NCBI GenBank assembly: GCA_012839475.1
Contig: DUNG01000057.1
Location: forward strand, 1 to 64,000
DNA from: Petrimonas sp.
GTDB taxonomy: Bacteria > Bacteroidota > Bacteroidia > Bacteroidales > Dysgonomonadaceae
DNA: 64,000 bases
Direction: 5' to 3'
A program made the translations under genes and the position numbers. This document shows, piece after piece, positions 1 through 64,000 of this stretch (its first letter is position 1; each line of letters starts with the position of its first letter). The notes below the pieces were generated by a model. The model was not told the origin of the DNA, made no database searches, and worked only from the letters and a program-made list of their open reading frames with translations.

Positions 1-120
1 ACTCATCCTTGACAAATGTCATTAATTCCTCTTACCTTGCACAAGGACAAGCAAGTTACAGGCAACGCCTGTAATCCTTGTACAGGTATCGGAATTAAAA
101 ATACAAGTCAAGGATGAGGT
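1..120. repeat. Nested palindromic (MITE- or REP-like) element
   Basis: The whole segment folds back on itself. The outer arms are a perfect 12-base inverted pair (2-13 with 107-118). Further in, TAATTCC (23-29) pairs with GGAATTA (91-97), then 33-47 pairs with 75-88 with few mismatches, and the apex is an 8-bp perfect stem, TTACAGGC (56-63) with GCCTGTAA (67-74), around a 3-base loop. Each of the middle arms is itself nearly palindromic. Nothing in it looks coding. It lies directly beyond a truncated SusD gene, so a small non-autonomous mobile element or a REP-like palindrome is the simplest reading. It begins at the window edge, so its left boundary and any target duplication cannot be seen. 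No second copy was noticed in the window. Confidence 0.6.
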
Positions 121-171
121 GAAAAAGAAAAAAAAGAATAATTTTGTAACAAGGCTAATAGAGGATTTAGA

Positions 172-300
172 CTAGAGACACACTAAATGTAACACTACCG
201 ATATTACCAATCCATAGCTTTCACCTATTAGGTCTATACAAGAGGTGAAACCAGCATAGATCATTATGGTTAGGAGAAAGTAAATTATTTTTGGTTTCAT
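172..300 (-). pseudogene. SusD leader remnant (or 42-aa lipoprotein)
   Basis: The reading frame starts 17 bases downstream of the SusC stop, the usual SusC-SusD spacing. It encodes a typical SusD-style lipoprotein signal (MKPKIIYFLLTIM...) with a lipobox ending FTSC at about residue 21, then an acidic stretch. After about 28 residues the similarity to SusD leaders ends and the frame stops at codon 43. The rest of a SusD (500-600 residues) is absent; AT-rich sequence and the palindrome at 1-120 follow. I read this as a SusD gene truncated by deletion or insertion. A genuine small lipoprotein cannot be excluded. Confidence 0.5.
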
Positions 301-317
301 TTGATTATCAACTATAA

Positions 318-3300
318 TTAAAGCTTAATTCCAATACCTAGGGTAAACAGGCGTGTACTTGGATATTGGTCTCTGTTATCGTAACCTGGATTGAGCCCTG
401 AAACAGACACTTCTGGATCCACACCTTTATATTTTGTGAGTATAAGCGTGTTTAATATTGAGCCATAAATTCTTAGGGATTGAATGTGCCTGTCCAACTC
501 ATTGAAGGTATAACCTAATGTCACGTTATCTACCTTCCAATAATCACCGTCTTCAACGTAGTAACTGTTAAATTCAGGATCAATCTCCCTGCTTAGAGGC
601 ACTTTGTTGAAGATTTTGTCGTTTACCGATTGTAGCCTGTTTTCTTGTCTGCTGTTTTTCGTGTTTTCAAAATAGATCCTGGCTTCGTTGATGATTTGGT
701 AACAGAACGCCCCTCTCATTGTGATGCTCAGATCAAAATTCTTGTAGAAGAAATTGTTGTTCCAGCTCACGTAGTATTTAGGTAATCCGTTTCCAAGGAT
801 TTTTTTCTCTTCCGGCGCTCTGGAAAATTCACTGTTTGGAATTTTTTCTCCGTTTGAACCTTCGTAAATCCATCTGCCTTGTTCATCAACATCAATAACC
901 TTGAATCCCCAAAAGTTGCCAATTCGCTGACCTACTTCAACCCGGTGAGATATCGTCTTCACGGGCTCTGCCAGCCAGCCTGTATTAAAGTAGTCATGTT
1001 CCGTTTTAAAGACACTACCGTCAAGACTTTTCAATTTGTTTGAATTGGTAGAGAAAGTTGCATTGCTGTTCCAGTCAAAATCTTTCTTACGAATCATGAT
1101 CGCATTCAACAATACTTCAAGACCTCGATTTTGCATTACGCCACCATTTGCCCAGGTTCTGTTGTATAAATTGGGAGGAACCGGCACGTTGTATTCATAT
1201 AATAAACCATCTACCTCCCGGTTATAGAGGTCAACACTACCAGAGAATCTACCTCTCAGCAGGATAAAATCTACACCAATATTTGTTTCTTTCTTTTCTT
1301 CCCATTTCAAATTTGGATTGGCATTTGATGCAGGTACAATGGTTTGCACCCACTTGTCGTTCACGTATGCATATTTATCGTACCTCAGCATGGCTACACC
1401 CAGGAAACTGTTTCTGGGCTGAGAACCGGTCACCCCATATCCAACGCGTAATTTCAGGTCATTGATTGCCCCAATATTTTTCATGAATTTTTCTTCAGAA
1501 ACTCTCCAACCCAGGGAGATAGAGGGAAAAGCCCCCCACTCGTTATCTGTACCCCATAATTGGCTTGCACCTTCATAACGGAAGCTGGTCATTAACAAAT
1601 ACCGGTTGTCATAAGTATAAGTAGCCCTGCCGAAAAAACCGATAAGGTTAGAAATGCGTTTATTCGAGTTGACCGATGCTTTTCCCTCCTTTAATGCAGA
1701 TCCTATTCCTATATTGTGCCATCCTCCAAATTGATTATCCTGAAAACCGTGATTTGCAAAATAGATGTCTTCATAATCAAATTTATTGTAGCTATATCCT
1801 CCCAGAACGGAAAAGTTATGCTTATCCAGTTGTTTCTGATAGTGGGCTGTTAGCTCGACCACCTCCTCCAAATTTGTAGATGCGCCGACAGAAGACCATC
1901 CGGGAAAGCCATCACGTTTAGCGGAAGCATGCTCAAGTGTTTCTGAATACCCATGATTCCTGTTCCCGCGTACATGAGAAAAGATAGCTTTCAGCGTTAG
2001 ATCTTCAATGGGATTGTACGTAGCGCTACCATTCATCCTCAATTCAATGTTTTTGACATTTCCATAACTCTCATGTAACCTGGCCATGGGGTTTTCGTAC
2101 TCGAACTTACTGAGATTTTCATTCCAACTTCCATCTTCGTTCTTTACAGGATCTGTTGGGTTACGTAAGATCGCTTGCCTGTATGTATAGCCACTGAAAC
2201 TTCCCGCGTTACTCGTTGATTCATATTGATTCCTCTTTCCCAAGAGACCGAGCTTTAATTGTAATTTGTCATCAAACAGACGGTGTGTCACTTCAATTCT
2301 TCCCGAAAGTGTTTTATTGTCAGATTTTAGCATGATACCTTCTGTATCATTGTAATTGATGTTCGCGATGTAATTTGTTGTTGTATTACCACCTCTAAAA
2401 GATAGGTTGTGAACGTTTGAGAATGGTGTTCGTGTTATCTCATCCAGCCAATTGGTATTTGCTCCATGGTCTTCTTCAGGATACATTTTTCTAAACTCCT
2501 CTCCATTTAACATTCGTAGTCTTCTGACAATCTGGGAGGTACTTATATATCCATTATATTCCACGAGATTAATCTGGTCACCCGTGGCTTTCTTCGTGGT
2601 AATTAGAATAACACCGTTTGTACCACGTGTTCCATAAATTGCAGCAGCTGAGCCATCCTTCAACACATCCACGCTCTCAACGTCTTCAGGCGCGACTGTA
2701 TTTATACTGCCGGGTATCCCATCAATGAGAACCAAAGGAGCAGTGTTAGCACCACCAATTGTGTTTGTTCCCCTTAATCTAAATTGCGTTGTTGCCGTTG
2801 GATCTCCACTCGGATTAATTATTGCCAGGCCTGCAACTTTACCTTGTATGAGTTGTCCTACGTCCTTCATGGCGCCTTTCCCAAAGTTTTCTGGCCTAAC
2901 GCTTGCCACTGAGCTTGTCACTTCTCCTTTTCGTTGCGTTCCATAACCGATAACAACCAACTCATCCAACGCCCTTGTATCTTCTGTTAGCGTGATATTG
3001 AACGTGGTTCTTCCTTCAGTGGTGATATGTTGTTCTATATACCCGATGTAGGAGATTCGAATTGTTGCCTTATCTTCCACGCTTAACGAGAATTTACCAT
3101 CCATGTTGGTAATGGTTCCATTGGTAGTTCCAATTTCGATAATATTTGCCCCTATAACGGGTAAGCCCGCGGCATCCATAACGATTCCTGTAACGGTTCT
3201 TTTTCGCGGTTGGAACGTCTCGGTGAGGGTTATTTGCTGGTCGACCATCTTCTTTGGCGAGAGAATAATCTGCGTGCCTTTCACTTCGTATTCCACCTCA

Positions 3301-3551
3301 TTAGGGTCAAACAGTTGATTCAATAGCGATGCGATCGACTCTTCGTTGGCGTGGATGTCGGTTTTCCTATCCACATCAATTAATTTGCTGTTATACAGGA
3401 AATAGAATTCCGATTTCTCTTCGATGACCTGTAATATCCTTTCGATGGAGCTGTTTTCCAACTCAAGAGAAATTGTCGTGACCTGAGAGTAAGACTGTTC
3501 TGCCTGTAAATAAAAAACAAGCAGGAAGAAAAACAGGAGTGTCATCCTCAT
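318..3551 (-). CDS. SusC-like TonB-dependent transporter with STN domain
   Basis: This is an outer-membrane TonB-dependent glycan transporter of the SusC/RagA family (1077 aa). In order it shows a signal peptide (MRMTLLFFFLLVF...), an STN (secretin/TonB N-terminal) signalling domain at about residues 26-75, a carboxypeptidase-regulatory-like domain at about 118-205 (GLPVIGANIIEIGTTNGTIT), the SusC linker DELVVIGYGTQRK, a plug (about 205-320, ILITTKK) and a 22-strand-type barrel ending FTLGIGIKL. The STN domain fits the FecR anti-sigma immediately upstream, the usual trans-envelope signalling arrangement. Upstream of the chosen start an in-frame ATG opens a segment matching the N-terminal extension of the SusC at 16895-20206, but here it has two stops, so MRMTLL is the start. 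The SusD partner downstream is broken, which may leave this protein mainly as a sensor. Confidence 0.93.
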   Translation of the reverse strand: MRMTLLFFFLLVFYLQAEQSYSQVTTISLELENSSIERILQVIEEKSEFYFLYNSKLIDVDRKTDIHANEESIASLLNQLFDPNEVEYEVKGTQIILSPKKMVDQQITLTETFQPRKRTVTGIVMDAAGLPVIGANIIEIGTTNGTITNMDGKFSLSVEDKATIRISYIGYIEQHITTEGRTTFNITLTEDTRALDELVVIGYGTQRKGEVTSSVASVRPENFGKGAMKDVGQLIQGKVAGLAIINPSGDPTATTQFRLRGTNTIGGANTAPLVLIDGIPGSINTVAPEDVESVDVLKDGSAAAIYGTRGTNGVILITTKKATGDQINLVEYNGYISTSQIVRRLRMLNGEEFRKMYPEEDHGANTNWLDEITRTPFSNVHNLSFRGGNTTTNYIANINYNDTEGIMLKSDNKTLSGRIEVTHRLFDDKLQLKLGLLGKRNQYESTSNAGSFSGYTYRQAILRNPTDPVKNEDGSWNENLSKFEYENPMARLHESYGNVKNIELRMNGSATYNPIEDLTLKAIFSHVRGNRNHGYSETLEHASAKRDGFPGWSSVGASTNLEEVVELTAHYQKQLDKHNFSVLGGYSYNKFDYEDIYFANHGFQDNQFGGWHNIGIGSALKEGKASVNSNKRISNLIGFFGRATYTYDNRYLLMTSFRYEGASQLWGTDNEWGAFPSISLGWRVSEEKFMKNIGAINDLKLRVGYGVTGSQPRNSFLGVAMLRYDKYAYVNDKWVQTIVPASNANPNLKWEEKKETNIGVDFILLRGRFSGSVDLYNREVDGLLYEYNVPVPPNLYNRTWANGGVMQNRGLEVLLNAIMIRKKDFDWNSNATFSTNSNKLKSLDGSVFKTEHDYFNTGWLAEPVKTISHRVEVGQRIGNFWGFKVIDVDEQGRWIYEGSNGEKIPNSEFSRAPEEKKILGNGLPKYYVSWNNNFFYKNFDLSITMRGAFCYQIINEARIYFENTKNSRQENRLQSVNDKIFNKVPLSREIDPEFNSYYVEDGDYWKVDNVTLGYTFNELDRHIQSLRIYGSILNTLILTKYKGVDPEVSVSGLNPGYDNRDQYPSTRLFTLGIGIKL

Positions 3552-3644
3552 AGCGATGGGTATTTTCTTACAAAAAGTACGAAAGAGACGTGCTTATTGG
3601 CTGATTTATTTATTATTCATACTGTTACATTTCTATTAAATATA

Positions 3645-3744
3645 TTGGATGGATTTAGTAAATCAGTTGCTTCGCGGTGAGGTGAGATTTTCCGCGATGC
3701 CATTGACAATTTTAACGGAGAGCCTGTTTTATTCTCCCGCTCTC
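3645..3744 (-). promoter_or_regulatory. Conserved fecR-susC leader with hairpins
   Basis: The fecR-susC gap contains a 52-base block (3645-3696) that is identical, base for base, to 20231-20282 upstream of the other SusC. Upstream of it is a stem GAGAGC/GCTCTC (3718-3723 with 3739-3744). Within the block GCGG/CCGC can pair, followed on the minus strand by AAGCAAC (3666-3672). The same hairpin-then-AAGCAAC order occurs at 30736-30777 before a third SusC. I infer a structured 5' leader that separates fecR from susC expression; the mechanism is not visible. Confidence 0.5.
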
Positions 3745-3840
3745 TGCTGTTCATTCTTCGTTATTTTTCATAGGTATTCTCCCATTTAGGTTATTCACTT
3801 TATTTTATTATCGCGTTTTTCTTGTCGTTGTATCTTGATT

Positions 3841-4752
3841 TCACCGTGTGCAAATCGTGACGACTCGTCGCGAAAATGTGTCGTTACCCAGTTGCTCCCG
3901 ATCGGAAATGGAGTAGGTAATCGGTGCGGATCTTTTCAAAAGTTCCAAGATATCTTCCAGCGTTTCGTTGGTGAAGGTTGCCGTGTACTCGTACTCTTTC
4001 AGCACGTCATCTTCAAGATAGATGGTTACTCCAAATTTACGAGAAAGCTTGTACACGATAGTTTCAAGGTTCTCCCTTCTAAACACCATCTTGCCATCTT
4101 TCCACGCGGTATCAACGTAAGTGTCGGTTTCCACAACGTTCACTTGACCGGTTAAACGTGACAGCACCAATTTTTGCCCTACAGACAACTCTTTTGTAAC
4201 GGGACGTTCCGCTTCCACTGCCACATTCACGTTCCCCTCGGTTAACGTGACTTGACACTCCGATGCATTGGGATACGCACTGACGTTAAATTCGGTTCCG
4301 TAGGCACTAACAGTAATGTTATCGGACGTTGCCACGTTAAAGCGATTCTGTTGATCTGCAATGACCTTAAAGTAGGCTTCACCTGATAGCTCGACCCTCC
4401 TTTCTTTGCCCGTGAAACGTATGGGATAGGTCAGCTCGCTTTGGGAATTAAGCCATACCTCACTTCCATCAGGCAATATGACTTTTGTAACGATGCCCGG
4501 GGCGGAGGAGAGCGTGATGCTCTCTATTGGCGCTGTATCCAGCATTGGCTGGATAATGAATTGATACAGCAAGCCTAGGATTAGCAGTATCACCGCTGCC
4601 CTACAGGAGAAATTCCAAGCTCTTTTCCTAAAAGAGAGATAGGCTATTTTCCTGGATACTTTGTTCCATGCCTTTGCCGTATCGATGCTTTGCTGTTTCG
4701 TTAAAGTTTCTGTTAGTTCGTAAATACCATTTACTTGTCTCAAATTTTTCAT
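3841..4752 (-). CDS. FecR-family anti-sigma factor
   Basis: This is an inner-membrane anti-sigma/signal transducer that receives the signal from an STN-bearing SusC and controls the ECF sigma factor. From the chosen start (MKNLRQVNG) it has a basic cytoplasmic segment, one transmembrane helix at about residues 51-69, a periplasmic FecR domain (VILPDGSEVWLNSQSELTYP, then VELSGEAYFKV) and a C-terminal DUF4974-type domain (about 225-295). An upstream in-frame ATG would add 29 residues unlike the family and overlapping a conserved noncoding block, so I prefer the internal start. It lies between the sigma gene (gap about 264 bases) and susC on the same strand. A decayed copy of it is recognisable at 20384-20560. 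Confidence 0.9.
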   Translation of the reverse strand: MKNLRQVNGIYELTETLTKQQSIDTAKAWNKVSRKIAYLSFRKRAWNFSCRAAVILLILGLLYQFIIQPMLDTAPIESITLSSAPGIVTKVILPDGSEVWLNSQSELTYPIRFTGKERRVELSGEAYFKVIADQQNRFNVATSDNITVSAYGTEFNVSAYPNASECQVTLTEGNVNVAVEAERPVTKELSVGQKLVLSRLTGQVNVVETDTYVDTAWKDGKMVFRRENLETIVYKLSRKFGVTIYLEDDVLKEYEYTATFTNETLEDILELLKRSAPITYSISDREQLGNDTFSRRVVTICTR

Positions 4753-4808
4753 ATTACTCCCACTCTTTGGTGCTCTTTGCACCTTTTCAGAAATGTTTTG
4801 GTTACATA

Positions 4809-4841
4809 AACTTGACGTGCGAGAAGGTGAATACCCCATGC
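4809..4841 (-). promoter_or_regulatory. Conserved noncoding block upstream of fecR
   Basis: These 33 bases differ by one position from 20589-20621, which lies upstream of the fecR relic of the second locus. Coding sequence next to it has diverged or been deleted in that copy, yet this block stayed. It sits about 60 bases before the fecR start, between sigma and fecR, where an ECF-sigma promoter or operator would be expected. Function is inferred from position and conservation only. Confidence 0.45.
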
Positions 4842-5016
4842 CAATGGCGGCTATTTAACGTTTTTTTTCTTTTAGCCGGTTAAAAAAGTGTTACTGGTTG
4901 ATTCCACAAGTCCGGGCGGTTCTTATCTAATCTTAAAGTTGTCAACCCGAAAGCATGGAGAATTGGTATAAGAAGGTTTTAGTTTAACCGGACCACACCT
5001 TACACGATAGGAACGG

Positions 5017-5565
5017 TTACGGAAGGTAATCCTTGAGGTTGGTCCTTAACATGTTCAAAGCCTTGCTGATGTACGCTTCGACTGTTTTTGGGGATACGCC
5101 CATCTCCTCGGCGATCTGGTTATAGGTCATGTTCTCGCATCGACTCAACTTGAACGCTTTTTGAACGTTGGGGGGTAGTCGTTCCAGTGCCTCGTGGAGC
5201 ATCTTTTCCAGTTCACCAATGGTGTAGATCTCTTCGGGCGTATCCATCTCTTCGTGTGGGGCCTCACGTTCCGCGTGAACTTTACGTACCGACTGTTTTC
5301 GCAGGTAATCGGCGCAGCTATTTTTCACGCTGGTAATTAGCAGGTTGCGAAAAGAGGAAGTCACCTTGATTTTTTTTCGGTTTTTCCATAGGTTGTAAAA
5401 GGTCTCTTGTACAATGTCTTCACAGACCTCGGCTGATGAGATGTAACGTTGTGCGAATACGCAGAGGGAAGGGTAGAAGTCGAAAAACAACTCTTTAAAC
5501 GCCTCGTGATCGTCATTAAAGGCGATCCTCCTGAACAGGTTATGTAAGAAGGCGTTATCTTTCAT
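5017..5565 (-). CDS. ECF RNA polymerase sigma factor
   Basis: A 182-aa extracytoplasmic-function sigma-70 factor. Region 2 is visible at about residues 20-90 (YPSLCVFAQRYI, EDIVQETFYNLWKNR, LLITSVKNSCADYLRK) and region 4 at about 125-175 (LPPNVQKAFKLSRCENMTYNQIAEEMGVSPKTVEAYISKAL) with its helix-turn-helix. It is the first gene of a sigma-fecR-susC series on the minus strand, so it should be held by the FecR protein at 3841-4752 and released when the STN-bearing SusC is loaded. It is a good candidate to drive both this locus and its duplicate at 5848-20206, which has no intact sigma or anti-sigma gene of its own. Confidence 0.93.
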   Translation of the reverse strand: MKDNAFLHNLFRRIAFNDDHEAFKELFFDFYPSLCVFAQRYISSAEVCEDIVQETFYNLWKNRKKIKVTSSFRNLLITSVKNSCADYLRKQSVRKVHAEREAPHEEMDTPEEIYTIGELEKMLHEALERLPPNVQKAFKLSRCENMTYNQIAEEMGVSPKTVEAYISKALNMLRTNLKDYLP

Positions 5566-5847
5566 CGATTACTAAATTACACGATATAACCCTATCCGCG
5601 TGAATAGGTTTACGCGAATTTAAAAAAAATAATCGAGTTTACGCCTTAATTTCACTTTCGCATTTGTGATTATTTTTGCTTTCAAGCGAAACGAAATAGA
5701 AAGCAAATAATAACCATAATACAACACGCGAAAGTTAAGTCGTTCACTTATCGTCAATATCTCGCAACGATCTACTGACTAAATATGTTCTATTTTCCTT
5801 AACAGGTATTGTCTATTAATTGTGAGAAACGATGACTGTCCAATGAA
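5566..5847. other. Intergenic, upstream of ECF sigma gene
   Basis: These 282 bases separate the end of the arabinan-type locus from the sigma gene on the same strand. An imperfect palindrome with CGCGT/ACGCG arms (5597-5616) lies 32-51 bases before the sigma start and could be an operator. I see no reading frame worth calling and no clear intrinsic terminator for the upstream operon, so read-through into the sigma gene is possible. Confidence 0.4.
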
Positions 5848-8196
5848 TTATCTTTTCAAAGTAATAACTGTAAAAGAATATTTAGGAAAAATATACTTCG
5901 CGTCTTTCCGTTTAATAGTTGTCTTGGAATACACGGGAACAACATTGTTCATATTCGCGTAGGTGTTGTATTCCGTTAAGTCGCAATCGCCAATAGTGAT
6001 AACCTCACCCCTGGTGTTGAATCTAAAGTTGTCTATATTGATAATGGCTTCTTGTGGATTATCCGACAAATTGACAACATACAAAGTAAGCTCGGTGTTG
6101 GCGTCGTTAATTTTTGCAGTTACATCCAATACGCTATCAACGCTACTCGTAGCTTCGATTACATTTGGCTTCCACGTCTGCATCATAATTTCATCAACAT
6201 GTGCCGAAGGTTGAAACCAGATAGTGTCCGAAGTATAATGGATTCGGCCCTGATCCCACATGTAGTGTAAACCATGAGGTTGAAACGTGTTTGCCGTTCC
6301 AAGCATGACGAAGCTATTACCATAACGTTGATTCGTGTTCCAGTTGTGGGCATGCGCAAGACCGCGATCCCAGTCACAACGGGATCCATTCTCTTCCATT
6401 GGATGTAGTTTCAACCAATACCCGGGATAGTCTTTTGCCAATTCTCTTTGTAAAATCACACCCATTTCATTGAGGTAGGCTTCCCCACGATCTGCAAACG
6501 AAATAGAGCCTCCATAGTGAGGGTCCCATGCCAACTTGTCTCCTTTGCCCTGGGATATAAACCAGCCGACCATCTCTGATGCTAATTCATACGAGCGGGT
6601 AGCTGATCTAAGTTGTGTCAATTGTTGCTGTAGTTGAGTAATTTGTTGTCTTGAGTAAGGAGTACTTTGTATTTCTGAAAGCTGTTCCTCGATATTTTCT
6701 ATACGTTGTTTTTGTGCCTCGGTAAGCTCGCGGCGATAGCCAGAGCCTCCTATGTTAAGCGAGGTCATAATGGACATATCAGGATCTACTTCCCAAGCAG
6801 CCAAGGCAAATTTTTTCATACATTCGATATATCCTCTAGAGATGCCACGTTCGTTATCAACTTGAATATATTTGAGGTTATATGGTTGCGGATGGCCATG
6901 TTGAGCCCTTAATGCTCCCCACTTGGATGTAGTGGGCCCGTTAACGTATTCAACAAAGTCTCTGATATCCTCATACGTTTCATCCATGCTCATTCCTATA
7001 ATGGCGATCGCCCCAATTGCCTCTGCTGCTTGTAGCATTTCAATAAATCCAAAGCTATGCGTGGCGTATAAGTTAAAGCCGTTACGTAAACAAATCCTTC
7101 TTTCATCAATCGGGCCTATCATTTTCTTCCAACGGTAAAGATAGGTGTCATTACCAACATCCACCATTGACCCGTTATAACGGAACGCGGTAATGCCTTG
7201 CTTTTTAAGTGCATCCGTAAACATAGTACGAATCGGCCATCCACCCGGGACACGACCCCATTCGCCGGGTTGTAGGAACATGAATCCCAAACGAACTTCA
7301 CCAGGCTTTTTCAGGGATACCCCAATACTACCTTTTATGGTGTTGCCATTAGGGATTAACTCATATTCCACTTTCTCATAACTGCCGTCGCCTTTCAAAT
7401 TAAATGATTTCTCGGCCAAAACACGGCCATTTTCATCCCTCAGAGAAATATAGATATTGGTTGGTTCATTGGCCATCACGCGCAATACACCATCATAAGG
7501 TTTATGGGCTTCAAAACGGATACCCTGTTTATATAAGCCGTGATTGGTAATACCCACTTCCCCACTTCCACTAAGAAAAGTGATGACTTGTGTCTGACGA
7601 CCCATGTAGGCTTTATAATTACGTTCCAGCGTATAGCGAAATTGGGGGCTACCAGAAACCAGTTTGTTCCAAAACTTGGAAATTTGCTCATTACCATTGA
7701 CGCGTTCGAGCATTGTCTGCTGTATGTTTGCAGGAAGTGAGTCGTATGGGAGGTAACGTCCATAAAACTTCCAGCCTGATATAATCTCCGGAGCTCTATC
7801 TTGAACATGCGCGTAAATATCCTTCGAATAAACATCGTACATCTCCGTGATGTTGTTCCAGGTGATGCGATTGTATATGTTTGATTGAGAAATTAAATGT
7901 GGTATCCGGCGCTCATCTAAATAGACATAGATTTTGGAATAATCCTTAAGTTCCAAGTTAAGAAAGTCCGTTTCGACATTTTCTTCAAAAGCTTCACCGT
8001 GGATTAGTTGACTAAACATACCACCATTGGTCTGGTTGTTTAAGTCCTCGATATTTGTGCCATTAAAGAACTTGGTGACAGTTGCAATTTGATTGTTCGC
8101 ATCAATGTTTATACTGATTGGTTGATCTGTTTGTGAATGGAGGAATCCAACAGTAAACAGGAAAACAGATGCAAACAGCACTTTTAGTTTTTTCAT
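5848..8196 (-). CDS. Divergent GH51-like arabinofuranosidase
   Basis: A 782-aa exported protein (signal peptide about 1-21) that looks like a distant alpha-L-arabinofuranosidase. The order is: N-terminal strand with an FNGTNIEDL segment, a beta-sandwich carbohydrate-binding-like part at about 220-312, then a TIM barrel with FRYNGSMVDVGNDTYLYRW, aligned by eye to the GH51 motif RWPGG..ADEYHW. E449 in VDNERG occupies the acid/base position; E601 or E602 in HPMEENGSRCDW are candidates for the nucleophile. A C-terminal beta domain (about 670-782) matches alpha-L-AF_C style. A heptad-rich coiled-coil-like stretch at about 490-532 interrupts the barrel. It is last in the operon after the canonical GH51. 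Substrate is inferred from context; a relative with different specificity is possible. Confidence 0.75.
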   Translation of the reverse strand: MKKLKVLFASVFLFTVGFLHSQTDQPISINIDANNQIATVTKFFNGTNIEDLNNQTNGGMFSQLIHGEAFEENVETDFLNLELKDYSKIYVYLDERRIPHLISQSNIYNRITWNNITEMYDVYSKDIYAHVQDRAPEIISGWKFYGRYLPYDSLPANIQQTMLERVNGNEQISKFWNKLVSGSPQFRYTLERNYKAYMGRQTQVITFLSGSGEVGITNHGLYKQGIRFEAHKPYDGVLRVMANEPTNIYISLRDENGRVLAEKSFNLKGDGSYEKVEYELIPNGNTIKGSIGVSLKKPGEVRLGFMFLQPGEWGRVPGGWPIRTMFTDALKKQGITAFRYNGSMVDVGNDTYLYRWKKMIGPIDERRICLRNGFNLYATHSFGFIEMLQAAEAIGAIAIIGMSMDETYEDIRDFVEYVNGPTTSKWGALRAQHGHPQPYNLKYIQVDNERGISRGYIECMKKFALAAWEVDPDMSIMTSLNIGGSGYRRELTEAQKQRIENIEEQLSEIQSTPYSRQQITQLQQQLTQLRSATRSYELASEMVGWFISQGKGDKLAWDPHYGGSISFADRGEAYLNEMGVILQRELAKDYPGYWLKLHPMEENGSRCDWDRGLAHAHNWNTNQRYGNSFVMLGTANTFQPHGLHYMWDQGRIHYTSDTIWFQPSAHVDEIMMQTWKPNVIEATSSVDSVLDVTAKINDANTELTLYVVNLSDNPQEAIINIDNFRFNTRGEVITIGDCDLTEYNTYANMNNVVPVYSKTTIKRKDAKYIFPKYSFTVITLKR

Positions 8197-8218
8197 GATC
8201 GTGGTTGTTTACAATGAT

Positions 8219-8260
8219 AACTATGTCCCTTGTAGATTTCTATCTACAAGGGACATAGTT
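8219..8260 (-). other. 19-bp perfect hairpin between two GH51 genes
   Basis: The arms 8219-8237 and 8242-8260 are perfectly complementary around a 4-base loop (TTCT). They fill most of the 68-base gap between the two GH51 genes. The run of T lies on the plus-strand side, so it would terminate plus-strand rather than operon transcripts. On the minus-strand mRNA it is more likely a processing or stabilising stem that sets the ratio of the two enzymes. Confidence 0.7.
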
Positions 8261-8264
8261 TTTT

Positions 8265-9863
8265 TTAAAGTGTAAGTTCTAACTGAACAATTGATTTTGA
8301 AGGCAACTGAATGGTTAATTTGCTTCCGCTTATTTTAGCATCACTAAAATCTTTTACATTGACGGTGTTCGGATTATCAAATGTATTGTGATCTTGTATC
8401 TTTGCAGAGGTAAGTATTTTTCCGGTAACCTTTTTCGCCATAAAAGAGCCCAGGTCGCAATCTACTGTCTGCGCGTTGTTCAGGTCGCAGTTAACGAGCG
8501 TCACATGCACTTTGCCAGATTGATCGCGAGAAGCAGAAACACTAATTGCATCAATTTCCCTAGCAGCTTGTTGACCACCTTGACCCCTTCCCGCGGTTGT
8601 CTGGACGAGTTGTGGCGGTAATTGAATTTTGTTGCTGATAACCTGAATGGGCAACATGGTTGCATCTTGATGAACCTGCATCATGTGAAACACCCAATAG
8701 GTTGGTGTGAGCAGCATTTTTTCCTTGTCGGTTAGGATGACAGACTGCAGCACGTTAATTGTTTGCGCGATTTGAGCCATGGAAACGCGATCGCAATGCT
8801 TGTTGAACGTGTTTAGAGAAATACCGGCTACAATAGCATCGCGCAGGGAGTTTTGTTGATAGAGAAATCCTGGATTGGTTCCTGGTTCTACTGAATACCA
8901 TGTACCCCATTCATCGACAACAAGGCCAATTCGTTTATCAGGATCGTAGCGATCCATGATTGTTGAGTGGCGGGTGAGTAACTCATCCATACGATAAGCG
9001 TTTCTGATGACACCATAATAATCCGCCTCATCAAAAACAGTTGCAGCCCTTGAACCGCCTTGTGCTTCACTAAGGGCTGGCCGGGTATAATAATGTAGTG
9101 ATAATCCCTGCATCCGGTTGGCCGCTTTCTGCATCAATACTTCCGTCCAGTTATAATCAAAAGAGTTGGCTCCGCCTGCAATACGATAAAGGCGATTGCC
9201 GCTAAAGTTACGGCAATAGGTGGCAAATTGCTGATATTGGTCGGCATAGAATTCGGCAGTCATGTTTCCTCCACAGCCCCAGTTTTCATTTCCAACTCCC
9301 CAAAATGTGACCTTCCAGGGCTCTTCGCGTCCGTTTGCTCTACGGAGGTTAGCCATCGGGCTTTCACCATCGAAGGTGATGTATTCAATCCACTGGGCCA
9401 TTTCCTGAACGGTGCCACTACCCACATTACCACAAATGTAGGGCTCTGTTCCAAGTTGTTCACAAAGGTCTAAAAATTCGTGCGTACCAAAGCTATTGTC
9501 TTCCACGACACCTCCCCAATGTGTATTGACCATTTTTTTACGCTGATCCCGGGGACCGATACCATCCATCCAGTGGTATTCATCGGCAAAGCAGCCGCCA
9601 GGCCAACGCAAATTTGGGATTTTGATATCTCTCAATGCTTTTACCACATCGTTTCGAATACCCCGTGTGTTGGGAATAGGTGAGTCTTCACCTACCCAGT
9701 AGCCTTCATATATACAGCGACCCAAATGCTCGGAAAAGTGACCGTAAATATGCTTGCTGATTTGATACTGACCTTGATCGGCGTTCAAGCTCATTTTGTT
9801 CTGCGCGTTCAGGCTCAAAGCGAAACCCACAGCCATTACAATCGTTAATAATTTTACTTTCAT
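8265..9863 (-). CDS. GH51 alpha-L-arabinofuranosidase
   Basis: A 532-aa exported enzyme that removes terminal alpha-L-arabinofuranose from arabinan, arabinoxylan or arabino-oligosaccharides. The signal peptide ends near LNAQ (about residue 21). GH51 landmarks are all present: [16 protein letters not shown] (39-54), [14 protein letters not shown] (85-98), the acid/base E193 in WGVGNENWG and the nucleophile E318 in [10 protein letters not shown]-terminal beta-sandwich follows (about 390-532). Its length is normal for the family. It follows SusD by 44 bases in the same orientation, so breakdown products imported by the two SusC/D pairs are probably trimmed by this enzyme in the periplasm. Confidence 0.95.
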
Positions 9864-9907
9864 GTCGTTAAAAAATTAAGGGGTTGATGATGAAATAGAG
9901 TTTAACT

Positions 9908-11698
9908 TTATTCTGATAACTCCCATCCAGGGTTTTGTCCCAGGTTCGGAGCTTTTTTCACTTCACTATCCGGGATAGGAAAATAATAGCTTTTTGGGGA
10001 TAACAACGTTCGTTTTGGATGTAATTGAGCCGGACCGTAGTTATACACGATATCCTCGCCTGGAGTGACCCGTACGCCATAGATATTGTAGCACTGCTTG
10101 TATCGTGGCAGGCTTTTTTCACTCTCCATTGTTTGATTTTCAAACAACTTCCAGCGACGTTCATCAAACCACCAATGGTCTTCGAAGCATAACTCTACAC
10201 GACGTTCGTTGCGAATACGTTCGCGTAACTGTTCCTGGGTCATACCACCGTATGGTGGCATCCCTACTCGTGCCCTCACTTCGTTTACGTATTGGTAAGC
10301 GTCACTAGGCCCATATGCTTCATTGATGGCTTCTGCTGCATTAAGTAAAACCTCTCCGTATCGGAAAATAGGGAAAGCGTGCAGGTAATTGACGGGCACC
10401 TTGAATGACATGTTGTTAACGTACTTTTTAGGGTAATAGCCAGTGTAAGTTCCACCGTGCAATGACTGAAAGTCCCTGCCATTCGGGTAGGAAACATCTA
10501 TCGGGCGCTCTTCCTCTTGTACCGGATCACCCCAAATGGCGCCGTGATGCAGAATCGTTTGAGAAAATCGAGGATCACGATTTACATAGGGGTTCTGCTC
10601 GTCATACGATGGGTCTTCGTCAATAGGCAGTCCATTCAGTGTTTCATAGCTGTCCACCAAATTCTGTGTAGGGTTTGCGCGTCCAACCCCGGTTGCAGCA
10701 CCCTGGAATCCTGGAGGAGACATCTCTGTCTCAATCGAGTTCATTAACCTGACGAACGAAGTGAGAATAAACTCATCGTTCAGGAAAGGAGTAACAATAA
10801 AGCACTCGTAATAATTCCTGTTGATATCATCATCTGCCGTGCGGTATAGTTTATAATTGAAAGGTTCATTACTGTTCTTCTGGATCAAATCCGTTGCAGC
10901 CGTTGCTGCTTGCTGCCACAATGTTATATCATTGGTGGGGTTGTTAAGCGGCGATGCCCTGTAAAGCAACGCTCTTGATTTCAAGGCATACGCTGTGGCC
11001 CCATTAACGCGTCCCCAGTTTTCAGCTTCATTCGTGTAACGGTAGGGTAATGTATTCTTAACGGCGTCACACTCGTCGGCAATCCACTTCAAAACATCGG
11101 CAACCGGTACACGTGACATGTTCATTTTCTCTGTTTCATCTGAACCTAACACGATAGGTATTCCTTCCTCATCGTCACCAATTATTGGTATGGGTCCAAA
11201 CCAGCAGGTGGCTTCAAAGTGAAAGATCGCACGGAGGAGCCGTGCTTCAGCCATATAGCGATCATAGAGCTGACTGTTGTCATCGTTCGTTACCGTGTTA
11301 CCCAACACCGATACACGCGCGTTTTTCATCAATTGGTTGGCTGCTCGAATTCCCCTGAAATGTCTTGGCCAATAATCAATGGCAAACCAGTGATCTGCCG
11401 CTGAATAGCCATCAGTGAGCACGCTGTGATAACGGTGTACGTTCCAGTATGAAATCGCGTTGTTTGTCATTAGGTCGTGAAATGCTCCCCTGAACTGTGC
11501 ATCACGCCTAATCCCGTGAAATGGATCCGGCAAATTAGAATAAACATTCGCTAGAAATCTACGGGTGTTCTCAACACTGCTGAATACATTTTCTTCGGTG
11601 AGACTCAGGTCGACTTCCTTGTCAAGAAAATCACTACAAGAGGTATTCCCAAACACCAAAAGCAACGTTATAATAAATAATGCAATTTTTTTCATCAT
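9908..11698 (-). CDS. SusD/RagB-like glycan-binding lipoprotein
   Basis: A 596-aa surface lipoprotein with a lipobox ending NTSC (about residue 21) followed by DFLDKE, the usual SusD start. Tetratricopeptide-type helices such as YMAEARLLRAIFHFEATCWFG and YALKSRALLYRASPLNNP, a closing segment FRYGEVLLNAAEAINEA and RNERRVELCFEDHWWFDERRW are all characteristic. It partners the SusC at 11727-15005, capturing oligosaccharide at the lid of the transporter. The 28-base spacing implies co-transcription. Confidence 0.95.
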   Translation of the reverse strand: MMKKIALFIITLLLVFGNTSCSDFLDKEVDLSLTEENVFSSVENTRRFLANVYSNLPDPFHGIRRDAQFRGAFHDLMTNNAISYWNVHRYHSVLTDGYSAADHWFAIDYWPRHFRGIRAANQLMKNARVSVLGNTVTNDDNSQLYDRYMAEARLLRAIFHFEATCWFGPIPIIGDDEEGIPIVLGSDETEKMNMSRVPVADVLKWIADECDAVKNTLPYRYTNEAENWGRVNGATAYALKSRALLYRASPLNNPTNDITLWQQAATAATDLIQKNSNEPFNYKLYRTADDDINRNYYECFIVTPFLNDEFILTSFVRLMNSIETEMSPPGFQGAATGVGRANPTQNLVDSYETLNGLPIDEDPSYDEQNPYVNRDPRFSQTILHHGAIWGDPVQEEERPIDVSYPNGRDFQSLHGGTYTGYYPKKYVNNMSFKVPVNYLHAFPIFRYGEVLLNAAEAINEAYGPSDAYQYVNEVRARVGMPPYGGMTQEQLRERIRNERRVELCFEDHWWFDERRWKLFENQTMESEKSLPRYKQCYNIYGVRVTPGEDIVYNYGPAQLHPKRTLLSPKSYYFPIPDSEVKKAPNLGQNPGWELSE

Positions 11699-11726
11699 AT
11701 TATTGTTAAGTCGTATGTTTTTTACA

Positions 11727-14700
11727 TTAAAAACAGAGGTTTAATCCCAATGAGAAGGTACGAACTTTTGGATACCACCAAACATAACTCATCGGTTTAT
11801 CCGGATCCATGTCTTTTGGCAAATTACTCCAAGTTTGTATGTTATAAGCACTGAAATAAAAACGAAGGTTTGTCATATTCGCTTTTGCAATAAGCTTCTT
11901 TGGGAATGAATAACCCACTTCGATATTTCGAAGCGACCAATAGTCACCGCTACGAATCCAAATATCATTTTGATAAGTACCTGTACCCCGGTCACTACTC
12001 ACGGGTTCATAACCGCCATAAACCGGTCTTGGCCAAGAGGCATTTACATTGCGCGGATCAAACGGGTCATCAGTGTGGTACCCCCATACATTAACTACTT
12101 CCTGAGTACCCATGTTACCCCAGCCAGACCATGCCATTGCTGGCGATATAAATACCGATCGGTTTAAATATGCATTCATAACCACACGGGCATCAAAGCC
12201 CTTGTACCCAAAACCAAGTGTGAATGATGGGATTAAATCAGGGATAATCGTGTATCCTGAAGGTATCATATCGTTCACATCAATTTTTCGGTCACCATCC
12301 AAGTCTTCAAACACGGCAGTTCCCAATAGCTGTTTACCGCCGGAAGCAATATTGTAGGGATATTTGTGTGGATTGTCAATCGCATCCTGATGACTGGTGG
12401 CAATTAAATCAGGGTCAGTTGCCCATTCTACGAACTTGTATAAATTCCATCCCCCAACGGTTCTATTGAATGCACCCTCATAGAGAGCTGACACCGAAGT
12501 GTAATCGCGGATGCGATCTCCCTTTCTAGCTTGCCATGGGACATTGGGTGTGGTTTCATCCAAATCAACAATTTTGTTTGTATTATAAGTAACTCTTCCT
12601 TCGAAAAAGTAAGAGAAGTCATTTATTTGATTTCGATGACCCAGTGTCACTTCGTAGCCTTTTGATTCAACTTTACCATATGAATCATTGGCCACTGATA
12701 CCCCGAATAAGCTTGGAATGTTAGAACGTGCTACCAAAATGTTCGAGCGCCACTCTTTGAAAGCGTCTACCGAACCATACATTTTCCCGTTCCACCCATC
12801 GAAATCCAATCCGATATTTACCATGTCAGAAAGCTCCCATATGCTGTTTTTATTTCCAGCCTGTACTTCCCGAACACCATTTACAACGGATCGAGAAGTA
12901 CCAAAAGTATATATGCGAAGAGGGTTCTCCGTTGACGTGTCTTCAAAGACGTTTTGATACGGGTAACGGGAGGTTTCAGCCATGGTTTCCGACATACCGG
13001 CTCGCCCATAGGATGCACGCAGTTTTAACAGGTTCAAGTTTTCATGATTCAGCCAACTTTCTTCGGAAAGTATCCATCCTAAAGATACGCCACCAAACGT
13101 TCCCCAACGGTTACTCGGGTCAAAGTTGTCATGTCCCATTCGAGACAAGCTTCCCGAGAAAATATAACGGCTGTCGTAGACATACATGCCTTGCCCGTTA
13201 AACGACAGGAAGCGTTTGGATGACTGGCTGCCTTGAGATCCGGTATTATCCATGTTCATATAGGTTCGAACAAATGCGCGGGCGTCAATATAGTGCATGC
13301 CAAAGCTTCGGTTAAACAAGAGACCCGCATGAAAATTGGTGTTATAAGAGTTCCCACGTTCCTGAGCTGATGGATTACTTAACGCGGAATAAGTGCGATT
13401 TCGTCTTAGTCTAAACTCGCTAACGTCGGTGACACTTTCATCCGCGTAATTATAATTAAACATATCCAAGTCGCTGCTCTGAGCCATCCGGAACACATCG
13501 TATGAATCAAAGCTTATCGTTGCATAAGCTTTTAATCCCTTAACCAAATCATTTAAATCACCTGTTAAGGTAGCCGTAGAGTAGACATTACGGCGGCGGT
13601 TCTTATCTAATCCCCGCCCGGCGATGTGCCACAAGGGGCTTTGTGCCGTGCTTGAACGGTAATCCAGACCCTCGGGTGTTTTTTTTGGCTCCATCGGATT
13701 CGCTTCCACGGCACCGAATGTTACAAGACCAAACACCCAAATGTTGGGTTGCTGAATATAGTCCATCCGCCCTCCTAAATCTAGCGACACGTTTAAATAT
13801 TTGTTCACGTCAATATCAACGTTCGTGCGTAGGTTAAACCTGTTCAGGTTATGTTGGGTGTTGTAATTTTTATGATAGTTTGCATACTCATTGTTCCATA
13901 TACCTTCCTGGCGAAGGTAAGACGCGGACACGTAATAACGTGTACTTTCCGTTCCCCCACTAATTTGAAAGTTCGTTTTATATATGGGGGCATTCTCGCG
14001 GTAGAGATCGTCAAACCAGTCTGTATTGAAATATTTATACTGATCTACTCCCTCTAATTTTTCACCTGCAACAACGCGGCGGTACATCTCGATCTGCTTA
14101 TCGGTATACATACGCGCTTGTCCACTTAATTCCCTTACCCGGTTGCGGGTAATCGCCATCTCATAAGAGTTTTGGTTTTGCATACGGTTCGTCCTCGACT
14201 GGAAGCCCACTTCTTGAGCGAACTCAATTTTTGTTTTTCCGGGCACCCCACGCTTTGTGGTTACCAAGATGGCACCGTTTGCTCCCCTCATTCCATAAAT
14301 AGCTGTTGCAGCAGCATCTTTTAGGATGGTGATGTTTTCAATAGGATAAGCATCTAAAAACGAAAGGTCGCGTTCTACATTATCAACCAGTATCAGCGGT
14401 CGGCGCGCGTATATGTTTTGGGAACGTAATCCACGAATGTAGATTTCCGTTTCTGACCAGCCAGGTTCACTGGACCACTCGTAAACCGATACGCCCGTTA
14501 CCGTTGAGGTGAATGCGTTCTGCAGGATGGTTATCGGGTGTTTTTGCAACTCCTCACCCGTTACCGCTGAGGTTGATTCGGTCATGAATTTTCTTGGTTT
14601 ACGACCGAAAGGTACCGGCATCGTCTGTTCGTACTCTTCCAACTCATCTTCCATTACAACAACGTAATCGGTGCCGAATTCTGCGAAACTGGAGGCTGTC

Positions 14701-15005
14701 TTGTAACCGATGCTTGTAACGATTATCTCATCACCAAGTGCCACGTTGCTTAAACTGAATTTCCCGTTCTCATCTGATAGGACAATGTTGCTCTGTTCTG
14801 CAATGTTTATTATGGCTCCAGCTATAGGTTCTCCTTGTGAATTCACAATCTGACCCTCTAGTAAACGCCGTTCAACTTGGCGCTGTCTTTGAGGTGACCG
14901 TTGTTGTACTCTTTCTTGAGCTGTGATCGAAAAAGTCACTAATAACAGGCTCCCCATTAAAAGGAATTTACCTGCTCTTACCAACTTGCTTTTTATATTA
15001 TTCAT
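11727..15005 (-). CDS. SusC-like TonB-dependent transporter (second pair)
   Basis: A 1092-aa outer-membrane SusC-type transporter. It has a signal peptide (to about residue 29), a Gln/Arg-rich spacer (QRSPQRQRQVERR, about 35-47), a carboxypeptidase-regulatory-like domain (about 49-125), a plug (about 140-255, ending AILVTTKRG) and a barrel. There is no STN domain, so it transports without signalling to a FecR protein. The link between regulatory domain and plug (MPVPFGRKPRKFMTES) lacks the usual GYGTQ motif of its neighbours, so it is not a recent copy of them. It lies 27 bases after the SusD of the first pair. Tandem SusC/D pairs with GH51 enzymes recall the arabinan locus of Bacteroides thetaiotaomicron. 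Confidence 0.94.
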   Translation of the reverse strand: MNNIKSKLVRAGKFLLMGSLLLVTFSITAQERVQQRSPQRQRQVERRLLEGQIVNSQGEPIAGAIINIAEQSNIVLSDENGKFSLSNVALGDEIIVTSIGYKTASSFAEFGTDYVVVMEDELEEYEQTMPVPFGRKPRKFMTESTSAVTGEELQKHPITILQNAFTSTVTGVSVYEWSSEPGWSETEIYIRGLRSQNIYARRPLILVDNVERDLSFLDAYPIENITILKDAAATAIYGMRGANGAILVTTKRGVPGKTKIEFAQEVGFQSRTNRMQNQNSYEMAITRNRVRELSGQARMYTDKQIEMYRRVVAGEKLEGVDQYKYFNTDWFDDLYRENAPIYKTNFQISGGTESTRYYVSASYLRQEGIWNNEYANYHKNYNTQHNLNRFNLRTNVDIDVNKYLNVSLDLGGRMDYIQQPNIWVFGLVTFGAVEANPMEPKKTPEGLDYRSSTAQSPLWHIAGRGLDKNRRRNVYSTATLTGDLNDLVKGLKAYATISFDSYDVFRMAQSSDLDMFNYNYADESVTDVSEFRLRRNRTYSALSNPSAQERGNSYNTNFHAGLLFNRSFGMHYIDARAFVRTYMNMDNTGSQGSQSSKRFLSFNGQGMYVYDSRYIFSGSLSRMGHDNFDPSNRWGTFGGVSLGWILSEESWLNHENLNLLKLRASYGRAGMSETMAETSRYPYQNVFEDTSTENPLRIYTFGTSRSVVNGVREVQAGNKNSIWELSDMVNIGLDFDGWNGKMYGSVDAFKEWRSNILVARSNIPSLFGVSVANDSYGKVESKGYEVTLGHRNQINDFSYFFEGRVTYNTNKIVDLDETTPNVPWQARKGDRIRDYTSVSALYEGAFNRTVGGWNLYKFVEWATDPDLIATSHQDAIDNPHKYPYNIASGGKQLLGTAVFEDLDGDRKIDVNDMIPSGYTIIPDLIPSFTLGFGYKGFDARVVMNAYLNRSVFISPAMAWSGWGNMGTQEVVNVWGYHTDDPFDPRNVNASWPRPVYGGYEPVSSDRGTGTYQNDIWIRSGDYWSLRNIEVGYSFPKKLIAKANMTNLRFYFSAYNIQTWSNLPKDMDPDKPMSYVWWYPKVRTFSLGLNLCF

Positions 15006-15032
15006 GTTTGTATACTATTTGTAGTTTAAAGA

Positions 15033-16880
15033 TTACCAACCTGGATTATTTGTCATGTTCGTTTTCCACACCTCCCCTTCGGGTATCGGGTAGAGATACA
15101 TTTTCTCCTGAAATACCCTGTTTTGAACAACTTTGCGTGTTATGGTCCCGTTGGCATCCACGTTGATACCGTAGATGGGACGAGATAATGCCTCTACTGC
15201 TACATTCCACCGGCGTACATCCCACATGCGATGCTCTTCGAACGCCAACTCGACATTTCGTTCCTTACGGATAAAATTGCGCATATTATCTTTTGAGGTG
15301 GTTAAATCATCCCTGTTTGCTACACTACCGGTAATACCCGCACGTCCGCGAACCATGTCGAGCGCCTTGTATACCTCTTCGTTTGGCCCTTGTGCTTCAT
15401 TCAAGGCTTCCGCGTAATTTAGAAGAATTTCCGCGTAGCGGATAAATGTCCATAAGCGGTAGGCTTGCTGTGAATGCTCATTGGCCAAAATAGCCTCAGG
15501 TATATATTTGCGCATATAATAACCAGTTTGTGTGGCATTAGCATTGCCTACAGGATTATCGCGTTGGCCGTGGATGACATTGATAACTCCATTACCCCAT
15601 CTGTTGCCATGATATAGAATAGTAGCAGCTAAGCGCGGGTCACGGTTTGCCCATGGGTCGGCATCGTTATACCCGCTTGCCGTGTTTATTGTAGGAGCAT
15701 TTGTAGCACTGTTGTAAACAGGTGCACCGGTTGCGTCATATTGGGCAAACGGAGATGAACCGTCAATCATATCATACATGTCAACCAAGTTTTGGGTTGG
15801 ACAGTTTCCTCCGTTTCCACCCTCGCCCACAGGCGTATCGTTCCGTATATCTCTCCAGCCAATCGTGGCACTACCTCCAGAGCTGTTTCGATAAAAAATA
15901 ACTTCACGGTTATTGCCCGTAAAAGCGGTTCTCAGTAACGCGTTGGTATAAGGATGAATCGCACCGTCGGAGGTGGTAAACAAGCTAAAATTCTCTCCAT
16001 GGGTATCAATGAACTGTTTGGAAGCATCGGCAGCCTGTTGCCAGGTGATGCCTGACTCCGCACTGTAACGTGGACTGGCCATGTAGAGCATTATGCGCGA
16101 GTATAACGCGCTGGCGATCGGTTGTCCAATACGTCCTGCACGTGCTGAAGCCCATGCATCTTTATAACTCAATAACCCTGGCTCACATTGTTTCAACTCC
16201 TCGAGAATAAAATCCACAACGTATTCTTTTACCGTTGGTCGTTTGTTGTACTTGCTTACCAGCAAGTCCCCGTCGTTAGGATCAAGAGGTTCTTTCACGA
16301 TAGGAACAGGACCATAACGTAAGAACAATTCCCAATAAAAAAATGCGCGTAAGAAACGTGCCTCGGATGTATAGTTCATTTTATCCGTTTCATATTGCGT
16401 GTCACTCAAGGACGGGTCTTTAGGTACCGACTCAATACGGGTTATAATCATATTCGTTTTACGGATGGCGGTGTAATAGTGATCCCACGTTCCGGTAAGT
16501 TCTTCCATAATCCCATCTTGGCCGGATTCTCGCCTCGCGGCATTAATTTGAGAAACAGACCAAGCGGAAGTGTTTCGTCCCGAACCGTAATAATTGCCCA
16601 CATTGAAGGTGGTTCTAACCCCCCCCCAGGAATAACTGGTCATCGCTAAATCGGTAGCCGCGTCTAACCATGAGTTGTAAAAACGGCAACTTCCATCTCG
16701 CAGGTACTTATACGTATCATTGTGGTATCGCACCATTAGGTTCCAGCTATCAAAAACCATTTGTTCCGTCATTTCATTACTTGGTTGTTTGTCCAAAAAG
16801 TCACCGAACATGTCTGCACATGATGTGGTCAGCGTGACAAAAACCATTAACGTAAGTAGACTTTTTATAATTTTTCCCAT
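15033..16880 (-). CDS. SusD/RagB-like lipoprotein (first pair)
   Basis: A 615-aa surface glycan-binding lipoprotein with a lipobox ending TTSC (about residue 20) and the SusD opening DFLDKQPSNEMTE. The central SEARFLRAFFYWELFLRYG helix, the FIRYAEILLNYAEALNEAQG segment and RKERNVELAFEEHRMWDVRRW near the end identify the family. It follows its SusC (16895-20206) after 14 bases and precedes the second SusC by 27, so the two transport pairs form one transcription unit. Confidence 0.95.
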   Translation of the reverse strand: MGKIIKSLLTLMVFVTLTTSCADMFGDFLDKQPSNEMTEQMVFDSWNLMVRYHNDTYKYLRDGSCRFYNSWLDAATDLAMTSYSWGGVRTTFNVGNYYGSGRNTSAWSVSQINAARRESGQDGIMEELTGTWDHYYTAIRKTNMIITRIESVPKDPSLSDTQYETDKMNYTSEARFLRAFFYWELFLRYGPVPIVKEPLDPNDGDLLVSKYNKRPTVKEYVVDFILEELKQCEPGLLSYKDAWASARAGRIGQPIASALYSRIMLYMASPRYSAESGITWQQAADASKQFIDTHGENFSLFTTSDGAIHPYTNALLRTAFTGNNREVIFYRNSSGGSATIGWRDIRNDTPVGEGGNGGNCPTQNLVDMYDMIDGSSPFAQYDATGAPVYNSATNAPTINTASGYNDADPWANRDPRLAATILYHGNRWGNGVINVIHGQRDNPVGNANATQTGYYMRKYIPEAILANEHSQQAYRLWTFIRYAEILLNYAEALNEAQGPNEEVYKALDMVRGRAGITGSVANRDDLTTSKDNMRNFIRKERNVELAFEEHRMWDVRRWNVAVEALSRPIYGINVDANGTITRKVVQNRVFQEKMYLYPIPEGEVWKTNMTNNPGW

Positions 16881-16894
16881 AAGAATAAAGTTTA

Positions 16895-19800
16895 TTAGAA
16901 TCTAATATTAACGCCAAAGTTCACAGTCTTCATAATCGGATACCGATTGGAACCATTGCTTTCGGGATCAGTCAGTCCATTCAGGTGATCCCATGTAAGC
17001 AAGTTGTTGCCGTTTACATACAGTCGACATTCACTCATGCCAACTTTTTCAGACCAATCTGTCGGTAAACGGTAGCTCACTTCGACATTCTTCAATCGTG
17101 CGAATGCCCCATTTTTCAAGAAGAACGAGTTTAAACGCTGGTTGTGGTTTGCATAAGCATCGTAGTGCAACAACGGGTATTTCGCGTTGGCTAAGTTGTC
17201 CGCTTCGCTCTTTGATGGATCCCAACGGTCCAAATGGATCTTTTTCACTTTGCCACCATCAACAAAAGCAAACATCGCTTCTGCATCATAGAAGCGACTC
17301 ACGTGACTAACTCCCTGGAACATAATATTGAAAGACCAGTTCTTATATCCACCACCTAACGTAAGCGCCAGCATGTTTTCGGGAATATCACTATAGCCGA
17401 TAAAGGTTTCGTCTCTTTCATCGATTATATTGTCGCCATTTACATCTCGGTATTTAAAATCACCAACATTTACTACACCAAAAGATGAAGTGGGTAATTT
17501 GCCACTATCCAGATCGGCCTGTGTAACAAATCCGTCCACAACCAAGCCGAAGAACTGATCAATCGGGTGTCCCTCGCGTTTACGGTAATCAGTTTTAAGT
17601 TCTGGCTCATCCATTTCAAGTATTTTATTCCTGGAATGTGAAAACATTAAACCGGCATTGTAGTTGATTCCATTACTAAGGCGTTCATTGAATTTTAACT
17701 CTACCTCAATGCCTTTGTTTTGGGTTTTACCTAAATTGCCAGCAGCCATGACAACACCCACCCATTGGGGTTGGGTCAGGTACTCCGTTAATATATCGTT
17801 TCGATCTTCGTAGAAAAACTCAATATTTCCAGTCAATTTCTGTAATAAGCCGAATTCAAGTCCAAAATTGTACTTGTTGGCGGTTTCCCAAGTCACATTG
17901 TAATTTGGATATTGGGTTTCGTAGATACCGGTGGTTGGCGTCGTACCAAAATAATAGGTATTGCTGTTTTGTAACCATCTTTCTTCGTATAGAAATCGTT
18001 GCCTGTATTTGTCGTTACCCACCTGACCGTAAGAAACGCGGAGTTTCAGGTTGTCTAACCAGCTTTTAGCATTTTCCATGAATTCCTCTTCTGTAATGCG
18101 CCATCCCAAGGCAAAGGAGGGGAAAAACCCGAATCGTTGACTTCCTTTCTGAAAGTTTTCTGAACCGTTGTAGCCGGCATTTATATCAAACAGGTAACGT
18201 CCCGCGTACGCGTAAGTAGCCCGGCCAACCAAGCCTTGATAGCGTTGAGCCAACTGGTTTCGGTTACGCAAATCATTCTGATTATAGAGTAGCATGCCGG
18301 TTACTTCATGTACCCCAAATGTACGGGCATAGTTCAATTGTAACTCGATGTAGAGTTTTTGGATTGCCTGGAAACCGGATGAATGTGACAATTGGGTGTC
18401 GCTGTTAAATCGGTTGTATGCATCAAAACTTGTATGGTTTGCACGATCATTTAGCTCGTACGTGGCAAAATCTGCACTGAAATTATTCCTATGCATATTC
18501 TGATAGTCAAAGGAAACCATTCCTCTTGTGCTCAAGCCCTCAGTCAACCATCCCATATCATAATTCAGGATATAATTGGACTCGATGATGGCCATTCGCT
18601 CCTTAAAGTGACCTCCTTTCGCTAAACGAGCCACGATATTGTTTTGATACTGTGAGCTGCCACCATAAAGATTGATGACTTCATCCCCTTGCTTTACTCC
18701 CGGATAATATACGGGGAAAATCCAACTTGGGGTGTGGTTAATTTCATAAAAAATTTCACTTAAGCGGGGCGAGTCCATCGCGTTAGGTCCAAAACGTCCC
18801 TCGAAACGCGTTCCAAAATTGATTGACATGGTTAGATCCTTCGTCATGAAAAAGTCCGTGTTGACACGAAAAGCACTGCGGTTAAAGCTGGGGCTTGAAC
18901 TATTTCCATACATATCCTGACTCAGGTTCTTAATCATGGAGGCTTGCTGGTACATCTCACCGGATGCATAATATCGCATTCGCTTTGTTCCGCCCCTGAT
19001 GCTAAGATTGTATCGTTGCGCAGGCGCTACCTTGTCCAATACTTCGTCGTGCCAGTCAACATCCGGATATAGTAAGCGATCTACTCCACTTAACTGGCCT
19101 TCGCTTGCTTTCCTATACATTTCGATATCGTTAGCCGAATATTGGGAGGGAAGCCCGTCGTTTGCCAGTGCTTCTTCGAGTAACTTGACTGACTCGTAGG
19201 AATTAAGGTAGGTATCTTCGCGTGTAGGACTTTGAAATTGCCAGTTAGCTGTAAGGCTCACAACCGGTTTCTCATCGCGACCACGCTTGGTGGTAATTAA
19301 CAAAACGCCATTCGCACCGCGAACTCCGTAAACAGCGGTTGCCGATGCATCTTTTAATACAGAAATAGATTCAATATCATCGGGTGCGATTTGTGAGAAC
19401 GGGCGTTCCACACCATCTACCAGTACGAGTGGTTGTGAATCGCTGGCAAAAGTCGCACGACCACGAATAAAAATAGAGACGTCATCTGAACCTGGAGACC
19501 CCGAAATTTGCGAAGTAAAAAGGCCACTAATGGTGCCTGACATCGCTTGTGATATATTCGCTGAAGGGGATCGGAGAATGTCATCCGATGATAAAGTCGA
19601 GATAGCCCCCACGACGCTTTCCTTTTTCTGAGTTCCGTATCCCACAACAATTATTTCCTCCAGCGCCCTGGTATCTTCTTCTAGTGCCACGTTAAACGTG
19701 CTCCTTCCTTCAGTTCGGATGTTTTGTTCCAGATATCCGATATAGGTGATTCGGATGGTAGCATTGGCTCCCACGTTTAACGAGAAATTCCCATCCATAT

Positions 19801-20206
19801 CGGTAATGGTACCGTTAGTGGTTCCAACCTCGATGATGTTTGCCCCTATAACGGGTAAGCCATCGGGATCGATAACGGTTCCGGTGATGGTCCTTTTCTG
19901 TTGTTGGAGCATTTTACTGAAAGAATAATCCGCGTGGTCGAGTGTTGCGAACACCAATTCGCCATCATCGGAATGTTGTGGTGAAAGAATAACCGGCGTC
20001 TCTTTCTCTTCGATGGAACTGTTTTCCATATCGAGAGAAACTTTCGTGACTTGAGAATTAGATTGATTTGCCTGCACATGAAATGCAAGCAGGAACATAA
20101 ATAGGAGCGTCATCCTCATAGCGATGGGTATTTTATTACAGAAACCTAAGTTCAACTTAGAAGTGCAAAAGAGGCGTGCTTTTTGGTTGATTGGTTTATT
20201 ATTCAT
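16895..20206 (-). CDS. SusC-like transporter with deleted STN domain
   Basis: A 1103-aa SusC-type transporter. After the leader (a longer N-terminal extension, then MRMTLLFMFLLAFHVQA) it reads VSLDMENSSIE, exactly as the SusC at 318-3551 enters its STN domain, then jumps in frame to ETPVILSPQ, which matches where that protein leaves it. About 45-50 residues of STN core are missing. The carboxypeptidase-like domain (about 106-195), GYGTQKK linker, plug and barrel are intact. The fecR that would have received its signal is a relic just upstream (20384-20560). The transporter should work, but without the usual sigma/anti-sigma signalling. The start at MNNKPINQ is kept because no stop interrupts it; MRMTLL (about residue 31) is an alternative. 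Confidence 0.92.
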   Translation of the reverse strand: MNNKPINQKARLFCTSKLNLGFCNKIPIAMRMTLLFMFLLAFHVQANQSNSQVTKVSLDMENSSIEEKETPVILSPQHSDDGELVFATLDHADYSFSKMLQQQKRTITGTVIDPDGLPVIGANIIEVGTTNGTITDMDGNFSLNVGANATIRITYIGYLEQNIRTEGRSTFNVALEEDTRALEEIIVVGYGTQKKESVVGAISTLSSDDILRSPSANISQAMSGTISGLFTSQISGSPGSDDVSIFIRGRATFASDSQPLVLVDGVERPFSQIAPDDIESISVLKDASATAVYGVRGANGVLLITTKRGRDEKPVVSLTANWQFQSPTREDTYLNSYESVKLLEEALANDGLPSQYSANDIEMYRKASEGQLSGVDRLLYPDVDWHDEVLDKVAPAQRYNLSIRGGTKRMRYYASGEMYQQASMIKNLSQDMYGNSSSPSFNRSAFRVNTDFFMTKDLTMSINFGTRFEGRFGPNAMDSPRLSEIFYEINHTPSWIFPVYYPGVKQGDEVINLYGGSSQYQNNIVARLAKGGHFKERMAIIESNYILNYDMGWLTEGLSTRGMVSFDYQNMHRNNFSADFATYELNDRANHTSFDAYNRFNSDTQLSHSSGFQAIQKLYIELQLNYARTFGVHEVTGMLLYNQNDLRNRNQLAQRYQGLVGRATYAYAGRYLFDINAGYNGSENFQKGSQRFGFFPSFALGWRITEEEFMENAKSWLDNLKLRVSYGQVGNDKYRQRFLYEERWLQNSNTYYFGTTPTTGIYETQYPNYNVTWETANKYNFGLEFGLLQKLTGNIEFFYEDRNDILTEYLTQPQWVGVVMAAGNLGKTQNKGIEVELKFNERLSNGINYNAGLMFSHSRNKILEMDEPELKTDYRKREGHPIDQFFGLVVDGFVTQADLDSGKLPTSSFGVVNVGDFKYRDVNGDNIIDERDETFIGYSDIPENMLALTLGGGYKNWSFNIMFQGVSHVSRFYDAEAMFAFVDGGKVKKIHLDRWDPSKSEADNLANAKYPLLHYDAYANHNQRLNSFFLKNGAFARLKNVEVSYRLPTDWSEKVGMSECRLYVNGNNLLTWDHLNGLTDPESNGSNRYPIMKTVNFGVNIRF

Positions 20207-20230
20207 ACTTTTACATTGTTATTAAATTCA

Positions 20231-20325
20231 TTGGATGGATTTAGTAAATCAGTTGCTTCGCGGTGAGGTGAGATTTTCCGCGTTGCAAGTGCAAACCGTG
20301 ACGGGAGGGTGTTTCATTCTCCCGT
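20231..20325 (-). promoter_or_regulatory. susC leader, identical to first-locus copy
   Basis: Bases 20231-20282 are identical to 3645-3696. Just upstream on the minus strand is a stem ACGGGAG/CTCCCGT (20301-20307 with 20319-20325). It replaces, with different bases, the GAGAGC/GCTCTC stem of the other copy, which suggests the fold matters more than its sequence. AAGCAAC lies at 20252-20258 on the minus strand. It probably forms the susC 5' leader. Confidence 0.5.
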
Positions 20326-20383
20326 TTTTCTGTTGTTCATTCATCGTTTTCTTTCATAGGCATTCTTCAGTTATTCTCGTTTG

Positions 20384-20560
20384 TAAATGGAGTAGGTGAT
20401 TGGTCCGGATTTTTCACGGAACATACCATTTCCACTCCAACTTTCTACATTTCATTATTTTCGGTCGATGTAATTTGGTGCATCGATTCATCGGGGTACA
20501 CGCTAATATTAAATCCAGACCCATAGGAACTCACGGTAAGGTCCTTGAGATCTTTGCACC
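20384..20560 (-). pseudogene. fecR relic
   Basis: Minus-strand translation gives two fragments of the FecR protein encoded at 3841-4752. The first reads DLTVSSYGSGFNISVYPDES (intact copy: NITVSAYGTEFNVSAYPNAS) and ends at a TAG near 20454. The second, in another frame, reads SGPITYSIYKRE (intact copy: SAPITYSISDRE) and ends at a stop near 20384. The region before the first fragment passes straight from the conserved fecR upstream sequence into mid-gene, so the start, transmembrane helix and first half are deleted. Together with the STN deletion in the adjacent SusC this shows loss of the whole anti-sigma branch. Confidence 0.8.
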
Positions 20561-20588
20561 TGTTCATTTGTAAACACTTGACTATACT

Positions 20589-20621
20589 AACTTGACGTGC
20601 GAGAAGGTGAACACCCCATGC
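20589..20621 (-). promoter_or_regulatory. Conserved block upstream of fecR relic
   Basis: It matches 4809-4841 with a single difference although the gene it preceded is destroyed. Survival suggests a promoter or regulatory site still used by the downstream susC/susD operon, perhaps recognised by the ECF sigma factor encoded at 5017-5565. This is inference from conservation. Confidence 0.45.
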
Positions 20622-20649
20622 AAAGAGTGGCTTATTTAACGCTTGTTTC

Positions 20650-20956
20650 CTTTTGTTAACCAGATGTGCGTAGCGGGTTGTCCTTGTTCATGGAGATGAT
20701 AATGTAGCCTGTTTGTTCGTGATAGCCACCGATACCAGTCCTTGCATTTTGCCTTTTTGGCTGATTTTCACGTTGATTACTTGTAGTTTTAGCTCGGTTT
20801 CCGTGAGCTAGATTGTATTACCGGGCTAGCAGATATCTTCTGTGTGGGCAAATCCATGACTGTGTTAAAGGCATCCGGGCTAAGAGAATTTAAAGGAGTG
20901 TTCCGAGAAGGGAGATTAAGAAAACAGGATTGTCAGTCGTTTTTGAAGGAACCCGA
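20650..20956 (-). other. Gene-free stretch with decayed coding-like sequence
   Basis: No intact gene is visible. Minus-strand translation gives protein-like but frame-broken fragments, for example LTETELKLQVINVKIS and, in another frame, GYHEQTGYIIISMNKD before a stop. I could not assign them to a family. The stretch occupies the place where a sigma gene would stand in the intact locus, but nothing in it resembles an ECF sigma factor. It ends at the sufS stop. Confidence 0.3.
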
Positions 20957-22174
20957 TTAAAACATCTTGGCGATACGCTCAATTCCTTCTGCCAGCCGGT
21001 CGACCTCCTCCCGGGTGTTATAGAAAGCGAACGAGGCGCGTACCGTGCCGTCGATGCCTAAGGTATGCATCAGCGGTTCGGCGCAGTGGTGGCCGGTACG
21101 AACGGCGATGCCCATCCCATCGAGCAGGGTCCCCAAATCGTACGGGTGAATTCCCTCTACCAGGAACGAGATCACGCTGCTTTTCTCTTTGGCGGTACCA
21201 ACGATACGTAGTCCCGGTATCGCGAGGAGCCGGTCGGTAGCGTAATCCAGTAGCTCCTTCTCATACCGCTCAACCCGCTCGAGGCCGATGGCGGTGAGGT
21301 AATCCAAGGCGGTTCCAAGGGCAGCACTGCCCACGAAATCGGGCGTTCCCGCCTCGAACTTGAAGGGCGGTCGGTTGAAAGTAGTCTCCTCGAAGGTCAC
21401 CCCCTCGATCATCTCTCCCCCACCTTGGTAGGGCGGGAGGGCGTTCAGCCACTCCTCTTTGGCGTAAAGAAGACCCACCCCGGTCGGCCCGTACACCTTG
21501 TGAGCAGAGAAGGTAAGGAAGTCGCAGTCAAGCGCTTGAACATTCACTTCGGTGTGGGGTACGCTCTGTGCCGCATCGATCAGGACCGGCACGCCATGTT
21601 GGTGGGCTATTCTCACGATCTCCCCCACCGGGTTAACCGTTCCCAGCACGTTGGAGACATGCGTAACGGCTATCAGCTTGGTTCTACGCGAGATTAGCCT
21701 CTCGAACTCCTCCATGATCAGCTCTCCTGACGGAGTGATGGGCGCCACTTTCAGCCGGATGCCCATCCTTTCTCGCTGGAGCTGCCACGGAACGATGTTG
21801 GAGTGATGCTCCATCGCGGTGATCAGCACCTCGTCACCCGCGCTACATTGGCTGCTGCAGAACGATGATGCGACCAGGTTGATCGCCTCTGTCGCTCCCT
21901 TGGTGAAAACGATCTCGTTGATCGATGCCGCGTTGATGAACCGACGCACCGTCTCACGGGAGGCCTCGAACTGGCTCGTCGCCGCTTGGCTAAGGGAGTG
22001 CACCCCCCGGTGCACGTTGCCGTTCGCCGCGGTGTAGACCTCCGTGATCTTCTCCAGTACCTGCCGTGGCTTCTGCGTGGTCGCGGCGTTATCGAGGTAG
22101 ACCAAGGGGTGACCGTGAACCTCCCGGGAAAGAATCGGGAAGTCGGCCCTTATTTTATGTACATCAAAAAACAT
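20957..22174 (-). CDS. sufS: SufS cysteine desulfurase
   Basis: A PLP-dependent group II cysteine desulfurase that supplies sulfur as a persulfide for Fe-S cluster assembly in the cytosol. Counting from the chosen start (MFFDVHKIRADFP), the PLP lysine is K226 in FSAHKVYGPTG and the catalytic cysteine is C364 in VRTGHHCAEPLMH, the short-loop form typical of SufS. Other landmarks are YLDNAATTQKP, EHHSNIVPWQ and DAAQSVPH. An upstream ATG directly after the sufD stop would add nine residues; I prefer the internal start because it matches the family N-terminus. It is last in a sufC-sufD-sufS series. Confidence 0.95.
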   Translation of the reverse strand: MFFDVHKIRADFPILSREVHGHPLVYLDNAATTQKPRQVLEKITEVYTAANGNVHRGVHSLSQAATSQFEASRETVRRFINAASINEIVFTKGATEAINLVASSFCSSQCSAGDEVLITAMEHHSNIVPWQLQRERMGIRLKVAPITPSGELIMEEFERLISRRTKLIAVTHVSNVLGTVNPVGEIVRIAHQHGVPVLIDAAQSVPHTEVNVQALDCDFLTFSAHKVYGPTGVGLLYAKEEWLNALPPYQGGGEMIEGVTFEETTFNRPPFKFEAGTPDFVGSAALGTALDYLTAIGLERVERYEKELLDYATDRLLAIPGLRIVGTAKEKSSVISFLVEGIHPYDLGTLLDGMGIAVRTGHHCAEPLMHTLGIDGTVRASFAFYNTREEVDRLAEGIERIAKMF

Positions 22175-22201
22175 GAAGTGGTTATTTACATCCCCGTCCA
22201 A

Positions 22202-23608
22202 TTACATACATATCTCGCAGTTACCGCAACGGGTGAACTCGCCCCGGAAGCGCTTGTCGATAAGGTGAACCAAACGCTCTTGCAGTGCCGGTATCCGAAT
22301 CATGTCCACCACGTCACGCGTGAAGGCCACCATCAACATCAGCTGCGCCTCCTCGGCACTGATACCCCGCGCCTGCATGTAGAACCGTGCCTCTTCGTCG
22401 AGGTGACCGGTGGTGAGCCCGTGCGAACACTTCACGTCATCGGCATAAATCTCCAGTTGCGGTTGCGCGAACATTCGTGCCTTGTCCGACATGACCAGGT
22501 TGCGGTTCACCTGGTATGCCAACGTCTGTTGGGCATCTTTCTCCACCAGTATCCTCCCGCGGAACACCCCGGTGGCCTCTTCCTGCAGCACCGTCTTGAA
22601 CAGCTCGTTGCTGGTGCATCGCGGGACAGTATGTTCCACGAACACGAAGTTGTCCACGTGCTGCTTCTTGTCGCAAATGGCCAACCCTCCCGCGTGCACG
22701 TCCGCATGCTCGCCCAACAACTTAAAGCGGTAGTTGTTACGGGTAAAGCCATTATGGAGGGTAATGCCGGTGACGTGCACGACAGAGCGCTCTTGCTGCT
22801 CGCAAAAGAGGTTGTTCAAGCGGGTAACCTTTGTCGAATTCTCCTCCAACTCATAAAGGTCCACTTGTGACGAGGCCTCGGCAGCGATCTCGGTTACCTG
22901 CGTCACCACGAAGTGGACGTCGTCTACCGCGTGGTCACACACCAACAGCTTCACCCGCGCATTCTCCTCGGCGATAATCAGGTTTCGCCGGTTCACGTTC
23001 AGATCCACCCCCCCTCGCAAGATATTTACCAGCTGTAGCGGCTTCTCGACCGTCACGTTCTTCGGGACGTACACCACGAAGCCATCCTGGGCGAACAGGG
23101 TGTTATATGCTACCGTACCGTTACCGGTGTAGTCGGCTATCTTCCCGTAGTGCGCTTCAAACTGTTCAGGGTATTTTTCGGAAAAGGCACGCAAGCTTCC
23201 CGCGAAGACCCCTTCGGGAAGGGGCTCCTCCTGCTTTAACTTGTCGTAGTAGTCAGGTTTTATTTTGCTTAATTGCTCCCGCTTGTGAAGTTCTCCTTGC
23301 CTCACCTTGCCGTAAAATCGGTCGTTAACCAGAAAGCAGAGGTGGGTGTTGAGGTTGGGTACATTGCACTTGAATGCGTCATAAGGGCTCACCTTCACGG
23401 GAATGTTCCGAAGGTTCAACCCTAAATCGGCATCGAAAGCGTGTGCGATATTAGAGTGACGGTATTCTTCATGCTTCGTGGTGGGGAAGCCAGTTCGTTT
23501 AAACGTCTCCAAAGCTGCGTCGCGAAGCCTGTTCATCCCCTCCGCGGAGTGCTTATCCACCTCCTCCCGGTATTGTTCAAATAACTCTATGTACTGTTTC
23601 TCAACCAT
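22202..23608 (-). CDS. sufD: SufD Fe-S cluster assembly protein
   Basis: A 468-aa scaffold-complex subunit that works with SufB and SufC in Fe-S cluster assembly. The right-handed beta-helix core (about 140-380) and the C-terminal signature DVKCSHGLTTGHLDEEARFYMQARGIS (His at the SufB interface) followed by ARG.S..EA.LML are clear. It ends with the unusual CGNCEICM tail, a Cys-rich end that could bind metal; I do not know whether that is general in this lineage. It lies between sufC (95 bases upstream) and sufS (27 bases downstream). Confidence 0.94.
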   Translation of the reverse strand: MVEKQYIELFEQYREEVDKHSAEGMNRLRDAALETFKRTGFPTTKHEEYRHSNIAHAFDADLGLNLRNIPVKVSPYDAFKCNVPNLNTHLCFLVNDRFYGKVRQGELHKREQLSKIKPDYYDKLKQEEPLPEGVFAGSLRAFSEKYPEQFEAHYGKIADYTGNGTVAYNTLFAQDGFVVYVPKNVTVEKPLQLVNILRGGVDLNVNRRNLIIAEENARVKLLVCDHAVDDVHFVVTQVTEIAAEASSQVDLYELEENSTKVTRLNNLFCEQQERSVVHVTGITLHNGFTRNNYRFKLLGEHADVHAGGLAICDKKQHVDNFVFVEHTVPRCTSNELFKTVLQEEATGVFRGRILVEKDAQQTLAYQVNRNLVMSDKARMFAQPQLEIYADDVKCSHGLTTGHLDEEARFYMQARGISAEEAQLMLMVAFTRDVVDMIRIPALQERLVHLIDKRFRGEFTRCGNCEICM

Positions 23609-23703
23609 CTTACAATTGAATTCTACGGTCGGTGCACCAGTTGCGGGTTCAACAACCGAGCGCCACCTTATACACCCGGCGTAGTATTTAACTCGTTCGT
23701 CGC

Positions 23704-24447
23704 TTAAAGATTCACTATCCAGTCATATCCCCTTCGCTCCAGCTCGAGTGCCAATTCGGGATCTCCCGACTTCACGATCTTGCCATCGTATAGCACGTGT
23801 ACTCGATGGGGCTTGATATACTCCAGCAGACGCTGGTAGTGCGTGATAACGATGGTCGCGTTCTCCTTGGTTTGCAACCTGTTCACTCCTTCGGCCACCA
23901 CACGGAGCGCATCGATATCGAGTCCCGAATCGGTCTCATCCAGAATGGAGAGCAGTGGGTTAAGCATCGCCATTTGGAATATCTCGTTTTTCTTCTTCTC
24001 TCCCCCGGAGAACCCCTCGTTGACCGAGCGACTCACCAGCTGACTGTCCATACCCAACAGTTCCCGTTTATCGCGCATCATCTTGAGGAACTCGCTTGCC
24101 GAGATGGGGGTCTCCCCCCGGTATTTCCGTTGCGCGTTGATGGATGCCCGCATGAAGTTCACCATGCTTACCCCGGGAATTTCCACCGGGTACTGGAAGC
24201 TGAGGAACAGCCCTCCGCATGCCCGCTCCTCCGGTGCCATCTCCAGCAGGTCCTTCCCTTTAAACGTGATATTGCCCCGAGTTACCTCGTACTTGGGGTT
24301 TCCCGCCAGTACCGATGCCAACGTACTCTTACCGGACCCGTTGGGTCCCATGATGGCGTGAATCTCGCCGGGAGCCACCTCGAGGTTTATTCCTTTTAAA
24401 ATCTCTTTTCCCTCCACGATCGCGTGCAGGTTCTTTATCTTTAACAT
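23704..24447 (-). CDS. sufC: SufC Fe-S assembly ATPase
   Basis: An ABC-type ATPase (247 aa from MLKIKNLHAIVEGKEIL) that powers the SufBCD scaffold. It has Walker A GPNGSGKST, Q-loop SFQYPVEIPG, the ABC signature FSGGEKKKNEI with the SufC-typical run of lysines, Walker B LSILDETDSGLDIDAL and the switch HYQRLL. The frame extends 31 codons further upstream, but that part is not SufC-like, so the internal ATG is chosen. The gene upstream is a YihY-family protein, not sufB, which is unusual: sufB normally precedes sufC. Confidence 0.95.
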   Translation of the reverse strand: MLKIKNLHAIVEGKEILKGINLEVAPGEIHAIMGPNGSGKSTLASVLAGNPKYEVTRGNITFKGKDLLEMAPEERACGGLFLSFQYPVEIPGVSMVNFMRASINAQRKYRGETPISASEFLKMMRDKRELLGMDSQLVSRSVNEGFSGGEKKKNEIFQMAMLNPLLSILDETDSGLDIDALRVVAEGVNRLQTKENATIVITHYQRLLEYIKPHRVHVLYDGKIVKSGDPELALELERRGYDWIVNL

Positions 24448-24536
24448 AGTTTGCTTATATGAATGGGTGCGTGTCGCCATTGAATAACAACTGGCTTCAC
24501 CGAATTGTTTTTTACAATCTCCTCTGCTGCGGTATC

Positions 24537-26045
24537 TCATTTCGCTGCATCAACCTTGTTCACTTCATCCTCCCCCTCCTCCTTCACCATCACCAAATCC
24601 TTCAGCAGCAGATCGTGCTTGCCTTCATACAGGCTACTTCGCGACGCGATAAGGGCTTCCCAATGCGCGTGAAACTTATTATCGGTATCAACCAGGAAAT
24701 CTTCCGACCCCTTGGAGTCGATTTTCGACAGAACGTAGTTCACCGAGATGAGGTTGATGTCCACCGCAGGCTGAAAGGCGACAACCCGCTCGTCACTTGC
24801 CAAGGAGGTGGGGGAGAGCACGTTCAACTCCACCAGCTCATCCAGGATGATGTGGGTGAGGCGGGCGGGTACTTGGCACCTCACCGAAAGCCGATCGGCC
24901 GTAAGGGGCGATAGCTCGTTGGCAAACCGCTGCACCACCTCCGACGCGATCATCAACGTGAAGAAATCCCTGTATCTCCGGCTAATATTTTTCGTCTCCT
25001 TCTCGAAGGAGAAATTTCTCACGTTCTGTGCCGCGTACGACAACTCCGCCCCAATCAGGGTGATGAACCATGAGAGCTGAATCCAGAGGAGCATGAGGGG
25101 GATGGCCGCGAACGTCCCGTAAATCGCGTTGTAACGGGTAATCCATATCTGCCCGGATAGGTAGAGCATTTGAACGAATTGAAAGGTGACCCCCGCCACG
25201 ATTCCCGCGATGAACGCGTTGTGAAACTTCACCTTGGTGTTCGGTATAACCAGGTAGAGGACGGTGAACAACAAGATGATCAACGCGAACGGGACGATAT
25301 CCAGCAACCGGGGAATAATGGGATAGAGGATGTAAATCGCCTTGAGCGTCTCGTTCTGGGGATAGTTCAGGATAGTGAGCGCGTTGATCAGGATGAAGAA
25401 AATGGGTACGAACAGTACCATCGCCGAGTAGTCGGTCACCTTCCGGGCAATACTTCGCCCTCGGCTCACCTGCCATATCTTGTTGAAGTTGGCCTCGATG
25501 TCGTTAAAGAGGAGCAGGATGGTGTAGAGAAACAGAAGGATACCGATCCCGGCGAACAGGCCCCCACCCTTGGCCTCTTCCAGGGAGTTGTTGATCGCCT
25601 CCAGCAGGATGTCGAGAAACTGATGGGTACGGTCACTGGCACTTACCCCACCAGCTATCGGCTCACTGGTCACCATTTCCGTCAGGTGCCTATTCCCCCC
25701 GGTCATCAGGTTGAAGAGGCCACTTTGCATGATATTCTCTATGCCAAATCCCCGGGCGATGGCGAAAATAATGGCCAGCAGTGGCACGATGGAGAGTAGG
25801 GTGCGGTAGGTTAGCGACCGGGCGCTGGCAGCGATGTTCAGCTCCTGCACGTTTCGCACGGTCAGCATCACCGTTTTAATCGCGTTGAAAAGGATGTTTT
25901 CCTTGTTCGACATCGACTCCGGGTTCAAGCGCCAGATGTCGTACGTGAGGAATTGGATTACACGGGTGACCCGGCTCCAAAGTCGCCCGATCCTACCCAG
26001 CTCCTCTATGTCATCGCCACCCTTTTTCTTTGCGCTATCCTCCAT
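24537..26045 (-). CDS. YihY/BrkB-family integral membrane protein
   Basis: A 502-aa inner-membrane protein of the YihY (formerly ribonuclease BN) family. A cytoplasmic N-terminus, six predicted transmembrane helices between about residues 80 and 360, and the family signature near PLMLLWIQLSWFITLIGAELSYAAQN are visible. A C-terminal soluble extension of about 140 residues (370-502) with a winged-helix-like segment (LTADRLSVRCQVPARLTHIILDEL) is longer than in the proteobacterial proteins and is common in Bacteroidota members. Function is not established for the family. It lies 89 bases before sufC and just after the end of rnpB, all on one strand. Confidence 0.88.
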   Translation of the reverse strand: MEDSAKKKGGDDIEELGRIGRLWSRVTRVIQFLTYDIWRLNPESMSNKENILFNAIKTVMLTVRNVQELNIAASARSLTYRTLLSIVPLLAIIFAIARGFGIENIMQSGLFNLMTGGNRHLTEMVTSEPIAGGVSASDRTHQFLDILLEAINNSLEEAKGGGLFAGIGILLFLYTILLLFNDIEANFNKIWQVSRGRSIARKVTDYSAMVLFVPIFFILINALTILNYPQNETLKAIYILYPIIPRLLDIVPFALIILLFTVLYLVIPNTKVKFHNAFIAGIVAGVTFQFVQMLYLSGQIWITRYNAIYGTFAAIPLMLLWIQLSWFITLIGAELSYAAQNVRNFSFEKETKNISRRYRDFFTLMIASEVVQRFANELSPLTADRLSVRCQVPARLTHIILDELVELNVLSPTSLASDERVVAFQPAVDINLISVNYVLSKIDSKGSEDFLVDTDNKFHAHWEALIASRSSLYEGKHDLLLKDLVMVKEEGEDEVNKVDAAK

Positions 26046-26069
26046 ATCGCTTCTTGATGATTCCTGAAA

Positions 26070-26428
26070 AAAGCAGCCGGTCTATAAGCCGGGTTCTGTA
26101 TCCCGGTGAACCGGGTGTTTGTCATTTATCTGCGGGGCGATGTCGCCATCCCCCTGTAGCGGCCTACCCCTCGGCATCGGGCGAGCAACCCTACCTATCC
26201 GATATACATGGCCTTGCAACCCATAGCGCGTACGGCGTGCCACGTCACCGTGGCACCCGGTGAGCCCTTACCTCACCTTTTCACCCTTACCCCGGCTAAG
26301 CCGTGGCGGTTATTTTCTGTTACGCTAGCCTGCCCTCGCGAACTGCTTCCCGTTAGGAAGTATGGTGCTCTGCGTTGCCCGGACTTTCCTCCCTCCCGTG
26401 TAGGAGAGCGACAAACCGACCTGCTGCG
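26070..26428 (-). ncRNA. rnpB: RNase P RNA
   Basis: Read on the minus strand the region begins with a GC stem, then GAGGAAAGTCCGGGC and CGCAGAGCA, the universally conserved P4-flanking 5' block (CR-I). It includes GAAAAGGTGAGGTAAGGGCTCACC in the specificity part and closes with ACAGAACCCGGCTTATAGACCGG, the diagnostic 3' block of bacterial type A RNase P RNA. It is followed by a T run (TTTTTT) after the closing stem, a natural terminator. The ends are estimates within a few bases. It processes the 5' leaders of tRNA precursors. Confidence 0.95.
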
Positions 26429-26433
26429 AAACA

Positions 26434-26441
26434 CAAAAATA
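26434..26441 (-). promoter_or_regulatory. rnpB -7 box (TATTTTTG)
   Basis: On the minus strand these bases read TATTTTTG, a full match to the Bacteroidota -7 element TAnnTTTG. They lie 5-6 bases before the estimated 5' end of RNase P RNA, the correct distance. I do not see a clear TTTG at -33. Confidence 0.65.
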
Positions 26442-26651
26442 GCAATAAGAATCGACTTTAAGTCTTTTCTAGCCGTTTTTCGTTCGTGAGGAGTGGTAAA
26501 GTTTTGAATTACTCAACCAAAAGAGTAATAACACGAGACCGTAGCTTTAAATATTAAATACCAGATTACCTGATACAGGCGCGAAAAACATTTTCTTCAC
26601 CCTGTTATCATATTTTTTTGTAATTTTGGTTCTAATCTATAATAGTTAATA

Positions 26652-27206
26652 ATGCACGAAAAATTCTCTCTGGAATATAAGGATCAGTTTAAGGAAGTAT
26701 ATATTTCCTATTACGCTCGACTGAAGCGCTTCGCCCGGCAGTACGTTGTCAGGGAAGAGGATGCAGAGAATATCGTGCAGGACATCTTCTCTGAGCTTTG
26801 GGAAAAGCAATTGGAGTTTTCCTCTTTCGTTAACCTCAATGGTTACCTTTTCACCGTGTTGAAGAACAGGTGTGTCGATTTCCTTCGTCGTGAAACCTTA
26901 GAACAAGAGGTGAATAAAACGATACGAGACGAACAGTTACGGGAGTTGAAGATGAAGTTAGAATCGCTGGAAGCGCTTGATAGCGCATTTCTCAACAAGC
27001 CGGACATAGAAACCCTTATTCAAGACGCCATCGATGACCTGCCGGAAAAATGCAGGGAGATATTCTTGATGAACAAGCTCGAGGGAAAGAAACAGAAAGC
27101 GATCGCCCGAGAACTCAACATTTCCATTCATACCGTGGAGAGCCAGATGGCTATCGCTTACAAGAAACTCAAAGAAGCGTTAAAAAGTTTAAACAAAATG
27201 TCTTGA
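26652..27206 (+). CDS. ECF RNA polymerase sigma factor
   Basis: A 184-aa ECF sigma factor with region 2 (YISYYARLKRFARQYV, ENIVQDIFSELWEKQ, LFTVLKNRCVDFLRRE) and region 4 (LPEKCREIFLMNKLEGKKQKAIARELNISIHTVESQMAIAYKKL). A TAATTTTG box at 26621-26628, 23 bases before the start, fits the -7 element. Its expected FecR partner is 2.5 kb downstream at 29707, separated by a GH43 gene and an opposing gene, which is an unusual split of the sigma/anti-sigma pair. It likely controls the locus running to about 43 kb. Confidence 0.93.
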   Translation: MHEKFSLEYKDQFKEVYISYYARLKRFARQYVVREEDAENIVQDIFSELWEKQLEFSSFVNLNGYLFTVLKNRCVDFLRRETLEQEVNKTIRDEQLRELKMKLESLEALDSAFLNKPDIETLIQDAIDDLPEKCREIFLMNKLEGKKQKAIARELNISIHTVESQMAIAYKKLKEALKSLNKMS

Positions 27207-27224
27207 ATTAAATAAAATAATTAC

Positions 27225-28220
27225 ATGAAAACCTTAATGTTTTTTTTAATGATCTTGTTCTCCAACCTTATTGTAGCGCAAGATGTAAGTCAAACGATGT
27301 TATCAGCTGATGATATTAGGATACGTGATCCCTATATCTTTGCTGACACGGTCACACGCAAGTATTACATGTATGCTCAGATACATAACCGTTTAGTAGA
27401 AAATGACGACAACGCGGCATCCAAAGGGGTTGAAGTCTACATCAGCACTGATTTGAAGCAATGGGAAGCACCTAAGCCCGTGCTTATTTTAGATGAAAAT
27501 TCATGGGCGACGAATATGGTTTGGGCACCCGAAATGCATCCATATAATGGAAAATATTATCTATTCGTTACCCTTACCTCATCTGAAACCCATGAAAACA
27601 TGAAAAAGCCAAAAGGTGAAACGGATTGGCCTCCTCATTACAAGAGGGGAACCCAGATTTTTGTAGCCGACTCACCCCAAGGTCCCTTCAAGCCATTTGC
27701 GAATAAGCCACATACACCGGAGAACTGGATGGCTTTGGACGGAACTTTGTACGTTGAAAACGGCACACCTTACATGATTTTCTGCCATGAATGGGTTGAA
27801 ATTATAGATGGCTCCATCAATTATATTCGATTATCACCTGATCTGTCTAAACCGGTTGGTAAGCCACGTAAAATGTTTCATGCTTCCGAGGCAAAATGGT
27901 CAACAGGTGAGAACAGTAAAGTAACCGATGGATGTTTTATCTATAAAACCAAGTGGAATAAACTACTGATGATTTGGTCAAGCTTTGGTGCCAAAGGATA
28001 TGCTATTGGAATAGCGGAGTCAAAGTCGGGCAAGTTAAAAGGTCCTTGGATTCAACAAGAAAAGTTACTTTTTGAAGAAGATGGGGGGCATGGTATGATA
28101 TTTAAAACTTTTGACGGTAGGCTATTGCTCGCCTTTCATCAACCCAACGGGCCAGCAGGGAAAGAGAGATTAAAGTTATTTGAAATTGAAGATACTGGTG
28201 AATCCTTAATGTTGAAATAA
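27225..28220 (+). CDS. GH43-family glycoside hydrolase
   Basis: A 331-aa exported five-bladed beta-propeller enzyme (signal peptide about 1-19). The GH43 triad is visible: base D35 in RIRDPYIF, pKa-modulating D172 in MALDGTLYV and acid E189 in FCHEWVEI; WAPEMHPYNGKYYLF (about 100-114) is the usual second-blade motif. Members act on alpha-L-arabinofuranosides, beta-xylosides or galactans; the sequence alone does not decide. It begins 18 bases after the sigma gene and is probably co-transcribed with it, an unusual partner for a sigma factor. Confidence 0.9.
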   Translation: MKTLMFFLMILFSNLIVAQDVSQTMLSADDIRIRDPYIFADTVTRKYYMYAQIHNRLVENDDNAASKGVEVYISTDLKQWEAPKPVLILDENSWATNMVWAPEMHPYNGKYYLFVTLTSSETHENMKKPKGETDWPPHYKRGTQIFVADSPQGPFKPFANKPHTPENWMALDGTLYVENGTPYMIFCHEWVEIIDGSINYIRLSPDLSKPVGKPRKMFHASEAKWSTGENSKVTDGCFIYKTKWNKLLMIWSSFGAKGYAIGIAESKSGKLKGPWIQQEKLLFEEDGGHGMIFKTFDGRLLLAFHQPNGPAGKERLKLFEIEDTGESLMLK

Positions 28221-28410
28221 GGAATCAGCAGGCATAGAAAACATCAAATTAACATGACTATCCCAACAGACGGATAGGAGATCAGGTAGCACGTTTTCTT
28301 CTTAGAGCTACCGTGGATCAGAGGCAGGACAAACTGTTTAGCCCGCTTCATCTTAGCACTTTATCCATATATTTCAATGAAGGGAAAATTTGATGATTAT
28401 CTTCACCTTT

Positions 28411-29412
28411 CTATATCAATATCTGACGGCAATACTCCATGCAGGTTCTCACCTCCTTCACCGAACTTGACCAAGGGACTACCGGATATTCAAGTTCTAT
28501 ATCACAATAGATGGGCCATCCCTGGTCTCTGACAAGTTGTAAGACCTCCTTCAGGGGAGTTTCTCCTTGTCCCCACACTTGGTTCTGATCTCTAACTGGA
28601 TTATTTGGTCCGGTTTTGTCTTTCAAATGCAGGCTGGCAATCCTATCGTGGTATTTACGAATGAAATCAGCCGGGTTGAGGCCCGTGGAGCCAAAGTAAT
28701 GGCCCATGTCAAAATTCAACATTACCGCGGGGGAATAGCCTAATTGCCGATCAATATCGAAACCAGGTTCCGCATACTGACCATGGTTATGGAGTATCGC
28801 GTACATCCCGTTGCGTTCTGCAGCGGGTCCCAGCATCTTCGCGTTCTCATCGCCTGCCTCAATAGTTATGCCAATGGCACCCAGTATTTTGGCGATTTTA
28901 AAAGAGTAGTCAAGCTCTTCGTCGCTCGTCCCCGACAACCACTTCAATATATGGATGTTCACCCCTGCATCATTGAACTTTTTCCGGAGCTGCACGTATT
29001 TTCCAATTGTTTCCTCCGATCTTCTCCATTCATTTAGCGCCTTGCCGTAACGCTCAATCGACCTTTTCTCCTCATCAGTGAAAGGCGCCTCTGCCGTAGC
29101 CCTTCGGCTGACCGGGTTAACGGGCGCCCCCAGGCACCTTTCCAAACCCGATCCCATCAATTCAATGGAGCTTATACCCGCGTCAACACACGCTTTTAGC
29201 GTGGTGTCCACATCATCCCCCAAATCGCGAAAGCTGTAGGTGATGCAACCAATTTGTACACCGGCAAACTTTGAGTTGGGCAATGTACCGGTTGTACGGT
29301 TCGTCCCACGCTTCGCCTTGCTCACGTTCGAACAGGAGTAACCCGTGCCGAGTATTGTAGCGGCAGCCGCGGCTGCCGATGCTCCTAAAAAGTTTCTTCT
29401 CGATAGTTTCAT
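28411..29412 (-). CDS. Tat-exported sugar phosphate isomerase/epimerase-like TIM barrel
   Basis: A 333-aa protein with a twin-arginine signal (SRRNFLGASAAAAAATILG), so it is exported folded, possibly with metal bound. The mature part is an AP-endonuclease-2/xylose-isomerase-like TIM barrel: QIGCITYSFRDLG (about 53-65), AGISSIELMG, then metal-ligand motifs TIEAGDEN, LHNHGQY, LNFDMGHYFG and SLHLKDK, closing YCDIELEYP. Members of this exported group occur in sugar-utilisation loci; their reactions are mostly unknown. It runs against GH43 and FecR and splits the sigma gene from fecR. Confidence 0.88.
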   Translation of the reverse strand: MKLSRRNFLGASAAAAAATILGTGYSCSNVSKAKRGTNRTTGTLPNSKFAGVQIGCITYSFRDLGDDVDTTLKACVDAGISSIELMGSGLERCLGAPVNPVSRRATAEAPFTDEEKRSIERYGKALNEWRRSEETIGKYVQLRKKFNDAGVNIHILKWLSGTSDEELDYSFKIAKILGAIGITIEAGDENAKMLGPAAERNGMYAILHNHGQYAEPGFDIDRQLGYSPAVMLNFDMGHYFGSTGLNPADFIRKYHDRIASLHLKDKTGPNNPVRDQNQVWGQGETPLKEVLQLVRDQGWPIYCDIELEYPVVPWSSSVKEVRTCMEYCRQILI

Positions 29413-29706
29413 AGTTCTTTTTATATTATAATGTATATGTATGGTTCATTCTACATCTGTTAACCTGTGACAAACACTACACAAATGAATAGGGCTTGAC
29501 ATGGGGCTATCAGCAAACAGGATCCAAAACAAGCGATTCTGCTCTTCATGGAAAACTCTTTCTAATGGCATCGCATTTTAAATCACACCACTAAAGTACC
29601 GTAATGCAACGATATAAAAAAACAAAACAAGTTTTTTTTCAACATTTATTTGACTTTATTTAGCGGTTTTTCACTCCCCATCCGTTCTATTTATATAACA
29701 ACGTAA
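29413..29706. other. Divergent intergenic region
   Basis: These 294 bases separate the opposing isomerase-like gene from fecR and should carry promoters for both. AT-rich runs and TTTATTTGACTTTATTTAG near 29645-29662 lie before fecR, but no box matches the TAnnTTTG consensus fully. I see no gene or RNA in it. Confidence 0.35.
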
Positions 29707-30675
29707 ATGGACAAGCAACTCTCACAATATTTTTCCGGTAACCTCCCGCGTGTCGAAGAGCTGGAGCTGTTCCAACGAATTGAAAACGATAGTCGGTTAA
29801 GGGCTGACTTTGTTCAGCTTCAAAACCTGAGCGCGGTTTCAAGTCTACTACCACTCCCCGAGGACAGCGAAGTAGGTCAGGAAAGTTACGATGTGTTCAT
29901 GCGGGGTATCAAACAAAAGGCTCGGCGGAAACTCTGCATAAATACTTTAAAGTACGTAGCGGTTGCTTTAGTTCTTATAATTTCTACCGTTTTGGGTACG
30001 CTTTTCTTGCAGGAAAGGGATGCCAACCTGGAGACGAACAGCCTTTACGTCCCGGCCGGTCAACGTGCCCAGATAACTTTGCAAGATGGGACACGTGTTT
30101 GGCTGAACGCCCAATCGACCCTGACCTACCCATCCCGTTTCTCCAGAAACGGCAGGAGCGTGGAGATAGTCGGTGAAGCGTTCTTTGATGTGGCAAAAGG
30201 GCAAAAGCCATTTGTTGTTTCTACTCCAGAGCTCGAGCTACAAGTCCTGGGAACGAGATTCAATGTTTACGCGTACCCGGATGGTGAGTACGTTCAAACT
30301 GACCTGATAGAAGGATCCTTAAGGATAGTCGAGAAGAGGAATAACGGGCGTGTCGCACTCCTGAACCCGAACGAACAGATGGTTTATAGAAATCACACGA
30401 TGGAGATATCACCCATCTTGAATCCCGATCGCATGCTCTGGAAAAAGGGAGTATACAGTTTTCATAACGAGCGGCTAATCGATATCATTGAAAAGTTACA
30501 GCTTTATTACGATGTGAAAATCGTGGTTGAAGATCCGGATATATTTAACGTGAGGTACACGGGAAAATTCCGTCAGCGGGATGGCATTCATGAGATTTTG
30601 CGCATCATACAAAAAATTCAGCCGTTTAAAATAGAGGTAGACACGGATAACAACATCATAACACTGACGAAGTAA
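29707..30675 (+). CDS. FecR-family anti-sigma factor
   Basis: A 322-aa inner-membrane anti-sigma protein. It has a cytoplasmic N-terminal helical part (about 1-75), one transmembrane helix (about 80-101), a FecR domain (ITLQDGTRVWLNAQSTLTYPSRF, VEIVGEAFFDVAKGQKPFVV) and a DUF4974-type C-terminus (YSFHNERLIDIIEKLQLYYDVKI, YTGKFRQRDGIHEILRII). It precedes an STN-bearing SusC, its expected signal donor, and should restrain the sigma factor at 26652-27206. Confidence 0.92.
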   Translation: MDKQLSQYFSGNLPRVEELELFQRIENDSRLRADFVQLQNLSAVSSLLPLPEDSEVGQESYDVFMRGIKQKARRKLCINTLKYVAVALVLIISTVLGTLFLQERDANLETNSLYVPAGQRAQITLQDGTRVWLNAQSTLTYPSRFSRNGRSVEIVGEAFFDVAKGQKPFVVSTPELELQVLGTRFNVYAYPDGEYVQTDLIEGSLRIVEKRNNGRVALLNPNEQMVYRNHTMEISPILNPDRMLWKKGVYSFHNERLIDIIEKLQLYYDVKIVVEDPDIFNVRYTGKFRQRDGIHEILRIIQKIQPFKIEVDTDNNIITLTK

Positions 30676-30709
30676 AACTTATCAATTAATAACTTAAAAT
30701 AAATAGCCT

Positions 30710-30777
30710 ATGGAAAATGACCTTGAAAAATAAAAGGCGACAAGTGCTCCAACACCTGTCGCCGCGATTAAAGCAAC
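30710..30777 (+). promoter_or_regulatory. fecR-susC leader hairpin with AAGCAAC
   Basis: Between fecR and susC an inverted repeat with GGCGACA/TGTCGCC ends (30736-30763) forms an 11-bp stem with one mismatch and a 6-base loop. AAGCAAC follows at 30771-30777. A short frame MENDLEK (30710-30733) ends just before the stem. The same hairpin-then-AAGCAAC order is found before the SusC genes at 3551 and 20206. I infer a leader or processing element. Confidence 0.55.
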
Positions 30778-30818
30778 ACTCAACTTTCACTAAGTATTCA
30801 CTTTAAACATGCAAATAT

Positions 30819-33800
30819 ATGGAAAAAAACATTTCACCGAGTCGCTTTCCACTTAAAAGTGACTTTAAAGGATTTATTAAAATCATGAAAACATGTCTCC
30901 TATTTCTGTTTGCCTTTACATTTCACATAATGGCATTCAACTCAAATGCACAGGATGCAATAATTGAGTTAAAAGCAAATACTATCACTGTAAGTCAATT
31001 GATTACTGAAATTGAAAAACAAACTGACTACTTTGTCGTTTACAGTAACCGAGAGGTAGATACCTCACGCACAGTTTATCTAAAAAATCGGTCGAACAAA
31101 GTTTCAGAATACCTAAATCAAGCTTTCAGTGACACAGATATCGGTTACGATTTTGAGAAAAACTATATTGTTCTTTCGAAAAAAGCAGAGAAACCGATAA
31201 GTATTACTACTAATTTGGTGCGCACTACTCAACAGCAAGGGAAAACTGTGAGGGGAAGCGTTACCGATGTAAATGGAGACCCAGTTATCGGAGTAACAAT
31301 TGTTGTAAAAGACAACCCTTCACAAGGTACAGTTACAGATATGGATGGGAATTTCATTTTATCTAATCTGCCCGAAAATGCTGTACTACAAATAACCTAC
31401 GTAGGTATGAAACAGCAAGAAATATTGGTTGAGAATAAAACCATTATAGATGTTGTCATGATTGAAGAAACAATTGGACTTGAAGAAGTTGTTGCGATAG
31501 GGTATGGTACACAAAAAAGAGTTACACTAACTGGAGCAATAGCCACAACTAGGGGGGATGAAATATTAAAAAGTAAATCTCCTAACGTTTTAAATTCGCT
31601 CGTAGGGAAATTACCCGGTGTAATAATAAATACTATATCTGGAGAGCCAGGAAGAGACAATCCTTCTTTTCTAATTAGAGGAAGAAACACAACTGGGAAT
31701 TCAAATCCATTAATAATTGTTGATGGTGTTCAGCGAGATGATTTAGGGTTAATAAATCCATCTGATATTGAAGATATAACAGTTTTAAAAGATGCTACCG
31801 CTGCTATTTATGGGGCCAGATCAGCTAATGGTGTTGTACTTGTTACAACAAAAAGAGGCAAAGAAAGTGTTCCAATTTTTAATTTTTCATACAATCAAGG
31901 ATTTTCCCAACCAACAAGAAATATTAAAATGGCTGATGCTTACACATTTGCAAAAGTATATAATGAAACTGAAATAGCAGAAGGCAGAGATCCAAGATAT
32001 ACTAATGAAGAATTAAATAAATTTAGGGAAGGAACTGATCCTAATTACCCAAATACTGATTGGTTTAGTTTCATAACGAAAAAATTTACCCCACAACATC
32101 GTACCAATTTATCAGCCTCTGGAGTCACAAAAGGATTAAGTTATTATTTTTCAATTGGTGAATTAACACAAAATGGACATTTTAATTTTGGGATAACTAA
32201 GGTTAAACAATATAATCTTCGCACCAATGTTGAAGTACAAGTTACTGATTTTTTTAAAGTTGGACTAAATGTTTCTGGTAGGTTAAACAATAATGAATAT
32301 CCTTCTGGAGATACTAATGATTTCTATAGCCATATTTATCTTTATCCGCCAACAGAATCTCCGTATTGGCCAGGAACTAAGTATCTTAAGCCGTTAAGAG
32401 ACAGTGAGAATATAATTAATCGGGTAAGCGGTAATTCAGGTTATAACAATCAAAAAAATAAAAAAATTGAAACCACATTAAATTACAGTTTATATATACC
32501 TTGGGTCAAAGGCTTGTCAGTAGAAGGTAGTGCAAATTGGGACGGATCATTTAATTTCCAAAAAGTTTTTAACTTACCAACGTATGTTTATTACAAAGAC
32601 AGCTCTACTGGTGAATTGTTTGAAGCTCGCTCTGGAAGACAGTCCAATCAGGCAACCCTAGGAGAAACATTCAGTCAATTTACAAGATTTACAATAAACA
32701 CCAGAATAAACTATGAGCAAAGTTTTGGAAATCATAATATTAACTTTCTACTAGGGGCTGAACAAATGGAAGAAAATTACAATTTTCTTTATGGTTACAG
32801 AAGTAATTTTCCTTCAACAGCACTATCAGTTATAGACGCAGGCAGTAATGATAAAAATCATCAATCAAATAGTGGAAATGCCACTCAATTTTCTAGATTG
32901 AACTACTTTGGTAGGATGACTTATGATTACAAAAGTAAATATCTTGCTCAATTAATTTTAAGATATGATGGTTCTCCTAATTTTCCAGAAACGAAAAGAT
33001 GGGGTGCATTTCCTGGTATTTCCGTTGGATGGAGGATATCGGAAGAACCATTCCTAAATGATCTTTATTTCTTGGACAATTTAAAACTAAGGGCATCATA
33101 TGGGAAAATGGGGAATGACAATGTTGCCGCTTTCCAATATCTTATGACTTATAGTTACGGTAATAATTATGTATTAGACAATAAAGATGTCACTGGATTG
33201 ATTCAAAGTGGTACTCCCAATCCCAATATAACCTGGGAGGTTGCTGAAACATCTAATATTGGTTTTGAATCACTAATGTGGCAAGGATTACTTAACATTG
33301 AGCTCGATTTATTTAAAACAAAACGCTCGAATATTCTTACAAAAAGGTCAGCTATTGTTCCCAGTTATACCGGTTTAGTACTTCCGGACGAAAATATCGG
33401 TATAGTAGAAAATAAAGGCATTGAATTACAATTGTCCCATATGAATTCAATAAATGAATTCAAATATTCAATTAATGGTAATTTTTCATTTGCTCGTAAT
33501 AAGGTAGTGTTTTCTGACGAAGCCCCTGCGGCTGAAGATTATCAATTAGCTACTGGAAGGCCTATAGGATCTTCTCTTTATTATAAATCTCTTGGAATTT
33601 TCTCTTCTCAAAATGAAATTGATTCATATCCTCATTTGCCAGGGACAAGACCAGGAGATATTAAGTATGAAGATGTTAATAAAGATGGCGAAATAAATTC
33701 TAGAGATATGATCAGAATTAATGAAACTAATACTCCTGAGATCGTATACAGCCTTAATACAACATTTAATTATAGAAATTTTGATTTGTCAGTGTTATTT

Positions 33801-34211
33801 CAAGGTCAAGCAAATGCAAATGTTTATCTAGGTAGTTATTTTACTGTGATGAGCTACAGTTTGGGTAACTTTTCGCATATACGCGCAAGAGATTACTGGT
33901 CTCCAGATAATACAAACGCAACTATGCCTAGACCTTCACTAGAACTTTGGAACAACAACACGCAAGTTTCAACACATTATTTGTTTAATTCAGATTTCTT
34001 AAGATTGAAGAATTTAGAATTTGGGTATTCATTACCTCAAAAATTATCTCAAAAGCTAGGAATTAATAACTTGCGTCTCTATGTTAATGGTAATAATATA
34101 TTGCTAATATATGACCATTTTAGAGGTACTGGATTTGATCCTGAAACCAACAGATATTGGTTTTATCCTCAACAACGTACCTACAATTTTGGAATTGATT
34201 TAACATTTTAA
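30819..34211 (+). CDS. SusC-like TonB-dependent transporter with STN domain
   Basis: A 1130-aa SusC-type transporter with a signal anchor starting near MKTCLLFLFAFTFHIMAF (residue 23; the true start may be there), an STN domain (about 45-100: ITVSQLITEIEKQTDYFVVYSNREV), a carboxypeptidase-regulatory-like domain (about 143-225), linker EEVVAIGYGTQKR, plug (to about 345, VVLVTTKRG) and barrel. The STN domain fits the FecR protein just upstream. Base composition drops sharply to AT-rich relative to fecR, so the transporter seems to have come with the AT-rich block downstream and been joined to an existing sigma/FecR pair. Confidence 0.94.
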   Translation: MEKNISPSRFPLKSDFKGFIKIMKTCLLFLFAFTFHIMAFNSNAQDAIIELKANTITVSQLITEIEKQTDYFVVYSNREVDTSRTVYLKNRSNKVSEYLNQAFSDTDIGYDFEKNYIVLSKKAEKPISITTNLVRTTQQQGKTVRGSVTDVNGDPVIGVTIVVKDNPSQGTVTDMDGNFILSNLPENAVLQITYVGMKQQEILVENKTIIDVVMIEETIGLEEVVAIGYGTQKRVTLTGAIATTRGDEILKSKSPNVLNSLVGKLPGVIINTISGEPGRDNPSFLIRGRNTTGNSNPLIIVDGVQRDDLGLINPSDIEDITVLKDATAAIYGARSANGVVLVTTKRGKESVPIFNFSYNQGFSQPTRNIKMADAYTFAKVYNETEIAEGRDPRYTNEELNKFREGTDPNYPNTDWFSFITKKFTPQHRTNLSASGVTKGLSYYFSIGELTQNGHFNFGITKVKQYNLRTNVEVQVTDFFKVGLNVSGRLNNNEYPSGDTNDFYSHIYLYPPTESPYWPGTKYLKPLRDSENIINRVSGNSGYNNQKNKKIETTLNYSLYIPWVKGLSVEGSANWDGSFNFQKVFNLPTYVYYKDSSTGELFEARSGRQSNQATLGETFSQFTRFTINTRINYEQSFGNHNINFLLGAEQMEENYNFLYGYRSNFPSTALSVIDAGSNDKNHQSNSGNATQFSRLNYFGRMTYDYKSKYLAQLILRYDGSPNFPETKRWGAFPGISVGWRISEEPFLNDLYFLDNLKLRASYGKMGNDNVAAFQYLMTYSYGNNYVLDNKDVTGLIQSGTPNPNITWEVAETSNIGFESLMWQGLLNIELDLFKTKRSNILTKRSAIVPSYTGLVLPDENIGIVENKGIELQLSHMNSINEFKYSINGNFSFARNKVVFSDEAPAAEDYQLATGRPIGSSLYYKSLGIFSSQNEIDSYPHLPGTRPGDIKYEDVNKDGEINSRDMIRINETNTPEIVYSLNTTFNYRNFDLSVLFQGQANANVYLGSYFTVMSYSLGNFSHIRARDYWSPDNTNATMPRPSLELWNNNTQVSTHYLFNSDFLRLKNLEFGYSLPQKLSQKLGINNLRLYVNGNNILLIYDHFRGTGFDPETNRYWFYPQQRTYNFGIDLTF

Positions 34212-34222
34212 CAAAGCATACA

Positions 34223-35836
34223 ATGAAAAAGATTTTATCATTATTAAGTATATTGATTATAATTACATCATGCAATGAAGTTTTGGATCTAAAACCTCTT
34301 GATAGGTTGTCTGAAAAAGATTTATGGCAAGATGAGAATCTTGTCCAGGCATATATAAACGCTAATTATCATTCAATACCGCATGGTTTTCCTCAGGGGT
34401 TACTAGCGGCAGCAACAGATGAAATTTATGATATACACAATGCTTCAGGAGGTTACATTATCCAACGAGGTGAATTGACTTCTGATAATGTTACTAGCCT
34501 TTCAACTTTGATTAACAATTGGAATCATTCCTTCTCATATCTAAGGAATATCAACATCTTTTTTGAAAAAATTAATGATTCTCCAATAAATGAGGATAAA
34601 AAACAAACGATGATTGGAGAAATGAAATTTCTGCGTGCATTTATTTATTTTAACTTAATATCAAGATACGGGGGAGTGCCAATCATTACAGAGTCATTCA
34701 AATTAGATGATGATTTCTCCGTAAGTAGAAATACTTACGACGAATGTGTTGATTTTATTTGTTTAGAATTAGATGAAACTATAAAATTACTTCCTAATAA
34801 AAGTGAAACTCTGGGTAAAATCTCAGCCGATGCTGCAAGAGCCTTGAAATCACGAGTTTTATTGTATGCGGCAAGTTCTTTAAATAACCCAAATCATGAT
34901 TTGCAAAAATGGCAAAAGGCATCTGATGCTGCTTCTGAATTACTTGATGCAGGGTATACATTACATGATGATTATCAAAATATTTTTTTAGAAAACAATG
35001 ATGAAATAATTTTTGCGAGGTACTTTTCACAATCAAACTTTCATCGAATGACATTATTTAATGGGAGAAACGGTTCTAATGGATGGGGAGGTAATTGCCC
35101 AACTGAGAATCTTGTTTCTAGTTTTGAAATGTTGAACGGAAAAATGCCATTTTTAGATGATGGTGTAACAGTCAATCCTGAATCAGGGTATGATCCCAAT
35201 AACCCATATGTAGATCGCGATCCAAGATTTTACGCCTCAATTTTATATGATGGGGCAATTTGGATGGACAGAGAAACAGAAACCTATAATGGGGGATTAG
35301 ATTCTCGTGGAAGTAGTATTGAGGCGTGGAATGCATCACTAACAGGATATTACATGAAGAAATTTATAACACCAGATATTCCTCCAACGGGTAGTACTAC
35401 ACAACCGACAAATCCTTGGATTCATTTTCGATATACTGAAATATTATTAAATTATGCTGAGGCGCAATTTGAATTAGGGCATGAAGAAATAGCTCTAGAA
35501 ATAATCAATAGGGTTAGAGCAAGACCTAGTGTGCAAATGCCACCTATTTTTGCAAGTGGTGAAGAATTAAGAGAAAGAATCTATCATGAAAGGAGAATCG
35601 AGCTAATGTTTGAGGGACATCGATTTTTTGATGTTCGACGTTGGAAAGTGGCTCAGATGACTGAAAATATAAACTTAAAAAGAATGGTAATCGAAAAATT
35701 AGATGATGGAAGTAAAAAATATGAAGTTAAAGAATTAGAGAAAAGATCATTTAAGGAAATGCACTACTATTTACCTATTCCTAGGACTGAAATCGACAAA
35801 AGTCTTGGTTCACTGACTCAAAATAATGGATATTGA
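34223..35836 (+). CDS. SusD/RagB-like glycan-binding lipoprotein
   Basis: A 537-aa surface lipoprotein: lipobox ending ITSC (about residue 16), then NEVLDLKPLDRLSEKDLW. Family segments MKFLRAFIYFNLISRYGGVP, RALKSRVLLYAASSLNNP, FRYTEILLNYAEAQFELG and HERRIELMFEGHRFFDVRRW are present. It follows its SusC by 11 bases. Two strong hairpins lie downstream, before the first enzyme gene. Confidence 0.95.
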   Translation: MKKILSLLSILIIITSCNEVLDLKPLDRLSEKDLWQDENLVQAYINANYHSIPHGFPQGLLAAATDEIYDIHNASGGYIIQRGELTSDNVTSLSTLINNWNHSFSYLRNINIFFEKINDSPINEDKKQTMIGEMKFLRAFIYFNLISRYGGVPIITESFKLDDDFSVSRNTYDECVDFICLELDETIKLLPNKSETLGKISADAARALKSRVLLYAASSLNNPNHDLQKWQKASDAASELLDAGYTLHDDYQNIFLENNDEIIFARYFSQSNFHRMTLFNGRNGSNGWGGNCPTENLVSSFEMLNGKMPFLDDGVTVNPESGYDPNNPYVDRDPRFYASILYDGAIWMDRETETYNGGLDSRGSSIEAWNASLTGYYMKKFITPDIPPTGSTTQPTNPWIHFRYTEILLNYAEAQFELGHEEIALEIINRVRARPSVQMPPIFASGEELRERIYHERRIELMFEGHRFFDVRRWKVAQMTENINLKRMVIEKLDDGSKKYEVKELEKRSFKEMHYYLPIPRTEIDKSLGSLTQNNGY

Positions 35837-35918
35837 GGAATATGTCAGAGATAGATCAAACAATCACCTTCTAATTAATTGAGTTTCGTGGAAAGAAATG
35901 TCTTATAAAAGATGACAA

Positions 35919-35942
35919 CCCGTAAAACGGGAAGGTTTTTTA
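35919..35942 (+). terminator. Intrinsic terminator or attenuator after susD
   Basis: A CCCGT/ACGGG stem with an AAA loop (35919-35931) is followed within five bases by a run of T (35936-35941). It lies 82 bases past the susD stop and before the GH106 gene, so it can lower expression of the enzymes relative to the transport pair. Confidence 0.6.
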
Positions 35943-35961
35943 AACACATTTTACGATAACG

Positions 35962-35994
35962 TTTAAATGATTTTTAAAGCAAAAATCATTTAAA
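35962..35994 (+). repeat. 14-bp perfect inverted repeat before GH106 gene
   Basis: The arms 35962-35975 and 35981-35994 are perfectly complementary around a 5-base loop (AAAGC), 25 bases before the next start codon. The AT-only stem could be a protein-binding operator or an mRNA stem near the ribosome site. Confidence 0.6.
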
Positions 35995-36018
35995 GAGTTT
36001 TGATATTGTTAATTTATA

Positions 36019-39000
36019 ATGCGGAAACTTAATTGCAAATCAAAAATGAATAAAACAATAAGCATAATCTTTATTTCCCTATTTTGCTTTATACCCAGAA
36101 TAATAAACGATTTGTACTCTCAATTACCAATCACACCTTCAATTGAAGAGTTGAAATTACCTTTTAATCGTACGGATATTTTGAAATTTCAAAATCCTTC
36201 AAAAGTATTTTATCCGGAAATTTGGTTTCATTTTTATGGAGGAAACATTTCAGCGCTAGGGATTAAAGCCGATATAGAAGCAATTGCAAACGCCGGTTTT
36301 TCGGGTCTGCAACTTTTCCATGAACAACATGAAGGGAGCAAACCTTGGCCTGGAGTTTCTCCACAAATCATTCCTTTAGGAAAAGAGTGGGAAGATTTAG
36401 TTAAGCTCGTCGCTGAAGAGTGCAAGGACCTTGGATTGCGTTTTACCATGCACAACGCATTAGGATGGGGCACTTCCGGTGGGCCATGGATAGAGACTTC
36501 GAACAGCATGCGTCATTTAGTATACAGCAGATTAGATACGGAAGGGGGCCGGTTGTTTAACCAAATAATACCCATGCCCCAACCGAGTCATGAAGAGTGG
36601 CGCGATTACCATGATGTCACAGTACTTGCCTTCCCAACTCCCATTGGAGATAGCGGGGAATCTCTACGACCTTATTCCGCTTACAGCAATGTTTCATTCC
36701 CATGGGAGAGTTTTCTCTCCGGAGAAATAACGAACGACATTAATTTGACACCCACATCACTCTCCAACCCTCATTGGATTGAGGTGGGTTTCACAGAATC
36801 AGTTGTCGTTAGAACCATTGAATTTTCTGATGTGCAAGGTTTTAACCATCAAATGTCCTACGAGCCCTCTATCTATGTTAAGGTTTATGCCATTTTCGAT
36901 GATGGGACAAAGAAGGTAATATTGGACACCCCAATGCCCCAAGCTGCATGGCAATCCAATCAGCCAATCTCGTTATCCTGCAATGAGACAGGTGGCACAA
37001 AAAAATATCGAATTGAAATAGTTAATGAACATGACATGAATTTAAAGTCTCTTCGCTTGTCATCTGCCGCACGAAAGAATAATTGGGAGTCGGAAGCAGC
37101 GTGGACATTAAGAAGTATCGTTCGAGCCAGTGAAGAACCTAAACAATCTCCCGAATCGTTTATCCATTCAAATCAGATACTTGACATTTCTGAATTTATG
37201 GATGAGTTGGGTAACTTAAAATGGAACATTCCACAAGGCAAGTGGACGATACTTCGTGTTGGTCATGTAAATACTGGGCAAACAAATGCGCCCGCACCCA
37301 TTGAAGGTGTTGGTTGGGAGTGTGACAAATTTTCTAAGTTGGGAGCACAAAGCCAGTTTGCGAATTATATCGGACAGCTAAACGAAGGTATATTAAAGGG
37401 GGGACTATTAAATGGAATGTTGATAGATAGCTGGGAGTGTAGCGCCCAAACCTGGACTTCCAATATGGAAATTGAGTTTCATAACCAAACAAACTATCAT
37501 TTACGGAAATGGCTACCGGCAATATTTGGGTATGTGATTGATAGCCAGGAAACAACCAGTCGTTTTTTACGTGACTGGAGGAGTGTAGTCAACTATTTAG
37601 TAGTCAACAACTTTTATGGAGAAATGGCTCAATTAGCTAAAAAAAGTAACCTTAACATTGCCTATGAAACAGCTGCTGGAGATGTCTTAACTGGAGATAT
37701 TATGGAATATTTCAAACACGCTGATGTTCCTATGTGTGAGTTTTGGCAACCCTATACGGATTATTTCGTAGGTTCATTCAACTTTAAACCCATTAAGCCA
37801 ACGGTATCTGCTGGAAGATTATATGGAAAACCAAGAATATCTGCTGAGGCTTTTACTTCGTTTGAACTTACTTGGGATGAACATTTAAAAATGTTGAAAG
37901 AGGTTGCTAATCTGAATTTCATCGAGGGAGTAACGCATTTAGTTTATCAAGCATATACTCATAACCCCCGAATAGATGGGTTGCCACCAGGGTGCTCATT
38001 TGGCGATGCTCGTGTTGGTACTCCATTTTTACGTCATCAAACCTGGTGGAAGTTTATGCCTGAATTTAACTTGTATATGGCTCGTGTCAGTTACCTTTTA
38101 GAAAGGGGCAATTCAGTGTCTGATATTCTTTGGTATTTAGGTGATGAGATTAACCACAAACCCGATCAGAAAGCCTGTTTCCCGTCAGGCTTTAAATACG
38201 ATTATTGTAATCCTGATATTCTACTAAATAGACTAACAGTAAAAAATGGCAAAATTGTGACTCCAGAAGGCCTTAGTTACTATTTTATATGGCTACCCGA
38301 CAATAAAAGGATGCTACCTGAAACATTGGAAAAGTTGTTAGAGTTGGTACGGAAGGGAGCCATTATTGTAGGTGACCCACCGCAAGGTCTTGCGACCTTA
38401 AAGGGCAAAGATGCTCAACAACGCTTTGACAAGGCGGTAAAAGCTCTTTGGGGAGATAAGAATGAATATATTCGGGCGGTTGGAAATGGCAAAGTTTTAT
38501 CAAACACAACTATTGACGATGCTATAAAATGTTTAGCACTATTGCCTGATGTAATCAATAACGATATTTTATGGTTACATCGTGAAGTTCAAGGTGCGGA
38601 TTGGTATTATATTTGCCCCCAGTTTGGAAGTAGCTTTGAAGGTAACGTTGGTTTTAAAAGCCTGGGCACACCACAAATTTGGGATCCGCTAAACGGGGAA
38701 ATAAAAGCCGCAAAAGTTGTAAAAACCGATGACGATTATACGTATGTAAATATTGATTTACCACCTTCAGGCTCTTGCTTTGTGGTTTTTCCTAAAATAA
38801 ATGGATTAGGGATAGAACAAACACAGTTTCCAAAGGAAATAATTGAAACAACAGATATTCCCGGACCATGGAAACTTTCTTTTCCTTCTGGATGGGGAGC
38901 TCCCGAATCTCATCATATTGACAAGTTAACTCCATGGAAAGATTTAGAGTTGTCCTCAGAAGCTAAAACTTTTTCCGGTTCAGTGATCTATTCGACAACT

Positions 39001-39324
39001 TTTCAGATAGATGAATTAAATGACAACGCATTTTATTCGCTTGATTTAGGGCGTGTTGAGGATTTTGCAGTGATAAAATTGAACGGCAAAGTAGTGGAAA
39101 AGTTGTGGACTCCTCCTTATTGTTCTGATATAACAGAGAACCTGAAATCAGGAGAAAACATATTAGAAATTGAAGTCACAAGCACATGGTTTAATCGTTT
39201 GCTCTATGACGCTAATCAGCCGGTAGAAAAACGAAAAACATGGGTTATTTCTTGGCCTAATATTAATGAATCTCTTAAAGAAAAAGGATTACTAGGACCA
39301 GTAATAATTAATAAAAAGATTTGA
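36019..39324 (+). CDS. GH106-like alpha-L-rhamnosidase
   Basis: A 1101-aa exported enzyme resembling glycoside hydrolase family 106, whose known members remove alpha-L-rhamnose. The TIM-barrel start (YPEIWFHFYGGNIS, then GFSGLQLFHEQ), the signature MHNALGWGTSGGPWIETS (about 146-163), AYETAAGDVLTGD and RISAEAFTSFELTW (about 611-624) match the family. A C-terminal galactose-binding-like beta-sandwich (about 955-1075, with SLDLGRVEDFAVIKLNGKVVEKLW) is also typical. Start could be MNKTIS at 36046, nearer the hydrophobic signal. It is the first enzyme after SusC/D in the AT-rich block, suggesting a rhamnose-containing glycan. Confidence 0.85.
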   Translation: MRKLNCKSKMNKTISIIFISLFCFIPRIINDLYSQLPITPSIEELKLPFNRTDILKFQNPSKVFYPEIWFHFYGGNISALGIKADIEAIANAGFSGLQLFHEQHEGSKPWPGVSPQIIPLGKEWEDLVKLVAEECKDLGLRFTMHNALGWGTSGGPWIETSNSMRHLVYSRLDTEGGRLFNQIIPMPQPSHEEWRDYHDVTVLAFPTPIGDSGESLRPYSAYSNVSFPWESFLSGEITNDINLTPTSLSNPHWIEVGFTESVVVRTIEFSDVQGFNHQMSYEPSIYVKVYAIFDDGTKKVILDTPMPQAAWQSNQPISLSCNETGGTKKYRIEIVNEHDMNLKSLRLSSAARKNNWESEAAWTLRSIVRASEEPKQSPESFIHSNQILDISEFMDELGNLKWNIPQGKWTILRVGHVNTGQTNAPAPIEGVGWECDKFSKLGAQSQFANYIGQLNEGILKGGLLNGMLIDSWECSAQTWTSNMEIEFHNQTNYHLRKWLPAIFGYVIDSQETTSRFLRDWRSVVNYLVVNNFYGEMAQLAKKSNLNIAYETAAGDVLTGDIMEYFKHADVPMCEFWQPYTDYFVGSFNFKPIKPTVSAGRLYGKPRISAEAFTSFELTWDEHLKMLKEVANLNFIEGVTHLVYQAYTHNPRIDGLPPGCSFGDARVGTPFLRHQTWWKFMPEFNLYMARVSYLLERGNSVSDILWYLGDEINHKPDQKACFPSGFKYDYCNPDILLNRLTVKNGKIVTPEGLSYYFIWLPDNKRMLPETLEKLLELVRKGAIIVGDPPQGLATLKGKDAQQRFDKAVKALWGDKNEYIRAVGNGKVLSNTTIDDAIKCLALLPDVINNDILWLHREVQGADWYYICPQFGSSFEGNVGFKSLGTPQIWDPLNGEIKAAKVVKTDDDYTYVNIDLPPSGSCFVVFPKINGLGIEQTQFPKEIIETTDIPGPWKLSFPSGWGAPESHHIDKLTPWKDLELSSEAKTFSGSVIYSTTFQIDELNDNAFYSLDLGRVEDFAVIKLNGKVVEKLWTPPYCSDITENLKSGENILEIEVTSTWFNRLLYDANQPVEKRKTWVISWPNINESLKEKGLLGPVIINKKI

Positions 39325-39419
39325 TGGGAACAATTACTATATAAGACAAAATTAAACCAGTATTCTATTGAAGGAATAATATAAGTATATTTAAAATCAA
39401 ACAGTTAATAATCAAAAGC

Positions 39420-40391
39420 ATGAACAATAAATATTCAATTATATTAGGAAATTTAGGAAATACTTGTGATAGATTTTGCAAAAGCTACAAAGACAATATC
39501 CCTTCTGAGGAAATGCTAGATGTTGCAGTTAAAAGGATGCCATTTATTGACGGAATAGAATTAGTTGGCACATGGGATATTCGAGCTGATAATGTGAAAG
39601 ATATGAAACAGCGTTTCTCAGATTATGGTATTACCTGTGCCTCTATTATTCCAGATACTTTTTCCGATAAAATTTACGGCAAGGGATTTATTACAAATAC
39701 AGAGATTAAAATTAGAAAAAAAGCAATTGACTATTTGCACGAAATGTGTGATATTGCTCTCGAGATGGAATGTGAAATTATTAATCTATGGATGGCACAA
39801 GATGGTTATGATTATTTTCTTGCAACAGACTATAATCAAGAACGGGAATGGCTTAAGGAGGGTATTGCTACTGTTGCGACAGCCTATCCAACACTTCGCT
39901 TTGCACTTGAATATAAACCAAAAGAACCACGTAACTTTTCCTACCATGCACGTATGGCTGATACAATCCTTGCAGCTAAGGAAACAGGATGTACTAATGT
40001 GGGAATTACAATTGATACTGGTCATAGCTTTGTTGGAGGTGAAAATGTGGCCGAATCAGTTGTTTTAGCCAAAAGGGCTGGGGACCTGCTGTATCACATG
40101 CATTTCAATGACAATCACGGATATTGGGACGATGATATGATTGTAAGCAGTGTCCATTTAACGTGTTATGTTGATCTGCTTTTTTGGTTGAAAAAAACAG
40201 GATATAAAGGTTGGTTTTCAATGGATCAGTACCCTTATCGTGAAGATGCAATCGGTGCAATTTCCGAAAGCATTTATTGGATTAAAAAATATGTGCAAAT
40301 TGTTAATGAGTATTATGATGAAATAAACCAGTTGGTTCATTTGAATAATGCCGTTGAGACTTCTAAATTTCTTAGAAAACTTTTCAACTGA
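39420..40391 (+). CDS. Sugar isomerase/epimerase-like TIM barrel (cytosolic)
   Basis: A 323-aa protein without signal peptide, of the xylose-isomerase-like TIM-barrel superfamily. Metal-ligand style motifs are FALEYKPKEPRNFSYHA (Glu), VGITIDTGHSF (Asp, His), YHMHFNDNHGYWDDD (His, Asp) and WFSMDQYPYRED at the end. The likely role is isomerisation or epimerisation of a monosaccharide released by the locus, for example rhamnose or a rare sugar, but the sequence does not fix the substrate. It lies between two exported hydrolases on the same strand. Confidence 0.85.
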   Translation: MNNKYSIILGNLGNTCDRFCKSYKDNIPSEEMLDVAVKRMPFIDGIELVGTWDIRADNVKDMKQRFSDYGITCASIIPDTFSDKIYGKGFITNTEIKIRKKAIDYLHEMCDIALEMECEIINLWMAQDGYDYFLATDYNQEREWLKEGIATVATAYPTLRFALEYKPKEPRNFSYHARMADTILAAKETGCTNVGITIDTGHSFVGGENVAESVVLAKRAGDLLYHMHFNDNHGYWDDDMIVSSVHLTCYVDLLFWLKKTGYKGWFSMDQYPYREDAIGAISESIYWIKKYVQIVNEYYDEINQLVHLNNAVETSKFLRKLFN

Positions 40392-40875
40392 TTGAAAACA
40401 AATAACAAAATATCACATAAATCAAATATTGAATGGTTCGAAATGATTGAGCTAATTAAAAAAAATTACACCTCAAGTATTTTTTTGTGTCAAACCTCTC
40501 ATCTGTGAACGGAAAATGGCACTTTTGTTGTTGATTTTCATTGGGAAAATGGTATGGATAAATTTGAATTGTTGACAGACTATTTGACATAAGAAAATAA
40601 TAGATTGAAAATCTAGGTAAAAACGAGACGATATTTATAAGGCACGTATGATAAGTCAAACTCTTTATAACATGAAAAATCTGTCTTTTACACTCTTTAA
40701 TAAAAGATACAATGAATATCGTATCAGGTACAAATGAACGTATAACCGTGACTCGGAGTGAATACATAAAACATACTTAATAGGAAAGATTGTAGAAACA
40801 TCTAAAAATAAAACTATAAACAACTTGAAATCAGTAGATGCAAATGTGTTTACGTGTTTCGTTAAACTTTAAATT
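40392..40875. other. 484-base gap without a convincing gene
   Basis: The stretch is very AT-rich. A minus-strand frame of about 100 codons (40456-40767) is Ile/Phe/Ser-rich with no family resemblance, so I treat it as chance. On the plus strand a 22-codon fragment near 40672 (LFNKRYNEYRIRYK) vaguely resembles the end of an AraC-type helix-turn-helix, possibly the trace of a lost regulator. A promoter for the following gene is expected here but not obvious. Confidence 0.3.
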
Positions 40876-42987
40876 ATGAAGACTTTCAGCCAACACTTTT
40901 TGTTATTTTTGCTTTTCTTTTGTGTTTCTCTTAATATTTTCTCTATAGATAGAAAAAAGGTTGTTGAAAGACACAATGTGACTTCAAATAAATTAGACAA
41001 AAGAAGCCCTGCGCAAGTAGGTAATGGAGAATTTGCTTTTTCAGTAGACATTACTGGACTTCAAACTTTTGTCCCGTTTAATACAATGTCCCACTGGGGC
41101 TGGCATAGTGACCCTCTTCCTGAAGGCACAAAAATTGAAAATTTTAAGGGACAACTTGTGAACACTTTTGGTAGGATGGTTAGATATCCCTTGGTCAATG
41201 AAGAAGATGATGAGCAAAAAAAACTATCTAATTGGCTTTCAGGGAACCCCCACAGAATCAATCTAGGCAGGATAGCCTTTTCACTAAAAAAATCAAATGG
41301 TGAAAAGGTGAAAGCTGAAGATTTACAAAAATGTCATCAAGAACTAAATTTATGGTCAGGAATAATCTCGAGCTATTTTGAGATTGAAGGGATACCTGTT
41401 AGTGTTAAAACAGCATGTCATCCATACAAAGATTTAATCGCTGTAAACGTTGAGTCAGAACTTGTAAGAAGCGGACAGATATCTATTACCCTGGAATTTC
41501 CATCTGCAACTTCAGAAAATAGTCATGGGGGTGATTATATTGGCATATGGGATAATCACTTGTTGCATCAGACTAACTATGAAGAAATATACAATCAAGT
41601 TAATTTTTCTAGAAAATTGGACAATGATTTGTATTATGTGGCATTGAAGTGGTTCACTAAGTCAAGTTTTGTAGGCGATATTAATAATCCCCATAAATTT
41701 GAATTGATCCCTTCTTCAAATGAAATTCAATTTGTATGTGAATTTTCTCCTGAAAAGATTGTTGGTGAACTTCCTGACGTTAATGAATGTTTAAATGCAA
41801 GCGCTATAGGGTGGTCTGATTTTTGGAACTCTGGAGCTGCAATTGATTTATCTGAAAGCAAAGATGTCAGGTGGAAAGAATTAGAAAGAAGAATTGTTTT
41901 ATCTCAATATTTAATGAAAGTAAATGAAGCAGGTTCGTTACCACCTCAAGAAAGCGGCTTAGTTAATAACGGGTGGTATGGTCGATTTCATTTCGAGATG
42001 ATATGGTGGCACGGAGTGCACTGGGCATTATGGAACCGATGGGAACAGTGGGATAAAAGTTTGTCAATTTATCAGGACTTCTTGGATTCTGCCATAGAAA
42101 GGGCAAAAAACGAAGGATTTAATGGAGCTAGATGGCCCAAATGCACAGCATACAATAATTCTGAATGGCCTCATCCTTGTCATGCATTTTTAATTTGGCA
42201 ACAGCCTCATCCAATTTATTTTGCAGAATTAGATTACAGGCTACATCCAAACAGAAATACTTTGAATAAATGGAAAGAGATTGTTTTTGAAACTGCTGAC
42301 TTTTTAGCTTCAATTCCATATTATAATTCAAATGAAAATAAATATATTCTTGGGCCTCCACTAATTCCAGTATCTGAGAACGTTGATTATTTGACAACTC
42401 TAAATCCTGCCTTTGAACTAGGTTACTGGAGATTTGGATTGAAGACGTCTATAATTTGGTACAATCGTTTAGGAATAAAACCACCAGAAGCTTTGAAAGA
42501 TGTTTTAGAAAATCTTGCTCCCTTACCAATCGAGGATGAACTTTACGTGTTGTATGAAGGTATAGAAAACATGTGGACAAAATATAATTACGAACATCCG
42601 GCCTTAATTGGTACTTATGGAATGTTACCAGGAGATGGAGTAGACATAGAGATACTTGAGAACACATTTGACAAAATTCTTTCTGTTTGGAATCTCAATA
42701 GAATTTGGGGATGGGACTATCCTATGTTAGCAATGACAGCTGCTAGACTAAATAGGCCTGATGATGCAATAAATCTTCTTTTGCATGATAATTTCATATT
42801 TGATCAACACGGTCTTTCCTATGGGGAAGGATCCCCTTATCCTTATTTCCCCTCTAATGGAGGTCTCCTAACTGCAATTGCAATGATGGCAGGTGGCTGG
42901 GACGGGGTTAAAGAAACTATTTCTCCAGGTTTTCCCAAAAATGGAATGTGGGAAATAAAAACTGAAGGTTTTAATACAATGCCTTAA
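40876..42987 (+). CDS. Six-hairpin (alpha/alpha)6 glycosidase-like enzyme, family not assigned
   Basis: A 703-aa exported protein (signal peptide about 1-24). The N-terminal beta-sandwich starts NVTSNKLDKRSPAQVGNGEFAFSVD, like GH65/GH95-type enzymes. The C-terminal half has Trp-rich helices (WYGRFHFEMIWWHGVHWALWNRW at about 370-392; GARWPKCTAYNNSEWPHPCHAFLIWQQPHPIYFAEL at about 417-452) and ends with a YGEGSPYPYFPSNGGLL segment. E376, the Asp/Glu residues around IENMW and E652 are candidates for catalysis. I cannot place it in a numbered CAZy family. It closes the AT-rich block. Confidence 0.75.
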   Translation: MKTFSQHFLLFLLFFCVSLNIFSIDRKKVVERHNVTSNKLDKRSPAQVGNGEFAFSVDITGLQTFVPFNTMSHWGWHSDPLPEGTKIENFKGQLVNTFGRMVRYPLVNEEDDEQKKLSNWLSGNPHRINLGRIAFSLKKSNGEKVKAEDLQKCHQELNLWSGIISSYFEIEGIPVSVKTACHPYKDLIAVNVESELVRSGQISITLEFPSATSENSHGGDYIGIWDNHLLHQTNYEEIYNQVNFSRKLDNDLYYVALKWFTKSSFVGDINNPHKFELIPSSNEIQFVCEFSPEKIVGELPDVNECLNASAIGWSDFWNSGAAIDLSESKDVRWKELERRIVLSQYLMKVNEAGSLPPQESGLVNNGWYGRFHFEMIWWHGVHWALWNRWEQWDKSLSIYQDFLDSAIERAKNEGFNGARWPKCTAYNNSEWPHPCHAFLIWQQPHPIYFAELDYRLHPNRNTLNKWKEIVFETADFLASIPYYNSNENKYILGPPLIPVSENVDYLTTLNPAFELGYWRFGLKTSIIWYNRLGIKPPEALKDVLENLAPLPIEDELYVLYEGIENMWTKYNYEHPALIGTYGMLPGDGVDIEILENTFDKILSVWNLNRIWGWDYPMLAMTAARLNRPDDAINLLLHDNFIFDQHGLSYGEGSPYPYFPSNGGLLTAIAMMAGGWDGVKETISPGFPKNGMWEIKTEGFNTMP

Positions 42988-43143
42988 ACTAATTCTATTT
43001 GAACTTACGAAACGTAAACAAAGAACAAGAATTTTCCCTGTCTACTGGATATTCAGCCAAGACCAATTCCATTACGAGGTAGAAAGACAACAAAAAAGAT
43101 TATCTTTGAAGTTCTTAGGTCATACACCGTAATCGATTGCCCT

Positions 43144-44559
43144 ATGAACTTGAAATACCCTGCCGCCTTTGCCGTTCTCTTATCGGTAACCGCATCTGGC
43201 GCACCGCCCGGGGCGAAGCCCAACGTGCTATTCATCATAGCCGATGACCTTCGCCCCGAGCTAGGGTGTTACGGGGTGGAGGCCATTAAAACGCCACATA
43301 TCGACTCCTTGGCGAAAAGGTCCACGCTATTTCAAAACGCTTATTGCAATATTCCCGTTAGCGGCGCATCGCGGGCGAGCCTGTTCACCGGGATGTACCC
43401 CGCTTTCCCAGAGCGATTTGTGAATTACACCACGCGTGCGCAAACAGATGCACCTGATGCGGTTCCCTTTACACGTCTGTTCACGAACAATGGGTATCAC
43501 ACCGTTTCTAACGGGAAAGTATTTCACCACATAGATGATCATGCCGATTCATGGAGTGAACCGCCTTTCAGAACGCATCCGGACGGTTATGACGTGTATA
43601 ACAACGAGTATAACCGGTGGGAGATGTGGTTAAACGAGGAGTCGGGCAACCATATCAATCCCGAAACGTTGCGTGGTCCCTACCGCGAGTCGGCAGAAGT
43701 GCCCGATTCGGCATACGACGACGGCAAGTTGGCCCTCAAGAGCATTGCCGATTTGAAGCGGTTGAAAGCAATGAACAAGCCCTTTTTCTTGGGTGTCGGG
43801 TTTTGGAAGCCGCACCTTCCCTTTAATGCGCCTAAAAAATATTGGGACCTGTACGACCGAAACGAGATTCCACTACCCAGCAACCGGTTTCGCCCGGAGA
43901 ATCTGCCTGATGAGGTGCAGAATTCACGCGAAATTTACGCGTATGCATGCGTTAGCGAACCTGAAGATACCGAATACCTGCGTGAACTTCGCCATGGGTA
44001 TTACGCCTGCGTGAGCTACGTGGACGCACAAATTGGAATGATCTTGAACGCGTTAAAAGAGCTTGATCTGGCAAAGAATACCATAGTGTTATTGATGGGC
44101 GACCACGGCTGGAACCTTGGTGAACATAACTTCATCGGCAAACACAACCTGATGAAAACATCCACGAGAAGCCCGCTCATCGTACACGTTCCGTGGCTTG
44201 ATGGTGGGGAATCGCTTTCGATGGTGGAGTTCGTTGATATTTACCCGACGCTTTGCGAGTTGTGCAACTTGCCCATACCTAAAAACCAGCTGGATGGGAA
44301 AAGTTTCGTCCCCATCTTAAAAAACCACCAAGCCAAGGTAAAAAACCATCTGTTCGTACAATGGCAAGGTGGCTTTGGTATCGTGACCGACCGCTTCAAC
44401 TACGCTGAGTGGGAGAGACCGGATGGTAAAAAATCAACGATGCTCTTCGATCACGAGGTCGATCCGCTGGAAAACGAAAACTACTCGAAAAAGATTCGAT
44501 ACCGGTTGTGGATAAAATGGTTATCCAAAAAGGTGAAACGGGTAATGAAACAGAAATAG
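43144..44559 (+). CDS. Serine-type sulfatase (iduronate-2-sulfatase-like)
   Basis: A 471-aa exported arylsulfatase-superfamily enzyme (signal peptide about 1-20). The nucleophile motif is PVSGASRASLFTG: S73 replaces the usual cysteine (S-x-A-S-R), so formylglycine would be made by the radical-SAM anSME rather than by oxygen-dependent FGE, fitting an anaerobe. Other landmarks are IIADDLRPELGCYG (metal Asp pair D34/D35), GYHTVSNGKVFHH, GVGFWKPHLPF and LLMGDHGWNLGEHNFIGKHN. The ending CNLPIP.NQLDGKSF is that of the iduronate-2-sulfatase-like branch. A TATCTTTG box (43101-43108) suggests its own promoter. Its higher GC contrasts with the AT-rich block before it. Confidence 0.92.
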   Translation: MNLKYPAAFAVLLSVTASGAPPGAKPNVLFIIADDLRPELGCYGVEAIKTPHIDSLAKRSTLFQNAYCNIPVSGASRASLFTGMYPAFPERFVNYTTRAQTDAPDAVPFTRLFTNNGYHTVSNGKVFHHIDDHADSWSEPPFRTHPDGYDVYNNEYNRWEMWLNEESGNHINPETLRGPYRESAEVPDSAYDDGKLALKSIADLKRLKAMNKPFFLGVGFWKPHLPFNAPKKYWDLYDRNEIPLPSNRFRPENLPDEVQNSREIYAYACVSEPEDTEYLRELRHGYYACVSYVDAQIGMILNALKELDLAKNTIVLLMGDHGWNLGEHNFIGKHNLMKTSTRSPLIVHVPWLDGGESLSMVEFVDIYPTLCELCNLPIPKNQLDGKSFVPILKNHQAKVKNHLFVQWQGGFGIVTDRFNYAEWERPDGKKSTMLFDHEVDPLENENYSKKIRYRLWIKWLSKKVKRVMKQK

Positions 44560-44600
44560 CGTGACGCATGAAAATCTTTACCCCACCTACATTACATCCT

Positions 44601-46943
44601 TCACCTTCTTTTCAGCATCTCATTTAAAACGACTGATTTGCCAGCACTCAACGGTAATTCCACGGTTTCCCCTCGATAACGCACGATAAGCGGGTGGCCT
44701 GTTAACGAGTGAATTTTTGCCCTATATAGCCGCCCATTCTGCCATTCCATATCGACTTCCGCACCCCCTCGTGCACGAAGACCGCTCACCCGTCCATCCT
44801 TCCAGTCGGAGGGTAGGGCGGGTAAGAGCGTGATTTCGCCTCCGTGTGACTGCAGAAGCATTTCGGCGATACCCGCGGTGCCCCCGAAATTCCCATCGAT
44901 CTGGAACGGGGGATGATCATCAAACAGGTTGGGTAACGTGGAGTTACTCAACAGTTCGTTCATATGGTGTAACGCGTTCTCGCCATCGCCGAGTCGCGCG
45001 TAAAAATTAATGATCCAGGCTCGGCTCCAGCCTGTGTGCCCTCCGCCCTTTTCCAGACGCCGGGCTATGGTTTTCTTGGCCGCTTCAAAAAGGTCGGGGG
45101 TGGAGGGGGTAATCTGCGTGCCAGGGTGCAAACCCACCAAGTGCGACATGTGGCGGTGGCCCGGCTCCGTTTCATCGTAATCTTTTACCCACTCCTGTAT
45201 CCCGCCAGTTTTCTCGGACACTTTCACGGGAGGCATCTCGCTTAAAACGGCTTTCAGGCTATCGGTAAAAGCTTTATCGACCCCCAAGCAATTGGCCGAA
45301 TGGATGCAGTTGTTGAATAGTTCCGTGATAATTTGCAAGTCGATGGTGGCCGCGTAGGTCATATCGAACCTTTGCCCCGTTTCGGGCATAACATACTGAT
45401 TTTCCGGGGAGTTTGAGGGTGCGGTAACCCATTGACCCTCATTATCCCTGATCAGGAAGTCAAGTACGAACTCTGCCGACCCCTTCATGATCGGGTAGGC
45501 TAGTTCCCGGAGGTAGTCGAGATCTCCCGTGAATGCGAAGTGCTCGTATAACGTGAGGGTCATCCAGGGCCCTCCCATGGGGAACAGTCCCCAAATCCCG
45601 TCCATTACCGAGGTGCGACCAAAGACATCTGTCAAGTGATGTAAGGTCCAGCCACGCGTACCGTACATCTCTTGTGCCGTAATGCTACCCGGCCCTTGCA
45701 ACTGTTCTAAAAAGCGTGATAAGGGAATCACCGTTTCACTTAGGTTACAGACCTCCGCCGGCCAGTAGTTCATCTGCAGGTTAATGTTGGTATGGTAATC
45801 CGATCCCCACGGCGCCATGAAATCCTGGCACCACACCCCCTGAAGGTTAGCGGGTAAAACAGCCGGGGCACGCGAACTCCCCATCAGCAGGTAGCGCCCG
45901 AATTGAAAGTAAAGCGCTATGAGCTGAGGATCGTGAGCACCCTCTTTCACCGCCTGTAAACGTTTATCGGTAGGCATGGCACCGTTAGTGCTTTCACCAA
46001 GATTCAACGAAACCCGGTTAAACAGGGTTTGGTAATCCCGCGTATGCGACTTTTTGATGCTCCCGAACGTCTTGTTTCCTGAGCTTTCAAGAATCTTACT
46101 GCAAATTTCACCGGGATCGATGGAACGGTCGAAGTTCAATTTTTCCAGGTTGTAATCGGTGGCTGCCGTTACTAGCAGGGTTAGCTCGTTAGCATTCTCT
46201 ACCACCAGCGAGTTCTCTTCCGTACGAATGGAACCACCCTTGTTCACCGCTTTTAGGCGGGCCTCAAACTTCATATGTGCTCCGCCCGGACCCCGCAAAG
46301 GATCTTCTGTGTCCATCACCTGTCCGGTCATGATAAGTCCATTCCCTTCTGCCCTCGTTAACGCGTCCTTTTCCCGCGTTAAACTTACCTTTAAGCTCAA
46401 AGCTCCTTTTTTAGAAGCCTTTACATGAACCGCGATCAGGTTGTCGGGAGATGAAGCTAACACCTCACGCGTGTATTCTACCCCATCTACCTTGTAGCTC
46501 ACCCGACAAATGCCCGTGTTCAAGTCCAGCTCCCTCCGGTAATGGCTGGATGGTCTCTCGCCAAACTCGAGCCATAGATCGCCCAAGGTTTGGTAGGAGC
46601 GAACGCGGGGCGGTGTGCCCACCATGTGTTTCTCGGCCAATGCGGTAGCCTCCGATATTTTGCCTTCGAGGATTAACCCCTGTACCTCTTTAAGGTGCGT
46701 CAAAGAAGTAGGGTTATTGCTGTTTAGCGGTCTCCCGCTCCACAGGCTCTCTTCGTTTAACTGAATACGCTCGGTACCTGTCTGGCCAAAGACCATGGCC
46801 CCCAGTCGCCCATTACCTACCGGCAACGCCTCGTTCCACGTCTCAGCGGGTTGTTCGTACCAGAGAATTAACGAGGGATCCCCCAACTGTTGCTGGCAAC
46901 CGATAAGCAACAGTAAACAACAAAAAACAGTTATTCGTTTCAT
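44601..46943 (-). CDS. GH95 alpha-L-fucosidase/alpha-L-galactosidase
   Basis: A 780-aa lipoprotein (lipobox LLIGC, Cys16) of glycoside hydrolase family 95. The N-terminal beta-domain begins [26 protein letters not shown]. The (alpha/alpha)6 barrel shows [12 protein letters not shown] (the two conserved Asn), [10 protein letters not shown] with the acid Glu, and [20 protein letters not shown] near the end with the Asp that completes the site. The product is fucose or L-galactose released by inversion; the two activities differ by subtle active-site changes I cannot resolve. It runs toward the sulfatase gene and is next to an AraC regulator and a GH29 fucosidase relic, supporting a fucosylated substrate. 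Confidence 0.94.
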
Positions 46944-47088
46944 TTTTAGTCACTTGTGTTTGTCCTTTATTTATTATTCTTATTAACTAATCGCTTCGTT
47001 TCAGGTGCCAACGGCTGGCAGACAAAAAGACATTTATTTACACGAGAGACCAATAGATACTTGGAAATGCGATGTGTGGGTGTTACAA

Positions 47089-47955
47089 TCACGTCTGCAT
47101 TCTCTTTCTATATTGCCCCGGGCTTTCGCCTGTTAATTTATTAAATAGTCGATTAAAGTATGAAACGTTATCAAAACCCAGTCCAAAGGCTATCTCCTTT
47201 ATGCTTGTATCCTCAATTAAAAGCTTGAGTTGAGCAGCTTCAATTTTTTTCCGATTAATGTATTTCCGGGGGGTGCAATGCATCTCCTTGTTGAAAAGCC
47301 GGATAAAATGGTCTTTGGTGAGGTAACAGATGGCGGCCAACTGATCAATATCTACCTGTTTGTCCAGGTTCCTATGGATATGGAGAAGGCATTTTAATAC
47401 TCGCTCTTCAAGGTGTTCTTTTTTATACGTGGCTGGAGCCAGGAATCGGGAAAATAACACGTTAACAATGCCTCGTGTCTCCATCTCGTTCGCCAGGGGG
47501 CTCTTTTTTTGTAAGGCAATGTTTTGGGCTAGCGTGGAGGAGTCGTTGTAAGTTTTTGGGTCATAGTGTTTTAATTCCCTTCCCGGGTTGATGTTAATTA
47601 ATCGTTCGATTAAAAGAAGATCAACACGTGAAGAGACTACTTCCACTGGGAAGTCAATTAGTTCGAAAATACTGAGTTCATTACCGGGATCCTCGTACAG
47701 ATGAATGTAATAAAGTTCCAATACACCGTTGCACTCGTACGAATGCTTCACGTAAGACGGGGTAAGGTAAAGGTTCCCTTCCCTTAGTTCTTGTTCGCCA
47801 TCATCACGGATTATCTTCGCTCGACCTTTTTTCACGTAATGCATCCTGATAAAGGGGCTATTGACCTCTTTCCAATTCCAGTCAGCATCGTGATAGGCAT
47901 AGCCCACGTTTAACAAAATGAAATTCTTATCCAAGCCCTTTCCCCTCATCTTCAC
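47089..47955 (-). CDS. AraC-family transcriptional regulator
   Basis: A 288-aa one-component regulator. An N-terminal cupin-like sensing domain (about 15-150; MHYVKKGRAKIIRDDGEQELREGNLYLTPS) is followed by two helix-turn-helix units at about 190-285 (VDIDQLAAICYLTKDHFIRLFNKEMHCTPRKYI; TSIKEIAFGLGFDNVSYFNRLFNKLTGESPGQYRK). It lies 145 bases upstream of the GH95 gene on the same strand and is divergent from the GH29 relic, so it probably controls a small fucose-related regulon. Confidence 0.93.
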   Translation of the reverse strand: MKMRGKGLDKNFILLNVGYAYHDADWNWKEVNSPFIRMHYVKKGRAKIIRDDGEQELREGNLYLTPSYVKHSYECNGVLELYYIHLYEDPGNELSIFELIDFPVEVVSSRVDLLLIERLININPGRELKHYDPKTYNDSSTLAQNIALQKKSPLANEMETRGIVNVLFSRFLAPATYKKEHLEERVLKCLLHIHRNLDKQVDIDQLAAICYLTKDHFIRLFNKEMHCTPRKYINRKKIEAAQLKLLIEDTSIKEIAFGLGFDNVSYFNRLFNKLTGESPGQYRKRMQT

Positions 47956-47968
47956 GTTGTTTTTAACA

Positions 47969-48000
47969 CAAAAATAAACAAATCATCGATATAGTGCAAC
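47969..48000 (-). promoter_or_regulatory. Predicted araC-type gene promoter
   Basis: On the minus strand GTTG (47997-48000) and TATTTTTG (47969-47976) are spaced by 20 bases, matching the Bacteroidota -33/-7 pattern. The AraC start codon is only about 14 bases downstream of the -7 box, implying a very short leader or the second ATG (47949) as start. Confidence 0.5.
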
Positions 48001-48146
48001 TTATTGTCGAAAATGGTCAAAAATTTTCCAGGCTAAAGTCATTACATTTGTTGCCATATATTATTATTTTTTATGATTTTGTGTCTATGATGCGACCATG
48101 AACAATAATCTTTAACATTATATTTATTATGTAGTAGCATGACAAA

Positions 48147-48404
48147 GTGACAAAGGTATTCTCGTTAATAAAAATCGTATGCGTTGTCGCTTATTTCACC
48201 TGGTTATGTTCAAGCGTCACCGCGCAAGTTAGTGACCCTGATTTCATCTATAGGATCAGCGTGGACGCCGAGGAGATGAAAGAAGGAAAATTCGAGCCAA
48301 CGTGGGAGTCGTTGCAGCAACACGAGCTCCCTGAATAGTCCCGCGATGCGAAGTTTGGTATGTGGGCACAACGAGGCCCCGATAACCTTAACCTTTTTTG
48401 GTAA
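48147..48404 (+). pseudogene. GH29 alpha-L-fucosidase relic
   Basis: The frame encodes a signal peptide (MTKVFSLIKIVCVVAYFTWL...), then KFEPTWESLQQHELPE, a stop (TAG, 48336-48338), and in the same frame SRDAKFGMWAQRGPDN before a second stop at 48402. In intact GH29 enzymes this passage reads ...SLQQHE.PEW.RDAKFGIWAHWGPQ, so the TAG stands exactly at the conserved Trp (TGG to TAG), and the remaining 400 or so residues are gone. This is a clear loss of a fucosidase beside the intact GH95. Confidence 0.8.
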
Positions 48405-48487
48405 AGGTGAGAATCGTGTTAAAATAATAGCAAGGTGTGAAGTGCCTTTGAACATTGCCATGACAAAATTAAATTAGAAAAAATTGA

Positions 48488-48527
48488 ACAAATATTTGTT
48501 TATATTAAATTCTATTCTTATGTTTAT
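48488..48527 (+). promoter_or_regulatory. iclR promoter with overlapping palindrome
   Basis: A perfect 14-base palindrome AACAAATATTTGTT (48488-48501) contains the -33 box TTTG (48496-48499). Twenty bases later TATGTTTA (48520-48527) matches TAnnTTTG at seven of eight positions. The IclR start codon follows 26 bases on. Overlap of an operator-like palindrome with the -33 box suggests that the IclR protein represses its own operon. Confidence 0.55.
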
Positions 48528-48553
48528 CATCATGATGGAATAATTTTCCAAAA

Positions 48554-49360
48554 GTGGAAAACACGTTTTTGCATATGGATAACAAAGAGGAAAAGTACCG
48601 GGTTCCTAGTTTAGAAAAGGGATTATCCATACTAGATTGCCTCTCTCGCAACAATAAAGGAATGACGTTGCAAGAGATAAAGGAGGAGTTGGAATTATCG
48701 CAAACTACTGCCTATCGTATCATGAACACGATGATGCGTTTGGAATTTTTGACATATGACGAAAGGTCTAGATGCTATAAGTTATCGCTAAAATTACTGA
48801 CTTTGGGATTTCGTGCCTTGAACGAACACCAATTGATTGAAACGGTTCTACCCCATTTGCAAACACTTCGTGATCAGGTAAGAGAGACGGTCTGTTTTGG
48901 TGTAATGGGTGAAGAGAAAGGAGTTTTCATCAATCAGGCCCAAGGTTCTTATCCATTTAGCTTTACATTAGCTCCAGGAAAATCGTTTGAATTGCATTGT
49001 TCTGCCCCGGGAAAAGCTATTATGGCTTATCTACCGAATAGTGTAAGGGAAAAATATTTGTTGAACATGGATTTTCAACGCTTTAATGAACGTACCATTA
49101 CCTCTCGCGAGGATTATATGAAAGAGTTGAGAAAAATCCTCAGACTTGGCTATGCTATAGACAACGAAGAGGAACTTACTGGAGTTATTTGTATAGCTTC
49201 TCCAGTCTTTGATTACAGAGGTTACCCGTGTGGTTCGATTTGGATTTCAGGCCCCAAAGGTCGACTCACCAAAGAAGTAATCGAGAATAATGCTGTCCTG
49301 ATAAAAGAAGAAGCCAAACTTATTTCTGCCGAGCTTGGCTATATGCAAACTAAAAAATAA
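48554..49360 (+). CDS. IclR-family transcriptional regulator
   Basis: A 268-aa regulator with an N-terminal winged helix (about 17-80: VPSLEKGLSILDCLSRNNKGMTLQEIKEEL, SQTTAYRIMNTMMRLEFL) and a GAF-like effector domain (about 85-265: CFGVMGEEKGVFINQAQG, LHCSAPGKAIMAYLP, GYAIDNEEELTGVICIASPVFD). The SAPGKA.LA and D.EE...G..C.A.P motifs are diagnostic. The second Met (48575) is an alternative start. It begins the long plus-strand run to the window end with a 3-base gap to the next gene, so it almost certainly governs that run. IclR ligands are usually small organic acids or sugar acids. Confidence 0.94.
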   Translation: MENTFLHMDNKEEKYRVPSLEKGLSILDCLSRNNKGMTLQEIKEELELSQTTAYRIMNTMMRLEFLTYDERSRCYKLSLKLLTLGFRALNEHQLIETVLPHLQTLRDQVRETVCFGVMGEEKGVFINQAQGSYPFSFTLAPGKSFELHCSAPGKAIMAYLPNSVREKYLLNMDFQRFNERTITSREDYMKELRKILRLGYAIDNEEELTGVICIASPVFDYRGYPCGSIWISGPKGRLTKEVIENNAVLIKEEAKLISAELGYMQTKK

Positions 49361-49363
49361 AGA

Positions 49364-51130
49364 GTGATGATACCGCTAAGAACTAGGGCTTTTTTGTTAG
49401 GCGTGATGGCGGGTATTACCTTGTCGACTTTCGCGAATCAGGTTCCACGCTACCCAACCGGCATCGCCTTGAATTCACGAGGAGAATTGGTAATACCTGA
49501 GAAAGGCCTAAAACGTGTGGCCGTTTATTCTCCGGATGGTCGGCAATTGATCAGGTCTTACGCTATGGATGAGGAGCCAACGGGAATTGCTGTTGAAGGG
49601 AACAGACTATATGTTACCACTTTTGAAACTAAAGGGATACTCAAGGTATTGAACTTGCCTGATGGGAAAGAGGTGGCATCCGTGCGTGTGGGCTCCGGAG
49701 CCCGCGCACCTGTTATTAATAAAGTATTAGATAAGTTATACGTGTGCAACCAGTTCCAGAACACGATATCTGAAGTGGATTTGTCGACAAACAGGGTGAC
49801 CCGCACCGTACCCGTCCTTCGGGAACCGACCTCGGCAGCAATCAGCAAGGATGGAAAACTCCTGTTTGTCACGAATTTTCTTCCGGCTCAACGAGCAGAC
49901 GTGGATCACGTCTCCGCGTGCGTATCCGTCATCGACCTCAACAGTTTCACCAAGATCAAAGATATTCGGTTGGCCAATGGGAGTAACGCGTTACGGGGTG
50001 TTTGTATAACTCCCGATGGAAAGTACGCTTATGTATCTCACAACTTGGGACGCTATACGGTACCCACTTCACAACTGCAACAGGGTTGGATGAACACGAG
50101 TGCTTTCAGCGTGATTGACGTGGGGCAACTGCAGTTTTTAGGAACGGTAATCGTGGATGAACCCGAGCGAGGGGCAGCTGGCATTTGGAGCATAGCCTGC
50201 AACGAAGAAAAGATTTTCATTTCACATTCAGGGACACATGAAATAAGCGTGATACGCCACAAAGAGATGCTTAATAAGTTTTTAGCGTTTCCTGATAAAT
50301 CGGTTTTAGAGTATGACTTGACCTTTTTGTACGGCTTGCGTGAGCGCATACCTTTACAAGGTAATGGTCCGAGAGAGATATTACTGGCAGATAACCGTTT
50401 GTTCGTACCCACCTACTTTTCTGATACCTTAAACGTGATGGACACGCGAACCCATGCATTGTCACAGGCCGACCTGAACCCGGGGCGTGTAGAGAGCTCT
50501 ATCGATAAAGGTGAAAAATATTTTCATGATGCGACGCTCTGTTTTCAGCACTGGCAGAGCTGTATTGGTTGCCATCCGGAAGCGCGGGCAGATGGCATGA
50601 ATTGGGACTTGATGAATGACGGTATAGGAAATCCAAAAAACTGCAAAAGCTTAATTTTCAGCCATGTTACACCCCCTAACATGATTTCTGGTATACGTGA
50701 TTCGGCTGCTCGGGCCGTTCGCGCAGGGTACAAGTTCATCCAGTTTTTCGAGATACCAGAAGAAGATGCTCAGTGTGTAGACGAATATTTAATGTCTTTG
50801 CAACCCGTACCGAGCCCTTATCTTGTTAATAACGAGTTATCTGAAAAAGCGAAAGCAGGTAAAAAGGTGTTCGACAGGTTGAAGTGTGGCGAATGTCACA
50901 GTGGTATTTATTACACGGATATGAAGATGTACCGAATCGGTGAAGATATCGAGTTTGAAAAAGGTTGGGATACACCAACGCTACGTGAGGTCTGGCGCAC
51001 GGCACCCTACCTTTTTGATGGCCGGGCGGCCACGATGAGAGATGTATTCGAAGTGCATGGTCATGGCATCAACAAGAAGGTTTCCAGTGAAGATATCGAG
51101 GCATTAACGGAATATGTGAACTCTTTATGA
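49364..51130 (+). CDS. Exported beta-propeller/di-heme cytochrome c protein
   Basis: A 588-aa periplasmic or surface protein (signal peptide about 1-25). Residues about 28-370 form YncE/YVTN-type beta-propeller repeats (RYPTGIALNSRGELVIPEKG, GIAVEGNRLYVTTFETKG, KLYVCNQFQNTISEVDLSTN, LLFVTNFLPA). The C-terminal part is cytochrome-c-peroxidase/MauG-like with two heme sites: CIGCH (400-404) and CGECH (508-512), then TPTLREVWRTAPYLFDGRAATM and LTEYVNSL. It likely transfers electrons during oxidation or reduction of the imported compound. It overlaps the next start codon by four bases (ATGA), giving translational coupling. Confidence 0.88.
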   Translation: MMIPLRTRAFLLGVMAGITLSTFANQVPRYPTGIALNSRGELVIPEKGLKRVAVYSPDGRQLIRSYAMDEEPTGIAVEGNRLYVTTFETKGILKVLNLPDGKEVASVRVGSGARAPVINKVLDKLYVCNQFQNTISEVDLSTNRVTRTVPVLREPTSAAISKDGKLLFVTNFLPAQRADVDHVSACVSVIDLNSFTKIKDIRLANGSNALRGVCITPDGKYAYVSHNLGRYTVPTSQLQQGWMNTSAFSVIDVGQLQFLGTVIVDEPERGAAGIWSIACNEEKIFISHSGTHEISVIRHKEMLNKFLAFPDKSVLEYDLTFLYGLRERIPLQGNGPREILLADNRLFVPTYFSDTLNVMDTRTHALSQADLNPGRVESSIDKGEKYFHDATLCFQHWQSCIGCHPEARADGMNWDLMNDGIGNPKNCKSLIFSHVTPPNMISGIRDSAARAVRAGYKFIQFFEIPEEDAQCVDEYLMSLQPVPSPYLVNNELSEKAKAGKKVFDRLKCGECHSGIYYTDMKMYRIGEDIEFEKGWDTPTLREVWRTAPYLFDGRAATMRDVFEVHGHGINKKVSSEDIEALTEYVNSL

Positions 51131-52218
51131 ATTACTGCGATAAAATAGACTACACTATATATACATCAGAAGTGGGATCTTTTGACTGTATGGTCAATGA
51201 ATTGATGGTTCAACTGCCTGATGATAGGTCTATACTTCGCCTTATTGTATTTGGGGCTCCTGTAAATAACGTGCAGTTCGTAGAACAACGTGAACATCTA
51301 CGTGCCTGTTGCCACGAGAAATTTAGTGATAAGATGCCGGCGCTGACCTACGTCCCTCAACCCCCCTTGGAAGGTGGGCTGGTCATGGAGGTACATAGTT
51401 ACATGCCCGGAGAAAAGGATATTGTACGTTTCAGCGAACATGAAGGATATTCATATGTAATCGTTGAAAACGAATGTGCTCGTTTACTTTATGCCGGAGG
51501 TTTTCAAGCAGATTTGTCAGTGTGTATACTCGATCAATCGAGGGAGGTTTTCCGGTTAATAGGGGAGCTTTTGGGAAAAGAGAAATTTCCAATTGCTTCA
51601 ATTACTCGTCAATGGAATTACATTGAACGGATTACAGCGTGGGATGGTAAAAATCAGCATTATCAGATGTTCAACAACGCCCGTGGTGAGTTTTACTCGT
51701 TGGATCGATGGGAAAATGGCTATCCCGCGGCAACTGGTATTGGAACGATGGTGGGCGGTGTATCGGTAGATATTGATGCCGTGATTTTTAAATCTAAATG
51801 TTGCTTCGCTACACCTATTGATAATAAGCTACAGGTGGCCGCTCATGAATATTCAAGCGATGTCTTAAAGGAGGCGGGTGGCGAAAAGGCAACCCCCAAG
51901 TTCGAAAGGGCTAAAAGTATGACCTTTGGAGACCGCAGGTTGGTGTATGTGTCTGGTACCGCGGCTATTAGAGGAGAGGAGAGTCTGAAGGGGGTTGGGG
52001 TTGAGCGTCAAATGAATGTCACCATAGATAATATTTCGCAATTGATAGGCAATGACAGGATACGTATGTTGAGGGTATACTTGAAAAACCCGAAAGATTA
52101 TGAAACAGTGAGACGCCATTTGTCATCTCGCGAGCAATCGGTACCCATTTCTTACCTATGGGCCGATGTTTGTAGGGACGAATTGCTGATAGAAGTTGAA
52201 GGTATTGCCATGGGGTGA
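51127..52218 (+). CDS. RidA/chorismatase-like cytosolic protein
   Basis: A 363-aa protein with no signal peptide. The centre (ASITRQWNYIERITAWDGKNQHYQMFNNARGEFY, then GYPAATGIGTMVGG) matches the fold of FkbO/Hyg5-type chorismatases and YjgF/RidA trimers, and the C-terminal third (YVSGTAAIRGEES, NVTIDNISQLIG, MLRVYLKNPKDYETVRRHL) is again RidA-like. It therefore looks like a tandem RidA fold. The activity is not evident; hydrolysis of an enol ether, enamine or enol pyruvate-type intermediate is a family-based possibility. It is coupled by overlap to the exported cytochrome gene, so their functions are probably linked. Confidence 0.7.
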   Translation: MNYCDKIDYTIYTSEVGSFDCMVNELMVQLPDDRSILRLIVFGAPVNNVQFVEQREHLRACCHEKFSDKMPALTYVPQPPLEGGLVMEVHSYMPGEKDIVRFSEHEGYSYVIVENECARLLYAGGFQADLSVCILDQSREVFRLIGELLGKEKFPIASITRQWNYIERITAWDGKNQHYQMFNNARGEFYSLDRWENGYPAATGIGTMVGGVSVDIDAVIFKSKCCFATPIDNKLQVAAHEYSSDVLKEAGGEKATPKFERAKSMTFGDRRLVYVSGTAAIRGEESLKGVGVERQMNVTIDNISQLIGNDRIRMLRVYLKNPKDYETVRRHLSSREQSVPISYLWADVCRDELLIEVEGIAMG

Positions 52219-52320
52219 TGCTCGAATACAATTCATGATGGCTCCAATTTAGGGCTTTCTGGCTTTTGAAGATGCTTAGTTGGATTGATTAAGGAGACGA
52301 TAATTTTTAATATTAGAACA

Positions 52321-53031
52321 ATGATGAAAAAGAGTGTTACGTGGTTTTTTTTGGCAATGATCGCATTTGGATCGCTCGTTGCTTGTACAGGAAAAACTGG
52401 TAAGGTTCAAGGAAATGAAAATACCAGCAGTATTAACGAACAAAAAAATGATGAAATGATGAAGTTCAGTAAGAAGTTTACAAATGCCGATTTTTATCGA
52501 GACGGTCTATTCCAACAGGAAGTAGCCATGCAAGCAATGAAAGAGATGCTTGCGTTTTACAATGTCCCATTTACTGATTTGATGGAGAAGGATATGTGGG
52601 TAACGGATCATGGTCTGGGTGACTTTGAGAATGTAGGTATGGGAGGTATTTTTTGGGTGAACGATCCTGAATACAAGTATTTCGCACATACTATCTACTT
52701 GTTGCCCGGACAGATGATACCAGAGCATGCTCATGTGGCAACCGCTAATTTCTCACCAAAGCATGAGTCATGGATGGTCACTCATGGGTGGGTCTATAAT
52801 TTTTCCGAAGTAGGTACCGAGACACCCGATGCTCCTTCAATTCCGCCCAAGCATGGCCCTATCAAGAGCAAGAATTTCGTTGTTCAAGAGGTAGGCGATC
52901 TTCTTAGGCTGAAGGAATTGGAGACATACCATTTTATGATGGCTGGCCCTGAGGGTGCTATCGTGGAGGAATGGGCAAGTTACCACGATGGTGCTGGTTT
53001 GAGGTTTACCAATCAAAATGCAGGGCTATAA
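52321..53031 (+). CDS. Cupin-fold lipoprotein
   Basis: From the chosen start (MMKKSVTWFFLAM) the protein has 236 residues with a lipobox SLVAC (Cys22); an upstream ATG at 52285 would spoil the signal. The conserved part reads IYLLPGQMIPEHAHV (metal-binding His pair), KHESWMVTHGWVYNFSEVG and LETYHFMMAGPEGAIVEEWASYHDG, a cupin barrel that could hold a metal and act on a sugar or polyol; it recalls lyxose-isomerase-like cupins without a firm match. It is exported, unlike most isomerases of that type. It sits between the RidA-like gene and the large heme protein. Confidence 0.7.
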   Translation: MMKKSVTWFFLAMIAFGSLVACTGKTGKVQGNENTSSINEQKNDEMMKFSKKFTNADFYRDGLFQQEVAMQAMKEMLAFYNVPFTDLMEKDMWVTDHGLGDFENVGMGGIFWVNDPEYKYFAHTIYLLPGQMIPEHAHVATANFSPKHESWMVTHGWVYNFSEVGTETPDAPSIPPKHGPIKSKNFVVQEVGDLLRLKELETYHFMMAGPEGAIVEEWASYHDGAGLRFTNQNAGL

Positions 53032-53046
53032 GAATGTGCAAATCAT

Positions 53047-56000
53047 TTGACCAAACATCTTTGTCTCATGTTACCAAAAAAAGTCCTTTTGAAAGGGTGT
53101 TTCCTAGTGCTGGGAATAATTCCCGTGTTCGCGGCTCCTAAGGAAAGAAAGGCTGAACCTGCTATCAAAGTATACCCAAAAGCTATGGTACATTTTGTAG
53201 AGCCTGAGGCCATGCCGTCTTTTACAAGTTTTTTGGAGTCTATATCAACAACTGCGATCTTAGCCGAGGAAGAGCAATTGATTAAGAGCCTTTTGAGGCA
53301 ATTAAAGGACAACTCCTATTATGAAGAAAGGTTACAAATCGCCAATAAGGAGCAAAGCTTGGAGGCTAAGAAAAGACAGTACTCACAGTTGATAGATGAA
53401 GTGTCCAAGGTGTTGGAGATCCAGCATGCTTTGTCTTGGTTGAACTTTTCTTCGGTAGAACTCGCATACAACGATATGAACAAATCGTCAACGTTTGACG
53501 CGGGAAAGTATACCCCCATGTTGAGGGAGCTTTCAGTTTTGGCAAACAAGGGGTTTGACGAGATGTACAGGGGAGATGTTCAAGCCCTGTCAGATGCTAA
53601 ACGTGCACTGGAATTAAAACGTTCTATCCTTCTTGGTAACCCTCTGCTTGATCCCGATAAGATTGTAGCATCTCGTTTTATATTAAAAGATGGTGCACGG
53701 AGGGCGATGGCTCCTCAATTAGGGACGCAGATGAATAACTGGAGCAACCAAGAGTCTGCCCCACGCGGGGGGTTTGATGCTGAAATTGTAGAGTTGTCGA
53801 ATCTTCGCGGGGAGATCAAGCTCCGCCAGGTTCATAAACCGGGTAACGGTTCATCCATTGCTGACCTGCGAATGCATTGGGATGCAGATCGTGTGATGTT
53901 CTCCCAACTTCAAGCCGATAGGCGCTGGAATGTTTTCGAGGTGAAACTTGATGGAAGTGGTTATCAACCTCTGATTGATAACGATGAGCCAGACCTCGAG
54001 TTTTATGATGGTACCTATTTGCCGGATGGCCGGATTTTGGCCGTTTCCAACATCGGTTACCACGGAGTACCTTGCGTGAGTGGTAGTGATGCAGTTGGGA
54101 ACCTGGTGCTTTATGACCCCGAAAACAGAAATCTCCGTCGTTTAACGTTCGACCAAGATGCCAATTGGAACCCAGTTATCATGAACAATGGTCGTGTGAT
54201 GTACACGCGTTGGGAATACACGGACTTGACGCATTACTATTCGCGTATCGTGATGCACATGAATCCCGATGGGACTGAGAATAAGGCGCTGTATGGAAGC
54301 GGGGCCATGTTTCCCAATAGCGTGTTCGACGTGCAGCCCATTCCGGGTCAAGCTTCCTCTTTCGTGGGGATCATTTCCGGCCATCATGGTATTGCCCGCT
54401 CCGGACGTCTCATAGTTTTTGATCCGGCCAAGGGGCGCAAGAGCGTATCGGGTATGGTGCAGGAAATACCGCACCGTGATCGCCCCATCGAGGAGTTAAT
54501 CAAAGATGAGTTGGTTAACGGGGTTTGGCCCCAGTTCATAAAGCCCACCGTGTTGAATGATAAGTACTTCTTGGTTTCAGCTAAACTAACCCCTAACTCC
54601 TTGTGGGGAATTTACCTCGTGGACGTGTTCGATAATGTGACCTGTATATGGGAAGCGGAAGGCGAAGGCTTCATAAGCCCTATCCTGGTGAAGAAAACAG
54701 ATATTCCTCCTTTGATTCCCGATCGTGTGAAGCTAGATCAGAAAGAGGCAACCTTTTTCATTCAAGATATCTATGAGGGGGAAGGGCTCCGTGGAATTCC
54801 CCGGGGGACAGTTAAAGAACTTCGTCTGCATGCCTACGAATACGCGTACGTGCAAACTCAGTCTGACCATAATTGGCACGGCATTCAGTCTGGTTGGGAC
54901 ATAAAGCGCATATTAGGGACCGTACCGGTAGAAGAAGATGGATCAGTTATATTCACGGCCCCGGCTAACACGCCCATCTCTATACAGCCTATCGATGAGG
55001 AGGGGGTTGCTGTCCAATGGATGCGTAGTTGGGTAACAGGGCAACCGGGTGAAGTGGTCTCTTGCGTCGGTTGTCATGAGAATCAGAATCAGATTCCGAT
55101 ACCCAAACGAGTGATCGCCTCGCAAAAGAGTCCTAGTAAACTGATTCCTCCCGAGGGAGGTGTGCGTTCTTTCACCTTTGATCTCGAGATACAACCCATC
55201 CTTGATCGTGCCTGTATTGCTTGCCACGATGGGGAACAAGCGTTTGACCTACGAGGTGGGAAGAAAGATGAACGCGGGTATGGGACTTCGTATCTAAACT
55301 TCCATCCTTATATCCATCGCCAGGGTGGTGAAGGTGACATGGTTGTATTGCAGCCTTATGAGTATCATCCCAATACAAGTGAGCTTGTCCGTATGCTTAA
55401 GCGCGGGCATTATAACGTGGAGCTTACGGACAAAGAGTGGCGCACTTTGTACACATGGATTGACTACAATGCACCCGACAAAGGTTATTTTAATGCCAAT
55501 GTCTTGACCAATCATCCTTACCAGGGATTCGATCAGATAGAACGCCGAATAGAATTGACGAACAAATATGGTAACGGTGCCGGTGTGGATTGGAAGAAAG
55601 AGCTTTCCGACTACGCGGCTTACCTGAAGGGGAAAGGGGAGATCGTGCCGGAGATGCCCAAGAAAAGTAAGGAGGTGAAAATTAAAAACTGGACGGTTAA
55701 AGGTTGGCCATTTGATGCAGAGGATGCCAGAGCGAAGCAAATATCGACCGGTGAAGTAAGGAAAGTTGTAGAATTGGCCCCGGGGGTAAATATCGCTTTT
55801 GTACGTATTCCCGCCGGAGAATTCGTCATGGGAAGCTATCAAGGGCCTATGGACACGCAGCCCACCTCTAAGGTTAAGATAGACAAGCCTTTCTGGATGG
55901 CCGAACTGGAAACTACCAACGAGCAGTTCAACGTGATATTCCCAGATCATGACAGTCGGTACGTAGACCAGCAATGGAAAGATCATGTTGTACCTGGCTA

Positions 56001-56586
56001 CCCTGCCAATGAACCAGATCAGCCCGTTATCCGCGTCAGTTATAACGATGCCATGGAGTTTTGCAAACAGGTAAGTGAAAGAACCGGACTGAATATTACC
56101 CTGCCGACGGAAGCTCAATGGGAGTGGGCTTGTCGAGCCGGGAGCGATAGTGACTTCTGGTATGGTGACCTTCATGCCGATTTTGGCGATAAAGATAACT
56201 TGGCGGACAGAACGACATTACTGTTTGCCGTTTCTGGAGTGGATCCGCAACCCATGCAACCCGATAACCCGTGGTATCCATATTACACCTTCCTTCCTAA
56301 AGAGGAGAGCGTGGATGACGGGAATTTGGTTCAGATCGGCGGCAAGCAGTATGAGGCCAATCCATTCGGATTGTATTGTATGCATGGTAACGTGGCTGAA
56401 TGGACACGATCGGACTATTTACCCTATCCATACATGGAGAAAAGCAAAGAAAAGGGTGAATACAAGGTGGTTCGCGGTGGATCATATATTGAAAGACCCA
56501 AGTTCTCCACCTCTTATTCGCGAAAAGGATTCTACCCGTACCAACGTGTATTCAATGTTGGTTTCCGGGTGATCATTGAAGAATAA
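53047..56586 (+). CDS. HzsA-like two-heme protein with SUMF1-fold C-terminus
   Basis: A 1179-aa exported protein (signal near LLKGCFLVLGIIPVFA; start may be MLPKKV at 53068). The order is: helical N-terminal part (about 60-215), a beta-propeller of the TolB/hydrazine-synthase-alpha type (about 255-640; DLRMHWDADRVMFSQLQADRRWNVFEV), two c-type heme sites CVGCH (673-677) and CIACH (723-727), then a SUMF1/formylglycine-enzyme-like domain (about 920-1179; IPAGEFVMGS, WMAELETTNEQF, LPTEAQWEWACRAG, CMHGNVAEWTRSDY, VVRGGSYIERPKFSTSYSRKG). The C-terminal motif lacks both catalytic cysteines of FGE, so it is not a sulfatase activator. This architecture is more familiar from Planctomycetes and Verrucomicrobia. 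The reaction is unknown. Confidence 0.82.
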   Translation: MTKHLCLMLPKKVLLKGCFLVLGIIPVFAAPKERKAEPAIKVYPKAMVHFVEPEAMPSFTSFLESISTTAILAEEEQLIKSLLRQLKDNSYYEERLQIANKEQSLEAKKRQYSQLIDEVSKVLEIQHALSWLNFSSVELAYNDMNKSSTFDAGKYTPMLRELSVLANKGFDEMYRGDVQALSDAKRALELKRSILLGNPLLDPDKIVASRFILKDGARRAMAPQLGTQMNNWSNQESAPRGGFDAEIVELSNLRGEIKLRQVHKPGNGSSIADLRMHWDADRVMFSQLQADRRWNVFEVKLDGSGYQPLIDNDEPDLEFYDGTYLPDGRILAVSNIGYHGVPCVSGSDAVGNLVLYDPENRNLRRLTFDQDANWNPVIMNNGRVMYTRWEYTDLTHYYSRIVMHMNPDGTENKALYGSGAMFPNSVFDVQPIPGQASSFVGIISGHHGIARSGRLIVFDPAKGRKSVSGMVQEIPHRDRPIEELIKDELVNGVWPQFIKPTVLNDKYFLVSAKLTPNSLWGIYLVDVFDNVTCIWEAEGEGFISPILVKKTDIPPLIPDRVKLDQKEATFFIQDIYEGEGLRGIPRGTVKELRLHAYEYAYVQTQSDHNWHGIQSGWDIKRILGTVPVEEDGSVIFTAPANTPISIQPIDEEGVAVQWMRSWVTGQPGEVVSCVGCHENQNQIPIPKRVIASQKSPSKLIPPEGGVRSFTFDLEIQPILDRACIACHDGEQAFDLRGGKKDERGYGTSYLNFHPYIHRQGGEGDMVVLQPYEYHPNTSELVRMLKRGHYNVELTDKEWRTLYTWIDYNAPDKGYFNANVLTNHPYQGFDQIERRIELTNKYGNGAGVDWKKELSDYAAYLKGKGEIVPEMPKKSKEVKIKNWTVKGWPFDAEDARAKQISTGEVRKVVELAPGVNIAFVRIPAGEFVMGSYQGPMDTQPTSKVKIDKPFWMAELETTNEQFNVIFPDHDSRYVDQQWKDHVVPGYPANEPDQPVIRVSYNDAMEFCKQVSERTGLNITLPTEAQWEWACRAGSDSDFWYGDLHADFGDKDNLADRTTLLFAVSGVDPQPMQPDNPWYPYYTFLPKEESVDDGNLVQIGGKQYEANPFGLYCMHGNVAEWTRSDYLPYPYMEKSKEKGEYKVVRGGSYIERPKFSTSYSRKGFYPYQRVFNVGFRVIIEE

Positions 56587-56652
56587 AGTCTGTTATTTAG
56601 CCGCTTGATTGTGGCCTGCGGTCGGACGAAATGTGACCTATACAGGTTACGT

Positions 56653-56673
56653 TAATCATTAATCATTAATCAT
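56653..56673. repeat. Three tandem TAATCAT heptamers
   Basis: Three perfect head-to-tail copies of a 7-base unit lie 16 bases before the start of the small VOC-like gene, in the 102-base gap after the heme-protein gene. They may be slippage or spaced binding sites for a regulator. Confidence 0.6.
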
Positions 56674-56688
56674 TTAACAAAATCAAAA

Positions 56689-57003
56689 ATGAGAACATTG
56701 CATCATTTTGGTATCATTACCGATACCATTCCGGAAGGTGCCTTTTACAATGATGACTTAGGTGTTTGGTTAACAGACATCAGTAAAAGCCCAAACAAAA
56801 TTGAGTTTTTGAAATTCGAGCCAGGAAGCTGTATGCCCGAGCTGGTTCAAAAACAGGCGCATATAGCCTATGTTGTTCAATCATTAGAAGAAGAGCTAAA
56901 GGGGAAAAAGGTGATTTTTGGACCTATGGCTCTTGACGAACATCTGTCAATTGCATTCATCGAGGAAGAAGGTATTTCTGTCGAATTGATGGAGATGAAG
57001 TGA
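56689..57003 (+). CDS. Small VOC/glyoxalase-like protein
   Basis: A 104-aa cytosolic protein. It starts LHHFGIITDTI with a histidine at the usual first metal position of vicinal-oxygen-chelate proteins and ends ISVELMEMK with a glutamate at the usual last one; HIAYVVQSLEEEL (about 62-74) supplies the second beta-alpha unit. Such proteins isomerise or epimerise small dicarbonyl or acyl substrates. Placed 27 bases before dhaK in a kinase-thiolase series, it stands where the Lsr pathway has the small isomerase LsrG, though the fold is different. Function is inferred. Confidence 0.65.
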   Translation: MRTLHHFGIITDTIPEGAFYNDDLGVWLTDISKSPNKIEFLKFEPGSCMPELVQKQAHIAYVVQSLEEELKGKKVIFGPMALDEHLSIAFIEEEGISVELMEMK

Positions 57004-57030
57004 AACACATTAATGTAAGGAGTGAAAGAT

Positions 57031-58038
57031 ATGCAAACTAAATTCATTAATAACCCGGAAAACATCACGAAAGAATTGTTGGAGGGTTTGGTGTTAGCCT
57101 ACCCGGAACATGTAAAATTGGCTGCTGAGAATATCGTTGTTAGAGCGAATCCGAAAGATGAAGATAAGGTGGCAATCGTAACCCTGGGTGGATCCGGTCA
57201 TGAACCGGCCTTGAGTGGCTTCGTTGGTGATGGTATGCTCGACTGTTCCGTGGTGGGTGATATTTTTGCCGCACCCGGTGCACAACGCCTACTTCAGGCA
57301 TTGCGGCTGATGCAACGAAAGGCTGGAATATTGCTTGTGGTACTCAACCATTCGGGCGATGTTTTGAGTGCCAACATGGCATGTCAGCTGGCTGAGCGTG
57401 AGGGTATAAAAGTGGCTAAAGTGATGACGCACGATGACATCAGCGCCGGGATTGGAGCCGATTTGAATGATCGTCGCGGACTGGCTGGATGTGTACCTTT
57501 GTACAAAATCTTAGGTGCTGCCGCCGATGAAGGCAAATCGTTGGACGAACTGGTTGAGATTGCCGAGCGCTATAATCAACAGGTCGCTACATTGGCAGTA
57601 GCCATGAAGTCTTGTTCCCATCCACAAAATGGGGCAATCATAACTGACCTCCCGGATGGAATCATGGAGATAGGTATGGGGCAACATGGTGAAGGTGGTG
57701 GTACTCGGAAAGCACTGGTCTCGGCTGACGATACAGCAGCGGAGATGGTTGGGCTTTTGTGCCAGCAACTTAAGCCCGAGAAGGGAGACAAAATGATGCT
57801 GATTATCAACGGTGTTGGGGCGACAACACATATGGAGTTGAATATCGTGTTTCGTAAGGCATTCTATGAGCTTGAGGCACGTGGATTGCAAGTCTGCGTG
57901 AGTCGCATACAAGAGATCCTGACCGTTCAGGAACAAGCGGGCTTCCAAATGATTTTGGGCATATTGGATGATGATCACATAGAGTACCTAAAGAACAAGC
58001 CTTCGAATACCCCCTATTGGACTAACCTTGGGAGTTAA
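57031..58038 (+). CDS. DhaK-type dihydroxyacetone kinase subunit
   Basis: The substrate-binding subunit of a dihydroxyacetone-type kinase (335 aa from MQTKFINNPENIT). TLGGSGHEPALSGFVGDGMLD and NHSGDVLSAN shape the site, and the histidine that binds the ketone covalently is H219 (from this start) in MGQHGEGGGTRK. DhaK proteins phosphorylate the hydroxymethyl group of ketoses such as dihydroxyacetone or erythrulose. DhaL follows after 9 bases. No PTS-type DhaM is present, so the phosphate donor may be ATP bound by DhaL. An upstream ATG would add three residues. Confidence 0.92.
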   Translation: MQTKFINNPENITKELLEGLVLAYPEHVKLAAENIVVRANPKDEDKVAIVTLGGSGHEPALSGFVGDGMLDCSVVGDIFAAPGAQRLLQALRLMQRKAGILLVVLNHSGDVLSANMACQLAEREGIKVAKVMTHDDISAGIGADLNDRRGLAGCVPLYKILGAAADEGKSLDELVEIAERYNQQVATLAVAMKSCSHPQNGAIITDLPDGIMEIGMGQHGEGGGTRKALVSADDTAAEMVGLLCQQLKPEKGDKMMLIINGVGATTHMELNIVFRKAFYELEARGLQVCVSRIQEILTVQEQAGFQMILGILDDDHIEYLKNKPSNTPYWTNLGS

Positions 58039-58047
58039 TTTCGAGAC

Positions 58048-58680
58048 ATGAAAAAAGAATTGACCATTGACGATTTCAAATCTATGCTGGAGCATGCCCT
58101 AAAGAATATAAGTGAACGGGTTGACGAGTTTTCCAGCTTGGATGCGGTTATAGGTGATGGTGATCATGGGCAGGCAATTTATACGGCCATGTTGACCGCG
58201 GTCAATACGGCTAGACAAGGTGTAGAGTTTAAATCGATGCTTAACGACATAGGAATGAACATGATGCTTCAGGTAAGCGGATCAACCAGTACTTTATTAG
58301 GGGCTTTCTTTTTGGGTATGGGTGATTGCGTTTCCGGCACGAGACTGGATGCGGCTGAAGTTCGTGGAATGTTCGCCGGGGCTTTAGCTAACTTGCAGAA
58401 ACAGACACAAGCCAAGCCTGGGGATAAAACTTTGATGGATGCAGTGGTGCCAGCCGTGGAAGCGATGCAGCTTTGTAAATCTGAAGATATTGTTGAGGTG
58501 ATGCAGGCTGGTGCTGATGCTGCTTTAGCTGGTGCAGCCGCTACCACGCGGATGAAGGCCAATTACGGCAGAGCTCGTAACTATGGTGAGCGATCGGTTG
58601 GTTTTGCCGATAGCGGTGCCACATCATGGAGTTGTATACTCCAGTCCTTTGTCGAAGCATTAAAGACAATGGCTGATTAA
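58048..58680 (+). CDS. DhaL-type kinase nucleotide-binding subunit
   Basis: A 210-aa all-helical nucleotide-binding subunit. The Mg-binding aspartates D32, D37 and D39 in LDAVIGDGDHG have the DhaL spacing; GSTSTLLGAFFLGMG and KPGDKTLMDAVVPAVEA complete the nucleotide pocket and the TRMKANYGRARNYGERSVGFADSGATS ending is typical. It forms a kinase with the preceding DhaK. Separate dhaK/dhaL genes without dhaM in the window leave the phosphate source open. Confidence 0.93.
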   Translation: MKKELTIDDFKSMLEHALKNISERVDEFSSLDAVIGDGDHGQAIYTAMLTAVNTARQGVEFKSMLNDIGMNMMLQVSGSTSTLLGAFFLGMGDCVSGTRLDAAEVRGMFAGALANLQKQTQAKPGDKTLMDAVVPAVEAMQLCKSEDIVEVMQAGADAALAGAAATTRMKANYGRARNYGERSVGFADSGATSWSCILQSFVEALKTMAD

Positions 58681-58717
58681 GACATAACGCACAGGTTGTT
58701 AATAATTAAAAATCATT

Positions 58718-59593
58718 ATGGCTGATATGGATGGATATATTGAAGCTACCTCCTTTGGGTTAAAAGAGGTCGCTTCATATGCTGATTTTAAAGTAAAAGG
58801 TGCCTCCAACTTGGGTTGGGGAATGAAAGACAGGTTATCCCGAATTTTCAACCCCCTTACGGGACGTACCGTGATGCTGGCATTTGACCACGGGTTTATT
58901 ATGGGACCAACCTCTGGGTTGGGACGTATTGACTTGGAGATTGTCCCTTTGGTACAATATGCTGATTGCTTGATGTGTACCAGGGGAATTCTCCAATCTT
59001 CGATTCCTGCAAATGTGAATAAACCGGTTTGCTTGCGTTTTGATGCCGGTTCAACCATATTGACGGAACTGAATCGGAACGTGCTTATTGACGTGGAAGA
59101 GGCGATTCGTTGCAATGCTTCAGCCATGGCAGTGATGTTCTCAGCAGGGGATGGCGAACGGGAGTCAATCACGGCCGCGAACCTGGTGAAAGCGGTAGAT
59201 GCAGGAAATCGCTATGGTATACCCGTAATGGGGGTTACTGCCGTTGGTAAGGAAATGGTTCGTGATGCCCGTTACTTTGCACTGGCTTCGCGGGTATGCG
59301 CTGAAAATGGTGCCACCATTGTTAAAACATACTATTGCGAAGGTTTTGAAAAAGTTACCTCCACATGTCCCGTGCCTATAGTGATTGCCGGAGGTAAGAA
59401 ATTGCCTGAGAAGGAAGCGTTAGAGTTATGCTATAAGGCAGTTAATGAAGGAGCTGCTGGAGTTGATATGGGGCGTAATGTCTTCCAAAGTGAGTCACCC
59501 GCTTCCATGATTCAGGCAGTTTACGCGGTGGTGCATAATGGACTAACACCCGGTCAAGGGTTTGAATTGTTTCAAGAGCTTAAAAACAAATAG
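58718..59593 (+). CDS. LsrF-like thiolase/aldolase
   Basis: A 291-aa class I aldolase-fold protein of the DeoC/FbaB/LsrF group, very close to LsrF in sequence: RLSRIFNPLTGRTVMLAFDHG, LMCTRGIL, GVTAVGKEMVRDARYFALA, IVIAGGKKLPE and GAAGVDMGRNVFQS. The Schiff-base lysine is K203 in GATIVKTYYCEGFE; length and position agree with E. coli LsrF as I remember it (291 aa, Lys203). LsrF transfers an acetyl group of 3-hydroxy-5-phosphonooxypentane-2,4-dione to CoA, leaving DHAP. Following a DhaK/DhaL kinase, it probably cleaves a phosphorylated ketone from this pathway. No lsrK, lsrG or lsrABC genes are present. Confidence 0.88.
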   Translation: MADMDGYIEATSFGLKEVASYADFKVKGASNLGWGMKDRLSRIFNPLTGRTVMLAFDHGFIMGPTSGLGRIDLEIVPLVQYADCLMCTRGILQSSIPANVNKPVCLRFDAGSTILTELNRNVLIDVEEAIRCNASAMAVMFSAGDGERESITAANLVKAVDAGNRYGIPVMGVTAVGKEMVRDARYFALASRVCAENGATIVKTYYCEGFEKVTSTCPVPIVIAGGKKLPEKEALELCYKAVNEGAAGVDMGRNVFQSESPASMIQAVYAVVHNGLTPGQGFELFQELKNK

Positions 59594-59739
59594 GCTGTAA
59601 GAGACCGTGCATGTTAGTTTGTATGGTAAATAAGTAAAATATGATATTATCGGAACAACAAAATTCTTGGAGAGCTACTTTTCAATAATTTGAAATTTTC
59701 TGAAAAGGTTTGATTATTAATCTTTTAAATAAAAAAGGG

Positions 59740-62700
59740 ATGAAAAAAAGACATTCATTATTAAAATGTACAATGCTGTTGTTCGCGTTCGCGTGGATGA
59801 TACCCCTGGGGACATTTGCTCAGACCATTACGGTGAGAGGTCAGGTTGTAGATTCACAGTACGAACCTGTTCCCGGGGCAACTATTGTTGTTGTAGGTAC
59901 TACTAAAGGTGTAATAACAGACGTGGATGGTCGTTACTCCATTGAGGTTCAGCCAACCGATCAGCTTCAGTTCTCTTTTTTAGGGCTGCAAACTCAAACA
60001 ATTAATGTTAACAACAGGACAACGTTGAATGTTACACTTGAAGAGCAGGCTGAATTGCTGGATGAAGTTACCGTGGTAGCTTTTGCAAAACAGAGGAAAG
60101 AGAGTGTGATAAGTTCCATTACTACTGTAAACACTAAAGATTTAAAAGTACCAAGTAGTAACCTCACTACCGCGTTAGCAGGACGAGTGGCCGGGTTAAT
60201 TTCTTATCAGCGAAGCGGGGAACCAGGAAGAGATAACGCGGATTTCTTTGTGAGGGGCGTTACAACGTTTGGATACAAGAAAGATCCACTGATATTGCTA
60301 GATAACAATGAGGTTAGTGCCGCGGATCTAGCCAGAATGCAACCCGATGATATTGCAACCTTTTCAATTATGAAGGATGCTACTGCAACGGCTTTGTATG
60401 GCTCAAGGGGAGCAAACGGGGTAATATTGATAACGACGAAGGAAGGTAGAGAAGGAAAGGCAACGATGAACATACGGTATGAAAACTCCGTGTCTACCCC
60501 AACTCACAGGGTTGAGCTTGCAGATCCAATAACCTATATGAAACTTCATAATGAGGCTGTAAGAACTAGGAACCCGTTAGGAGTTACATTGTATTCTCAA
60601 AACAAAATTGATAATACGATCGCGGGAGGGAACCCGTATGTTTATCCCGCCAATGATTGGTACAAAACCCTTTTTAATGATTACGCTCACAATCAGCGCT
60701 TTAATTTTAACCTCAGTGGTGGTGGTAAGGTAACTCGTTATTATTTGGCTGGAACGTTGAATAATGACAAGGGGGTGTTAAAAGTTGACCCGATAAATAA
60801 TTTTAACAACAATATTGATTTAAAACGGTATATGTTACGGGCAAACGTGAACATCAATGTAACTCCTACGACTGAAGTAGCCGTTAGACTACAAGGTACA
60901 TTCGATGATTATACAGGTCCGTTGCAGGGTGGTGATGCGATGTACTCGCTTGTAATGAGATCTAATCCAGCGCTTTTTCCACCGTATTTCAAACCGGATA
61001 AGGCCAACGAATTCACCAAGCACATTCTGTACGGTAATTATGATCAAGGACAATTTGTTAACCCGTATGCCGAAATGACAAAAGGGTATCGAGATTACAC
61101 AACATCGCAGATGTTCGCCCAAGTGGAATTAATGCAAAATCTTGATTTCATAACCGAAGGTTTGTCATTAAGGGGTATGTTTAACACCAACCGATATTCC
61201 TATTACGAGGTAAGTCGTTTTTTCAATCCTTTCTTTTATAATGTTGGCAGGTATATTAAAAAAACGGACGAGTACGTGTTAAACGTGATCAATGAACAAA
61301 CGGGTAGAGAATACTTAGACTATTCGGAAGGACAAAAAGATGTGACATCAAGTACTTACTTTGAAGGTGCCCTTAGCTGGGAGCGGGTGTATAATGATGA
61401 TCATGCCGTTAGCGCGTTATTGGTGGGGACCATGAGAGAGTCCATACAAGCGAATGCCGGGGATTTGCAGCAATCCCTCCCTCACAGGAATTTAGGATTG
61501 GCCGGTCGATTCACCTACGCTTACGCGTCTCGATATTTTACCGAGTTAAACTTCGGGTATAATGGATCTGAGCGTTTTTCCAAAAAGGAAAGGTTTGGTT
61601 TTTTCCCATCCATTGGATTGGGATGGATCGTGTCCAATGAAAATTTTTGGGGTGATCGGTTAAAGGAGACGATTAATATGTTGAAATTTAAAGCTACCTA
61701 TGGATTTGTTGGAAACGATGAGATTGGAAGCCCTACCGACCGCTTTTTCTATTTATCGAATGTTAATATGAATAATGACGAAAAGGGGTCTTCTTTTGGT
61801 ACGTACGGGAACAGTGGGGGAAGATTTTTGAGCGGTATTTCGATCTCGCGCTATTCAAACGATTTAATCTCATGGGAGACCGCTGAAAAAACAAACCTTG
61901 GAATAGAGTTGGGGCTTTGGGAAAAAATCACACTTCAAGCCGATGTGTTTAAAGAAAACCGGACAAACATCCTGATGAATCGTGCGGCGATTCCTGCAAC
62001 AATGGGATTACAAGCCCCTATCAGCGCTAATGTTGGAAAAGCTAGGAGTGAAGGGTTTGATATGTCTATTAACTATAATCATGTTATCAGCCAGTCACTT
62101 TGGGTAACGGCGCTGGCTAACTTCACTTACGCGACCAGCGCGTTTACTGTTTATGAAGAGCCTGATTATAGCAGTATGCCGTGGTTGTCACACGTGGGGC
62201 AATCTCTTTCACAAAATCAAGGTTATGTTGCCGAACGGCTATTTGTTGATGAAGATGAGGTGAGAAATTCACCCTTGCAATTCGGTGATTATCGCGCGGG
62301 GGACATTAAATACAAGGATATAAACGGAGACGGGAAAATTTCTGATTTAGACAAGGTCTTTATAGGTTATCCGCAAAGCCCTGAAATTGTTTATGGGTTC
62401 GGGGTTTCGATGGGGTACAAAAATTTTGACCTGTCCTGTTTTTTCCAGGGACTTGCAAGAGAATCATTCTGGATAGATCCAACCGCCACAGCGCCCTTTA
62501 TCGATAGGCAAAATGCTCTGTTGAAAGCTTATGCCGATAGCCATTGGTCAGAAGCCAATAGAGACTTATATGCTTTGTGGCCACGATTATCTGAAAAGAT
62601 TGTTGAGAATAATGTTCAGACATCAACTTGGTTTATGCGTGACGGATCATTTTTGAGGTTGAAATCACTGGAATTAGGCTATTCTATACCAAGACAAACT

Positions 62701-62859
62701 TTATCCGCTGTAAAAATAAATAACCTGAGGATATACCTTAGTGGAACCAACCTCCTTACATTCAGCAAATTCAAGTTATGGGACCCTGAAATGGGTGGAA
62801 ATGGATTGGGTTATCCTATTCAAATGGTATTTAATTTAGGCTTGCAAACAACTTTTTAA
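59740..62859 (+). CDS. SusC-like TonB-dependent transporter
   Basis: A 1039-aa SusC-type outer-membrane transporter from the chosen start MKKRHSLLKCTMLLFAFAW; an upstream ATG would add ten residues before the signal peptide. A carboxypeptidase-regulatory-like domain (about 35-115; GATIVVVGTTKGVITDVDGRYSI) leads to a plug (about 120-235, GVILITTKEG) and barrel. There is no STN domain, so control is more likely by the IclR protein than by a sigma/FecR pair. It follows the lsrF-like gene after 146 bases in the same orientation and should import the substrate of that pathway. Confidence 0.93.
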   Translation: MKKRHSLLKCTMLLFAFAWMIPLGTFAQTITVRGQVVDSQYEPVPGATIVVVGTTKGVITDVDGRYSIEVQPTDQLQFSFLGLQTQTINVNNRTTLNVTLEEQAELLDEVTVVAFAKQRKESVISSITTVNTKDLKVPSSNLTTALAGRVAGLISYQRSGEPGRDNADFFVRGVTTFGYKKDPLILLDNNEVSAADLARMQPDDIATFSIMKDATATALYGSRGANGVILITTKEGREGKATMNIRYENSVSTPTHRVELADPITYMKLHNEAVRTRNPLGVTLYSQNKIDNTIAGGNPYVYPANDWYKTLFNDYAHNQRFNFNLSGGGKVTRYYLAGTLNNDKGVLKVDPINNFNNNIDLKRYMLRANVNINVTPTTEVAVRLQGTFDDYTGPLQGGDAMYSLVMRSNPALFPPYFKPDKANEFTKHILYGNYDQGQFVNPYAEMTKGYRDYTTSQMFAQVELMQNLDFITEGLSLRGMFNTNRYSYYEVSRFFNPFFYNVGRYIKKTDEYVLNVINEQTGREYLDYSEGQKDVTSSTYFEGALSWERVYNDDHAVSALLVGTMRESIQANAGDLQQSLPHRNLGLAGRFTYAYASRYFTELNFGYNGSERFSKKERFGFFPSIGLGWIVSNENFWGDRLKETINMLKFKATYGFVGNDEIGSPTDRFFYLSNVNMNNDEKGSSFGTYGNSGGRFLSGISISRYSNDLISWETAEKTNLGIELGLWEKITLQADVFKENRTNILMNRAAIPATMGLQAPISANVGKARSEGFDMSINYNHVISQSLWVTALANFTYATSAFTVYEEPDYSSMPWLSHVGQSLSQNQGYVAERLFVDEDEVRNSPLQFGDYRAGDIKYKDINGDGKISDLDKVFIGYPQSPEIVYGFGVSMGYKNFDLSCFFQGLARESFWIDPTATAPFIDRQNALLKAYADSHWSEANRDLYALWPRLSEKIVENNVQTSTWFMRDGSFLRLKSLELGYSIPRQTLSAVKINNLRIYLSGTNLLTFSKFKLWDPEMGGNGLGYPIQMVFNLGLQTTF

Positions 62860-62871
62860 ATAATATTCCTT

Positions 62872-64000
62872 ATGAAAAAAATAATATATACACTTTTTAT
62901 AATTATCGGGGTTGGAATGATATCCTGTAGCTATTTGGATGTCGTTCCAGATAACGTGGCAACAATTGAATACGCCTTTAGAAACAGGGCCTCTACTGAG
63001 AGATTCCTGTATACTTGTTATGGTTACTTACCCCGTGAAGGTGATGTTTCATGGGATGTTGCCATGAGCGGGGGCGACGATACCTGGACCCATTATTTCA
63101 TTACATGGAGCTCCCGCGACATTGCAAATGCCAGGCAAAATGCAACCAATCCATATGTGAATTTTTGGAATGGCGGGCGAGGCGCAGACGTGAATTTGTG
63201 GCAAGGGATAAGGGATTGCAACATATTCCTTGAAAACATCAATAGCGTGGTAGATATCCCCGATTACGAAAAAGAGAGGTGGAGCGCTGAAGTCAAATTT
63301 CTGAAAGCCTATTATCATTTCTACCTGTTCAGAATGTATGGACCAATACCCATTATGGATACCAACTTACCCGTTTCAGCGGATGTCGATGAGGTCAAAG
63401 TATACCGTGAACCCGTTGACTCCGTTGTCACGTATATCTCTGACCTGTTGTTAGAGGCCGCAAACGAATTACCTGATGAGCGAGAAGTAATTGAAGGTAC
63501 AGAAGCAGGAAGGGCTAGCAATTTAACTGCCATGAGCGTAAGGGCGCAGGTACTCGTGTTTTGGGCAAGTCCTCTGTTTAATGGGAATACCAATTATGCC
63601 AGTATGGTTGATAATAGGGGGATCTGTCTGTTTCCACAAACCGTGGATGATAATAAGTGGGTCATTGCCGCTGAAGCATGTAAAGAGGCTATCGATTTAT
63701 GCCATGAACAAGGGAAAGAGTTGTATGACATTGTTGATCCACAAGCGATGACGGCCCCAGAGCCATTCTGGGTTCAAACAACCTATCGTCAAGCCATTTG
63801 CGACAGATGGAACAAAGAGTTAATATGGGGAGGGACCAATCACAATTGTAGCGAATTATCACGACAGGCTCAAGCCAAAATAATGCGGTTGGCAGCAGAA
63901 CACACCTCTATTCGATCAGAGTGGGGGCCAACTATCAAAATAGTGGAACAATACTATTCCAAGAACGGTGTACCAATAGATGAAGATAAGGATTGGTTAA
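62872..64000 (+). CDS. SusD/RagB-like lipoprotein (cut by window end)
   Basis: Starts 12 bases after the susC stop with MKKIIYTLFIIIGVGMISC, a lipobox with Cys19, followed by SYLDVVPDN, the SusD start. WSAEVKFLKAYYHFYLFRMYGPIPIMD and SVRAQVLVFWASPLFNGN are family helices. About 376 codons are open to the window end, so the C-terminal third lies outside. It partners the preceding SusC. Confidence 0.93.
   Translation, partial: MKKIIYTLFIIIGVGMISCSYLDVVPDNVATIEYAFRNRASTERFLYTCYGYLPREGDVSWDVAMSGGDDTWTHYFITWSSRDIANARQNATNPYVNFWNGGRGADVNLWQGIRDCNIFLENINSVVDIPDYEKERWSAEVKFLKAYYHFYLFRMYGPIPIMDTNLPVSADVDEVKVYREPVDSVVTYISDLLLEAANELPDEREVIEGTEAGRASNLTAMSVRAQVLVFWASPLFNGNTNYASMVDNRGICLFPQTVDDNKWVIAAEACKEAIDLCHEQGKELYDIVDPQAMTAPEPFWVQTTYRQAICDRWNKELIWGGTNHNCSELSRQAQAKIMRLAAEHTSIRSEWGPTIKIVEQYYSKNGVPIDEDKDWL

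Follow-up and report, generated by a model that had tools for sequence, protein, structure and literature searches.

Homologues of hydrazine synthase (HZS) belong to a conserved core of genes encoding HzsBC-like, chorismatase-like, cupin, HzsA-like, VOC, DhaK, DhaL and LsrF proteins, often found behind an IclR gene. HZS homologues from outside the anammox bacteria have been published before, as clades I-IV in passages of PMC12758564 (2025) and as hzs-like genes in passages of PMC10732223 (2023); their partnership with a DhaKL, LsrF and isomerase set appears new, and we found no report of it in the literature. We tentatively read the core (48554-59593), at somewhat less than an even chance, as a single catabolic module that acts on a keto-sugar or a small hydroxy-diketone, leading via a diketose to DHAP and an acyl-CoA. 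An HzsABC-homologue gene cluster that occurs in some gut bacteria and in some distantly related environmental ones may thus break down an oxidised sugar to two products of central metabolism.

The gene run and its surroundings

The window is the whole stretch of 64,000 bases that was analysed. Its last part holds eleven genes, all on the + strand and separated by -4 to 116 bases (Table 1), placed and named as in a sequence-only reading of the same DNA; Pfam, NCBIfam, profile and fold matches bore these identities out, with no significant Pfam match for the cupin lipoprotein. Export signals of the HzsBC-like, cupin and HzsA-like proteins were judged by eye only.

Table 1. Genes of the run, in window coordinates
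Feature	Position	Strand	Evidence
IclR-family regulator	48554..49360	+	Pfam IclR_C 134 bits
HzsB-HzsC-like fusion: beta-propeller and MauG-like di-heme domain, 2 CXXCH, exported (signal by eye)	49364..51130	+	Pfam/NCBIfam, family profile against 5c2v
FkbO/Hyg5 chorismatase-like protein, RidA-type C-terminal half	51127..52218	+	TIGR04444 103.5 bits; PDB 5ag3, 4bps
D-lyxose-isomerase-like cupin, exported (lipoprotein signal by eye)	52285..53031	+	profile and fold
HzsA-like protein, 2 CXXCH, C-terminal FGE/PvdO-like domain, exported (signal by eye)	53047..56586	+	PF18582, PF03781
Small VOC-like protein, putative metal-dependent isomerase	56689..57003	+	weak Glyoxalase matches, invariant quartet
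DhaK	57022..58038	+	Pfam Dak1 324.5 bits; PDB 3ct4
DhaL	58048..58680	+	Pfam Dak2 126 bits; PDB 2btd
LsrF-family thiolase/aldolase	58718..59593	+	NF006081 428.9 bits, cut-off 297
SusC-like TonB-dependent receptor, outside conserved module	59710..62859	+	
SusD-like lipoprotein, 5' part, outside conserved module	62872..64000 (window end)	+	NF033071 27 bits

The SusD gene extends beyond the window to contig position 64788, and its score is far under the NF033071 cut-off of 725. Past it, on the same strand, lie genes for a DUF4959/DUF5126/DUF5000 lipoprotein, a DUF4998 lipoprotein, a GH29 alpha-L-fucosidase and a second HzsA-FGE protein, after which the contig ends at 72527. The earlier argument that the run has no glycoside hydrolase fails, because this GH29 gene belongs to the run's continuation just past the window end and a GH95 gene lies just upstream. 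Neither glycosidase is core (0/19 core loci). The same reading had made SusCD the import arm of a complete pathway; the pair is present in the run, but a tblastn search with the window's SusC and SusD recovered it in the flanks of none of the 19 core loci, and we rejected the idea that it is conserved with the module. Fucosidases, a sulfatase, GH88, GH78 and a 3-keto-disaccharide hydrolase lie near some copies of the module. No recurrent transporter and no conserved substrate enzyme were seen in the few flanking ORFs examined with Pfam and ORF lists, a search that was not exhaustive.

Promoter-like sites numbered 36 against 22.1 (sd 4.8) in shuffles and terminator-like sites were slightly above shuffles (15 against 10.2, sd 3.2), neither count being decisive for transcript ends. 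Inside the LsrF-SusC gap (59594-59709), a promoter-like site starts at 59690 and no + strand terminator-like site is listed.

A core conserved in three phyla

HzsBC accompanies HzsA-like genes in 30 of 80 named loci. All eight core genes occur in 18 of these 30, and seven, chorismatase not being counted, in 19; the counts rest on tblastn because longest-ORF calls in GC-rich loci often took the wrong strand. Among the 29 named loci chosen for gene calling, 10 have an IclR relative. Core loci include Parabacteroides, Bacteroides clarus, B. cellulosilyticus, Rikenella, Sediminicola and MAGs of Phycisphaerae and Hydrogenedentes. The set expected in other Bacteroidota thus recurs there and in two other phyla: it is complete, in permuted order, in records of Bacteroidota, Phycisphaerae and Hydrogenedentes, with partial sets in Verrucomicrobia records. 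One of three arrangements describes the gene order of every core locus (19/19), and VOC-DhaK-DhaL-LsrF is uninterrupted by any of twelve tracked genes in all 19. This order is broken in L082, and an FG-GAP gene stands between LsrF and DhaL in L213, which belongs to a set of 20 pieces of which 18 were examined (L215 and L221, under 4600 bases, were left out). In 11 of the 30 named HzsBC loci no DhaKL/LsrF accompany HzsBC; some of these contigs are cut off early, whereas the flanks of L022, L040 and L041 are long.

Whole genomes give a similar association. The window's order is represented by 393 genomes. Ten of them carry a close LsrF (at least 67% identity, own genome included); these ten, and no others, carry a close DhaK, and all of them have HzsBC, which is found in 27 of the 393. 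Hypergeometric values for close LsrF are 5e-20 with DhaK and 4e-13 with HzsBC, uncorrected for kinship and with identity limits (67% and 68%) picked after viewing the match lists. When no identity limits are applied, HzsBC (E <= 1e-20) is present in 10/11 LsrF genomes and 12/17 DhaK genomes of the order; conversely, LsrF is present in only 10 of the 17 genomes of the order whose best HzsBC match is at least 46%. The phylum of the Phycisphaerae record has HzsBC in 7/8 genomes with LsrF at 68% or more versus 1/54 other LsrF genomes, and in 25/372 overall; in four of these seven, HzsBC and LsrF lie on different contigs. Between-gene distance correlations of 0.76-0.96 were calculated without a species-tree control and are not taken as proof. 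Only proteins 0.75-1.6 times the length of the window's protein were kept in the set used for these correlations and for locus content.

The description of the run as an undescribed catabolic system survives in part: there is a conserved module that looks catabolic and joins an exported redox half to a cytosolic half of kinase and thiolase, and SusCD is not in the conserved set.

Isomerase-like proteins, DhaKL and LsrF

By sequence and fold, the cupin is a predicted D-lyxose isomerase. Its family matches 7nzo by profile (E=5.8e-22) and 7nzp by fold (E=3e-14, TMt 0.83), and H148, H150, E161 and H216 are invariant in 24/24 sequences (24 of 25 used; L021 was left out because the stretch taken for it held stops). 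We take this quartet to be a 3-His-1-Glu metal site; fold and metal-site residues are then those of D-lyxose isomerase (7nzo, 2y0o), from which the cupin differs by a lipoprotein-like export signal, Tat-like in some relatives (by eye). The VOC-like protein has Glyoxalase matches in only 4 of 22 relatives, all weak (best E 0.019), while H6, E39, H58 and E99 are invariant in 22/22; Pfam gave weak or chance matches for both families.

Both subunits of the DhaKL(M) dihydroxyacetone kinases are present at full length, and the substrate-binding His and the D-x-D-H-G motif align. No DhaM-like EIIA was found in the genome (PF03610 in 0/1; 5/14 in control rings), and a PTS-type DhaKLM was set aside. 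LsrF is 53% identical to its E. coli namesake over 286 aligned residues, passes the curated equivalog cut-off for the AI-2 thiolase and has KTYY aligned at Lys203, presumably the Schiff-base lysine.

These matches also fit an account that we consider unlikely, in which the module scavenges AI-2 (DPD), with DhaKL in place of LsrK, VOC or cupin in place of LsrG, LsrF as the terminal enzyme and the heme proteins handling a form of DPD. The thiolase cut-off argues for it, as does HzsBC in 10 of the order's 11 LsrF genomes; a search of the own genome gave no LuxS (0/1), so that any AI-2 used would be foreign. A Bacteroidetes lsrF homologue is, in passages of PMC6084841, gut-associated, with AI-2 quenching proposed. 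DPD, however, has no need of an exported lyxose-isomerase-like enzyme, NPCBM domains or a four-heme complex; some module-bearing MAGs are non-gut by their record titles; and LsrK, LsrG, LsrR and the Lsr transporter (LsrB/ACD) were not seen within the run.

The chorismatase-like protein

With TIGR04444, this protein scores under the curated cut-off of 325. Residues R161, W163, Y179, R186, S276, G277, D347, C349, R350, E356 and E358, whose roles we take to be catalytic, are common to 5ag3 and invariant in 19/19, and no export signal was seen. Such conservation favours a biosynthetic cluster, in which the chorismatase would yield a hydroxybenzoate, C3 units would be provided or joined by DhaKL and LsrF, and the end product, such as a secreted redox mediator, would be tailored by the heme complex. 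A DAHP synthase-like gene lies beside the cluster in 3/19 core loci (L028, L032, L033). In L150, a distant HZS-like cluster, a Rid protein with weak chorismatase similarity accompanies a DAHP synthase (436.4 against a cut-off of 335), and six of eight distant HZS-like loci have a DAHPS match. We nevertheless hold this account to be quite improbable: L020 lacks the chorismatase yet keeps the seven other core genes, no activation or export enzymes were noticed, and where LsrF-type chemistry is known, it is degradative.

Heme proteins related to hydrazine synthase

The HzsBC-like family profile matches 5c2v_B (E=9e-39) and 5c2v_C (E=6.1e-36), and the best Foldseek match of the HzsA-like AF2 model is 5c2v_A (E=1.3e-22). 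In the named loci, two CXXCH motifs occur in 76/76 HzsA-like proteins over 900 aa and in 28/28 HzsBC-like proteins over 540 aa. Motif counts together with profile and fold matches thus assign the HzsA, HzsB and HzsC folds to the module, A and C carrying two hemes apiece, and give four CXXCH in all for the HzsA-like and fused HzsBC-like pair, as in HzsABC (5c2v). The module differs from that enzyme by a C-terminal FGE domain and, in some relatives, an N-terminal carbohydrate-binding NPCBM domain (3/5 relatives scanned). At the place of the two FGE active-site cysteines, which we take to follow RGGS, the window copy reads RGGSYIERPKFSTS; the cysteines are absent, and FGE-type sulfatase activation was ruled out. 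A ResB-CcsB cytochrome c assembly gene is found in 11/19 core loci; the own genome has its cytochrome c assembly genes elsewhere, not at the run. Three features of its relatives, NPCBM, ResB-CcsB and Mal s 1-like parts, are missing from the window copy.

The scores miss the NCBIfam cut-offs for hydrazine synthase widely (beta-gamma 79.8/1250 bits, alpha 54.8/800 bits). The window's HzsA-like protein reads CVGCHENQN, with Asn at CXXCH+4 where HZS has alpha-Tyr591, a ligand of heme alpha-I according to passages of PMC12607021. This Asn is nearly invariant in 29 relatives; the profile alignment ends just short of the residue. Neither gamma-Cys165 nor gamma-Asp168 is conserved, both positions aligning with Ala in the family profile, within a region that contains gaps. 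On residues and scores we rejected a true hydrazine synthase. The heme proteins are HZS homologues that lack its key residues and so probably do not make hydrazine. The non-anammox homologues in print are alike in this and in the adjacency of HzsA-like and fused HzsBC-like genes; passages of PMC12758564 and PMC10732223 mention neither DhaKL nor LsrF as a partner, nor an isomerase, a chorismatase or an FGE protein.

Nitrogen chemistry on NO or hydroxylamine, with the sugar genes merely supplying electrons, would accord with homology to HzsA, HzsB and HzsC along most of their lengths, but the absence of a Tyr at the place of alpha-Tyr591 and the lack of conservation at the two gamma residues make it very improbable. 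That unrelated genes are simply adjacent in this genome fits the part of the run after LsrF (SusCD, GH29), which is not conserved with the core, and deserves almost no credence for the core itself, where chance is contradicted by the conservation counts: a full set in three phyla, permuted orders, partial Verrucomicrobia sets and tight co-occurrence.

A candidate pathway and its meaning

For the catabolic module, we infer a substrate, an order of steps and a use of ATP as follows. Outside the cytosol, the exported HzsA-like and HzsBC-like proteins would form a c-type heme complex that oxidises a sugar, and the lyxose-isomerase-like cupin would interconvert its aldose and ketose forms, together yielding a 2,4-diketose (R-CO-CHOH-CO-CH2OH). 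The cytosolic steps would begin with the VOC protein, which may tautomerise or epimerise this diketose; DhaKL would phosphorylate its dihydroxyacetone-like end with ATP, and LsrF with CoA would cleave the phosphorylated beta-diketone to DHAP and an acyl-CoA; the chorismatase-like protein would be accessory. By analogy, this could follow the LsrK-LsrG-LsrF logic of autoinducer-2 breakdown with another kinase, another isomerase and a prior heme oxidation step. The kinase, isomerase and thiolase logic would be shared with the E. coli Lsr route; the module differs in having DhaKL for LsrK, VOC or cupin for LsrG, an IclR-type regulator and exported heme proteins.

Conserved clusters, co-occurrence, the isomerase-like cupin, NPCBM, ResB-CcsB, the LsrF score and Lys203, the VOC quartet, the lack of DhaM and the nearby glycosidases are in line with sugar catabolism. 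It leaves the chorismatase-like gene and the DAHP synthase-like gene of three core loci unexplained, and several observations also speak against it: no conserved transporter or substrate enzyme in the flanking ORFs examined, HzsBC loci without DhaKL/LsrF, LsrF in only 10 of the order's 17 genomes with the better HzsBC matches, L082, L213, the separate contigs of HzsBC and LsrF, and a window copy without NPCBM, ResB-CcsB and Mal s 1-like parts.

The module bears on the origin of hydrazine synthase, whose gamma subunit has MauG and the di-heme peroxidases among its relatives. A bolder and doubtful proposal is that the non-anammox HZS homologues are periplasmic sugar (ketose) oxidases, and that HZS arose from a carbohydrate-oxidising heme complex still active in gut Bacteroidales and Planctomycetota, where it would feed CoA-dependent cleavage of a diketose to DHAP and acyl-CoA. 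For the alpha subunit, passages of the 2025 survey (PMC12758564) list no top structure match with another experimentally confirmed function. What the non-anammox relatives do chemically can now be tested, because the module ties them to soluble, assayable proteins (DhaKL, LsrF and the lyxose-isomerase-like protein) in cultured gut strains. The gut association of the Bacteroidetes lsrF homologue, as given in passages of PMC6084841, suggests that it may mark the presence of the module's operon, identity of the two proteins not being proven.

Results

Named genomes were scanned with a profile of the HzsA-like protein, and the counts in this paragraph rest on the best 80 of 566 confirmed loci. The HzsB-HzsC fusion (HzsBC) is found in 30 of these 80, all eight non-regulator core genes (HzsBC-like, chorismatase-like, cupin, HzsA-like, VOC, DhaK, DhaL and LsrF) in 18, and seven, the chorismatase not being counted, in 19. 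Across these 19 the core genes come in three orders, VOC-DhaK-DhaL-LsrF being uninterrupted by any of the twelve genes tracked, and they are accompanied by a Mal s 1-like gene (12/19), a ResB-CcsB cytochrome c assembly gene (11/19) or a DAHP synthase-like gene (3/19); the window's SusC, SusD, GH29 and GH95 have matches in 0/19, within flanks of up to 10 kb. Kinase and thiolase are absent from 11 of the 30 HzsBC loci, some of whose contigs end early, and loci L022, L040 and L041 lack them despite long flanks. In the Akkermansiaceae locus L082 the kinase genes are in a different order and HzsBC was not matched, and two loci from Verrucomicrobia (L049, L052) hold DhaK, DhaL, LsrF and HzsA only.

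The association also emerges from counts across whole genomes. The window's order, taken as Bacteroidales from its relatives, was covered by 393 genomes, its own included: HzsBC is present in 27, DhaK in 17 and LsrF in 11, one LsrF match being only 45% identical and interrupted by a stop. The genomes with LsrF at 67% or above and those with DhaK at 67% or above are the same ten, from seven families, and all ten contain HzsBC. Leaving out the window's own genome, LsrF and HzsBC lie on the same fetched piece in six of nine; in genomes G112, G214 and G363 contig breaks fall between them. The converse fails, however, for LsrF occurs in only 10 of the 17 genomes of this order whose best HzsBC match reaches at least 46%. 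In the phylum of a Phycisphaerae record (L048), 62 of 372 genomes have an LsrF-type match (E <= 1e-60) and 25 have HzsBC (E <= 1e-100), the latter in 7 of the 8 genomes with LsrF at 68% or above versus 1 of the 54 other LsrF genomes. G417, G443 and G701 carry HzsBC and LsrF on one contig, G465, G569, G584 and G616 on two different ones; in G738, the eighth, it was not found at E <= 1e-100. Pieces around LsrF were fetched for 20 of the 62 genomes and 18 were examined: the six with close LsrF hold DhaK, DhaL and the cupin (6/6), VOC (4/6) and HzsA or HzsBC (3/6), whereas other module genes appear in 0/12 of those with a less similar LsrF. The window's own copy was probably gained horizontally, because in 24 same-genus relatives the matches to its HzsA are confined to the FGE domain.

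The HzsA-like protein has 1179 residues, with an FGE/PvdO-like domain at its C-terminus, and the top PDB match of its AF2 model, built from 29 sequences with a mean pLDDT of 82.1, is 5c2v_A from hydrazine synthase (HZS; E=1.3e-22, TM 0.59 by target). The cupin lipoprotein is a relative of D-lyxose isomerase in both sequence (7nzo, E=5.8e-22) and fold (7nzp, E=3e-14), with metal residues invariant in 24/24. The VOC protein retains its H-E-H-E quartet in 22/22, LsrF is above the curated cut-off and 53% identical to E. coli LsrF across 286 residues, and DhaK and DhaL are both complete; a DhaM-like EIIA was not found in the genome. The RidA-like protein is chorismatase-like, scoring under the curated cut-off, and its active-site framework is invariant in 19/19 relatives. 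By eye, export signals are predicted on HzsA, HzsBC and the cupin, and none was seen on the remaining core proteins.

All eleven genes of the run outlined in the sequence-only reading, from IclR to SusD, are in place. The contig (72527 bases, the window covering the first 64000) belongs to a 3.39 Mb assembly of 61 contigs with a completeness of 99.5%. Beyond the window the same strand continues with the rest of SusD, two lipoproteins (one DUF4959/5126/5000, the other DUF4998), the GH29 alpha-L-fucosidase and another HzsA-FGE gene, and GH95 and a sulfatase lie upstream of the run, which therefore sits amid glycan-utilisation surroundings. The lack of a glycoside hydrolase, noted in that reading, was an artefact of the window's end. 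Between the sulfatase/GH95 pair and IclR, the minus strand carries a regulator-like gene that by eye is of AraC type. The second HzsA-FGE gene is 42% identical to the first; compared with the best 80 of the 566 named loci, it is closest to a gene of Bacteroides cutis (L076, 65%).

Features near the module and its relatives
Feature	Location	Context
Sulfatase + GH95 fucosidase, and regulator-like gene	window 43144-47955	just 5' of run
Second HzsA-FGE gene	contig 68689-72015 (L002:8690-12016)	adjoins GH29 fucosidase
DAHP synthase-like gene	L028:13505-14263	beside operon, Bacteroidales record
DAHP synthase-like gene	L032:13417-14166	beside operon, Bacteroidales record
DAHP synthase-like gene	L033:17089-17841	beside operon, Bacteroidales record
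3-keto-disaccharide hydrolase (PF06439)	L212:7341-8027	downstream of HzsBC, genome of the Phycisphaerae record's phylum

Discussion

DhaK holds hydroxyketones as a covalent hemiaminal, and LsrF-type enzymes convert a phosphorylated beta-diketone and CoA into DHAP and acyl-CoA. This cleavage with CoA was reportedly described by Marques et al. in 2014. In the pathway we propose, the isomerase would give a ketose and oxidation a second keto group, together supplying an LsrF-type substrate, and DhaK would phosphorylate the CO-CH2OH end, the same end that LsrF requires. NPCBM domains on three of five scanned HzsA relatives point to sugars. With R = CH3 the acyl-CoA would be acetyl-CoA; a 6-deoxyhexose would instead yield lactoyl-CoA, a product that would agree with the local fucosidases, our results favouring no particular sugar. 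The PF06439 hydrolase beside HzsBC in L212 hints at oxidised-sugar chemistry. The chorismatase and the DAHP synthase-like gene of L028, L032 and L033 are outside what this sugar-breakdown reading explains.

The window's HzsA- and HzsBC-like proteins are predicted not to be a hydrazine synthase. The fourth position after CXXCH in HzsA is Asn, whereas in HZS alpha-Tyr591 serves there as heme ligand. Neither Cys nor Asp occurs in the family at the places aligned to gamma-Cys165 and gamma-Asp168; the roles of these residues in HZS are given in PMC12607021 and PMC12758564. Since the invariant His 788 adjoins the column of alpha-His772 in a single alignment, heme alpha-II could be bis-His. HZS homologues outside anammox are already in print: a broader HZS-like family with other substrates has been proposed (PMC10732223), and homologues are placed in several phyla, with Bacteroidota within the beta-gamma tree (PMC12758564). 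In the open literature searched we found such homologues but not this gene set: neither the partnership of HZS-like proteins with DhaKL, LsrF, VOC and a lyxose-isomerase-like cupin nor the presence of that partnership in cultured gut species.

More distant HzsBC matches (24-27%, L147-L154) include loci with a second type of cluster. As annotated in locus L150, it combines an FG-GAP/UnbV protein, an HzsA-like protein, an HzsBC-like protein with three CXXCH, a Rid protein weakly similar to chorismatase, a pair of solute-binding (Peripla_BP) proteins and a DAHP synthase above its cut-off. L147, L148, L151, L152 and L153 resemble it by tblastn or gene order, L148 and L152 being assigned by gene size and order. 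Its upstream FG-GAP gene, its pair of solute-binding genes and its single additional heme motif agree with clade III as published (PMC12758564); its Rid and DAHP synthase genes go unnamed in the available text on that clade (in the main text neither 'chorism' nor 'aldolase' occurs). Two distant types of HZS-like cluster share a link to the aromatic pathway. Genome G035, of the window's order (2.2 Mb, 61% complete), has five HzsA-like genes (L004, L011-L014), of which one neighbours an IclR gene and another an HzsB-like gene.
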